Shown here: in pieces, positions 1-43,266 of the stretch
Position numbering within the stretch: position 1 is the first letter of the stretch
How the letters are laid out: every line of letters starts with the position of its first letter
NCBI GenBank assembly: GCA_947500445.1
Contig: CANMSB010000037.1
Coordinates: 1 to 43,266 of the forward strand
Length of the DNA stretch: 43,266 nt
Origin: an uncultured Flavobacteriaceae bacterium
Lineage (GTDB): Bacteria; Bacteroidota; Bacteroidia; Flavobacteriales; Flavobacteriaceae
Direction of reading: 5' to 3'
The notes under the pieces: generated by a model
What the model was told of the DNA's origin: nothing
Database searches by the model: none
The model's input: the letters and a program-made list of their open reading frames with translations, nothing else
Position numbers and translations under genes: made by a program

Positions 1-280
1 CTTGGTAAGCCGTTACCTTACCAACTAGCTAATGGTACGCATGGCCATCCTTTGCCGGCCGAAGCCTTTAACCCCAATACGATGTCATATAAGGGTACTA
101 TGGGGCATTAATCCAAATTTCTCTGGGCTATTCCCCTGCAAAGGGCAGGTTCCATACGCGTTGCGCACCCGTGCGCCGGTCGTCATCAAGGTGCAAGCAC
201 CTCATGTTACCCCTCGACTTGCATGTGTTAGGCCTGCCGCTAGCGTTCATCCTGAGCCAGGATCAAACTCTTCATTGTCG
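1..280 (-). rRNA. 16S ribosomal RNA, 5' part (runs off the window edge)
   Basis: The reverse complement contains the universal bacterial 16S 5' primer site (AGAGTTTGATCCTGGCTCAG, at about 271-252). It is followed by the conserved AACGCTAGCGGCAGGC and AACACATGCAAGTCGAG segments and, near the window edge, the ACCATTAGCTAGTTGGTAAG segment. Only about the first 280 nt of some 1,500 are present; the rest lies beyond base 1. The variable region is of flavobacterial type. The 5' boundary is set by analogy to flavobacterial 16S genes (ACAATGAAGAG start) and could be off by several bases. Any reading frame here is a shadow of the rRNA. Confidence 0.97.
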
Positions 281-393
281 ATTCTTATATAATATATAGT
301 AACCTCTCAAATCCAAAAAAAATTCCCGGCCCCGTCGCTCGATTTAATTCATCTTGCGCTTTTCCGCTTCCTTATAAAAAAGAAGGGAAAAGG

Positions 394-450
394 TTCCGAT
401 AGGAGTAGCTCCCATCGGTTATTCGTTGTCTTTACAATATGTCAATGAAC
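394..450 (-). promoter_or_regulatory. rRNA operon leader: boxA-like element and hairpin
   Basis: On the minus strand, positions 450-431 read GTTCATTGACATATTGTAAA. This resembles the TTCTTTGACATATTG motif I associate with flavobacterial rRNA leaders and spacers, a possible boxA-like antitermination site. Just downstream, 416-394 folds into a hairpin (CCGAT/ATCGG plus GGAG/CTCC with one mismatch), possibly for processing. Both lie between the predicted promoter and 16S. Function is inferred by analogy only. Confidence 0.4.
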
Positions 451-524
451 TCCTATATCCGGCCCAAATAATCCGTCCGGAAACTCGCTCGGCCCTCTCC
501 TCATTATCACGCCTCAGTGCCAAA

Positions 525-541
525 GCGGGTGCAAATATAAG
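525..541 (-). promoter_or_regulatory. rRNA operon promoter (-7 box TATATTTG)
   Basis: The minus strand of 539-532 is TATATTTG, an exact match to the Bacteroidota -7 consensus TAnnTTTG. It is followed by a GC-rich discriminator (GCACCCGC). No TTG -33 box is visible, but the upstream side (545-575) is an A/T tract that could act as an UP-like element. The 17 bp at 541-525 are identical to the promoter of the tRNA-Lys gene at 41332-41348, which supports a stable-RNA promoter. The predicted start near 526 would give a leader of about 245 nt. Confidence 0.6.
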
Positions 542-886
542 AGGGTTTTTTAAATAAAAAATAAAAATTGAAATCTTTTTTAAAATAATTTCGCCCCCTT
601 GTCTCAACCCCTTAATTCCTAAGGTTTTAGCCTTATTCTTTTTTTAAAGGGCATTAAAAATAACCTTTTTTGTCCCTCGCTCCAAACGGATACTCCAAAA
701 AACACCTTAACAACACTCTTATCCATATGCCATACTATTTGACGCCCTACATTACACACCGATAAAAAACCCCTACTATATTTCAGACCCTACCGTATCG
801 CCGCTTATCGAAATACAATCGCGCGTCATTCCTTTAATCCGTTTATGCGGGATAAAGGGGGCGACCGTTTAAAAATACGATCGCTG

Positions 887-917
887 TTGTAGGCATCGGA
901 ACTAGGTGTTATCTTTG
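887..917 (+). promoter_or_regulatory. Promoter of the thrS-infC-rpmI-rplT operon
   Basis: TTG at 887-889, a 20-bp spacer, then TATCTTTG at 910-917: a full match to the Bacteroidota housekeeping promoter (TTG, N19-20, TAnnTTTG). Transcription would start near 924, giving a leader of only about 18 nt before the thrS ATG at 942, so no long T-box-like leader is possible from this promoter. Confidence 0.75.
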
Positions 918-941
918 CCGACTTAATCCTAAACCCGGGAC

Positions 942-2879
942 ATGATCAATATTACATTACCAGACGGCGCCGTAAAAGCTTGCCCCAAAGGCAGCACTCC
1001 TATGGACGTTGCCAAAACCATCAGTGAAGGTTTTGCCAGAAACGTTATTTCAGCAAAATTCAACGATACCGTGGTAGAAACGACCACCCCTTTATCGCAA
1101 GATGGTACATTGGTCCTGTACACCTGGAGGGACGCCGATGGAAAAAAGGCTTTTTGGCATTCCTCGGCGCATATTTTGGCCCAGGCACTGGAAGAGCTCT
1201 ATCCCGGTGTAAAGTTATGGGTAGGCCCGGCCATTGAGAATGGTTTTTACTATGATGTCGATTTGGGGGATCACAACATATCGGACAAGGATTTTAAGAC
1301 GATTGAGGACAAAATGCTTTCCATAGCTAGGGAGAAACATGAATTTCGTATGCGAGCGGTAAGCAAGGCCGAGGCACTTTCCTATTATCAAGATAAAAAC
1401 GAATATAAGGTCGCCCTTGTCGATAAGTTGGAAGACGGGACCATCACCTTTTGCGACCATGCTACCTTTACCGACCTTTGTAGGGGAGGTCATATCCCCA
1501 ATACCGGTATCGTAAAAGCGGTAAAAATATTAAGCGTTGCCGGAGCATACTACCAAGGTAACGAAAACAACAAAATGCTTACCCGCGTATACGGCATCTC
1601 CTTTCCAAAACAGAAAGAGCTCACCCAATATCTTGAAATGTTGGAAGAGGCAAAAAAACGGGACCATAGAAAATTGGGACGCGAATTGGAACTGTTCACC
1701 TTCTCCCAAAAGGTGGGACAAGGATTGCCCTTATGGCTGCCAAAAGGTGCTGCATTGCGGGAACGGTTGGAGCAATTTTTGAAAAAGGCCCAAAAAAAGG
1801 CCGGATACGAAATGGTAGTCAGCCCACATATCGGGCAAAAAGAACTTTATGTTACTTCCGGCCATTATGAAAAATACGGCGCGGATAGCTTTCAGCCGAT
1901 ACAGACCCCAAAGGAAGACGAGGAGTTTTTGCTAAAGCCGATGAATTGTCCGCACCACTGCGAAATTTTCAAGCACAAACCTTTTAGCTATCGGGAACTC
2001 CCTAAAAGATATGCCGAGTTTGGAACGGTCTACCGCTACGAACAAAGTGGCGAATTGCACGGTCTTACCCGGGTACGGGGCTTTACCCAGGACGATGCCC
2101 ATATTTTTTGTACCCCTGACCAATTGGATGACGAGTTTAAAAACGTAATCGACCTCTCTTTGTATGTGTTGGGCTCACTAGGTTTTGAAAACTTTACCGC
2201 CCAAGTGTCGGTACGAGATCTGGACAACCCGGAAAAGTATATCGGTTCGGTCGAAAATTGGGAAAAAGCGGAAAACGCCATAATCAACGCGGCCAAAGAA
2301 AAAGGTCTTGATTATGTTGTGGAAACTGGAGAAGCGGCGTTTTACGGACCGAAGCTCGATTTTATGGTAAAGGACGCCCTGGGCAGAAACTGGCAATTGG
2401 GTACCATTCAAGTAGATTACAACCTACCCGAGCGCTTCGAGCTTACGTATAAAGGTAGTGATAACGAGCTACATCGGCCCGTTATGATACATAGGGCACC
2501 CTTTGGAAGTATGGAGCGATTTATAGCTTTACTACTCGAACATACCGGTGGAAACTTCCCGCTGTGGTTGATTCCCGACCAGGCGGTAGTGCTATCGGTT
2601 AGCGAGAAGCATGAAAAATATGCCGAAAAAGTTTTAAATTCCTTGGAAAATAACGAAATTCGCGCCCTCATTGACAATAGAAATGAAACGGTAGGCAAAA
2701 AAATACGAGAGGCCGAAATGAAGAAAATCCCGTATATGCTTATTGTAGGGGAACAAGAGGAAGCCGATGGCACCATCTCCGTAAGAAAACATGGAGGGGA
2801 AGATTTAGGCTCCATTGGAATCGAAGATTTTAAGGAGTTGGTGAATACCGAAATAAATAGTACCTTAAAGTCGTTTTAA
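942..2879 (+). CDS. thrS: Threonine--tRNA ligase
   Basis: Class II aminoacyl-tRNA synthetase charging tRNA-Thr in the cytoplasm; 645 aa, normal length. The order is TGS domain (about 1-62), editing domain with HxxxH (H73, H77) and a CRGGH segment near 184, class II catalytic core with MNCPHH (zinc-binding Cys), the [21 protein letters not shown] motif-2 region with a zinc His, the [13 protein letters not shown] motif 3, and a C-terminal anticodon-binding domain (about 540-640). First gene of the classical thrS-infC-rpmI-rplT translation operon. The ATG lies 25 nt after a clear promoter -7 box; there is no obvious Shine-Dalgarno, as usual in this phylum. It is divergent from the rRNA operon. 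Confidence 0.98.
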
Positions 2880-2904
2880 ATGTTTAACTCTAAAAGTATC
2901 AGTC

Positions 2905-3459
2905 ATAGCAATACGTAAAAGATTTAGGCCCCAACCTAGACGGGAGAATAAAAATCCCCACAAGATCAATGAAAAAATTTTGTCGTCCCAAGTACGCTTG
3001 GTAGGTGACAATGTTGAAGTTGGTGTTTATCCCATAAGAGCCGCCTTGGACAAAGCCCAAGAGGCAGGTTTGGATTTGGTAGAAATATCTCCAAAAGCAG
3101 ACCCACCGGTATGTAAAATTATCGATTACAAAAAGTTTCTTTACGAGCAAAAGAAACGCGAGAAGATATTAAAGGCGAAAGCCTCAAAAGTAGTCGTAAA
3201 AGAAATACGATTCGGTCCGAATACCGATGACCACGATTACGAGTTCAAGAAAAAACACGCAGAGAAGTTCCTGAAAGACGGTGCCAAGTTAAAAGCGTAT
3301 GTTTTTTTTAAGGGACGTTCGATCGTCTATAAAGACCAAGGAGAGATTTTGCTCTTGAGATTGGCTTCCGAACTGGAAGAGCTTGGAAAAGTGGAGCAAA
3401 TGCCGAAATTGGAAGGAAAGCGTATGACGATGTTCATTGCGCCAAAAACGAAAAAATAA
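2905..3459 (+). CDS. infC: Translation initiation factor IF-3 (probable ATA start)
   Basis: IF-3 binds the 30S subunit and enforces start-codon and initiator-tRNA selection. The reading frame is open well upstream of its first conventional start (TTG 2980). The codons from 2905 encode the expected flavobacterial N-terminus [20 protein letters not shown] directly after an ATA codon, exactly where relatives carry Met. Starting at 2905 gives 184 aa, the family's normal length; starting at 2980 would remove about 25 conserved residues. The N-domain ([37 protein letters not shown]) and C-domain ([38 protein letters not shown]) are intact. A non-AUG start is a known device for IF-3 self-repression (AUU in E. 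coli); ATA here is read from the sequence and its use is inferred. It lies 25 bp after thrS. Confidence 0.93.
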
Positions 3460-3483
3460 CGGTAAGGCCGTTTTAAAATATGA

Positions 3484-3510
3484 TAACAAGTCCCTTAAAG
3501 GGGCTTGTTA
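3484..3510 (+). promoter_or_regulatory. Hairpin between infC and rpmI
   Basis: TAACAAGTCCC (3484-3494) and GGGGCTTGTTA (3500-3510) form an 11-bp stem with one G-U pair and a 5-nt loop. No U-tract follows, so it is not a typical terminator. In other bacteria L20 represses rpmI-rplT by binding structured RNA in this operon, so this is a candidate L20 site, processing site or partial attenuator. Role inferred from position. Confidence 0.5.
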
Positions 3511-3545
3511 CATTTCATAAGTGAGATTTAATTTAATAGGAAAAC

Positions 3546-3743
3546 ATGCCTAAACAGAAAACAAAATCCAGTGCCAAAAAGCGTTTTAAGCTTACGGGCT
3601 CGGGTAAAATCAAAAGAAAGCACGCTTTTAAGAGTCACATCCTGACTAAAAAATCGAAAAAGCGTAAGCTTGCATTGACGCATTCCACATTGGTGCATGA
3701 GTCGGATGTAAACAGTATTAAAGAACAATTACGCTTAAAGTAA
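3546..3743 (+). CDS. rpmI: 50S ribosomal protein L35
   Basis: 65 aa, highly basic, starting [20 protein letters not shown], the L35 signature, with the conserved [19 protein letters not shown] stretch. Structural component of the large ribosomal subunit. It sits between infC and rplT as in the classical operon, 86 bp after infC (with an intervening hairpin) and 89 bp before rplT. Normal length and start. Confidence 0.97.
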
Positions 3744-3832
3744 TCCGTTCACAGGTCAGTTATTAATAACCATGGAGTTGGGCCAAAAAGTTCTCAAATT
3801 ATTGGGGCGCCTGCTACAAAAAATTAAAAAAA

Positions 3833-4177
3833 ATGCCAAGATCAGTAAATTCAGTAGCTTCAAGAGCCAGAAGAAAAAAGGTGATGAAGCAAGCCAAAGG
3901 ATACTTTGGAAGACGTAAAAATGTATGGACGGTAGCTAAAAATGCCGTAGAAAAAGCGATGCTTTATGCATACCGCGATCGTAAGAACAAAAAACGTAAT
4001 TTTCGTGCTTTGTGGATTACCAGAATCAATGCCGGTGCGCGGATGCACGGTATGTCCTATTCCCAATTCATGGGCAAGGTAAAATCCAACGGAATCGAAC
4101 TCAACAGAAAGGTATTGGCCGATTTGGCCATGAACCATCCCGATGCGTTCAAAGCTGTGGTAGACAAAGTAAAATAA
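3833..4177 (+). CDS. rplT: 50S ribosomal protein L20
   Basis: 114 aa, basic, with the L20 hallmarks: [19 protein letters not shown] at the N-terminus, the [20 protein letters not shown] segment, [20 protein letters not shown], and the C-terminal domain with [13 protein letters not shown]. It binds 23S rRNA early in assembly and in several bacteria autoregulates this operon. Last gene of the operon; a strong terminator begins 24 bp after the stop. Confidence 0.98.
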
Positions 4178-4200
4178 TTATCTCAAACCTATCTCACTTA

Positions 4201-4232
4201 AAAAAGGTCCGTCCGATTGGTTGGACCTTTTT
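4201..4232. terminator. Bidirectional intrinsic terminator after rplT
   Basis: AAAAAGGTCC (4201-4210) and GGACCTTTTT (4223-4232) form a perfect 10-bp stem with a 12-nt loop, A-rich on the left and T-rich on the right. It therefore serves both rplT (+) and the convergent YjbQ-family gene (-), whose stop is at 4236. Confidence 0.9.
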
Positions 4233-4235
4233 ATT

Positions 4236-4658
4236 TTATATACCAAAAGCAGTTAGCACCAAGCTTCTGCCGGAAGCATGATCGCGATGTTCACAAAGAT
4301 AAACCCCTTGCCATATTCCCAGGTTCAACTTTCCCGACGAAATGGGCACTTGTACGGATGCTCCCATGAGGGAAGCTTTTATATGTGCGGGCATGTCATC
4401 CGGTCCTTCATAAGTATGAATATAATACGGGGCGTTTTCGGGAACCATTACGTTCATATGGCTCTCAAAATCCTTTCGGACCGTAGGATCGGCATTTTCG
4501 TTTATGGTGAGACTTGCAGAGGTATGTTTTATAAAAACTTGGAGCGTACCACGATCCATAGTGCCAATTTCCGGAATGGCGTTGATGATCTGTTCGGTAA
4601 TCAAATGAAAGCCCCTCCTATAGGCCCGTAAACGGATTTCTTTCTGAACTAGTTGCAT
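4236..4658 (-). CDS. YjbQ/UPF0047 family protein (secondary thiamine-phosphate synthase-like)
   Basis: 140 aa, matching the full length of the YjbQ (UPF0047) family. Visible signatures are FIKHTSASLTINENADPTVRKD, a threonine/asparagine-rich stretch near the middle, and the C-terminal IWQGVYLCEHRDHASGR segment with the conserved His residues. E. coli YjbQ has weak thiamine-phosphate synthase activity, which gives the family its database name, but the physiological role is unsettled. Monocistronic; convergent with rplT across a shared terminator. Confidence 0.9.
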   Translation of the reverse strand: MQLVQKEIRLRAYRRGFHLITEQIINAIPEIGTMDRGTLQVFIKHTSASLTINENADPTVRKDFESHMNVMVPENAPYYIHTYEGPDDMPAHIKASLMGASVQVPISSGKLNLGIWQGVYLCEHRDHASGRSLVLTAFGI

Positions 4659-4759
4659 ACACTGTTGTTTTTATTGAACTCGCTTAAACTTGTTGCTTGG
4701 CCCCAAGAAAATGTTTAAATGCGTTCTCTATTAGATTAACGATAAAAGGTGCTCATACC

Positions 4760-5123
4760 ATTTCTGATGTTAAATTACCCATTGAACTCATTTAGACTTC
4801 TTTAATTGGCTAAAAAATTGCCCTTTTTCGCTCGACGCGCCGGCCGGCTCCTCATCAAAAGCCAAATCATTGGCTTTTTCTTTCGGCCCTGTCTTTTTTT
4901 CCTCCCGTAGCCCTGCTATGAAACTCAAAAAAGTCTTCAACAGGCCTTAAAATGGATAATTTTCGCTTCAATCTAAAAAGTCTAAATGAGTTCATTAAAA
5001 ATTGTTCTTTTCCGTGTATGCTTCAAAATAAAATCCAACCATAGCTACTGCTATGCTTGGATTCTCTTTTTTGCCTACCCAAAAAATCCCTGGTTTTTAT
5101 TTGCGTAATTTAACATCAGAAAT
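4760..5123. repeat. Noncoding block of nested inverted repeats (MITE-like)
   Basis: Fills most of the 527-bp gap between two genes. The outer arms ATTTCTGATGTTAAATTA (4760-4777) and its exact reverse complement (5106-5123) are 18 bp. Inner arms of 17 bp (TGAACTCATTTAGACTT at 4783-4799) are exactly complementary to 4978-4994. Inside are a hairpin AAAAGCCAA/TTGGCTTTT (4857-4878) followed by T-rich sequence, and a second hairpin (5032-5063; 13 paired bases with one C-C mismatch) followed by CTCTTTTTT. No reading frame of note. The architecture suggests a miniature non-autonomous element or a decayed insertion; no clear target duplication is seen. Confidence 0.65.
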
Positions 5124-5158
5124 GATATAAACCGAACCAATATCAAACACATAACAAA

Positions 5159-5166
5159 TACCTTTG
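5159..5166 (+). promoter_or_regulatory. Probable -7 box of the HAD phosphatase gene
   Basis: TACCTTTG matches TAnnTTTG exactly, 20 bp before the ATG at 5186. No TTG lies at the proper -33 distance, where the right arm of the inverted-repeat block ends, so confidence is moderate. Confidence 0.45.
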
Positions 5167-5185
5167 CGCATTCAATTATAAGCCT

Positions 5186-6004
5186 ATGGATTTTTCAAGC
5201 GTAAAGATGGTAGTGAGCGACATGGACGGTACATTGCTCAACTCGAACCACGAGGTGAGCGACCGCTTTTTTGAGCTCTTCCCAAAACTGGCCCAAAATG
5301 GAATACGTTTTGTAGCCGCCAGCGGTAGACAGTATGATAGCATCATCGATAAGTTACAACCCATTAAAAATGAGATTACGGTGATTGCCGAAAACGGCGG
5401 ATTTGCGATGGAGGGCAGTACGGAAATCGTTTCTACGCCCCTTGCTTCGGACAAGCAATATGAGATTCTTGAACTTTTGGCCGACATTCCCGACATCAAT
5501 ACGGTACTGTGCGGAAAAAAATGTGCCTATATTGCCAAGGACGCTTCCAATTTTCTGCAAAAGTTAAAGGAGTATTACTCCAGTTACCAAACCCTTCCCG
5601 AACTAAAGGCGCACCATGGGGAGCTTCTTAAAATTGCGATCTACCACCCCGAAAGTTCGGAACGCTATATTTATCCAGCCGTAGCGCACTTGAACGGAGA
5701 TTTAATGGTGAAAATCTCCGGTCCGAATTGGGTAGACATTTCCAGTCCCAACGCACATAAAGGTCATGCGCTTCAGAAAGTCCAATCGCTTTATGGAATA
5801 CAGCCCAGTGAGACTATGGTGTTCGGCGATTATTTCAACGACTTGGAAATGCTGGCTTTGGCAGATTACAGTTTTGCCATGGCCAATGCGCATCCCGATG
5901 TAAAAAAAGAGGCCAAGCATAGCACGAACAGTAATGATGATTTTGGTGTAGAGCGCGTTCTGGAAAAACTGCTCCATATAAATCCCGGGACGATGGGATC
6001 GTAA
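5186..6004 (+). CDS. Cof-type HAD-IIB family hydrolase
   Basis: 272 aa haloacid-dehalogenase-superfamily phosphatase of the Cof/YbiV type. Motif I is DMDGT, with nucleophile D12 and acid/base D14. Motif II is AASGR, and motif IV is GDYFNDLEML, which binds Mg2+. A C2 cap domain sits in the middle. Relatives dephosphorylate sugar phosphates, FMN or PLP; the substrate here cannot be predicted. A single gene, with a -7 box 20 bp upstream and a bidirectional terminator at 6132-6164 downstream. Confidence 0.93.
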   Translation: MDFSSVKMVVSDMDGTLLNSNHEVSDRFFELFPKLAQNGIRFVAASGRQYDSIIDKLQPIKNEITVIAENGGFAMEGSTEIVSTPLASDKQYEILELLADIPDINTVLCGKKCAYIAKDASNFLQKLKEYYSSYQTLPELKAHHGELLKIAIYHPESSERYIYPAVAHLNGDLMVKISGPNWVDISSPNAHKGHALQKVQSLYGIQPSETMVFGDYFNDLEMLALADYSFAMANAHPDVKKEAKHSTNSNDDFGVERVLEKLLHINPGTMGS

Positions 6005-6131
6005 TCCCATTTCTACCTTAAAATTACCCAAATAAAAAGCAAAAATGGTATAAGCTATCGTTTCGCCGATGCAAAAACAAAGCACATCCTTAGCTATATG
6101 GTATGCTAGGGTATTGAACGATATGATATAA

Positions 6132-6164
6132 AAAAAGCCCTGATCCTAAGGACCGGGGCTTTTT
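6132..6164. terminator. Bidirectional terminator between the HAD gene and GH9-A
   Basis: AAAAAGCCC and GGGCTTTTT form a 9-bp stem around a 15-nt loop that can partly pair. T-runs on both strands make it suitable for the HAD gene (+) and GH9-A (-, stop at 6186). Confidence 0.88.
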
Positions 6165-6185
6165 CGTTTCACTTGGTATGGTGGG

Positions 6186-9100
6186 TTACTTAATCATCAA
6201 TTTCATCGTCTTGACTTTTCCGGTACTTTTATCCTTTGTTTGTAGGATGTAAAGCCCTGGGGTAAAACCATTGATGTCCAAGGTATTGTTTCCCCTTGTT
6301 TTTTTGCCTTCCGAAACCGTTCTTCCCGAAAAATCGGTCAATTGGAACGAAAACTCATTTTGTGTATCCACGGTAACGCTTCCCGTAGATGAGGGGTTAG
6401 GGAATACGGAATAGGTAGCCGCTTTAGCACCCGAACCAGAAGCTTTAACCTCTACTGGTGCCAATGCCATATTATCTATTCTTTCGGGCCATCCACCTCC
6501 TGGCGGTACGATCAATATCTGTATTTGATAATCGGTGGTAGAAGGGGCCAAATCCGCAGCGATCGGAAAGGTAAATTCCAATGTTCCGGTACCTTCCGAG
6601 ACCAAAGCGGTACGGGTTTCAAAAATGGTGTAGGGAGCCACTCCCAATTGCCACCATCCTACTACCTCCCTATCGGTACTTGACGAATATTCAATAGTAA
6701 CCAGGGCCTCTCCACCCTGTTCTACTACCTGCGGTCCATCTACCGCTATGATGTCGTCCTCAAAAGCTACGGTAGCATCAGGGATCATCTCAAACGTAAA
6801 ACTGTCGGCCTTCAACCAATCGGCCAAAGCTTCTACGTTTATAGTGTGTTGTCCCTCGGTCAACGCCATGGTTACCGTTAGGTATCCCCAATAGGAATCG
6901 ATATCCAATGCACTAATGGAATCTTCATCCAAGGTGAACGCTGCAGCTTCTCCATCTACACGAAGCGCATAGCTCTGCACCAAATCACGATCTGTACCTG
7001 AAGCCTGCCCTACCCTCAAACGGACCGCCAAGGTATAGTCACCGGACTCGGAGGCCGTAAAATCAAACTTCAATTCATCTCCGGTATCGAACAAACGAAC
7101 ATGTTGTCCGTTACTAGCTTCCGGGTTAAAGGAATCGGGCGCAACACTATTATTGGTGCCGACATCGGCCACAACCTCAAAAACATCTTCGATTTCTATT
7201 ACATCGCTACCTCCCGTATCAGGTTCGCTATCGCTAACGTCCACACTTCCGATACTCAAGTTGTCCAAACGATCTGGCCAACCGCCCCCAATAGGGACCA
7301 ATATGGTCTGAAATTGATAAATATCGGCGGCTATTTCTACATCCGCTGGTATATTTAAAACAACCTCCACGGTACCGGTTCCGAGGTTTACCGGAACTGT
7401 TTGAGAATCAAAAGTAGTGTAAGGTGCGATTCCCAATTGGAAAGCAACGTTGATTTCCCTTGCCTCACTCGCGGAATAGGCTACACTAAGCGTGTAACTG
7501 CCACCTGGTGCCACCACATCCGGACCATCCACACTGACCACGTCGTCCTCAAAATCGCCGCCGATGAGTTCGAAAGAAAACCGATCCGCCTTTAACCAAT
7601 CTCGAAGCGCTTCGACCTGTATGTTATGAATTCCGGCGGTAAGCGAAGTCGTCAATACCATTTCGCCCCAATGGGAATCCACATCTAGCTCGGTAATGGT
7701 AGCTTCATCGAGTTCAAAGGTGGCTACTTCACCGTCTACACTAATTTGATATTCCGTAGCCAGGTTCGATTCCGTACCTGTCGCCTCTCCTACCCGAAGT
7801 CTCACGGCCAACCTATACTCGCCGTCCTGGGCCGTGTTGAAATCAAAACGCAATGCGTCCCCGGCATCGAACAACCGCACGTGAAGGCCATTGCTTGCTT
7901 CCGGATTATAGTCATCCACACTGACGGAATTGTTGTTCCCGACATCACTGACCACTTCATATACATCCTCTATTTCTAAAATACCCTCGGTATTCCCCGG
8001 GGGTGGCGTACCATCCGTAACATCGATTCCCGTTACGGGCAAACTGTCGATCAAATCGTTAAAGCCACCGCCAGCAGGTACGATATACACTTGAAATTGA
8101 TATTCGTCCTGAGCGATCGGCACGTCTTCCGGTATGGTCAATGCTACCGTAATCTGCCCGTTACCGGAGGCTACCGGTGTTACCACGGCATCGTATACCG
8201 TATATGGGGTTATTGCCTGTTGAAAGGCAACCACCACCTCCCGGTCCACACCCGCAGTATAATCGACCACCACTTCTTGAACGCTACCCGGGGCAACTTC
8301 TTCGTTAACTGTAACGGCACTAATATCATCCACATAGGTAGCATCGTCCTCCGATAGGCCAAAATCAAAACGATCGGCCTTTGACCAATATTTGCTCACC
8401 GCTACCACAACGGTGTGGGTTCCTTCGGAAAGGTACCGGGCAGCTTTTAATTCTCCCCAATAAGTGTCTCCGTCCAAGTCCGATATCGTGTCTTCGTCCA
8501 AATCAAAATCGGTGACTACCTCACCATCTATGGAAATCTCATAATTCGGTGCCAAACTGGTCGGGGTTTCCGAGGCTTCGCCGACCCGCAATCGTAGGGC
8601 CAAGTCGTATTTGGCCGTAATACCCACTTCAAAATCGAAACTTAGGGCATCGCCACAATCAAAAAGCCGTACAAATCCTCCGGCGCTGGCCCCTGCGTTG
8701 GAGCCGTCCGCTACGATATCGCTTTTATCACCTGCTTCCTTGTATACTTCAAAAACATCTTCGATCTCAAGGCTACCTGCAACGGCCCGCTCCACATTGG
8801 GAACCGGAGATTCCCCTCCATTACGAGCCACATAATTGGCCAGAAGCTTGATATAACTACTTTGATAGTAAATAGCTGGCTCTACAAGGGCCCATGGGCT
8901 TTCGCTTGCCCCGCCGATGTAATTGTTCTCATCGCTATATGCTTTTAGTCCGGGTTGGTCACCCAATAACGCATTTTGGTAAACGACACCGCCTAAGGCG
9001 ATTTTAGTACCCCCGTTCGCCAATGGGTTTACCCCACCGGTTATGAATCCCGGCGCGGGCCCTACGCCATTGGCCGTACCGTCATAGGCACCGCCGGGTA

Positions 9101-10751
9101 CGAACCAGGTATGCCAGAGCTCATCGGAACTGAATTCGGCCCCATAATCGTACATATTGCTAAGAAAAACCATTCCCAGCGGGTTGCTCCCATGGAAGTA
9201 GTGCAGAATACCATCTGCAGTTTTCTCGTATTCGGAGTGGGCCTCTTCATCCAAACCGTAGTTTAAATAATCATAATTGTCGGTCGCCTGTCTTGCCAAA
9301 AGGGCATTGCTTCCCCAATTCAAAAAGTATGGGTTTACCTGATAAAAATCTTGATCATCGTTCAAAACATATCCTCTTGCCTCTCTCGTGCGGGCACTCT
9401 CTTTATGGGAACGAATGGCATTTGCCGTAGCACCGTCCGCATTGGGTAATGTGGTATAGTATAAAATGGCCTCGCTTTGGTGTGCGCGATAGACGCCCCA
9501 ATCGCCTGAAACAAAGGGTCGGACCGTATTGTAATTCGCTATAACAAAGTTGTTGTATTCCGCCTTTCCCGTGGCTTCATACAAGTAAACTGCCGCGGTA
9601 ACGGCTTCCGCCACGTTTTCGGAAAGATAATGGTCACCGGGACCATCGGCATCCCCCGCCTCTATTTCCCCGTTGTCGCAAATTGCGGCCTTATCGGGCG
9701 CATTGGTATACGCCTGCCACGCCAATTCGGCACGGTTCAAAAGCGTTTCGGCATAAGCGGCCTCCGAAGGAAAATCCCGTAACACTACCGCACCATGTGC
9801 CATCATACCGGAAGCGGTTATGGCCGCGGCCGGACAGGTTTGTGCGTACCATCGCTCCCTAGTATCGGAGCTTGGTGGCGAAACATAGTTAAAATCCTCC
9901 CGTATTCCCGCTTTGCTGTGCACCGTTCCGTCCTCGTTCTGCATTTTTTGTATCCAGTCCAGTTCCCATTTTATTTCATCCAATAGGTCGGGAAGGGCAT
10001 TGGTGTTTTCGGGAATACGCAATTCGAGTCTATTCCATAACTCCGGATGTTGTTGGTAGGTGGTCAACAATTGATGAACGGGCGTTGTGGCAAAAGTGAT
10101 ATACTTGTTCGGGTCACCGGCATCGATCCATCCCCCGCTGACATCTTTGGTCTCCTCACCGTACAGGTATTTTGCTTCGGTATCCTGTCCCGCACCCAAA
10201 TACCAAGGTCCATCGGTCCATCGTGAACCAGAGCCGTATGCCCCTGTTTTATCTTGGGCCATGCGTTGGTAATAAAACGTTTCTACCGCTACGCGCAGTA
10301 TGTTGTCATATACCGAGTTACTGATTTCAAATACGTTGGACGCCACCTTGTTCCCCCCTTCTTCGGTAGCCTCTATATAATAGGTGCCGGCGGCACAGTG
10401 TTTCGAGAAATCGAACCACCAGCCCGAATCGCCCGAGAGTGCGTCCGTGCCACCATCGTTCCAAAGCGTTGCCATGGCTTCGAATGCCACCGTATCATCC
10501 GATACCTTTCGCAGTACTACGGGAACGGTCGCGTCCAGATCAATTCCGGCACCGGCATTGAAGCCTTCCATGGCCTTAGCAATAATCGCCTTCTTTTTGG
10601 CGGTTATCGGATATCCAAATTGGTCTATCCGAATGTAGTTCTTTTTGGTATTGATGGCCTGGCCGAACAGTGAGGCCGAACCCAACACCAGAAAAAATAG
10701 CCCTCCTAAAACAAAGGCTTTTTTAAATTGGTCGTGTAATGTTGTTTTCAT
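6186..10751 (-). CDS. GH9-A: CelD_N-type GH9 glucanase with three CBM35-like/Ig-like repeats and T9SS domain
   Basis: 1521 aa from the ATG at 10751, chosen because a signal peptide begins there (MKTTLHDQFKK, hydrophobic core, SLFGQA); an upstream in-frame ATG at 10796 would bury it. Order: signal peptide 1-32, CelD_N Ig-like domain (about 33-140), GH9 catalytic domain (about 140-640) with IDAGDPNKY (D210, D213) and the acid Glu in LVEPAIYYQ (E624). Three tandem pairs then follow, each a CBM35-like module (DSYWG/WLKAD-type signature) plus an Ig-like module (YQFQ..IVP.GGG), at about 655-915, 923-1175 and 1182-1430. A T9SS type A sorting domain (1440-1521; FPNPSSTGSV) ends the protein. Predicted secreted endo-beta-1,4-glucanase-like enzyme attached to the cell surface or released by T9SS; exact substrate (cellulose, mixed-linkage glucan, xyloglucan) unknown. 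Largest of five neighbouring GH9 genes. Confidence 0.93.
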   Translation of the reverse strand: MKTTLHDQFKKAFVLGGLFFLVLGSASLFGQAINTKKNYIRIDQFGYPITAKKKAIIAKAMEGFNAGAGIDLDATVPVVLRKVSDDTVAFEAMATLWNDGGTDALSGDSGWWFDFSKHCAAGTYYIEATEEGGNKVASNVFEISNSVYDNILRVAVETFYYQRMAQDKTGAYGSGSRWTDGPWYLGAGQDTEAKYLYGEETKDVSGGWIDAGDPNKYITFATTPVHQLLTTYQQHPELWNRLELRIPENTNALPDLLDEIKWELDWIQKMQNEDGTVHSKAGIREDFNYVSPPSSDTRERWYAQTCPAAAITASGMMAHGAVVLRDFPSEAAYAETLLNRAELAWQAYTNAPDKAAICDNGEIEAGDADGPGDHYLSENVAEAVTAAVYLYEATGKAEYNNFVIANYNTVRPFVSGDWGVYRAHQSEAILYYTTLPNADGATANAIRSHKESARTREARGYVLNDDQDFYQVNPYFLNWGSNALLARQATDNYDYLNYGLDEEAHSEYEKTADGILHYFHGSNPLGMVFLSNMYDYGAEFSSDELWHTWFVPGGAYDGTANGVGPAPGFITGGVNPLANGGTKIALGGVVYQNALLGDQPGLKAYSDENNYIGGASESPWALVEPAIYYQSSYIKLLANYVARNGGESPVPNVERAVAGSLEIEDVFEVYKEAGDKSDIVADGSNAGASAGGFVRLFDCGDALSFDFEVGITAKYDLALRLRVGEASETPTSLAPNYEISIDGEVVTDFDLDEDTISDLDGDTYWGELKAARYLSEGTHTVVVAVSKYWSKADRFDFGLSEDDATYVDDISAVTVNEEVAPGSVQEVVVDYTAGVDREVVVAFQQAITPYTVYDAVVTPVASGNGQITVALTIPEDVPIAQDEYQFQVYIVPAGGGFNDLIDSLPVTGIDVTDGTPPPGNTEGILEIEDVYEVVSDVGNNNSVSVDDYNPEASNGLHVRLFDAGDALRFDFNTAQDGEYRLAVRLRVGEATGTESNLATEYQISVDGEVATFELDEATITELDVDSHWGEMVLTTSLTAGIHNIQVEALRDWLKADRFSFELIGGDFEDDVVSVDGPDVVAPGGSYTLSVAYSASEAREINVAFQLGIAPYTTFDSQTVPVNLGTGTVEVVLNIPADVEIAADIYQFQTILVPIGGGWPDRLDNLSIGSVDVSDSEPDTGGSDVIEIEDVFEVVADVGTNNSVAPDSFNPEASNGQHVRLFDTGDELKFDFTASESGDYTLAVRLRVGQASGTDRDLVQSYALRVDGEAAAFTLDEDSISALDIDSYWGYLTVTMALTEGQHTINVEALADWLKADSFTFEMIPDATVAFEDDIIAVDGPQVVEQGGEALVTIEYSSSTDREVVGWWQLGVAPYTIFETRTALVSEGTGTLEFTFPIAADLAPSTTDYQIQILIVPPGGGWPERIDNMALAPVEVKASGSGAKAATYSVFPNPSSTGSVTVDTQNEFSFQLTDFSGRTVSEGKKTRGNNTLDINGFTPGLYILQTKDKSTGKVKTMKLMIK

Positions 10752-10786
10752 ATTTAATTCAAGTATTTGCGCTTCATTACAATGTA

Positions 10787-10814
10787 AAAAGGCCATCCAT
10801 AGTGGAGGCCTTTT
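10787..10814 (-). promoter_or_regulatory. Terminator-like hairpin in the 5' region of GH9-A
   Basis: AAAAGGCC + TCCA pair with TGGA + GGCCTTTT around a TAG loop, with one bulged base. On the minus strand the hairpin is followed by TTTTT and lies 36 bp upstream of the GH9-A start. It could be an attenuator in the leader, or a last stop for read-through from GH9-B. No promoter is visible between it and the gene. Confidence 0.5.
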
Positions 10815-11160
10815 AAAAATCGTAACGAACCACGGGTTATTAAGTTACAAGTTCTTGATCATCTGTTCGTTTTAGGTAACAATTGAAATCCTGTCCATTA
10901 TACCGCATGGGTACTTCTGGCGATCAGATGCAATATCAGTTCTGTCAAAAGAACGTATTGCCATAAACTTCCTTAAATTATAGGTATGATCTGGGATAAC
11001 ATTTATAAAGGCGTTTGCCTTTTTACTGCAGTGCCATAATGGCCCTGTTCGACCTGTATACCGGCTTTGATCGGCACGGTACTCTGTCCTATTTTATTCT
11101 CAAGAATACGTACAGGTGGTTTTTAATCCAACAAAATGCCACCATTTGACGCTTTATATA
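10815..11160. other. Intergenic region upstream of GH9-A
   Basis: About 350 bp without a credible gene. It holds a short palindrome GTTCT-N6-AGAAC at about 10938-10953 and a small AAAGGC/GCCTTT hairpin near 11008. I see neither an exact TAnnTTTG promoter for GH9-A nor the block shared by the GH9-C, D and E upstream regions. Confidence 0.5.
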
Positions 11161-11210
11161 AGATTCGAGACGAACTGCCGCCATTGAACGACAGTTCGCT
11201 TTTCGAATCT
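11161..11210 (-). terminator. Probable terminator of GH9-B
   Basis: AGATTCGA plus CGAACTG (11161-11177) pair with CAGTTCG plus TCGAATCT (11192-11210), giving a 15-bp interrupted stem starting 11 bp after the GH9-B stop. The minus-strand T-tract is weak, so termination is likely but not certain. Confidence 0.55.
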
Positions 11211-11221
11211 CAAAACTTCCT

Positions 11222-14053
11222 TTATTCTACAATCAATTTAGATGTGCTTCGGTTCCTTGAAAACATATCGGTCACTTCAAGGATGTAAAGCCCCGAACGT
11301 AGTCCGTCCAAACTCAACTCTCTTGTACCTGCTTGCATTTCCGGGCTATTGAACACCTCTCTGCCTAGAATATCCAATATCCGTACCCTAAAGTCGTTTT
11401 GCGAAACAAGGTTGACAACTCCGTTACGGACCGGATTTGGAAAAAATGAAATTGCTGGTGCTCCGGTTTCCGAAAGTTCCGTTTTTAATGAAGCGCTACC
11501 ACAACTGCGGTTCCCAAAATTGAAATTTCCATTCGTATATAGTTTATCGGGGTCATAAGCACAACAAGAGGAGGTCTCCGTTGCCTGTGTCTCCGTTTGC
11601 AGTCGTGCACCACAAATCTCGATCCAATCGACCTGTAGGTTTTTGTCGCTGCAGCTTCCCGAGCTCCCGTCATTGGTAAAATGGACGGAAACCGCTCCGG
11701 AAGTAAATCCGTTATAGGTATAACTGGTAAAAGCGGTACTGACGTTGTTCCATGTCTTTACGGTAGTTCCGTCCACACGCAATTGCATAGTCTCCGTACC
11801 GCAATCCCCTTTTGCACGGACAACAACGGAACCGGTTTCCGGACCGCCACAGCTGCGTGACCCAAAATTAAAGTTGCCATTGGTGTACAATTTATCTGGA
11901 TCTCCCAAGCAACAGCTTGCCGTTTCGGTAGCTTCGGTTTCGGTCTGGAGTCGTGTACCACATACTTCTATCCAATCGACCTCTAAATTTTTATCGCCAC
12001 AGCTTCCAGAACTACCATTGTTGGTAAAATGGACACTGACCTCACCAGAGGCAAATCCATTATAAGTATACGTGGCAAAGGAGGTGCTTACATTGTTCCA
12101 AGTTTTAACTGTGGTTCCGTCCACACGCAGCTGCATTGTTTCCGTTCCACAATCGCCTTTGGCCCGTATGGTAATGGAATTGCCGCTACTTGGCGGTGGC
12201 GGTGGGGTTACGGTAGTCTTCTCAAAATCCAGACGGTCCGCTTTTAGCCAATTCGCCTTTGCCTTGATCCTTACGGTATGGCTTCCAGCGGAAAGGTTGC
12301 GCGTATGGGAGATGCGTCCCCAATAGGTATCGCCGTCCAAGGCCGAAGCGGAGCCCGATACAAAACTGAAGGTACGTATCGTACCGTCTATTCGGACCTC
12401 ATATTGGCCAACCATATTGTTGGTGCTGCTCGCCGATAGCTCTCCGGTACGCACGCGCAGATCGATCTTATAATCACCGGACTCCGCAACCGTAAATGTC
12501 GTGGATAATTCGTCGTTGGTTTCGAACAAACGTACATATTGCCCGCTGCTAGCGCCCGGGTTACCGTTATCCACACCAACACTAAAACTGCCTCCAGCCT
12601 CGTTGAACACAGTAAAGTTGCCTTCTATTTCCTGAGAACCCTCCGTAACGGGATCTGGATCCGGGACAGGGGTACCACCGCCCGTTTCTTTTACCATCAT
12701 CGCTGCCATTCCCACGAAAAACGCTTGTTGGCTGATAGCCGGTTCCGTCGATTTTACATCGGTACGTACTTCGTTAAAACTGTCGTTCTGTTGCGGACCA
12801 CCAGCCAATGAACCTACGTGGACGTGCTTATCGGGGGCGGTACTGTTCTGTGGAACACCACTTGCGCCACGATGATGCGTAATCGTTGTAGGGTTGTTCC
12901 CGTAGCCTACTACATAGGAGCTATTTCTTGGGTTGTCCCCAAGCACATAATCAATTTGTTGAAAGGCAAAGTTTCGATATTTGTTATACTTTGAGAAACC
13001 GGTACCGCGAAGCTCCGCATAGAAATAGGCGCCAAAGGCCATCGATTGTGCCAAGGAAGCGGCCAAAAAGTTACTTCTGTAGTAAAGGCCTCCATTCGTT
13101 CTTGGAGCGTTATCGATCTCATTGTCCAACCAGTTTTCAGCAGAGTTGTAATATTTTTGTTCACCGGTAATTTGTGCCATCAACAGGTATCCTTCATACG
13201 CGTGGTCCCGGTAATGCATCATCCAACCTACGTTATTGCTCACTTTATTGTATTCCGTTTTGGCACGGTCAAGATATTGATTTTCGTTCGTGGCCTTGTA
13301 CAACCATATTGCCGCAACAAAAAGATCATCGTCAAAATCGTTCATCGGGTAGGGTTCGGGAGAACCCAGTTGATCGTAGTGGTTTCCTCTATGGTTGTCC
13401 GCGAAACTGAAAAGGTCCTTGGCATGCTGCAACAAGGAGGAACTGTAAGAGGCGTCCTCGTTTTTGAACACCATCGCAAGACTGGCAAAGGCGGCAGCAT
13501 TACTGGCCGCCATGTGCGTACCGGGTTTGGAAGTGTTGATAGTCGTTACGCTCCTATCGATACTTGGTGACTGCAAACTCGGTGCAACCCACTCATTGTG
13601 CTCTGGATTGCTACCGGTCTTGGCACGACCGATCTGCGCATAAAATACGTTGGCCGATGGATGGAGCTTTATCATAAAATCGCCCGATAGTCGCAAATGG
13701 TTCAATAAATGCGTTTTATTTCCGGAATTGTCGAAGGATGGCCTATACTGTAAATAGGACCAGGCCAGCACACGGGTGGCCTGCGCGGACACATAGTTGA
13801 ACTTGGTATGATCGCCTGCATCGTGCCAACCTCCCGTAAGGTTTTTGCCAATATCCGAACCATCGTTCATGTGGCAGTTGTTCCGCCAAGCGGCCCTGCT
13901 CCAAGATGGTTGCGGACCACAGATCTGACCATCGTAGAATTCTATGGATTTGCCTAATACATCGCTATAGTTGAAATCGCCTTGGGCTATGGCCCAATTA
14001 CCATAGCAACAGAATAGGAATAACAGTATACTGTTTAGATTATTTTTTAACAT
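11222..14053 (-). CDS. GH9-B: short-form GH9 glucanase with CBM35-like and two CBM60-like modules, T9SS domain
   Basis: 943 aa from the ATG at 14053, where a signal peptide starts (MLKNNLNSILLFLFCCYGNWAIAQ); the in-frame codons upstream to 14131 encode a charged extension unlike a signal. The GH9 domain begins directly after the signal (about 25-465), with no CelD_N domain. HDAGDHTKF supplies D78/D81, and the acid Glu is E437 in STEPAISQQAF. A PDPDP linker follows, then a CBM35-like module (471-610, DGDTYWG and WLKADRLDFE), a proline linker, and two Cys-rich CBM60-like modules (about 624-736 and 742-849; RAKGDCGTE start, VDWIE.CG..LQTET). The T9SS type A domain is 869-943. From the CBM35 to the C-terminus it is very similar to GH9-C although the catalytic domains differ. 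The gap to GH9-C is 118 bp, so co-transcription is possible. Confidence 0.93.
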   Translation of the reverse strand: MLKNNLNSILLFLFCCYGNWAIAQGDFNYSDVLGKSIEFYDGQICGPQPSWSRAAWRNNCHMNDGSDIGKNLTGGWHDAGDHTKFNYVSAQATRVLAWSYLQYRPSFDNSGNKTHLLNHLRLSGDFMIKLHPSANVFYAQIGRAKTGSNPEHNEWVAPSLQSPSIDRSVTTINTSKPGTHMAASNAAAFASLAMVFKNEDASYSSSLLQHAKDLFSFADNHRGNHYDQLGSPEPYPMNDFDDDLFVAAIWLYKATNENQYLDRAKTEYNKVSNNVGWMMHYRDHAYEGYLLMAQITGEQKYYNSAENWLDNEIDNAPRTNGGLYYRSNFLAASLAQSMAFGAYFYAELRGTGFSKYNKYRNFAFQQIDYVLGDNPRNSSYVVGYGNNPTTITHHRGASGVPQNSTAPDKHVHVGSLAGGPQQNDSFNEVRTDVKSTEPAISQQAFFVGMAAMMVKETGGGTPVPDPDPVTEGSQEIEGNFTVFNEAGGSFSVGVDNGNPGASSGQYVRLFETNDELSTTFTVAESGDYKIDLRVRTGELSASSTNNMVGQYEVRIDGTIRTFSFVSGSASALDGDTYWGRISHTRNLSAGSHTVRIKAKANWLKADRLDFEKTTVTPPPPPSSGNSITIRAKGDCGTETMQLRVDGTTVKTWNNVSTSFATYTYNGFASGEVSVHFTNNGSSGSCGDKNLEVDWIEVCGTRLQTETEATETASCCLGDPDKLYTNGNFNFGSRSCGGPETGSVVVRAKGDCGTETMQLRVDGTTVKTWNNVSTAFTSYTYNGFTSGAVSVHFTNDGSSGSCSDKNLQVDWIEICGARLQTETQATETSSCCAYDPDKLYTNGNFNFGNRSCGSASLKTELSETGAPAISFFPNPVRNGVVNLVSQNDFRVRILDILGREVFNSPEMQAGTRELSLDGLRSGLYILEVTDMFSRNRSTSKLIVE

Positions 14054-14171
14054 GTTAAAAATTGATTTTTTGTTCGTGTTTTTTAAGCTTCGTTTTTGAA
14101 AAATAGGTGCCGGTTCGTAACGGACCGCCACTAAAATGACAGTCCGTTTTTTTAAACCTTAGCTAACTAAA

Positions 14172-17100
14172 TTATTCGATAATGAGTTTTGAAGTACTCG
14201 ATTTTTTGGTTAATTCATCTGTCATTTGTAAGATGTACAGCCCCGAATGAAGTCCGTCCAAATTCAACTCCTGTGTACCTGCTTGCATTTCCGGGCTATT
14301 GAACACCTCTCGGCCCAACAGATCGAGCAAACGGACCCTAAAGTTGTTTTGCGAAACAAGGTTGATTACCCCGCCACGAACCGGATTTGGGAAAAACGTG
14401 ATCACATTTTCCGCAATGGCTTCCTCTGGTGCTGCGGCGACCTTTAACGAAACGCTGCCACAGGTTTGCGATCCAAAGGCAAAGTTACCGTTGGTAAACA
14501 ATTTATCCAAGGACGTTGCACAACAAGTGGACGTTTTGGTGGACGCGGTTTCCGTCTGTAAACGTGCGCCACAAATCTCGATCCAATCGACCTCCAAATT
14601 TTTATCGGTACAGCTTCCGGAACTTCCGTCATTGGTAAAGTGGATGGAGACCGCTCCCGAGGTAAACCCATTATACGTATAATTGGTAAAACTCGTACTT
14701 ACATTGTTCCAGGTCTGCACCGTGGTACCGTCCACGCGCAATTGCATGGTCTCCGTTCCACAATCTCCTTTTGCCCTAACAACAATGTTTCCACTACCGC
14801 CACTGCCGGAACCGGTCAAGTTGCCTTTACCATCAAAAACGATATACCCGAAAACCTCTGTCGCATGCGCGAGTTCAGCATCTTTGGACGCTTCTTCTTG
14901 AAAAAAGACATCGATTCCCGTTGCGTTAAAGGTATTGGAGGTACTATTGGCGCGGTATCGGATTACCCCGGCATCACCACCATCCGTGGTTTGGCTATGG
15001 CCGATAAGTACCCTGTTATTGCTATTATAAGTTTGTGAAAAGGAAATTCTTTTATCCTGATCGGTGATTTCGTTCGCCGAGTTGACGACCTCAAACTTGC
15101 CTACACCACTACCGTTGGCGCTGCCACGTTCCATGGCGACCCAGGCGACGGTCTCGTTCACATGCGACCGATTGCCGTCCAAGGTACCGCCATTTTCCTC
15201 CTCCTGAATGTAGAGTTCGAAACCCGTGTTAGTCACTTTCCTCACGCGAACATTGATCGCCTGCGCCTCATTATTGGTGACGGCTTGTACCAATACTGTT
15301 GGTTTGGCCGAAAATGCCGAGGAAAAGGTGACTGTGGTAACTGCGGTACCTGTTGTTTTTTTACCGGCTATGATCTTGTTGCCGTTCGCCATGGTATGCG
15401 TTCCTTTTTCAACGACCATATACCCTACCGTTTCGGCGTTATGCGATTGGTCCAAGTACTCCCATTCATCCACTTGCCATTGAAAATTGGTGCCGCCACT
15501 GTTGCGCACTCGAACGGTTGCCGCCTGGCCGCCATACATGCCCAATGGCCCCATGACCACTACGGGATCGGTATAACTGTTTGCATAGTTCACCGTTTTC
15601 CAATTCGCATTGGTACTTGAGGTTCCTACCTCTCCGAAAACATCGCCACTTCCACCGCCAGAGGTCTTGGCAAAATCCAACCGGTCCGCTTTCAGCCATG
15701 GTCCTTTTGCCTTGATCCTTATGGTATGGCTTCCCGCGGAAAGGTTCCTAGTGTGGGAAATTAGGCCCCAATAGGTATCCCCGTCCAGAGCGGATGCGGA
15801 CCCGGATACAAAACTAAAGGTTCGCACTGTTCCGTCTATCCTGACTTCATAATTACCGACCATATTACTGGTACTGTTAGCAGATTGCTCACCAGTCCTT
15901 ACCCTCAGATCAATTTTATAGTCTCCCGCCTCACCTACGCTAAAGGTGGTGGACAATTCGTCATCGATATCGAACAATCGAACATATTGTCCGTTGCTCG
16001 CTCCTGGATTGGAACCATCGACACCGATACTAAAGCTGGTTCCGGCTTCATTGAACACAGTAAAATTGCCTTCTATTTCCTGAGATCCTTCGGTAACCGG
16101 GTCCGGATCGGGACCAGGGTTGGAACCACCTCCACCATTGGCCACATAATTAGCCAACATCTTTACGTAACTTGCTTGATAGTAAATACCGTTCTCTACT
16201 AGGGCATAAGGTGCTTCGCTCTCCCCCACGATGTAATCGTTTTCATCTGCAAATGCCTTTAAGCCAGGTTGGTTGCCTACGGTTTGACCGTTATACTTTA
16301 CTCCACCGATCGTAACCACCGTATTCGGCCTGTTGATAACCGGGTTAGCACCTCCGGTCACAAACCCGGGTGCCGGTCCCACGATATTAGAACCATTTGG
16401 TGTACCATCATATTTTCCTTCATTGAAGAACCATGTATGCCACATTTGATCAACCGAGAAATCCCCGCCATAATTATACATATTCGTCAAATAACTTATT
16501 CCAAAAGGGTTTATTCCATGAAAATAGTGCAAAATATTGTCCGATACCTCTCGGTAATTGTTGTGGTTGCCGCTGTCCAGACCATAGTTGATATAGTCAT
16601 AGTTATCCGATCCCTGTCTGGCGATCAAACTGTTACTACCCCAGTTCAGGTAAAATGGGTCGAATCCGTAAAAATCGTTGCTAGGATCCACTTTGTAAAT
16701 CGTGGGTTGCCTTGATATACTCGTATTCTTGCGATCGATAATCGCATTTTTAACAGCATTGTCAGCATTGCTCAAGGTAGTATAGTAGAGTAAAGACTCG
16801 CCTTGGTTGGCCCTGTAAATCGCCCAATCCCTATCGAACATGGAACGAATCTGGGTATAGTTGTTCTTGACAAAGTCGTTGTATTTCGATTTTCCGGTAA
16901 GGTCGTAAAGATAAACCGCAGCACAGACCGCCTCGGCTACGTTTTCCAAAAGATACTGATTCCCAGGACCGTCGGCATCCCCTGCTTCAATTTCCCCATT
17001 ATCGCAAATGGCATCCTTATCCGAAGCATTGGTGTAGGCGTCCCAAGAGAGCTCAGCTCTCGAGGTAAGATCGGACACGTAGGAAGATTGCGAAGGAAAG

Positions 17101-18062
17101 TCTCTTAACACCACCGCCGCATGTGCCATCATACCGGAAGCCGTAATGGCCGCGGCAGGACAGGTTTGGCTGTACCAGCGCTCTCTCGAATCGGTACTTG
17201 GCGGGGATACGTAAGCACCATCTTCCTTAATTCCCGCCTTTGCGTGAACGGTTCCATCATTCCGTTGCATGGACACCACCCAATCCACTTCCCACTTTAT
17301 CTCGTCCAAGATATCAGGAAGGTCATTGTTGTTTTCAGGAATACGCAAGCTAAAACTCTTCCAAAAATTCTCATGTTGTTGATAAGTGGTCAATAGGTTA
17401 TGTACCGCAGGTGTAGCAAAGGTCACATATTTGTTGGGGTCACCGGCGTCAATCCAGCCTTTCCCTACATTACGACGCTCATTGCTGTATAGATATTTTG
17501 CATTGGTATCTTGATTGGTCCCCAAATACCATGGACCATCTACCCAGTCTGATCCGGAAGCGTGGCTCGCTGTTTTATTTTGACCTATTCTTTGGTAAAA
17601 AAAACTTTCCATCGCAACACGTAGTACATCATCATATACGTTGTCGTCTATTTTGAACCGATTGGAATCTACCGTATTGCCATTGGTTTCGGTCACCCTT
17701 ATATAATAGGTACCCGGCGTAGTATAAGAACTGAAGTCAAAATACCAACCGCGGTCCCCGGAAAGTTCATCCGTACCGCCACCGTTCCAAACCGTAGCCC
17801 TTGCTTGATAAACGATAGCATTATCACTATTTTTTCGCAACTGAACGTTTACATTAACATTGAGATCAATACCGGTACCCGCATTGAAACCGTTTACGGC
17901 TTTCGCTATAATGGCCATTTTAGTGGCATTTTCCATGTAACCAAATTGGTCTACACGTACGTAGTTCTTTTTTGTGTTGATGCCTTGTGCCTCACCATGG
18001 AAATTTCCAAGGAAAACACACACCAACAAAAACAATAATAAGCGTGGAGTAATTTTAACCAT
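14172..18062 (-). CDS. GH9-C: CelD_N-type GH9 glucanase with CBM35-like, lectin-like triple repeat, CBM60-like and T9SS domains
   Basis: 1296 aa from the ATG at 18062 (the frame extends two codons to a TTG at 18068). Signal peptide MVKITPRLLLFLLVCVFLG...GEAQ; CelD_N domain (about 28-135); GH9 domain (to about 650) with IDAGDPNKY (D205, D208) and E623 in LVENGIYYQ. Then a CBM35-like module (663-800) and about 280 residues (804-1085) made of three repeats ending HNAETVGYMVVEKG, HVNETVAWVAMERG and HATEVFGYIVFDG, which resemble H-type lectin domains. A Cys-rich CBM60-like module (1094-1202) and a T9SS type A domain (1220-1296) complete it. The catalytic half resembles GH9-A and the C-terminal half resembles GH9-B. 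Likely a secreted beta-glucanase with several binding modules. Confidence 0.93.
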   Translation of the reverse strand: MVKITPRLLLFLLVCVFLGNFHGEAQGINTKKNYVRVDQFGYMENATKMAIIAKAVNGFNAGTGIDLNVNVNVQLRKNSDNAIVYQARATVWNGGGTDELSGDRGWYFDFSSYTTPGTYYIRVTETNGNTVDSNRFKIDDNVYDDVLRVAMESFFYQRIGQNKTASHASGSDWVDGPWYLGTNQDTNAKYLYSNERRNVGKGWIDAGDPNKYVTFATPAVHNLLTTYQQHENFWKSFSLRIPENNNDLPDILDEIKWEVDWVVSMQRNDGTVHAKAGIKEDGAYVSPPSTDSRERWYSQTCPAAAITASGMMAHAAVVLRDFPSQSSYVSDLTSRAELSWDAYTNASDKDAICDNGEIEAGDADGPGNQYLLENVAEAVCAAVYLYDLTGKSKYNDFVKNNYTQIRSMFDRDWAIYRANQGESLLYYTTLSNADNAVKNAIIDRKNTSISRQPTIYKVDPSNDFYGFDPFYLNWGSNSLIARQGSDNYDYINYGLDSGNHNNYREVSDNILHYFHGINPFGISYLTNMYNYGGDFSVDQMWHTWFFNEGKYDGTPNGSNIVGPAPGFVTGGANPVINRPNTVVTIGGVKYNGQTVGNQPGLKAFADENDYIVGESEAPYALVENGIYYQASYVKMLANYVANGGGGSNPGPDPDPVTEGSQEIEGNFTVFNEAGTSFSIGVDGSNPGASNGQYVRLFDIDDELSTTFSVGEAGDYKIDLRVRTGEQSANSTSNMVGNYEVRIDGTVRTFSFVSGSASALDGDTYWGLISHTRNLSAGSHTIRIKAKGPWLKADRLDFAKTSGGGSGDVFGEVGTSSTNANWKTVNYANSYTDPVVVMGPLGMYGGQAATVRVRNSGGTNFQWQVDEWEYLDQSHNAETVGYMVVEKGTHTMANGNKIIAGKKTTGTAVTTVTFSSAFSAKPTVLVQAVTNNEAQAINVRVRKVTNTGFELYIQEEENGGTLDGNRSHVNETVAWVAMERGSANGSGVGKFEVVNSANEITDQDKRISFSQTYNSNNRVLIGHSQTTDGGDAGVIRYRANSTSNTFNATGIDVFFQEEASKDAELAHATEVFGYIVFDGKGNLTGSGSGGSGNIVVRAKGDCGTETMQLRVDGTTVQTWNNVSTSFTNYTYNGFTSGAVSIHFTNDGSSGSCTDKNLEVDWIEICGARLQTETASTKTSTCCATSLDKLFTNGNFAFGSQTCGSVSLKVAAAPEEAIAENVITFFPNPVRGGVINLVSQNNFRVRLLDLLGREVFNSPEMQAGTQELNLDGLHSGLYILQMTDELTKKSSTSKLIIE

Positions 18063-18125
18063 AAACAATAAAATTTTAAGTGTTAATTAACCAGAGGTTT
18101 CCGATGTTTACATCATCTGGAAACT

Positions 18126-18147
18126 GACAAAATAATATCATTTTGTC
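18126..18147 (-). promoter_or_regulatory. Palindromic candidate operator upstream of GH9-C
   Basis: GACAAAAT-6 bp-ATTTTGTC is a perfect 8+8 inverted repeat, 64-85 bp upstream of the GH9-C ATG. Its half-site (ATTTTGTC on the gene strand) recurs near 18373, 21874, 22119 and 25586 in front of C, D and E. It looks like a dimer-binding site; the regulator is not in the window. Confidence 0.55.
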
Positions 18148-18165
18148 TTTTTTGCCATAGTGGAA

Positions 18166-18193
18166 CAACTCTACTTCATAGCATATAGTTAAT
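18166..18193 (-). promoter_or_regulatory. Promoter-like block of GH9-C (shared with D and E)
   Basis: Plus-strand reading is CAACTCTA (18166-18173), then TAGTTAAT (18186-18193). On the gene strand this is ATTAACTA, 12 bp, TAGAGTTG (7 of 8 to TAnnTTTG). Similar blocks precede GH9-D (21908-21939) and GH9-E (25603-25635). ATTAACTA replaces the usual TTG -33 element, which suggests an activator or a different sigma factor. Confidence 0.5.
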
Positions 18194-18914
18194 AATTTCA
18201 GCGCTATTTAATCGTTAAATCATCAAAAAAACGACATAATTATAGGAATACGATAAAAAAATGATGAATTCATACCATAGGCGTGCAGTTCGTCGATGGT
18301 AAAAAAATGGCAATGTTGAAGAAATCTGAAGAACGCCTTAACAAAAAGAAATGATTTCCTTCTTCTGTTTTTGACAAAATAGTATAAGCTTTGTTTCAAA
18401 ACGGAGCAATTTTTTTCAGGACTTGTCCATAACCGTTCTGACAGCACGATGCTAAAAAAAAATTTAAATAACTCATTATCATCTACTTAAAAGTATCAAT
18501 AGGATTTCACCTAGTGAATTTTTGGTTCCGCTAACCTGCCCTATTGGTTGTATAAAAGCCAATCGATGATAATGGCAAGTCCGTTTTACCGCAATTGAAC
18601 TTACCATACCAGTGCCCCGTAGGCTAATCCGATAACATCAGTTGGACCACTCCGCTTTAACAAATATTTACAGTACAAAACTACTTTTTGGCACTACTTT
18701 CGAACACTGTTTTTTTGTCTGGAAAAATTCAATCCTAAAACCAGTTCATACGCCGCATTATCACGGCATGTGATTCATCGCATCAGTATATTATCTCTCG
18801 CACAGCTATGGATATTGGTTTATCGTTTCTTTTTTTTAGCTATGCATTTGGATAAGCTGGTTTTAGGTTCAGAAATGGCATTTTATGAATCAGCATAACC
18901 ATAACGACCGTTTA
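18194..18914. other. Intergenic region upstream of GH9-C
   Basis: About 720 bp, A/T-rich, without a credible gene; the 74-codon frame at 18223-18447 (-) has no recognisable features. It holds one copy of the 16-mer TCTGTTTTTGACAAAA at 18364-18379, identical to 25577-25592 upstream of GH9-E. The rest I cannot explain. Confidence 0.55.
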
Positions 18915-18950
18915 AAAAAAGTTCGAACGCACAAACGTTCGAACTTTTTT
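18915..18950 (-). terminator. Strong terminator of GH9-D
   Basis: AAAAAAGTTCGAACG and CGTTCGAACTTTTTT form a perfect 15-bp stem with a CACAAA loop, T-runs on both strands, 35 bp after the GH9-D stop. It separates GH9-D from GH9-C transcription. Confidence 0.92.
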
Positions 18951-18985
18951 ATTCTTACAGCACTACCGCCGAGAACCTATGGCAC

Positions 18986-21826
18986 TCACCGAATGCTTAA
19001 CTTGGAAGTATATGATTTTAGGGTAACGGCATCGGTCAATCGCAATAGATAGATGCCCGAGGGAATCGTTTTAACGAAAATACGATGATCGCCGCCCGTG
19101 TTTCGGGTGTCCGTCAATACTTCCCTTCCCAACAGATCATAGATTTCCACGGAGAAGCCGTTCTTTGCCGAAACATGCAACATTCCATCGGTGACCGGAT
19201 TGGGAAAAGCGGCCAATGTAGCCTTTTCTTCTTCGGTGCCGATGAGCTTGGTTTTCAAGGCAACGGAACAACTGCGATTTCCAAAATTGAACTGACCGTT
19301 GGTAAACAGTTTTTCCTTATTCCCCAAACAACAGGTTGAATTCTCTTCTACCGCTTCCGTTTCCGTTTGCAACCTTCGCCCACATACCGTGATATAATCG
19401 ATGGTAAGATTTCGGTCCGAACAAGATCCGCTGCCGTCGTTGACAAACCGCACCACAATACGTCCGCCGGAATAACCACTGTACACGTAATCTGCAAAAC
19501 CACCGTTGGAGATACCGGTAAAGCGCTTTTTTTGTGCTCCGTTCACGTAGAGTTCCATTACCTCGTCACCACAATCCCCCTTGGCACGTATAACAATATT
19601 TCCCGAAGGACTACTCCCACAAGTTTGGTTGCCGAAGTTAAAGTTTCCGTTGGTATACAATTTATCCCGGTCCCCTTTGCAGCAGCTGGAAGTTTCGGTC
19701 GCCTTGGTTTCCGTTTGCAGGCGTTTTCCACAGACCTCAATCCAATCTACCTCCAGATTCCTATCACAACCGTTCGTTCTGGCCGCATTTACGAAATGAA
19801 TACTTACCCTCCCGGAACTGAAACCGTTATATTCGTAAACGGTATAATTGGTCCTGACAGTGTTCCAGATCTTTTTTACGACATTATTGACCCGTAATTG
19901 CATCCTCTCCGAACCGCAATCGCCCTTGGCCCGAATTCTGATCGTCCCATTTCCGGGCGGTGTGGACTGCCCTCTTAATACATTGACATCATTCCTCACT
20001 TTTGAGGAAAGTCTGTTACTGAAACTACCTCCCTTTGGAACAATGTACACCTGAAATTGATAGTCATTGTTCTTTACCGGAACATTGCTCGGAATGGGCA
20101 CATTGATGGTCGCCGTTCTTGAACCTTTGGCTACGGCCAACTTGACTTCATTAAATTTTTGATAGTTTGGATTTCCGTCCCTTCGGAACAACACCCCAAT
20201 GTCACGATTCGTTTTGGCGCTGTACTTTACGGTAAGCTGGGCAGTTTTTCCCTGGGTCACCTGTCCGGGGGCCGTGATGGAAACAATTTCGTCCTTTCCA
20301 CTTGGAGGCTGGGTGCCACCGTCCGATTCTTTTACCATTTGGGCCATTAAGCCTACAAAAAATGCCTGATTGTTGATGGAAGGTTCCGTGGTTTTGACAT
20401 TCCCCCGGTCATTGTCAAAATTATCGTTGGGGTCGCTGGGCCCGCCTACCAAAGCACCTGTCAACTCATAGGTATCATTGCGCTTTTCTATTATTCTGTC
20501 GGTGTTGCTCGCCGTACGGTGATGTACCCTTCTGGGAAACTTTGTACCGATACCGGGAATGTAGGACATCTTTAGTTTATTGTCCCCAAATATGTAGTCG
20601 ACTTGATCAAAAGCGAATCTGCGATATCTATTGTATTTGGAAAACGAAGTTCCCCTAAGTTCTGCATAGTACAATGCGCCGTATGCCATGGAGGCACCCA
20701 ACGAGGCTGCTAAAAAATTACTTCGAAAATAAAGTCCGCCATTGGTCCTTGGAGCATCTAACTCCCCATCGAGCCAGACCTCGGCCGCATTGAAATACTT
20801 TGCTTCCCCTGTCAATTTGGACATCAGCAAAAATCCCTCATAGGCATGGTCCCTATAATGCATCATCCACCCTTTTGCGTTTTTTACCGAGGGGTGATTG
20901 AACTCGCTTTCGGCCTTGCTCTTATATTTTTGCTCTCCGGTAGCCCGCCACAACCATACGGCATTGGTAAAAAGATCATCCTGATAATTATTATCGGTCA
21001 CTTCATCATTTTTTTTGCGAAGGGGGTATGGCTCGATACTCCCCCTGAAATTTGGGGTAAGGTCATCGTGGTATCCCCTATGCTTGTCGGCAAAGTCATA
21101 CAATTCCCTGGCATGGCGCAACAATTTATTGCTATACTGGCTATCGCGGTTTTTGAAAACGATAGCGGTCGCTGCCAATGCCCCGGCCGTTGCGGCCGCC
21201 ATATGGGTGCCAGGGTTTTTGGTAGTGATTTTTTTTGCACTGCGATCGATGTTCGGACTTTGCCTGTGTGCGGGCACCCATTCCCCGTGTTCAGGATTGG
21301 GAGATGCCTTAGCGACCCCTATCTGCGAATAATATTCGTTTTTGGATGGATGCATTTTTATCATATAATCTGCACCCCATCGCAAATGGCGCAATAAATG
21401 TTGCTCGTTTCCGGTATTGTTAAAAGACCCGCGGTAATCGATAAGGGACCAGGCCAACACCCGCATTGCATGTGCGGTGATATAATTGAATTTGGTATGG
21501 TCGCCGGCATCGTGATAGCCACCGGTCAGGTCCCTGTTTACGTCTTTTCCATCGTTCATATGGCAATTAAAACGCCAATCGAAACGGACCCAAGATGGTT
21601 GTTTACCACAGATCTGTGCATCATAAAATAAAATGGACTTTGTAAGTCCATCGTCAAAATCATTATTGTTTTGTGCGCTGATGAAAAAGGTCGCCATTAA
21701 TAGAAACACCGATACCATCAATGTTCTGATATTATTAAAGGATGGCTTCCCAATTATAAGGTGTTGTTCTCTTCCCGCTAGAAAGATTTTGGCATCGCCA
21801 AAATTTTTGGAGGTACTCTTACTCAT
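18986..21826 (-). CDS. GH9-D: short-form GH9 glucanase with Ig-like and two CBM60-like modules, T9SS domain
   Basis: 946 aa from the ATG at 21826. The hydrophobic signal (TLMVSVFLLMATFFISAQ) starts only near residue 35, so either the signal peptide has a long N-region or translation starts at M37 (21718). The GH9 domain (about 55-505) lacks CelD_N and resembles GH9-B: HDAGDHTKF gives D106/D109, and TTEPSINNQAFF gives the acid Glu E481. Next comes one Ig-like module (510-615) with YQFQVYIVPKGG, the same module type as in GH9-A, then two Cys-rich CBM60-like modules (about 627-737 and 742-852) and a T9SS type A domain (872-946, FPNPVTDG). Unlike GH9-B it has no CBM35-like module. It has its own promoter-like block and strong terminator. 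Confidence 0.92.
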   Translation of the reverse strand: MSKSTSKNFGDAKIFLAGREQHLIIGKPSFNNIRTLMVSVFLLMATFFISAQNNNDFDDGLTKSILFYDAQICGKQPSWVRFDWRFNCHMNDGKDVNRDLTGGYHDAGDHTKFNYITAHAMRVLAWSLIDYRGSFNNTGNEQHLLRHLRWGADYMIKMHPSKNEYYSQIGVAKASPNPEHGEWVPAHRQSPNIDRSAKKITTKNPGTHMAAATAGALAATAIVFKNRDSQYSNKLLRHARELYDFADKHRGYHDDLTPNFRGSIEPYPLRKKNDEVTDNNYQDDLFTNAVWLWRATGEQKYKSKAESEFNHPSVKNAKGWMMHYRDHAYEGFLLMSKLTGEAKYFNAAEVWLDGELDAPRTNGGLYFRSNFLAASLGASMAYGALYYAELRGTSFSKYNRYRRFAFDQVDYIFGDNKLKMSYIPGIGTKFPRRVHHRTASNTDRIIEKRNDTYELTGALVGGPSDPNDNFDNDRGNVKTTEPSINNQAFFVGLMAQMVKESDGGTQPPSGKDEIVSITAPGQVTQGKTAQLTVKYSAKTNRDIGVLFRRDGNPNYQKFNEVKLAVAKGSRTATINVPIPSNVPVKNNDYQFQVYIVPKGGSFSNRLSSKVRNDVNVLRGQSTPPGNGTIRIRAKGDCGSERMQLRVNNVVKKIWNTVRTNYTVYEYNGFSSGRVSIHFVNAARTNGCDRNLEVDWIEVCGKRLQTETKATETSSCCKGDRDKLYTNGNFNFGNQTCGSSPSGNIVIRAKGDCGDEVMELYVNGAQKKRFTGISNGGFADYVYSGYSGGRIVVRFVNDGSGSCSDRNLTIDYITVCGRRLQTETEAVEENSTCCLGNKEKLFTNGQFNFGNRSCSVALKTKLIGTEEEKATLAAFPNPVTDGMLHVSAKNGFSVEIYDLLGREVLTDTRNTGGDHRIFVKTIPSGIYLLRLTDAVTLKSYTSKLSIR

Positions 21827-21873
21827 AATCTTTTTTTTAGGATTTAAGGTTTAGTTTTTTGAGCCTCGCTATT

Positions 21874-21939
21874 GACAAAAAAGTATCAATCATGGTGAAA
21901 GCAATAGCAAAATCTCTTTTTCAATGTTACTTAGTTAAT
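21874..21939 (-). promoter_or_regulatory. Promoter-like block and TTTTGTCA half-site of GH9-D
   Basis: Plus-strand CAAAATCT (21908-21915) and TAGTTAAT (21932-21939) align with the GH9-E and GH9-C blocks. TTGACAAAAA (21872-21881) is the TTTTTGTCAA half-site on the gene strand, about 48 bp upstream of the ATG at 21826. The spacing between ATTAACTA and the GTCA half-site is almost equal in C and D. Confidence 0.5.
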
Positions 21940-22304
21940 CAATAAATCTTAAAAAATTACCAAATGCACATAAAAAATCACAAAAAATTAAAAATATGAT
22001 TAACAATTGATCATTATATTCAAAATTATTGATTCTTATAAACAATTGATTACCAATTTGTTCAATTGAAAAAGATTTTTTAGTAAACAAAAAATCGAAT
22101 ATTAAAACCCTCTTTTTTGACAAAATACTATTGCATATGAGGTTTTATCCTGTACTCTACTACTAATTCTTGAAAGGTGCACTAGGGATCACCTACCATT
22201 CTAATTTCTAAATTCAGTGCTTACTACCTTACCTTGGTGCCACCACCAAAGAAGTGATTCTAGTTCTGGACCGCTATTGCGGCCAAACCATGGCAAACAG
22301 AGAA
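21940..22304. other. Intergenic region upstream of GH9-D
   Basis: No credible gene. 21940-22110 is extremely A/T-rich (a 62-codon minus-strand frame at 21935-22123 looks like a by-product of composition). A further motif copy, CTCTTTTTTGACAAAATACT, lies at 22110-22129. The remainder to 22304 shows nothing I can name. Confidence 0.5.
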
Positions 22305-22333
22305 AGCCCCGACTCCTTGCGGTTGTCGGGGCT
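22305..22333 (-). terminator. Terminator of GH9-E
   Basis: AGCCCCGAC (22305-22313) and GTCGGGGCT (22325-22333) form a perfect GC-rich 9-bp stem, 36 bp after the GH9-E stop. The following minus-strand T-stretch (TTTCT) is short but acceptable. Confidence 0.75.
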
Positions 22334-22368
22334 CCTACCCTTATCACAGTTACTACCAATACTTGAAA

Positions 22369-25119
22369 CTAATCGATTACAATTTTAGAGGTTTCGGAAG
22401 TTCCGATCAACAAATTCGTCAGTTCCAAAAGATACACCCCACTCTGGACTCCTTGAAAACGGATTTCCTTTGTGCCCTGTACCCCCTTTTCGACGAAAAC
22501 GGTACGCCCGACCAAATCATAAAGGGTTACATTATAGGATGCTTCCGAAGTAATGGTTACCGTTTTATTGGATGACGGGTTGGGAACAACCTTGAACGCC
22601 CCGGAAAAACCGTTGCTCCCCGACAAATTAGATTTCAATTCGGCACCACCAAAAACGACGTTTCCGAACAAAATAAATCCATTGCAATTCAGCATTTCCG
22701 AATTGGATCCGCCGCAGGTTCCATTCTGCGACACTCCCGTATTCAACCGCTGGTCTTCGGCCTGTATCGTTTGTGCCCCTACCTGAATATAATCTACCTG
22801 TAAATCTTTTGCGGGGTCACCGTTATCGTTTATATAACGCACTTTAATATTGCCCGTTCCCGAAGGCACGTTTTCAAAACTGTAGTCCTGATACTCCGTA
22901 CCGACCGTATTGGTGTTACCGAAATACTGATTGTTTATCTGAATGCGAAATGCTTCTCCTCCCGAGGTTCCCTTGGCCCTTACGATCAAGGTGTTCAAAT
23001 CTCCTGTTGGGTCTGGGTCTGGATCTGGGTCTGGGTCCGAATCTGGGTCTGGGTCAGTATCCGTATTCGGGTCGGGCGCTACCAAGATGGTATTGGCCAC
23101 ATAGTTGGCCAAAAACTTAATGTAACTGGCTTGGTAATTGTTCGCATTTTCCACGAAACGGTACGCCTCTCTCCCGCGCGAATATTCCTTATTCGGGTTC
23201 CATCCATTTTCATCGGAGAACTTTTTGAGCAGCGGCTGGTTCTCCACAATATCCGTATAACGGTTCCCGCCTAAATAGATGTCGATATATCCGGCGTTCG
23301 CTTCCTTGTTCACACCACCCGATATAAATCCGGGAACGGGCCCTACTTTGGCCGAACCTGTTACAAAGGACCTGCCATCAAAATCGGTACCGTCCTTAAA
23401 CCAGGTATGCCATAATTGATCCACGGAAAAATCGCCACCGTACTCGTACATATTCGTCAAATACGTAATTCCCAAAGGATTTACACCATGAAAGTAATGC
23501 AAGATCGCATCGGCCATTCGCTGATACTTTTGTTGATGGTTGGGAAGATCAATAGCATAATTCAGGTAATCCAGATTATCAGATCCTTGACGTGATAAGG
23601 CCGAATTACTGCCCCAATTTAAATCGGGATTCCGTATACCATATAGGGATACCGCATCCTTAGGATCGTAAAACTCTTCTTTTTCATTGATTTTTGCTTC
23701 TTTGGCACTTTTTATTTTATTCACGGCCCCCAGGTTGGCCCCGTCCAAACCAGTGTAATACAGAAATGCCTCCCCTTGGGTTGGGCCTAACAATCCCCAG
23801 GTTCCTCTAGGTCGAAACAATTTTGCTTTTTCATAATGCGAGATGAAAAATGAATCATACTTCGTATCCCCGGTCATCGCGAACAGGTATACGGCAGCAG
23901 CAGCAGCTTCTGCATAATGTTCATTTAAAAATATTCGTAACGGACCGTTTCCATCTCCCGCTTTAATGGCGGTATACTGACAGGTAATATTGGCAACTTC
24001 GGCATCGGTAATCACTCCCGGAGTAATCAAATCCAATGGCTCCGCATACCCTAGGTAGTATTCCCAAGCCAAGACGGCCTTCTCCAGGAGCAGATCTGAA
24101 TATTCGGTATCAAAATCCTTATATACCAAGGCGGCATGTGCCAACATTCCAGCGGCTGCCATGGAAGCACTGGGACAGGTTTGCGAATAAAAACGAGGGC
24201 GGTCGTCGGTGCTTGGCGGAGATATGTAGGCATCCTTTACTACCCCAACTTTTGATATGACCGCACCATCGGGATCTTGCATGGCCATGACCCAATCCAA
24301 TTCCCACTTAATTTCATCCAAAATATCGGGAAGGTTTCCACCGGCTTCGGGAATGCGAAGTGCAAAATCGTTCCAAAATTCAGGGTGTTGCTGATACGTA
24401 GTCAGTAAATTGTGTACCGGTGGAGAAGCCAGGTTGATATATTTATTGGGGTCTCCAGCGTCTATCCAACCTTTACCGACGTCCCTAGCGCTACCGCCAG
24501 GATATTTTTCATCGTAATTGCATGGTGACAGTGCCGCGGTATCTTGAAATTTTCCCTGGTACCATGCGGTATCTACCCAATTAGCGCCTGAACCGTATTC
24601 CGCCGTTTTGTCCTGTCCGATACGTTGGTAGTAGAAGGTTTCCAAAGCAACCCGAAGCACATCTTCATATACGGCATCACCGATCTTGAAGGTATGGGAG
24701 TCTATTTTGGACCCATTTTCATCGGTAACCTGTATATAGTACTCCCCTGGTGTTTGAAATTCGGTAAAATCAAATGTCCAACCGCGGTCTCCCGAGGCCA
24801 CATCCAAAAGGGAACGTTCTTCATCCTGCTCTTCCGAATTTCTCCAGATGTTGGCCTTTTTTTGAAGTACTACCTCACCTTCAAGGGTTCGCAGCTCCAC
24901 GGCAATATCGGCATCCAAGAGAATGCCCTGATCGTTATTAAAACCCTCTAGGGACTTTGCGATAATAGCCTTCTTTTCAGCTTTTTCCATGTAGCCAAAT
25001 TGGTCTACCCGAATGTAATTTTTATCCGTGTCGATTCCCTGCGAAAAACCGGAAACCATGGCCCCAACGATGAAAAGGAGCAAAAGCAAGCCCTTTCGAA
25101 ATATGTCATTTTTTTCCAT
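22369..25119 (-). CDS. GH9-E: CelD_N-type GH9 glucanase with Asp-Pro linker, CBM60-like and T9SS domains
   Basis: 916 aa from the ATG at 25119. Signal peptide MEKNDIFRKGLLLLLFIVGAMVSGFSQ; CelD_N domain (about 28-150); GH9 domain (to about 675) with IDAGDPNKY (D220, D223) and the acid Glu E657 in FVENANNYQ. A 25-residue linker of DPD repeats (about 682-706) is encoded by near-identical codon repeats. The single CBM60-like module (710-818) is of the classical type without the Cys-rich pattern of B-D: RAKGTSGGEAF start, DLQVDYIQV, then QAEDQ..NTG and NCNGFI. A T9SS type A domain ends the protein (about 843-916, VPNPSSNK). It is the simplest member of the cluster, with promoter-like motifs about 460-510 bp upstream. 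Confidence 0.93.
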   Translation of the reverse strand: MEKNDIFRKGLLLLLFIVGAMVSGFSQGIDTDKNYIRVDQFGYMEKAEKKAIIAKSLEGFNNDQGILLDADIAVELRTLEGEVVLQKKANIWRNSEEQDEERSLLDVASGDRGWTFDFTEFQTPGEYYIQVTDENGSKIDSHTFKIGDAVYEDVLRVALETFYYQRIGQDKTAEYGSGANWVDTAWYQGKFQDTAALSPCNYDEKYPGGSARDVGKGWIDAGDPNKYINLASPPVHNLLTTYQQHPEFWNDFALRIPEAGGNLPDILDEIKWELDWVMAMQDPDGAVISKVGVVKDAYISPPSTDDRPRFYSQTCPSASMAAAGMLAHAALVYKDFDTEYSDLLLEKAVLAWEYYLGYAEPLDLITPGVITDAEVANITCQYTAIKAGDGNGPLRIFLNEHYAEAAAAAVYLFAMTGDTKYDSFFISHYEKAKLFRPRGTWGLLGPTQGEAFLYYTGLDGANLGAVNKIKSAKEAKINEKEEFYDPKDAVSLYGIRNPDLNWGSNSALSRQGSDNLDYLNYAIDLPNHQQKYQRMADAILHYFHGVNPLGITYLTNMYEYGGDFSVDQLWHTWFKDGTDFDGRSFVTGSAKVGPVPGFISGGVNKEANAGYIDIYLGGNRYTDIVENQPLLKKFSDENGWNPNKEYSRGREAYRFVENANNYQASYIKFLANYVANTILVAPDPNTDTDPDPDSDPDPDPDPDPTGDLNTLIVRAKGTSGGEAFRIQINNQYFGNTNTVGTEYQDYSFENVPSGTGNIKVRYINDNGDPAKDLQVDYIQVGAQTIQAEDQRLNTGVSQNGTCGGSNSEMLNCNGFILFGNVVFGGAELKSNLSGSNGFSGAFKVVPNPSSNKTVTITSEASYNVTLYDLVGRTVFVEKGVQGTKEIRFQGVQSGVYLLELTNLLIGTSETSKIVID

Positions 25120-25576
25120 AATTTAAACTATTTGCGTGTTAACCTCTTCTTTTGTTTTACGGTACCTCAGGGTACGGCCAGTACTTGGCCAAGAAGCGTT
25201 TCTTTTAAATTCTGTAAATTTCAACAGCTGTTTCAGTCGGGCCTAGGTTTCCCTGTCCCCATTTTTAGAAGCATCCCTGTTTTTTAACGGAACGGCACAT
25301 TGTATCACTATTCGGTAGGCACCTTCAAACGGTGCTGTGATGCTTATGTGGCATTTTATTTAAAATTTAGGGTATTGAACAGCTGGTATTGCGACGGACC
25401 TGTAAGGCCTATTTAAATCCATCAATGATCAAATCCGATATCGGTGTTTTTTTGGAGTGCACTCATCGGAAAAAACCAGGTTGTTTCAGCTACTTTAAAC
25501 AACCGTTTTACGTACTTTTTGTTTCATAATACTGTGGTGTTTTTAATTAAAAAAAGAATTTTAATACCTTTTAAGA
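25120..25576. other. Long untranslated region upstream of GH9-E
   Basis: About 460 bp between the GH9-E start and the motifs shared with C and D. No gene is visible. If the promoter at 25603 is used, the mRNA has an unusually long leader of roughly 480 nt. A GGCC-rich stretch at about 25170-25196 could fold, but I cannot define a clear structure. Confidence 0.4.
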
Positions 25577-25635
25577 TCTGTTTTTGACAAAAATGCATGT
25601 GCCAAATCTATACCTCTTGGCATTACATAGTTAAT
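25577..25635 (-). promoter_or_regulatory. Promoter-like block and TTTTGTCAAAA motif of GH9-E
   Basis: Gene-strand order: ATTAACTA (25635-25628), 17 bp, TAGATTTG (25610-25603; exact TAnnTTTG), then TTTTGTCAAAAACAGA (25592-25577). The last 16-mer is identical to one upstream of GH9-C. The -33 position is occupied by ATTAACTA instead of TTG. Clearly the best promoter match among the five GH9 genes. Confidence 0.58.
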
Positions 25636-25811
25636 AAAATTTCTATCTAAAAATTGCGAAATGATCAAATAACATTACGCTGAAGTCAATAAAATCAACA
25701 AATTGACAGGATAATACCAGAAAACAAAATTTCAAAAATCATTTTTAAACAAGCTGTTTGGAACCTCACGGGGGTTGATCAAACAAAAAAAGTAAGGCAA
25801 GTAGTTAATTT

Positions 25812-25838
25812 TGAGTATCTGTAGCGCCAAAATACTCA
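25812..25838 (-). terminator. Weak hairpin overlapping the stop of the secreted-protein gene
   Basis: TGAGTAT (25812-25818) and ATACTCA (25832-25838) form a 7-bp stem that includes the stop codon of the gene ending at 25836, followed on the minus strand by AAATTAAC. It has no good T-run, so it is a weak terminator candidate. Confidence 0.3.
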
Positions 25839-27098
25839 GGTCTTTTGTTTTTTCTTTTGTGCGGCAGGAAAAAGTACATTATTTAAGATGAGTCGATACC
25901 CGGGGGAAGTAGGATGCAGTTCCAGTTCCGTTTTTGGGTCCCCTACGCGATGTTGGTAGTCTTCCGGATCGTGACCCCCATAAAAGGTAAAAAAGCCTTT
26001 ACCCTTTATCCCATGCACGTAGCGCGCTTCGCCGTTGATCTTGTTTTCCCCCAAAACCATAACGGTAGGTTTTACCAACTTCCGTTCGAAGGCGGTAGTT
26101 TGTCCCATAAAGCCTTTTACCAGAGCGGTATGGTTCTGACAGAGCATAGTGGGTACGGGATCCCATTTTGCGGAGAAGTCCATCAACGAAAAATAGTCGG
26201 ACTCTTTTGGTACGTTACCCCTTTTGGTAGTCATGTCAATAGAGGAAAATTCGTATTGCAGGGGATTGCGCTCCAACACAAAATCCTTAAAGGCAAACGT
26301 TCTGGAAAAATCGAGCTTTGACTGATAGTTTGCTTCGGAGGGATCGCCGTCGAACATGGGCTCGCAAATATCTACCGTTTCGGCGGATAGCGCAATGTCA
26401 AAACTATCGGTTGCGGAACACATGGCGAACATGAAGCCTCCCCCGATCACATAGTTTCTAATTTTTTGCGCTACCGCCCTTTTTTGTTCGGAAACCTTAT
26501 CAAATCCCAATTTGGTGGCCAAGGCCTCGGCGTTCTGTTTTTGTTCGATATACCAAGGCGCCGCACGATAAGCACCATAAAACTTACCGTACTGTCCCGT
26601 AAAATCTTCATGGTGCAAGTGCAACCAATCGAACAGTGCCAGTTCATCGCGCAGCACTTCTTCATCATAAACCGTCTCATAGGGAATTTCGGCATAGGTG
26701 AGTACCATGGTCACCGCGTCGTCCCAAGGTTGGTTTCCCTTAGGGGAATACACGGCCACTTTTGGCGCTTTTTCCAACACCACCGCTTCTTGGTTCATGG
26801 AGGGGCTACCGATATCGTCCAAAATGGACTGTGCTTCCCCATCCGACAACACCTCAAAGGACACCCCGCGAATTTGACATTCCTTACGGATGTTCTCCCC
26901 ATCCGGTAATAGGAACGAACCGCCCCTATAATTCAACAACCACTGAACCTTTTGTTGCTTGGTCAGCACCCAGTAAGTAATACCGTATGCCTTAAGATGA
27001 TTTTTTTGTCCTTCGACATCCATGGGGATTAAAATGGAGGAAGCGAAAATGGGGTAAGCGGACAGAATAAAGAGAAGGGAGAGGATACTTTTTCGCAT
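25836..27098 (-). CDS. Secreted protein of unknown function (flavobacterial 'asparagine synthetase B'-labelled family)
   Basis: 420 aa from the ATG at 27098, where a signal peptide starts (MRKSILSLLFILSAYPIFASS). The in-frame ATG at 27128 is unlikely because a -7 box overlaps it. The mature protein has two parts: an N-terminal stretch (LIPMDVEGQKNHLKAYGIT) and a larger domain with DWLHLHHEDFTGQYG, GGGFMFAMCSATDSFDIAL and FTFYGGHDPEDYQHRVGDP. From memory, homologues in Bacteroidota are often labelled asparagine synthetase B, but neither the AsnB N-terminal Cys nor a PP-loop is present and the protein is exported, so that label looks wrong. The GG..F..CSA pattern recalls glutamine-amidotransferase/ThuA-like folds, which is only a guess. 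It borders the GH9 cluster, with no evidence that it belongs to it. Confidence 0.82.
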   Translation of the reverse strand: MRKSILSLLFILSAYPIFASSILIPMDVEGQKNHLKAYGITYWVLTKQQKVQWLLNYRGGSFLLPDGENIRKECQIRGVSFEVLSDGEAQSILDDIGSPSMNQEAVVLEKAPKVAVYSPKGNQPWDDAVTMVLTYAEIPYETVYDEEVLRDELALFDWLHLHHEDFTGQYGKFYGAYRAAPWYIEQKQNAEALATKLGFDKVSEQKRAVAQKIRNYVIGGGFMFAMCSATDSFDIALSAETVDICEPMFDGDPSEANYQSKLDFSRTFAFKDFVLERNPLQYEFSSIDMTTKRGNVPKESDYFSLMDFSAKWDPVPTMLCQNHTALVKGFMGQTTAFERKLVKPTVMVLGENKINGEARYVHGIKGKGFFTFYGGHDPEDYQHRVGDPKTELELHPTSPGYRLILNNVLFPAAQKKKQKT

Positions 27099-27125
27099 GC
27101 CTGGTTTTCTTTGAGGGGTACTTCT

Positions 27126-27133
27126 CAAATATA
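27126..27133 (-). promoter_or_regulatory. -7 box of the secreted-protein gene
   Basis: The minus strand reads TATATTTG, an exact TAnnTTTG. It predicts a start near 27119 and a 20-nt leader to the ATG at 27098. No TTG lies at the usual -33 spacing. Confidence 0.5.
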
Positions 27134-27284
27134 ACGGAAATTACCTCCGTTTTGTTTTTGGCAACGTTAAAGATTTTAGAAAAGGAGGTACTGTACCGGT
27201 TTCTGAAAATAGGGAAAGAGCACCATTAGAAGTCCGTTTTCAGGAAGAACAGTTTCTCCCCTTGATGGCAGCAATATATTAGAT

Positions 27285-28835
27285 TTAAAACGGTACCCCG
27301 CTATCGTCTTCCGGTCCCAGACCATCGTTCATGGAGCTTCCAAATGCTTCGTTGGCATCGGGAAGGCTGCTGGTGTTGAACGGGTTTTCATCGCCATCGT
27401 TCATTTTCGATTGAAATTCGAAAGGCGAATCAAAATCGTCCAGATTGTCGAACTTACCTAGGTTTCCAATGAACTTCAAACGGATGTTTTCCAATCCCCC
27501 GTTACGGTGTTTGGCTACGATAAACTCGGCCTGCCCTTGTGTGGGCGTGCGCTCTTCATCGTCCCACTCATCAATTTTGTAGTATTCTGGACGGTATATA
27601 AAGGATACGATATCGGCATCCTGTTCAATGGCCCCGGATTCCCTTAGATCCGACAGTAACGGCCTTTTACTGCCGCCACGGGTCTCTACCGCCCGAGAAA
27701 GCTGTGACAGGGCAATGACCGGTATGTTCAATTCTTTGGCCAAGGCCTTTAGGTTTCGAGAAATGGTAGAAATTTCCTGCTCCCTATTCCCTCCTTTTTG
27801 CGACCCTCCGGCCGTCATCAGTTGCAGGTAATCGATGATGATCAGTTTAATACCATGCTGGGAGGCCAAACGCCTTGCTTTTGCCCGAAGGTCAAAAATG
27901 GATAAGGAGGGTGTATCGTCTATGAACAAGGGCGCTTTTTCCAACGCCTTTACCTTTACGTTCAATTGTTCCCACTCGTGTTTTTCCAGCTTACCGGTAC
28001 GCAATTTCTCGGAGGAAAGTCCTGTTTCCGAAGAAATAAGTCGCGTAATCAACTGTACGGAGGACATTTCACAGGAAAAGAACGCCACTGGAATATTGGA
28101 ATTCACGGCCATATTCTTGGCCATGGACAGCGTAAGCGCCGTTTTACCCATACCCGGCCGTGCCGCTACAATGATCAAATCACTCGGCTGCCAACCGGAA
28201 GTCAACTTGTCGACCTTGTCAAAACCGGAGGCCACCCCACTCATTCCCTCCTTGTTGGCAATTTCCTCGATCCGCCTTTTTGCTTGTATAACGAGATCCT
28301 GGGCCGTTTCGGCAGAGCGTTTTAGGTTGCCCTGGGTTACGTCGTACAGTTTGGATTCAGCGGCATCCAACAAGTCAAAAACATCGGTACCCTCATCGTA
28401 CGCCTCCTCAATGATCTCGTTTGAAATTTTTATCAAACTTCGTTGAATGAATTTTTGAAGAATGATTCGCGCATGAAACTCGATATGGGCAGAAGAAGCT
28501 ACCTTTTGCGTTAGTTTTATGAGGTAAAAATCCCCCCCGATCGCCTCTAAGTGTCCGCTTTTCTTTAATTGGGACGAAACGGTTAATAAATCGACCGGTT
28601 CCGAACTTTCAAATAATTTGAAAATTGCTTCATAGATAAATCGATGCGCGTCCTTATAGAATACATCGGGATGTAAGATATCTATTACCTCATCGACCCC
28701 TTTTTTATCAATCATCATTGCCCCCAATACAACTTCCTCTAAATCAACAGCTTGCGGCGGTATTTTACCACGCTCCAAGTTGATTAGCGTTGATTTATCG
28801 ATTTTGCGCGCTATAGTGGGTTCTCTGCTCTCCAT
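27285..28835 (-). CDS. dnaB: Replicative DNA helicase DnaB
   Basis: 516 aa hexameric 5'-3' helicase of the replication fork. The N-terminal domain begins near PPQAVDLEEVVLGAMMIDK; the RecA-like motor domain carries Walker A ARPGMGKTAL, Walker B IIIDYLQLM, and a DLRESGAIEQDADIV motif with the arginine-finger region. The C-terminal tail is acidic. The flavobacterial extension MESREPTIARKIDKSTLINL precedes the family core. Monocistronic; upstream TACTTTCG is a one-mismatch -7 box ending about 12 bp before the ATG. No strong terminator was seen after the stop. Confidence 0.97.
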   Translation of the reverse strand: MESREPTIARKIDKSTLINLERGKIPPQAVDLEEVVLGAMMIDKKGVDEVIDILHPDVFYKDAHRFIYEAIFKLFESSEPVDLLTVSSQLKKSGHLEAIGGDFYLIKLTQKVASSAHIEFHARIILQKFIQRSLIKISNEIIEEAYDEGTDVFDLLDAAESKLYDVTQGNLKRSAETAQDLVIQAKRRIEEIANKEGMSGVASGFDKVDKLTSGWQPSDLIIVAARPGMGKTALTLSMAKNMAVNSNIPVAFFSCEMSSVQLITRLISSETGLSSEKLRTGKLEKHEWEQLNVKVKALEKAPLFIDDTPSLSIFDLRAKARRLASQHGIKLIIIDYLQLMTAGGSQKGGNREQEISTISRNLKALAKELNIPVIALSQLSRAVETRGGSKRPLLSDLRESGAIEQDADIVSFIYRPEYYKIDEWDDEERTPTQGQAEFIVAKHRNGGLENIRLKFIGNLGKFDNLDDFDSPFEFQSKMNDGDENPFNTSSLPDANEAFGSSMNDGLGPEDDSGVPF

Positions 28836-28943
28836 GGTGACGAAAGTATGGAATTAACCTTAAGTTAACATCGGTAACACCCGATGCGATATCAACAACT
28901 CATTCACAAATGTGCTGTTGATAAGTTACGATTTTATGTTGAT

Positions 28944-28980
28944 AACGAAAAAAATCCGGAAAGTCGGTCTTCCGGATTTT
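28944..28980 (-). terminator. Intrinsic terminator of accA
   Basis: AAAATCCGGAA (28951-28961) and TTCCGGATTTT (28970-28980) form an 11-bp stem. On the minus strand it is followed by a run of eight T, 23 bp after the accA stop. Confidence 0.9.
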
Positions 28981-29003
28981 AAATTTCTTGGATAGTGCGG
29001 TGG

Positions 29004-29957
29004 TTAGCCGTTGAAAACGCCCATCTGTGCATATTTTTCCATTCGGGCGTTCACCAATTCCTTTGGTGATAACTTTTCCAATTTTTCAAAATGTGCGGAA
29101 ATTTTATTTTTTACGATCTGAAACGTTTTTTCCCTATTGGCATGTGCCCCCCCTTCGGGTTCCCTAACGATCTCGTCGATGATCTTTAATTTTTTCATGT
29201 CGTTGGCAGTGAGTTTTAAAGCCTCGGCCGCAATTTCCTTGTACTCCCAGCTTCTCCAAAGAATGGAAGAACAGGATTCCGGGGAAATTACCGAATACCA
29301 TGTATTTTCCAACATCAATACCACATCGCCAACACCGATCCCCAGTGCCCCTCCCGAAGCACCTTCTCCTATAATGACTACCATTATGGGAACTTTCAAA
29401 CGGGTCATCTCCATAATGTTCCGCGCAATGGCCTCTCCCTGTCCACGCTCTTCGGCCTCTATTCCCGGGTATGCGCCCGGAGTGTCGATCAAACACACTA
29501 CGGGAACACCGAACTTTTCTGCGGATTTCATTAAACGTAACGCTTTCCGGTACCCTTCCGGATTCGCCATACCAAAATTTCGGTATTGCCGGGTTTTGGT
29601 ATTGTATCCTTTTTGTTGCCCAATGAACATATAGGTTTGGTCCCCTATTTTTCCAAGGCCACCGATCATCGCCTTATCGTCCTTTACATTTCGATCGCCA
29701 TGCAGTTCTAAAAAGGTATCCCCGCATATGGCCTGTATGTAATCCAGGGTATAGGGCCTGTTCGGATGCCGTGATAATTGTACCCGTTGCCAGGCTGTAA
29801 GGGTCTTATAGATTTCTTTTCTGGTATCCTTTAATTTTTTCTCGATCTGTTTGCAGGTCTCCGTTACATCGACATCACTTTCCTTGCCGATGATCATGCA
29901 TTTGTCCAGCTGATCTTCAAGTTCTTTAATGGGCAGTTCAAAATCTAAATATTCCAT
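29004..29957 (-). CDS. accA: Acetyl-CoA carboxylase carboxyltransferase subunit alpha
   Basis: 317 aa, normal length. Forms with AccD the carboxyltransferase that makes malonyl-CoA for fatty-acid synthesis. Recognisable signatures: the N-terminal [15 protein letters not shown], then [35 protein letters not shown], the crotonase-fold active-site stretch [39 protein letters not shown] and [14 protein letters not shown]. An exact -7 box (29989-29996) lies 32 bp upstream; a strong terminator lies downstream. Confidence 0.98.
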
Positions 29958-29988
29958 AATTCACGATCGGTTGCGTTCTTTTGATGGA

Positions 29989-29996
29989 CAAATATA
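29989..29996 (-). promoter_or_regulatory. -7 box of accA
   Basis: The minus strand reads TATATTTG (exact TAnnTTTG). The predicted start near 29982 gives a leader of about 25 nt. No TTG at -33. Confidence 0.5.
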
Positions 29997-30022
29997 AAAC
30001 TTTATGTAGAACGGATATGAAA

Positions 30023-30910
30023 TCATCTCCTTTTTAAACGCGCCCTATTTTTTATCCATCCATTGGCGATTACGGTGAGTACGATGACCCCGGCACCGAT
30101 GTAAAAGGGCGCACTCATCCGTTCGGAATCACTTAAAATAAAATAGGCCAAAACGATACCGTAAACGGGCTCCAAATTAATGGTCAACATTACGGTATAG
30201 GCGGATAGGTTTCGCATTACCCGTACCGATGCAATGAAGGCGTATGCGGTACATATGCTGGCCAAAATGGCAATATAGGACCAGTCGTTTGCGGGTAGGT
30301 CGAAAAATGCTTTTGAAAAACCGTTGGTCACGCCCAAATACAAGGATAGCAGCGTTACCCCGATCAACAACTCATAAAAGGTGATTACGGAGGGCCTTGC
30401 GGTTTTTACCAGTCTACCGTTGATGACCGAAAATACCGCGGCAAGAAAAGCAGATAGCAAGGCCAGCAGCATACCGGTCACATATTGTGGTTCCAAACCG
30501 AATATTACCGCTAACCCGAACAATACGGCCATCCCGAAAAGCAGCTCGTACCCAATAATCTTGCCCTTGTTCCATAAGGGTTCGATCAGGGCGGTAAAAA
30601 ATGCCCCCGATGCCATAACGGTCAACGCCACGGCGACCGTTGCGGTTTTAATGGCCATAAAAAAGGTTACCCAATGAACGGCCAACGCCACACCACCGAC
30701 AATCAGTAGCCCAAAGTCCCTTTTTGTTACTTTGGGTCCTATGCCCTTAAACAATAGGTATAGTCCGATCAGTGCCGTAGCGATCCCCATTCGGTACCAT
30801 ACCAATGGTAGGGCCGTAATGGTAATGAGCTTGCCCAAAATTGCCGTAAAGCCCCAAATGAATACGATGAAATGTAAATGGAGCTGATCGGTAAGCTTAG
30901 CGTTTGGCAT
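30023..30910 (-). CDS. EamA/DMT-superfamily transporter
   Basis: 295 aa inner-membrane protein with about ten hydrophobic segments arranged as two EamA repeats (about 10-140 and 150-285), typical of the drug/metabolite transporter superfamily. The start LHFIVFIWGFTAILGKLITI and the segment ATVAVALTVMASGAFFTALIEPL are characteristic. Substrate unknown (family members export amino acids, nucleosides or metabolites). The start overlaps the end of the LptF/G-type gene by 14 bp, so it is translationally coupled as third gene of tgt-lptF/G-eamA. Confidence 0.92.
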   Translation of the reverse strand: MPNAKLTDQLHLHFIVFIWGFTAILGKLITITALPLVWYRMGIATALIGLYLLFKGIGPKVTKRDFGLLIVGGVALAVHWVTFFMAIKTATVAVALTVMASGAFFTALIEPLWNKGKIIGYELLFGMAVLFGLAVIFGLEPQYVTGMLLALLSAFLAAVFSVINGRLVKTARPSVITFYELLIGVTLLSLYLGVTNGFSKAFFDLPANDWSYIAILASICTAYAFIASVRVMRNLSAYTVMLTINLEPVYGIVLAYFILSDSERMSAPFYIGAGVIVLTVIANGWIKNRARLKRR

Positions 30911-31976
30911 TTTGAAGGAGATAAAATGCGAGGATACCGAACAAAATGTTGGGGATAACTACCGCCAATAGCGGTGAAAAACCGGCCTGTTCGGCCAAGG
31001 TTCCAAAAACTTTATCGAAGAAAATAAAAATAAAGGCCACAAAAATACCAAAGGCAAGGTTCACGCCCATACCGCCCCTACGCTTTGTAGACGATACCGC
31101 TACCGCGATAATGGTCAGGATAAAGGCACTTACCGGCAATGCCCAACGTTTGTATTTTACCAAACGGTACGCGTTAATATTGGATGCCCCTTTTTTCTTT
31201 TGATCTTTTATGAATTTATTCAATTGAAAAAAGTCCTTCGTTTCGGCCACATAGGACACTGGGGTAAGATCGGCAATATTGAAATCGAAAACGGTATCGA
31301 GCCTTCTTTTGGTCTCCAAAATTTCTTCGTCCCCGTTTACCGTTCGCTTTTGATATGACGTAAGGCGATAGGTAGTATCCTTGGCCACCCAGCGGATCAT
31401 TGCTGCCGAAATTTTGAATTCCAACTTGTTGTCCTCCCCGAAGCGTTCAAAGGTAAAGTTGCTACCACTTTGCCGCGCGGGGTTGAAGCTGCTTACATAG
31501 ATGAAATCGCGTTCGTTCAGCTGGGTAAAAATATTGGTGGTCACCCGATCTTGACGTCCCTTTTTGAGGTATTTGAACTTGAACTCGTTGAACCCGGCAC
31601 TTGCTTTGGGCACTATGAACATCGCCATTAAAAACATAAGCGTGGCAATTAGGGAGGCGCCGATAATATATGGTCTTAAAAAACGACCGAACGATACGCC
31701 GGAACTTAAAATGGCAACAATTTCGGTATTTCCAGCGAGTTTTGAGGTGAAAAAAATGATTGACAGAAACAAAAATATAGGGAATAATAGACTGCCGATA
31801 TACAGGGTAAAGTTGCCGTAGTATCGAAAAATTTCGTTCAAGGGCGCCTCGTTATCGATCATTTTACCGATCTGTTCGGCCAAGTTCGCCATAATGCCGA
31901 TCGGCACGAACAGCAAAATCATTACGATAAACGTAACGAGATACCTTTTTAGGATATACTTGTCTAAAATCGTCAA
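30897..31976 (-). CDS. LptF/LptG family permease (LPS export)
   Basis: 359 aa; N-terminal block of transmembrane segments with LDKYILKRYLVTF (classical YjgP/YjgQ start), a periplasmic beta-jellyroll (about 125-260), and C-terminal transmembrane helices. In the Lpt system LptF and LptG with ATPase LptB2 extract lipopolysaccharide from the inner membrane. Bacteroidota carry more than one copy; this one, 2 bp after tgt, cannot be assigned to F or G from sequence alone. Confidence 0.93.
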   Translation of the reverse strand: MTILDKYILKRYLVTFIVMILLFVPIGIMANLAEQIGKMIDNEAPLNEIFRYYGNFTLYIGSLLFPIFLFLSIIFFTSKLAGNTEIVAILSSGVSFGRFLRPYIIGASLIATLMFLMAMFIVPKASAGFNEFKFKYLKKGRQDRVTTNIFTQLNERDFIYVSSFNPARQSGSNFTFERFGEDNKLEFKISAAMIRWVAKDTTYRLTSYQKRTVNGDEEILETKRRLDTVFDFNIADLTPVSYVAETKDFFQLNKFIKDQKKKGASNINAYRLVKYKRWALPVSAFILTIIAVAVSSTKRRGGMGVNLAFGIFVAFIFIFFDKVFGTLAEQAGFSPLLAVVIPNILFGILAFYLLQNAKR

Positions 31977-31978
31977 GG

Positions 31979-33109
31979 CTATAGTCGTTTATCCATTTGT
32001 TTGACCATCATGTTCTTCCATGTCGTAAAATCTCCCGCCAGAATATGTTTTCGCGCCTCACGCACCAACCAAAGGTAAAAACCGAGGTTGTGAATGGTGG
32101 CGATCTGTTTTCCCAAATATTCCTTGGCAACGAACAGGTGTCGTAAATAGGCCTTGGAATACTCGGTATCGACAAAGGTAATGCCCATATCGTCTATGGC
32201 AGAAAAATCGTCTTCCCACTTTTTATTTTTGATATTGATGGTTCCATGGGCTGTAAAGAGCATTCCATTCCGTGCATTACGTGTCGGCATCACGCAATCG
32301 AACATGTCGACCCCAAGGGCAATATTCTCCAAAATATTGATCGGTGTACCTACTCCCATCAGATAACGGGGCTTGTCCTCGGGCAATATTTCACAGACCA
32401 CATCGGTCATCGCATACATTTCTTCTGCCGGTTCCCCTACCGATAGTCCACCGATGGCATTTCCCTCGGCCCCTACCCCGGCAATGTACTCCGCCGATTG
32501 TTTTCTAAGGTCCTTATAGGTCGATCCTTGAACGATAGGAAAAAAGGTCTGTTCGTAATCGTACTCGAAAGGGGTTTTCTTCAAATGTGTAATGCAGCGT
32601 TCCAACCACCTATGGGTCATGTGCATAGACCTTTTGGCGTAGTTGTATTCGCAGGGATATGGTGTACATTCATCGAACGCCATAATAATATCGGCGCCGA
32701 TCACCCGTTGGATTTCCATCACATTTTCAGGTGTAAACAGATGCAGGGACCCGTCGATATGGGATTTGAACTTTACGCCCTCTTCCTTGATCTTTCTGTT
32801 GGCGGATAGGGAGTATACCTGGTAGCCCCCACTATCGGTGAGAATGTTTCGGTCCCAACCCATAAATTTGTGCAGTCCGCCCGCTTTTTTTAAAATATCG
32901 GTCTTAGGCCTTAGGAACAGGTGGTAGGTATTTCCCAAAATGATATCGGGATCAATTTCCTCCTTCAATTCCCTTTGGTGTACGCCTTTGACGGAGGCTA
33001 CGGTTCCCACCGGCATGAATATGGGGGTCTGAACGGTGCCGTGGTCGGTGACCATGCTTCCCGCACGTGCCTTGCTCTGCGAATCGGTTTGGTGTAGGGT
33101 AAATTTCAA
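31979..33109 (-). CDS. tgt: tRNA-guanine transglycosylase (zinc-site Cys missing)
   Basis: Exchanges guanine-34 for the queuine precursor preQ1 in GUN-anticodon tRNAs. 376 aa if translated from the TTG at 33109, which yields the family N-terminus MKFTLHQTD. An in-frame ATG at 33145 would add 12 residues, but a -7 box (33134-33127) lies inside that extension and would place the mRNA start after it. The TIM-barrel signatures are present: TPIFMPVGT, DIILGNTYHL, LTDSGGYQVYSL, the substrate-pocket IIMAFDECTPYP, GGLSVGEP, and FDCVMPTRNARNG with the nucleophilic Asp. The usual zinc motif CxCxxC before the YSRAYLRHLF segment is absent; the segment reads MGITFVDTEYSKAYLRHLF. First gene of a three-gene operon. 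Confidence 0.95.
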   Translation of the reverse strand: MKFTLHQTDSQSKARAGSMVTDHGTVQTPIFMPVGTVASVKGVHQRELKEEIDPDIILGNTYHLFLRPKTDILKKAGGLHKFMGWDRNILTDSGGYQVYSLSANRKIKEEGVKFKSHIDGSLHLFTPENVMEIQRVIGADIIMAFDECTPYPCEYNYAKRSMHMTHRWLERCITHLKKTPFEYDYEQTFFPIVQGSTYKDLRKQSAEYIAGVGAEGNAIGGLSVGEPAEEMYAMTDVVCEILPEDKPRYLMGVGTPINILENIALGVDMFDCVMPTRNARNGMLFTAHGTINIKNKKWEDDFSAIDDMGITFVDTEYSKAYLRHLFVAKEYLGKQIATIHNLGFYLWLVREARKHILAGDFTTWKNMMVKQMDKRL

Positions 33110-33126
33110 ATCTTCTGTTATGAGCG

Positions 33127-33134
33127 CAAATATA
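33127..33134 (-). promoter_or_regulatory. -7 box of the tgt operon
   Basis: The minus strand reads TATATTTG. The predicted start near 33120 leaves only about 10 nt before the TTG codon proposed as the tgt start. Confidence 0.5.
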
Positions 33135-33344
33135 ATCAACTCCAATCGAGAAGATGCTTAACAAAAAAATAAAGTTCTTCGGGTACTTTGTTATATATGA
33201 AACCGGAATACTTCCGAAGCTATGGGAGCGGCATTGGGCGCTAGCGGGCATGATTTCCCTATTTTAAAGTTCTAAAGCGAAATCGATGTAGTTTTTCTTC
33301 CCAAAACCTTCCGTCCCCCGTTAATAAATTATCATAACTACCGC

Positions 33345-33374
33345 TTGTCCTGCGAAAAGATTGCGTTACTTTTG
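33345..33374 (+). promoter_or_regulatory. Promoter of the transketolase genes
   Basis: TTG (33345-33347), a 19-bp spacer, TACTTTTG (33367-33374): a perfect Bacteroidota housekeeping promoter. It predicts a start near 33381 and a leader of about 15 nt to the ATG at 33396. Confidence 0.8.
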
Positions 33375-33395
33375 GGCATCGAAAACAAAAAAATT

Positions 33396-34241
33396 ATGGC
33401 CACACTTGAAGCGTTGGAAGCGGTAGTTGAACAAACACGCCGCGATATTTTACGAATGGTACACAAGGTGAACTCCGGACACCCCGGAGGTTCCCTAGGT
33501 TGCACTGAATTCTTTGTAGCCCTGTACCACGAAATTATGCACCTGAACGAGGGGTTCGATATGGATGGTGCCGGAGAGGATCTGTTTTTCCTTTCCAACG
33601 GCCACATATCCCCGGTTTACTATAGTGTTTTGGCCCGCAAAGGGTACTTTCCCGTTGAGGAGCTCAATACGTTCAGACTGATCGATTCCAGACTTCAGGG
33701 CCACCCGACCACCCATGAGGGACTTCCGGGCATCCGCATCGCCTCGGGCTCTTTGGGCCAAGGAATGTCGGTAGCGATCGGTGCCGCACTGGCCAAAAAA
33801 TTGAACAAGGACGAGCGATTGGTGTATAGCCTACATGGAGATGGTGAGTTGCAAGAGGGCCAAAATTGGGAGGCCATCATGTATGCCGCCGGGAACAACG
33901 TGGACAACCTGATTTCGACCATAGATTTTAACGGTCAACAGATCGATGGTGCCACGGACGATGTGCTCCCTATGGGCAACTTAAGGGCAAAGTTCGAAGC
34001 CTTTGGTTGGGACGTTCTAGAAATTGAAAAAGGAAATGACCTGGAGGCCGTAGTCAACGGCATGCAGGAAGCCAAAAGCCGAACGGGCAAAGGCAGGCCA
34101 GTGTGCGTGTTATTGCACACGGTAATGGGGAACGGGGTAGATTTTATGATGCATACCCACGCATGGCATGGAAAGGCGCCCAACGATGAGCAATTGGCCA
34201 CCGGTTTGGCACAAAACGCGGAAACTTTAGGGGATTATTAA
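33396..34241 (+). CDS. Transketolase, N-terminal (ThDP-binding) subunit
   Basis: 281 aa from the ATG at 33396 (MATLEALEAVVEQTRRDIL); the longer frame from 33345 begins inside the promoter. Corresponds to the N-terminal third of full-length transketolase: HPGGSLGCTEFFVALY, LSNGHISPVYYSVLA, GSLGQGMSVAIGAA, the ThDP signature HGDGELQEGQNWEA ... IDFNGQQIDG, and the C-terminal HAWHGKAPN. The C-terminal subunit is encoded 54 bp downstream, so the two proteins together form the pentose-phosphate-pathway enzyme. Split transketolases are common in many bacteria. Confidence 0.96.
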   Translation: MATLEALEAVVEQTRRDILRMVHKVNSGHPGGSLGCTEFFVALYHEIMHLNEGFDMDGAGEDLFFLSNGHISPVYYSVLARKGYFPVEELNTFRLIDSRLQGHPTTHEGLPGIRIASGSLGQGMSVAIGAALAKKLNKDERLVYSLHGDGELQEGQNWEAIMYAAGNNVDNLISTIDFNGQQIDGATDDVLPMGNLRAKFEAFGWDVLEIEKGNDLEAVVNGMQEAKSRTGKGRPVCVLLHTVMGNGVDFMMHTHAWHGKAPNDEQLATGLAQNAETLGDY

Positions 34242-34295
34242 AAGATTTGGATTACCACAGGTTCGATTCCCGACTTCTTTGGGAATGGAAATAAA

Positions 34296-35258
34296 ATGAA
34301 ACTTATGACAAAATACGTAGACCAAGGCAAAAACGATACTCGAAGCGGGTACGGGGCCGGAATGACCGAATTGGGAAGAACCAACCCTAATGTTGTCGCA
34401 CTCTGTGCAGATTTGGTGGGGTCCTTAAAAATACAAACGTTTATCGATGAAAACCCGGAACGTTTTTTCCAGGTAGGCATCGCAGAGGCCAATATGATGG
34501 GCATTGCGGCCGGTTTGACCATTGGTGGCAAAATTCCATTTACGGGAACTTTTGCCAATTTTTCCACGGGAAGGGTCTATGATCAAATACGACAATCCAT
34601 CGCCTATTCGGACAAGAATGTGAAAATATGTGCTTCCCACGCAGGAATTACCTTGGGAGAGGATGGTGCGACCCACCAAATTCTAGAGGATATTGGACTA
34701 ATGAAAATGTTGCCGGGGATGACGGTCATCAATCCCTGTGACTACAACCAGACCAAAGCCGCTACTATTGCCATTGCGGAACACGAAGGTCCGGTATATC
34801 TTCGTTTTGGAAGGCCGAAAGTGGCAAATTTCACGCCCGTCGATCAAAAATTTGAAATTGGAAAGGCAGTGCTTTTAAACGAAGGCACCGATGTAACGAT
34901 CATTGCGACCGGCCATTTGGTATGGGAGGCGCTTATTGCCGCCGAAAATCTCGAAAAAGAAGGCATTTCTGCAGAGGTAGTCAACATCCATACGATAAAG
35001 CCCTTGGACGACGAAGCTGTGTTAAAGTCTGTTAAAAAGACAGGCTGTGTGGTGAGCGCGGAAGAGCATAATTATTTGGGCGGACTTGGTGAGAGTATTG
35101 CCAGAGTGCTTGCCCTGCACCACCCGGCGCCCCAAGAGTTCGTAGCGACACAGGATACCTTTGGTGAAAGTGGTACGCCGGCGCAGCTCATGGAGAAATA
35201 CGGCCTGAACAATAAAGCGATATCGGAGGCCGTTCATAGGGTACTGAGAAGAAAATGA
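34296..35258 (+). CDS. Transketolase, C-terminal (pyrimidine-binding) subunit
   Basis: 320 aa; contains the pyrimidine-binding domain (RSGYGAGMTELGRTNPNVVALCADL, the catalytic Glu in QVGIAEANMMGIAAGL, FANFSTGRVYDQIRQS, SHAGITLGEDGATHQ) and the C-terminal transketolase domain (ATGHLVWEALIAA, SAEEHNYLGGLGESIA). Partner of the upstream subunit, same operon. An alternative ATG three codons later (34305) is equally plausible. No clear terminator before the next gene. Confidence 0.96.
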   Translation: MKLMTKYVDQGKNDTRSGYGAGMTELGRTNPNVVALCADLVGSLKIQTFIDENPERFFQVGIAEANMMGIAAGLTIGGKIPFTGTFANFSTGRVYDQIRQSIAYSDKNVKICASHAGITLGEDGATHQILEDIGLMKMLPGMTVINPCDYNQTKAATIAIAEHEGPVYLRFGRPKVANFTPVDQKFEIGKAVLLNEGTDVTIIATGHLVWEALIAAENLEKEGISAEVVNIHTIKPLDDEAVLKSVKKTGCVVSAEEHNYLGGLGESIARVLALHHPAPQEFVATQDTFGESGTPAQLMEKYGLNNKAISEAVHRVLRRK

Positions 35259-35307
35259 TAATGGTATCGTTTTTGATGCCATGAACGTATTAAAAAACGA
35301 GCACATT

Positions 35308-35931
35308 ATGAAACTACAAAAACGAGTACTAGTATTCGCGGCTACCCTATTGACAGGATTTGCCGCCATGTCCCAGGCCGGTTCGGGCTTTGGGATAAAA
35401 GCAGGGTTCAACTACAACCAGAACGGTGACCTTATTGCCGGTGTCGGCGATGCCGCGGAAGACATCATTCAAGGTTCGGACGGCAAGGTCGGGTATCAGA
35501 TCGGGGTGTTCTACAAACGTAAACTGGCCAAAATCTACCTTAGACCGGAGTTGATCTATACCAAAACCGCTAGCAGCTACGAGCTGAACGGCGCTACCAA
35601 TACGTATGACATTTCAAAATTGGACCTTCCCGTGCTTTTGGGCGTTAAAGTCGTAGGACCTTTGCATGTGTTTGCCGGACCGGCCTTTCAATATCTATTG
35701 GAGAACGATTTGGAGAACTTTAGCATCAACGAAGCGGAAAACGACTTTACCGTAGGCCTGCACCTTGGAGCGGGCGTTAATTTGGGCAAACTCGGGTTCG
35801 ATGTGCGCTATGAAAGGGGATTTTCCCAAAACGAGGCCAATTTTGTAAGCGACAACATTACCCCCGAAATTAACGGTCGAGTAGATTCCAGACCTTCCCA
35901 AGTGATTTTAGCGGTTTCCTTGAAATTGTAG
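35308..35931 (+). CDS. Porin-family outer-membrane beta-barrel protein
   Basis: 207 aa from the ATG at 35308 (MKLQKRVLVFAATLLTGFAAMSQA signal peptide); an in-frame ATG at 35281 would add nine residues before it. The mature part shows alternating hydrophobic/aromatic strands typical of OMP_b-brl (PF13568): GFGIKAGFNYN, KVGYQIGVFYKRKL, KIYLRPELIY, LDLPVLLGVKV, LHVFAGPAFQYLL, VGLHLGAGVNLGKLGFDVRYERGF, ending in LAVSLKL. Likely an eight-strand barrel of unknown function. Followed by a strong terminator. Confidence 0.9.
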   Translation: MKLQKRVLVFAATLLTGFAAMSQAGSGFGIKAGFNYNQNGDLIAGVGDAAEDIIQGSDGKVGYQIGVFYKRKLAKIYLRPELIYTKTASSYELNGATNTYDISKLDLPVLLGVKVVGPLHVFAGPAFQYLLENDLENFSINEAENDFTVGLHLGAGVNLGKLGFDVRYERGFSQNEANFVSDNITPEINGRVDSRPSQVILAVSLKL

Positions 35932-35978
35932 GGATACCGATACCATTTTAACTTTGAAATGGTACAAACAAGAACATA

Positions 35979-36016
35979 AAAAAACACCATTGTTGTCTAC
36001 AACAATGGTGTTTTTT
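35979..36016. terminator. Bidirectional terminator
   Basis: AAAAAACACCATTGTTG (35979-35995) and its exact complement (36000-36016) form a 17-bp stem with a TCTA loop and T-runs on both strands. It serves the beta-barrel gene (+) and the FKBP-lipoprotein gene (-, stop at 36040). Confidence 0.93.
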
Positions 36017-36039
36017 ATTTCAATACCCGCAGAGGAGGC

Positions 36040-37014
36040 TTAATTATCTGGGTCCAAGTGGTCGGGAACAGTATCCCCATCACTGTCCTTGAATGCTATG
36101 AAATTCCCTTCACTATCCACCTCAATCTCATCGATAGTCAGTATGCCGTCGTTGTCATCGTCTTCATCCTGGAAGTTTGCAAAAGCATCTTCGTCCGTAT
36201 TTTCGTCAACCAATAAACCGTCATTATCAACATCCTCCAAAATAGAAGGTATGCCATCTCCGTCGTGATCGGCATTTTCAACGATGGTCAATGTATCAAA
36301 TTTAAAAATTAACGGACTGTACGCGGGTATCGAACCTCTAATACCGTTGAAATTTGCCAACGCGGATGGAAAAATAATCATTCCCACACCATATCCTTCT
36401 ACATCGAACGTACCATCACCGTTATCGATAATATTCGTTCCAGGAGAACTATTGGTTACTCCTTCGGAGACCCCGCGGAAGGCTTTTATGGAACCAACCC
36501 CGGGAAATTGAAAAATGGGATTGTTCCACCAGGTTCCCGCTCTGTTTTCATCGAACACCTCTCCATTCAACAACAAACCTTGATATCTGACAAAGGTAGA
36601 ATCGCCCACTGTTGGTCTCACAGGCGCGGCCGCACCTTCTCGCGCTTGCAAATAATAATATTTATGCGGTACATTCTCTTCGCCTTCCAATAAAAACTCA
36701 GACGCCGACACGTTTACCGTTCTTTCTTGAATCCGAACAGTCAGCGGTTCTTTATCACTATTCTCACCTGAAATGGTATCCAATCGAATCCTGAAATCAA
36801 AACCTTCGGGAGGATTTCTGAACTCCTCATAATTATAAAAATGTGTACTCAGAAATTCCTGTATTTCAGTATCGTTTTCCGCTGCTACCTCACTTAAAGG
36901 CCGCGGTGGTTCAACATCGACCAAGGGTGCATCATCATCGTTATTGCAGGACGAAAGTCCTATCACCATTCCCAAACCCAAAATAATGCTCCTGCTTGTC
37001 ATATCCTTAACCAT
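36040..37014 (-). CDS. FKBP-type peptidyl-prolyl isomerase lipoprotein with acidic Ca-binding tail
   Basis: 324 aa; lipobox LSSC with Cys23 predicts an envelope lipoprotein. The FKBP domain spans about 125-250 (VGDSTFVRYQGLLLNGEVFDEN, IKAFRGVSEGVTN, GYGVGMIIFPSALA, IPAYSPLIFKFDTLTI). An Asp-rich tail follows (about 253-324) with DHDGDGIPSILEDVDNDG, DEDDDNDGILT and DSDGDTVPDHLDPDN, typical thrombospondin type 3/EF-hand-like calcium repeats. Envelope folding catalyst inferred; the active-site aromatic pocket is not obviously complete. Similar lipoproteins exist in gliding flavobacteria, but I cannot assign it to a gld gene. Confidence 0.9.
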   Translation of the reverse strand: MVKDMTSRSIILGLGMVIGLSSCNNDDDAPLVDVEPPRPLSEVAAENDTEIQEFLSTHFYNYEEFRNPPEGFDFRIRLDTISGENSDKEPLTVRIQERTVNVSASEFLLEGEENVPHKYYYLQAREGAAAPVRPTVGDSTFVRYQGLLLNGEVFDENRAGTWWNNPIFQFPGVGSIKAFRGVSEGVTNSSPGTNIIDNGDGTFDVEGYGVGMIIFPSALANFNGIRGSIPAYSPLIFKFDTLTIVENADHDGDGIPSILEDVDNDGLLVDENTDEDAFANFQDEDDDNDGILTIDEIEVDSEGNFIAFKDSDGDTVPDHLDPDN

Positions 37015-37019
37015 TTAAG

Positions 37020-37050
37020 TTCGGCAAGATACAATTTTCAGCTATTTTTG
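37020..37050 (+). promoter_or_regulatory. Promoter of the S4-domain gene
   Basis: TTC (37020-37022; one mismatch to TTG), 20-bp spacer, TATTTTTG (37043-37050). Predicted start near 37057, leader about 25 nt to the ATG at 37082. Confidence 0.6.
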
Positions 37051-37081
37051 TATCTGTCTTAACAAAGATTTTGGATAGTAC

Positions 37082-37483
37082 ATGCGCATCGACAAATACT
37101 TATGGAGCACCCGTTATTTTAAGACCCGGAACCAAGCTACCATCGCTTGTAAAAAGGGGCATATCAAAGTAAACGAACAAGCGGTAAAACCCTCCAGGGA
37201 AGTATATCCGATGGACAAACTTATCGTTCGAAAAAACCAGATCAACTACCAGCTTACCGTACTGGATATCCCTACTAGCCGGGTCGGTGCCAAATTGGTG
37301 GACATTTACCGCAAGGACACCACGCCCAAGGAAGCCTTTGCCCAAAAGGACCTGTTGCAATACTCCAAAGACTATTATCGTAAGAAAGGTACGGGAAGGC
37401 CCACCAAAAAGGACCGACGGGAAATCGAGGGCTATACCGATGCCCATGACGATTTTTTTACCGATACTTCCGAAGAGGAATAG
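37082..37483 (+). CDS. S4-domain RNA-binding protein (HslR/Hsp15-like)
   Basis: 133 aa. The S4 domain occupies about 1-65: MRIDKYLWSTRYFKTRNQA, CKKGHIKVNE, KPSREVYPMDKLIV. A basic then acidic tail (GTGRPTKKDRREIEGY, then DFFTDTSEEE) is typical of Bacteroidota members. E. coli Hsp15 recycles stalled 50S subunits with peptidyl-tRNA; the same role here is inferred. Divergent from the FKBP-lipoprotein gene. Confidence 0.93.
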   Translation: MRIDKYLWSTRYFKTRNQATIACKKGHIKVNEQAVKPSREVYPMDKLIVRKNQINYQLTVLDIPTSRVGAKLVDIYRKDTTPKEAFAQKDLLQYSKDYYRKKGTGRPTKKDRREIEGYTDAHDDFFTDTSEEE

Positions 37484-37593
37484 CAGGGTAAAGATTCCTT
37501 TGTTGCCGACTTCCATAAAACGGATACCTTTTTTGATCTACATCAAGTACATTTAGACCATAAAACCGTAACTTGACCTAAATAAATAGCACA

Positions 37594-38337
37594 GTGAAAA
37601 TCATTGCATTTCCTTTTGCCGGCGGCAATACCTATTCTTTTAATTTTTTAAGTAATTTTCTTGGTCCTCAAGGGATGTCATTAGTGGTTTTGGAATACCC
37701 CGGACGGGGCATACGAATCAGGGAACCACTGCTCGTTACCATGGATGAACTATTAAAAGACGCCATGGTACAGCTAAAAAAGCACATCACCCATGAGGAA
37801 TACATTATTTACGGCCATAGTTTAGGCGGACTGCTAGGTTTACTTGTATGTCAACGTATCGATCAAATGGGGCTAAAAAAACCGACGGCCTTAGTGGCAT
37901 CGGGAAGGCCACTGCCCCATTTAAAAAGAAGGCATAAAATTTCACATCTTCAAAAAGATTTATTTTATCAAGAAATTGCCACGCTTGGGGGCCTACCGGA
38001 ACAGGTATTGGAAAATGAAGACCTGAAACGTTTTTACGAACCGATCCTTAAAGCGGATTTCCAAATTGTAGAAGACTATGTTTTTGAAGAAAACCCCAAA
38101 ATAAACCTCCCGATTGCCGTACTTTATGGGGATGAAGAGTTGCAAAAACTAAACGAAGACCATTCGGACGGGCATCAGAACGGTGGAATCGATCACGACT
38201 TCATAAAAAAAACTTGGGAAGCAGAAACCGTTGCGCCCGTAACGGTAAGCGTACTTCCTGGAAATCATTTTTTCATATACGACCATGGAGCAACCATTGC
38301 CCAAACTTTTATTCAAAAATTTCATTGCCCCACCTAA
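37594..38337 (+). CDS. Type II thioesterase (GTG start)
   Basis: 247 aa alpha/beta hydrolase of the TE-II family that removes mis-primed acyl groups from carrier proteins of NRPS/PKS systems. Starts with GTG at 37594, giving the family N-terminus MKIIAFPFAGGNTYSF. Nucleophile motif GHSLGG (S76), acid in VLYGDEE, catalytic His in LPGNHFFIYDH. The end overlaps the following phosphopantetheinyl transferase by 53 bp in another frame, indicating coupling. No NRPS or PKS gene is in the window. Confidence 0.92.
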   Translation: MKIIAFPFAGGNTYSFNFLSNFLGPQGMSLVVLEYPGRGIRIREPLLVTMDELLKDAMVQLKKHITHEEYIIYGHSLGGLLGLLVCQRIDQMGLKKPTALVASGRPLPHLKRRHKISHLQKDLFYQEIATLGGLPEQVLENEDLKRFYEPILKADFQIVEDYVFEENPKINLPIAVLYGDEELQKLNEDHSDGHQNGGIDHDFIKKTWEAETVAPVTVSVLPGNHFFIYDHGATIAQTFIQKFHCPT

Positions 38338-38983
38338 GCCGTTGGCCACCCTCGATCTTCCTTTAATGCTATGGTCGAATTTAAAAGATACCGACCTTTC
38401 CGTGCTGTTGGCCAACTACCGTACGCTCTTGCCGGAAACGCTACAAAAAGAGGTTTTCAGGTACCGCAGAAAAGTGGATCAAGCGAATTGCTTGGTCGGT
38501 AAGCTATTATTGTATGCAGGCCATTATCTTGGCACCGGAACCTTATTGGACTTCGATACGTTTTCGAAAGGTTTCCATAAAAAACCGTTCCTTTTAAACA
38601 GTCCCCTGCACTTCAACATTTCACATAGTGGTCATACGGTAACGTCCCTATTCGGCACTACCCCTGTTGGCATTGACGTGGAAAAAATACAGGCCAACAA
38701 ACTAGAAGATTTTCCAAATCTTTTTACCGAAGGAGAATTAAAGGATATCACTACTGGGGGCATGCATCGTTTTTTTTACTACTGGACCCGTAAAGAGGCG
38801 GTGGTCAAAGCAAATGGAAAAGGAATGGGGATTCCCTTCACCGCTATCGACACCCAAAAACCCGAAATAGTATTGGAACAAAAAAAATGGCGTATCCATA
38901 GTTTTGAATGGGAAGGGTATGCCTGTAGTTATGTGCTAGAAGAACACTTGCCTAAAATCCAGTTGCTAGAAATGGTGTTTTAA
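38285..38983 (+). CDS. 4'-phosphopantetheinyl transferase (Sfp type)
   Basis: 232 aa; transfers phosphopantetheine from CoA to carrier proteins. Sfp-type motifs are present at the expected spacing: LHFNISHSGH, VGIDVEKI (Mg-binding D131, E133), and FYYWTRKEAVVKANGKGM (E171, K175). Full-length for the monomeric Sfp class. The start lies inside the thioesterase gene (53-bp overlap), so the pair forms one translational unit serving carrier proteins encoded elsewhere. Confidence 0.94.
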   Translation: MEQPLPKLLFKNFIAPPKPLATLDLPLMLWSNLKDTDLSVLLANYRTLLPETLQKEVFRYRRKVDQANCLVGKLLLYAGHYLGTGTLLDFDTFSKGFHKKPFLLNSPLHFNISHSGHTVTSLFGTTPVGIDVEKIQANKLEDFPNLFTEGELKDITTGGMHRFFYYWTRKEAVVKANGKGMGIPFTAIDTQKPEIVLEQKKWRIHSFEWEGYACSYVLEEHLPKIQLLEMVF

Positions 38984-39242
38984 TACCGACATATCATTAA
39001 TACCAATTTACTTTTAAAATAAGCTATTCTAACTCCTTCATTGTCCATTTGATTTAGATTGCAAGTGTATAAATAACGTGAGTTCGACGTAAAAAACGGC
39101 CTTATTATAAAATGAACACCATAAATCGGCTGTTTATCATTTCATTTGGCCTTCCGTTCATTTTTTTTACTTGTCCAAAAGAAACGGAACCAAACCAAAG
39201 AAAAATTCCACGGTAGCTAAAACATGGGCGTTCTAAATGGAA

Positions 39243-40151
39243 CTACTTTTTTTCGATCCATAGATTACTTCCCAATTGCTTATACGCCAAGGGCATTTCT
39301 TCAAATGCCTCCGGGGACACTGTATGAAGATAATGCGAAAAGAAAAGGATTTCATAGTGCTGGTTATGTATTAAGAAACTTCTTAAAAAGTAATCCTCAT
39401 TCCAATTCCTACCTGCAAAAACCCATTGTTTCGGATATTCGAACGGATAAAAAACATCGTGAAAATGAATGATGACACCAGATTTCAGCACGGGGAGTAT
39501 TTCAAACAAAATATGCAATACATCGCTTCCCGTTTTTCCTACGTGGCTACTATCCACAAAAAAGACATCCCCCTTTTTCAACTTTTTAAACGTTTCCAAA
39601 GGGACTTGTTGAATGGTGGACTCCAAAATTTCGCACTGCCCATAATCTTCCTTCTTATATATCGAAAACAACCTTCTTGGATTGGGTTCAATAAACATAA
39701 GCTGCATTTTGTGGTCCATAAAATATTCGTTGGTATCCAGCATTACTGCGGAAGAATATCCAGACCCGACTTCTATAATCCTCTTTGGCCTGGACTGTCG
39801 TATCATGGCATATAGGACAATCCCATCCGTGTACGGATACCAAAGGTTGTTCAAATGGTACCTGAAATCCGATAACGCTTTTTCAGGGTAGGGCATTTCC
39901 TTATAATGTTCCGCAAATTGTTTGGCCAGCCCCAATTGGCGGGAATGATTGAAATCGATACCCTGTATATCATTTACATTCTTTTCGGTCCAAATATCAT
40001 CCTGTCTTTTCTTTAATTCCGGTACGGAAACTACGGAAGAAGAATTATAACCTGGATGGTAGCGCGCATTTTTATAGTGCCCGATCAGTACCAAAAACGG
40101 TTTAAAAAAATAATATAGCGACAGTCCTAAAAAATTATGTATTGTTTTCAT
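39243..40151 (-). CDS. Class I SAM-dependent methyltransferase
   Basis: 302 aa. An N-terminal region with a hydrophobic stretch (FLGLSLYYFFKPFLVLIGHY) could anchor it to the membrane. A Rossmann-type methyltransferase domain of the Methyltransf_24 kind follows: motif I RIIEVGSGYSSAVML, acidic motif II LMFIEPNPRRL, then GDVFFVDSSHVGKTGSDV and GVIIHFHDVFYPFEYPKQW. Relatives act on saccharides or small molecules in surface polysaccharide loci, but there are no glycosyltransferases around, so the substrate is unknown. Convergent with the phosphopantetheinyl transferase. Confidence 0.85.
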   Translation of the reverse strand: MKTIHNFLGLSLYYFFKPFLVLIGHYKNARYHPGYNSSSVVSVPELKKRQDDIWTEKNVNDIQGIDFNHSRQLGLAKQFAEHYKEMPYPEKALSDFRYHLNNLWYPYTDGIVLYAMIRQSRPKRIIEVGSGYSSAVMLDTNEYFMDHKMQLMFIEPNPRRLFSIYKKEDYGQCEILESTIQQVPLETFKKLKKGDVFFVDSSHVGKTGSDVLHILFEILPVLKSGVIIHFHDVFYPFEYPKQWVFAGRNWNEDYFLRSFLIHNQHYEILFFSHYLHTVSPEAFEEMPLAYKQLGSNLWIEKK

Positions 40152-40182
40152 TAGAGGAATAACAGTGTAAATTAGGTATCGG

Positions 40183-40213
40183 TTACAAGTAAGCCCCTTC
40201 TTCTTTATCTTTG
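40183..40213 (+). promoter_or_regulatory. Promoter of the phosphoribosyltransferase gene
   Basis: TTA (40183-40185, near TTG), 20-bp spacer, TATCTTTG (40206-40213, exact TAnnTTTG). Predicted start near 40220, 15 nt before the ATG at 40235, which argues against the in-frame TTG at 40211 as a start. Confidence 0.65.
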
Positions 40214-40234
40214 AAAAAGCAAAGGTCCTGTTCC

Positions 40235-40732
40235 ATGAAAAATAACATATTATCGCACCAACAAATACAGCATACCGTACAGCGCATTGCCTATCAAATT
40301 TATGAGGCGAATGTAACGGAAACCGAAATCGTGATTGCGGGTATCGATGGGGGCGGATTAAAACTGGCCAAAAAGCTGCAACGGGTTTTGCGCAGGATTA
40401 CCGATGCGGAAATTTTATTGTGTAAGGTAAGCATGGACAAAACCAATCCGCTTGGTAGCGGAGTTACTACCTCCATTGCGAGTTCGGATTACGAACATAA
40501 ATCCATTGTTCTGGTGGACGATGTTTTAAATTCCGGAACAACTTTGATCTATGGGGTCCATCATTTTCTAAAAACCCCTTTAAAACAGTTGAAAACCGCT
40601 GTGCTGGTGAATCGAAACCATAAAAAGTATCCGGTAAAGGCCGATTTTAAAGGTATTTCGCTTTCCACCTCTTTACAGGAGCATGTACATGTGGCGTTTC
40701 AGGCCCGAAACGACAGTGTTTTTCTAGACTGA
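40235..40732 (+). CDS. Type I phosphoribosyltransferase (PyrR-like)
   Basis: 165 aa from the ATG at 40235. The PRPP-binding loop VLVDDVLNSGTTL and the IAGIDGGG segment identify a type I phosphoribosyltransferase, with length and order similar to PyrR/uracil phosphoribosyltransferases. Function in pyrimidine salvage or regulation is possible; the pyr operon is not adjacent. The 3' end overlaps the convergent shikimate kinase gene by 9 bp. Confidence 0.9.
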   Translation: MKNNILSHQQIQHTVQRIAYQIYEANVTETEIVIAGIDGGGLKLAKKLQRVLRRITDAEILLCKVSMDKTNPLGSGVTTSIASSDYEHKSIVLVDDVLNSGTTLIYGVHHFLKTPLKQLKTAVLVNRNHKKYPVKADFKGISLSTSLQEHVHVAFQARNDSVFLD

Positions 40733-41239
40733 TTTTTCTAGGATTTCCTGAGCCAAATGTTCTGGAGTTTTGGCCTTGCATGCTATTTTATGTGGGGCCT
40801 GATTATAAAAAAAGCTTCGTTCGAACAAATGTTTCCCTATAAATTCCATCAGTTCCGCATCGGGAACGTTTTTGATCAAGGGGCGTTGTTCTTTCTCCGT
40901 TTTCAACCGTTCGACCAATTGCGGCAACCCGTGTTTTAAGTAAAACACATTTTTGGTAGCGGACAACATCGCCACAACATTGTTGCCATAACAGGGTGTA
41001 CCTCCACCGGTGGCCAACACAACATCCCCATCCATTGCAAGTACCTCTTTTAAGTATTCCAATTCCTTTTTTCGAAAATAAAGTTCTCCTTTGTTGGAGA
41101 AAATTTCCGGAACGGACATGCCCTCCCGTGTACCGATATAGTCGTCCAAATCAATAAACCTGGTTGCGGAAAGCTGAGCGACCACTTTTCCTACGGTAGA
41201 CTTACCACTACCCATGTACCCTAACAATATGATTTTCAA
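40724..41239 (-). CDS. aroK: Shikimate kinase
   Basis: 171 aa; phosphorylates shikimate at O3 in aromatic amino-acid synthesis. P-loop GYMGSGKS (7-14) at the N-terminus; shikimate-binding FIDLDDYIGTREGMSVPEIF and VLATGGGTPCY; LID region RLKTEKEQRPLI. Normal length and start. Convergent with, and overlapping by 9 bp, the phosphoribosyltransferase gene. Confidence 0.96.
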   Translation of the reverse strand: MKIILLGYMGSGKSTVGKVVAQLSATRFIDLDDYIGTREGMSVPEIFSNKGELYFRKKELEYLKEVLAMDGDVVLATGGGTPCYGNNVVAMLSATKNVFYLKHGLPQLVERLKTEKEQRPLIKNVPDAELMEFIGKHLFERSFFYNQAPHKIACKAKTPEHLAQEILEKSV

Positions 41240-41311
41240 AGACTTTGTTTTAAAACGTCAATTCATTTTTTTCCGAATTCAAAGAAAAGATAAATTTCTG
41301 GTAAAATCGAC

Positions 41312-41348
41312 TTGTAAAATAAATTATTGACCTTATATTTGCACCCGC
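41312..41348 (+). promoter_or_regulatory. Promoter of tRNA-Lys
   Basis: TTG (41312-41314), 19-bp spacer, TATATTTG (41334-41341), then the GC-rich discriminator CACCCGC. The 17 bp 41332-41348 are identical to the -7/discriminator part of the rRNA promoter (541-525, minus). Predicted start near 41347, about 30 nt before the mature tRNA. Confidence 0.85.
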
Positions 41349-41377
41349 CAAGGGCAAAAACTTGGTGCTTAAATTTT

Positions 41378-41450
41378 GACTTGGTAGCTCAGTTGGTAGA
41401 GCATCTCCCTTTTAAGGAGAGGGTCCTGGGTTCGAGCCCCAGCCAAGTCA
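41378..41450 (+). tRNA. tRNA-Lys (anticodon TTT)
   Basis: 73-nt cloverleaf: acceptor stem GACTTGG/CCAAGTC with discriminator A; D-loop TAGCTCAGTTGGTAGAGC; anticodon stem TCTCC/GGAGA with loop CTTTTAA (anticodon TTT, reads AAA/AAG); T-arm CTGGG-TTCGAGC-CCCAG. CCA is not encoded. Strong promoter upstream; a tandem array of its 3' end follows directly. Confidence 0.98.
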
Positions 41451-41911
41451 CTTCATATAACAAACCTCGATATGGCATCGGGGTTTTTTTATGCCCAAAA
41501 GATACTGCGAGAAGTTTACCCTGAGCGCAGACGAAGGGAGCCCCAGCCAAGTCACATCTTTATATGAAAACCTTGATAATCACATCAAGGTTTTTTTATA
41601 CCCAAAAGGTACTGCGAGAAGTTTACCCTGAGCGCAGACGAAGGGAGCCCCAGCCAAGTCACTTCATATAACAAACCTCGATATGGTATCGGGGTTTTTT
41701 TATACCCTAAAGATACTGCGAGAAGTTTACCCTGAGCGGAGCCGAAGGGAGCCCCGGCCAAGTCACATCTTTATATGAAAACATTTATAATCACATCAAG
41801 GTTTTTTATACCCAAAAGATACTGCGAGAAGTTTACCCTGAGCGCAGACGAAGGGAGCCCCAGCCAAGTCACTTAAAATACCGAACCTCGATATAGCATC
41901 GAGGTTTTTTT
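41451..41911 (+). repeat. Tandem array of tRNA-Lys 3' ends alternating with terminator hairpins
   Basis: Four units of 104-107 bp follow the tRNA. Each holds a conserved body starting (GA/GG)TACTGCGAGAAG and containing a CCCTGAGCG.AG.CGAAGGG segment, then a copy of the tRNA's last 17 nt GAGCCCCAGCCAAGTCA (41538-41554, 41645-41661, 41749-41765 with one change, 41855-41871). Spacers carry a hairpin plus T-run at 41463-41490, 41569-41597, 41674-41701, 41779-41806 (decayed) and 41884-41911. Two spacer types alternate: stem AACCTCGAT/ATCG(G/A)GGTT and stem AACCTTGAT/ATCAAGGTT, so the higher-order period is about 211 bp. The first hairpin is the tRNA terminator. Not a CRISPR. Confidence 0.9.
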
Positions 41912-42302
41912 ATGCCTTAAATGGAACTATAAAAGCTATCCGGGAATTGTGCTCAAAAAAAACTGATTTCAAAACCGTTTTAAACAAACAGGTAGTGTAC
42001 GCTTCCCTCATTTCAAAAAATGGACGCTGTCGCGCAATAGCGGTCCGACCTATCCAATAGATGCTTTCCGCAATTCCGCAGGCATCTGAAATCGGGTCAA
42101 TGATTGTGTTATAGCAATCTGGTCGTTACTTTCCTAAAACACCCCTGAGCTTGGAAAGGTCAGCTTGTAAGCTCTATTAAAAAATAACTTCCTTTCCCTT
42201 TTTTTTTCGGATGCCCCAAACGACAGGAAAGCCAAAGAAACGGCAACACTATAGGAGGAGAAACATACGCTAGATATGGCGCAGATAGCTCCATTAAAAA
42301 AA
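41912..42302. other. Intergenic region after the tRNA-Lys array
   Basis: About 390 bp with no credible gene, promoter or repeat. No tRNA remnant or integrase remnant is visible. Confidence 0.5.
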
Positions 42303-42336
42303 CCGATGGGAAAGGGAATTTTCCCTTTCCCATTGG
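42303..42336 (-). terminator. Terminator of the ArsR-AHSA1 operon
   Basis: CCGATGGGAAAGGGAA (42303-42318) and TTCCCTTTCCCATTGG (42321-42336) form a 16-bp stem with one G-T pair. On the minus strand a run of seven T follows. It starts 4 bp after the stop of the AHSA1 gene. Confidence 0.92.
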
Positions 42337-42339
42337 CTT

Positions 42340-42801
42340 TTAATTTAAGGTACCCAACAAAGTGGCAAGCCTTTCAAATGCCGATCCCCAACCGTTGTAG
42401 ATGCCCATTTTCTCCTGCTGCTTGCAATATTCCTCCGTTTCATGGACGACACTAAAGGTAAATTTTGTTTTATCTCCGTCCGCTTCAAATTGGATATGCA
42501 ATGCTACCCCCTCCGTCATAGGTCTGAAATCTGCCGAAGTAACTATCTTTTTTTGGGGAACGATCTCTGAATAAACCCCTTCGGAAATGAATTGATTTCC
42601 ATCAGGCATTTCCATCGTATACTTCCACTTGCCCCCTACCGAAAAATCATGCTCCACCACATCCAAGGCCATTCCATTTGGCGCCCACCATTGCGCTATA
42701 TGCTCCGATTGTGTCCAAGCTTCCCAAACCAGGGCAATGGGTGCATTAAAAGTTCTTTCCAGGGTCAATGTGCGGTTGGCCAAATCATTTGGGTTGTTCA
42801 T
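42340..42801 (-). CDS. SRPBCC/AHSA1-domain protein
   Basis: 153 aa START-like fold: LERTFNAPIALVWEAWTQSEHIAQWWAPNG at the N-terminus, VVEHDFSVGGKWKYTMEMPDG in the middle, and the C-terminal helix GWGSAFERLATLL, all typical of the AHSA1 (Aha1-C-like) family. Such proteins bind hydrophobic ligands or help detoxify; the ligand is unknown. The start overlaps the ArsR gene by 17 bp, the usual regulator-partner arrangement, and a strong terminator follows. Confidence 0.93.
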   Translation of the reverse strand: MNNPNDLANRTLTLERTFNAPIALVWEAWTQSEHIAQWWAPNGMALDVVEHDFSVGGKWKYTMEMPDGNQFISEGVYSEIVPQKKIVTSADFRPMTEGVALHIQFEADGDKTKFTFSVVHETEEYCKQQEKMGIYNGWGSAFERLATLLGTLN

Positions 42802-43123
42802 TGTTCTTGTTTTTAGATTGTAATTCGTTTAAATAGTTCTCGAAGGAATCCAATTTTTCCTCCCAAAGCGTTTTGTATTGCTCGATCCACATAAACGCGG
42901 GGATAAGACTTTTGGGTCTGATAAGACAGTACCGGTTTCTACCTTTTTGAACTATGGAGACTATTCCACATTCCTCAAGGATTTTTAGATGCTTTGATAT
43001 TGCCTGACGGCTCACATCAAATTTTTCCGAAATCGTGTTGATCGTCATTTCCTCCTCGGCCAGCACGGTTATAATTTCCCTACGTACGGGGTCCGCTATC
43101 GCCTGAAACACATCTCTCCTCAT
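42785..43123 (-). CDS. ArsR-family transcriptional regulator
   Basis: 112 aa from the ATG at 43123 (MRRDVFQAIADPVRREIITVL); the frame continues to 43174, but that part is promoter. Winged helix-turn-helix: INTISEKFDVSRQAISKHLKILEECG is the recognition region, followed by the wing (VSIVQKGRNRYCLI). No metal-binding Cys cluster, so it belongs to the SdpR-like/AHSA1-associated type rather than arsenic sensors. Probably represses its own operon with the downstream SRPBCC gene. Confidence 0.93.
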   Translation of the reverse strand: MRRDVFQAIADPVRREIITVLAEEEMTINTISEKFDVSRQAISKHLKILEECGIVSIVQKGRNRYCLIRPKSLIPAFMWIEQYKTLWEEKLDSFENYLNELQSKNKNNEQPK

Positions 43124-43128
43124 TATAT

Positions 43129-43174
43129 GCAACCGTTTGATTGCAAATTTATTTGAAATCGTTCGGTTGCGCAA
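43129..43174 (-). promoter_or_regulatory. Promoter and candidate operator of the ArsR-AHSA1 operon
   Basis: On the minus strand: TTG (43174-43172), 20 bp, TAAATTTG (43151-43144), a full promoter match; start near 43137, leader about 14 nt. An inverted repeat GCAACCG (43129-43135) / CGGTTGC (43164-43170) brackets the -7 box and fits an autorepressor site. Confidence 0.7.
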
Positions 43175-43266
43175 TATTTTATTGGATTATTTTAACCCGG
43201 ATTATGCATTAGAACTTCGTAATGAAGCTTTTAGCTGCGATAAAATATGACATTTTATGAATGTAA

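Follow-up and report, generated by a model that had tools for sequence, protein, structure and literature searches.

A five-gene array of T9SS-linked GH9 glucanase genes at a fixed site in a flavobacterial genus, with an apparently chimeric member

Five adjacent GH9 genes with T9SS sorting domains

The window analysed here, 43,266 nucleotides long, is one entire contig of a draft assembly of 177 contigs from an uncultured Flavobacteriaceae bacterium. It carries five adjacent minus-strand genes, A to E (Table 1), each encoding a GH9 domain and a T9SS type A sorting domain and none containing an internal stop codon. A first-pass annotation, made from the letters alone, had described this array and proposed domain searches as a check, and the searches found both domains in all five proteins: GH9 scores ranged from 136.7 to 360.8 bits (Pfam cut-off, 27.7) and scores for the T9SS type A C-terminal domain (TIGR04183) from 31.7 to 48.8 (cut-off, 23). 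CelD_N exceeded the Pfam cut-off in A, C, and E only, which reproduces the annotated order of CelD_N / short / CelD_N / short / CelD_N. The accessory modules, identified with Pfam and with profiles built for this analysis, are arranged differently in every gene, again as annotated. The CBM35-like label in B, where the Pfam match falls below the cut-off, and in C, where Pfam lists none, derives from similarity to the modules of A.

Table 1. Positions and modules of the array genes, the parts of gene C, the border genes, and a remnant in a related genome
Feature	Position	Strand	Details
Gene A	6186..10796	-	1536 aa; likely start M16 at 10751; signal-like stretch - CelD_N - GH9 (8844-10310) - (CBM35-like + Ig-like)x3 - T9SS type A
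Gene B, short type	11222..14131	-	969 aa; likely start M27 at 14053; GH9 (12707-13969) - CBM35-like (12221-12673) - CBM60 x2 (11924-12175, 11576-11827) - T9SS
Gene C, apparent chimera	14172..18068	-	1298 aa; CelD_N - GH9 (16158-17636) - CBM35-like (15669-16121) - H-lectin region (14799-15653) - CBM60 (14535-14786) - T9SS
Gene C core, CelD_N + GH9 of A-type	16158..17969	-	by best matches of 100-residue windows
Gene C short-type tail	14178..16121	-	CBM35-like, H-lectin region, CBM60, T9SS; by best matches of 100-residue windows
Gene C leader	18240..18320	-	similar to short-gene leaders of L002 and L003
Gene D, short type	18986..21826	-	946 aa; GH9 (20345-21655) - Ig-like (20000-20293) - CBM60 x2 (19694-19945, 19346-19597) - T9SS
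Gene E	22369..25119	-	916 aa; CelD_N - GH9 (23119-24669) - CBM60 (22750-22992) - T9SS
HAD-family hydrolase	5186..6004	+	one border of the array site across the genus
430-aa gene	25836..27128	-	unmatched in Pfam and NCBIfam; second border of the site across the genus
G304 scar	L054:4387-4741		degraded sorting domain (T9SS) of a short GH9 gene, flanked by what is left of the two spacers

Catalytic residues and putative signal peptides are likewise as annotated. All five proteins retain the DAGD motif, and a glutamate near the end of the GH9 domain, which we take to be the acid residue (the roles of both motifs being assumed here), occupies the expected spot in every protein, as judged for D by alignment to T. 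fusca E4 and for the other four by pattern. A signal-peptide-like stretch is visible by eye at the N terminus of all five; the likely start codons of A, B, C, and perhaps D lie within the listed open reading frames. Flavobacterial promoters follow a -33/-7 pattern, of which the six intergenic stretches contained no instance (0.28 expected by chance), and a sigma-70 scan gave no promoter signal (36 found, 34.8 expected).

Scanning with gene D identified three relatives, all uncultured Flavobacteriaceae, with an array at the same site. These loci, L001, L002, and L003, correspond to genomes G307, G308, and G306 of the window's genus, with identical coordinates and scores.

Surroundings and predicted function of the array

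To the left of the array lie the HAD hydrolase, IF-3, and threonyl-tRNA synthetase genes, followed at the contig end by a 5' piece of the 16S rRNA gene (1-278), which likely accounts for the assembly break. The roughly 17 kb to its right hold the 430-aa gene, dnaB, accA, an EamA transporter, an LptF/LptG-type permease, tgt, and further genes. Among the 20 window ORFs scanned outside the array, a set that leaves out several small ORFs (e.g., 3833-4177 and 4236-4658), no SusC/TonB or regulator gene adjoins it; an ArsR-type regulator at 42785-43174 is 17.7 kb away. A genome-wide profile search placed no SusD (PF07980) on the array contig versus 13 elsewhere. The annotated absence of a SusC/SusD pair and regulator directly at the locus thus holds for the scanned ORFs and the SusD search, and the neighbourhood comparison suggested with it agreed: the three relatives have the same genes next to the array. 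Because the genome has 13 SusD matches, two of them near other GH9 matches, the missing pair concerns the array and not the genome. The array thus lacks the SusC/SusD pair that defines a polysaccharide utilization locus, and comprises several T9SS cellulase-type genes outside such a locus, as in the Cytophaga-like, SusC/D-independent set.

Activity, substrate, surface location, and uptake route are what we infer from these domains. Each enzyme would cross the outer membrane via the T9SS and then be released or fixed on the surface, CBM60 and CBM35-like modules would bind wall polymer, and the GH9 cores would cut beta-1,4-glucan chains, the most likely polymer being algal or plant wall cellulose or mixed-linkage glucan; the soluble cello-oligosaccharides would enter through transporters encoded elsewhere. 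The T9SS machinery gene sprA (PF14349), the only component searched, is present in the genome, along with three GH3 matches and four open frames matching the PF00150 cellulase family; GH94 (PF17167) had no match in the genome. The substrate would be cellulose or another beta-1,4-glucan, probably of algal or plant walls. By sequence, the closest solved structure to B and D is T. fusca E4/Cel9A, and that to A and E is an endoglucanase (3x17). For E, the xyloglucanase BoGH9A ranks second among solved structures, which would fit a non-cellulose beta-1,4-linked target, such as xyloglucan or another matrix glucan. We consider such a target possible but improbable, given that E4 is the first match of both short proteins and that the best match of both A and E is named an endoglucanase.

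The binding modules bear on the same question. CBM60 is described as able to target beta-1,4-glucans and xylans in the part of the literature consulted (PMC4725902). Six of the genome's 13 CBM60 matches fall in the array; others occur in GH9 genes of contigs C2 and C32, in two beta-helix T9SS proteins (one combining CBM60 with CBM9 and H-lectin), and in a BNR-repeat protein whose rhamnosidase match falls below the cut-off. The occurrence of CBM60 and H-lectin on beta-helix proteins, and of CBM60 on the BNR/rhamnosidase-like one, is compatible with a non-cellulose target and means that CBM60 is no proof of a cellulose target; the array's binding modules may hold the enzymes on wall matrix polymers instead of on cellulose itself. 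One of the beta-helix T9SS proteins (L050:7031-11323) combines two CBM60 with CBM9 and H-lectin; it has some binding modules of the array but no GH9. We also modelled the first CBM35-like + Ig-like pair of A (pLDDT 70.7). Its Foldseek matches with E < 0.001 were mostly GH2 enzymes and arabinoxylanases such as CtXyl5A, with a GH26-CBM35 mannanase at 1.5e-3, and TM-scores reached at most 0.37 of the query among the best 50 rows, so that the model suggests at most a general beta-sandwich fold. For the Ig-like module, the PDB gave a single weak match, to a beta-agarase module (E 0.004). A model of the C tail (pLDDT 39.2) was too poor for use.

Beyond the array, the genome contains five further GH9 matches (10 in total): an adjacent pair on contig C2 and single ones on C4, C32, and C1. 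The C2 pair adjoins coproporphyrinogen oxidase and has T9SS domains too. A SusD match lies 6.6 kb from the C32 gene, and a SusC-type gene and GH16 are also close by; the gene encodes a single protein in which a phytase domain is fused to CelD_N-GH9-CBM60-T9SS (L045:4998-8597). The C4 gene, 7.4 kb from a SusD match, has no T9SS match and sits next to a same-strand sulfatase gene (L044:6881-10123), perhaps hinting at a sulfated substrate.

The first-pass annotation had gone further, proposing a secreted or surface multi-enzyme attack on a beta-glucan by paired forms with different cleavage modes. The GH9, CBM, and T9SS domains, together with sprA, support the multi-enzyme attack; for the paired cleavage modes we saw no support. 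A pairing in which each CelD_N enzyme and its short neighbour were selected together, one exo-acting or processive and the other an endoglucanase, would make the alternation adaptive. Two GH9 types that are clearly distinct (A is 25-27% identical to three short proteins over 611-727 aligned positions) do alternate, and a short gene beside an A-type gene is retained in all four array-bearing genomes. We take GH9 followed by CBM3c to mark the T. fusca Cel9A-type processive endoglucanase, whose processivity presumably needs the CBM3, yet none of the five proteins had a Pfam match to CBM3. The CelD_N type, searched with A and E, matches endoglucanases, a xyloglucanase, and cellobiohydrolases, array carriers hold two, three, or five genes, and gene C resembles a core swap on a short-gene chassis, all of which make a selected pairing unlikely.

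The mosaic make-up of gene C

Gene C looks like a chimera in which the catalytic core is of the CelD_N type but the leader, the first codons, and the tail are those of the short GH9 type. In 100-residue windows along the protein, the best match is of CelD_N type up to residues 601-700 and of short type from 651-750 on; the CelD_N-type best matches are A-type except at 501-600, where an E-type gene is best. The core is 64.0% identical to that of A (the B and D cores are 60.1% identical). Upstream, 81 nt of the C leader are 78% and 75% identical to the short-gene leaders of L002 and L003, and 54 nt are 78% identical to that of L001. The leaders are equally far from the start codon to within one base (178-258 versus 179-259 nt), and the first residues of C likewise resemble the L001-L003 short genes. 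In an all-against-all comparison of 12 leaders, those of A, B (just 118 nt), D, and E had no match to short-gene leaders at E 0.01. The C leader also shares a 16-nt match with the E leader (E 0.005).

The tail of C likewise points to short genes. Its CBM35-like module is sister to that of B (100/99) within a short-type group (100/100), and moving it to the A-type side was rejected at p 0.048 and 0.046 in two runs of an AU test on the same split. The B and C modules are 84.8% identical, more than B and its L001 counterpart (73.5%), though the cores of the latter pair are 90.4% identical. The T9SS domain of C is 75.3% identical to that of B versus 38.2% to that of A, and its H-lectin region occurs otherwise, among 16 GH9 proteins compared, only in the L002 and L003 short genes (55-56% identity). 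The T9SS and CBM60 trees have open forks around C. The full GH9 tree, which carried long-branch warnings for C4, C32, and C2b, joins the C core as sister to the four genomes' A-type cores (90/93), places D outside the rest of the short cores (100/98), and unites E with the first gene of L002 (97/99). A smaller CelD_N-type tree weakly rejected A and C as sisters (p-AU 0.030) and gave C no fixed place; the smaller trees do not settle B versus D. The topology tests on C are thus only just significant.

The simplest reading is that gene C is a short gene, still at its own leader, in which the catalytic core was replaced by a CelD_N-GH9 core; recombination would have put that core onto the short-gene chassis. 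Copying of a whole short + CelD_N pair (D-C from B-A or the reverse) would by itself yield the alternation and would fit the similarly deep B-D and A-C core identities. We disfavour this simple duplication and regard it as doubtful, as the leader, start, and tail of C are short-type and not A-type; the weak rejection of A and C as sisters also counts against it, bearing only on a copy within the window's own lineage. That the mosaic is an artefact of the draft assembly is very improbable, since a core only 64.0% identical to A is no misplaced copy of A, and two joins would be required with the frame intact over 1298 codons.

In L001, the short gene appears to be mosaic as well. Its second CBM60 clusters with the modules of E, the L002 E-type gene, and C32 (100/99) and has E as best match in two windows (51 and 43%), while the last windows of the gene are closest to C and short-type genes. 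Because C appears chimeric and the L001 short gene mosaic-like, the alternating order would owe something to module exchange between neighbours, and history seems to explain it, in part, better than paired cleavage modes do. Two mosaics, five module orders in the window, and the decayed scar in G304 (see below) lead us to entertain, tentatively, a standing recombination cassette, in which tandem GH9 paralogs at a fixed site serve as templates for one another. If so, cores, binding modules, and leaders would be swapped by homologous recombination, producing species-specific module sets, a natural domain-swap library.

The array site in relatives and its place among known systems

An array lies between the same two border genes in four of 10 genomes of the genus, with five, three, two, and two genes: L001 and L003 each have a short and an A-type gene, and L002 has an E-type, a short, and an A-type gene. 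The 430-aa border gene is 76-90% identical in nine of the 10 genomes searched. In the six genomes without an array, it directly adjoins the HAD gene; the border-gene matches of three of them end 8 to 16 bases apart, with no space for a remnant. We searched the gaps of the remaining three (355, 296, and 760 bases) and found a remnant in one, G304. It consists of the last 64 codons of a short gene, covering the T9SS domain, with two in-frame stops, and is flanked by 27 bases matching the L003 spacer before the short gene and 46 bases matching the spacer after it (89% each). This stop-ridden sorting-domain remnant indicates that G304 lost its array.

In the flank-gene tree, G304 clusters with the array-bearing G308 and G306 (100/100); the window and G307 join this group at 94/95. 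The four array-bearing genomes as a group excluding G304 were rejected on this tree, which the scar explains. The fewest array-state changes on the tree are two, which could equal two gains but for the G304 scar; with it, we read them as a single gain plus a single loss. A sub-clade of the genus probably acquired the array in one event at a single site; gene loss and recombination between its members would thereafter have altered it, the single gain and the recombination itself being what we infer. A simple expansion from two to five genes in the window lineage is no more likely than an older duplication with later losses, given that C and D fall outside their counterparts in all four genomes in the full GH9 tree.

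In the next genus (G001), the same site holds, by eye, TonB receptor, ankyrin-like, reductase-like, and other genes (L060:3718-15411). The site may be open to different cargo across genera.

Larger groups were sampled for GH9 genes as well. GH9 matches occurred in 48 of 299 genomes sampled from the family, where, besides G000, only G177 had more than two, across five contigs (for the window's own genome, the best five of 12 candidates were scored); in G266, two weak matches (66 and 54 bits) lie side by side. In a sample of 395 genomes of the class, 70 had a GH9 match; neighbouring pairs occurred in G400 and G492 (both strong) and in G380 (weak). For eight genomes, the window's own included, the best four candidates were scored, so that larger arrays may be present there. 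A literature search, in a limited library and largely by listing, recognised no such GH9 array or module exchange.

The closest published systems, as far as the portions of the sources consulted go, share the general plan. In Cytophaga hutchinsonii and Sporocytophaga myxococcoides, extracellular GH9 endoglucanases with T9SS sorting domains work without a SusC/D locus, the T9SS is required for crystalline cellulose use, and the neighbouring tags CHU_1335 and CHU_1336 of C. hutchinsonii are both GH9 (PMC6247017). These soil cellulose specialists also use many GH5 and GH8 enzymes, and the portion consulted describes no five-gene GH9 array or module exchange (PMC6247017). The array genome, for its part, has 13 SusD matches, two within 8 kb of other GH9 genes. 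Cel5A-D of Ca. Paraporphyromonas polyenzymogenes, a genome without SusC/D loci, are tandem one-family cellulases with differing modules, three of four with T9SS CTDs; they differ in being GH5_2 and from the rumen, and their cluster includes GH94, GH3, and two putative transporters, none of which was seen beside the array (PMC5831590). Fibrobacter succinogenes has surface cellulases proposed to be exported and fixed by the T9SS, among them the products of adjacent tags FSU_2361 and FSU_2362, GH9 with a C-terminal domain proposed as a T9SS signal, but from mixed GH families, with no such GH9 array in the text consulted (PMC6851124). Aquimarina CelAly and PL14+GH9 enzymes are also multimodular and from marine Flavobacteriaceae, and CelAly homologs have a T9SS CTD and Ig-like binding modules; these enzymes differ in joining a cellulase or glucanase to an alginate lyase in a single chain, again with no GH9 array described there (PMC13235733). 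The array is a flavobacterial, GH9-only variant of these published T9SS cellulase sets outside SusC/D loci.

Taken together, we consider it likely that the array is a SusC/D-free set of T9SS-exported GH9 beta-1,4-glucanases that was gained at one site and altered by loss and internal recombination. Sequence comparison establishes the domains, the fixed site, the loss with its scar, and the mosaic make-up of gene C; the history of the array and the mosaic nature of C appear well supported, some tests being borderline. The enzymes themselves are of a known kind, and their function as secreted beta-1,4-glucanases encoded outside a polysaccharide locus would be ordinary for Bacteroidota, with Cytophaga as an example.

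The evolutionary behaviour of the array is more interesting than the predicted and ordinary mechanism of its enzymes. To our knowledge, the origin of the parts of multimodular wall-degrading enzymes has so far mostly been inferred from distant comparisons. Here, one genus offers a single site in filled, partly filled, emptied, and apparently never-filled states, together with a gene whose leader, core, and tail appear to differ in origin, and the exchange of core and tail becomes testable, with the relatives of chassis and core as neighbours. With the array, the T9SS cellulase sets published for loci other than SusC/D ones gain a flavobacterial example, and comparison of close relatives indicates a set that is lost and rebuilt via part-swapping among its own members.
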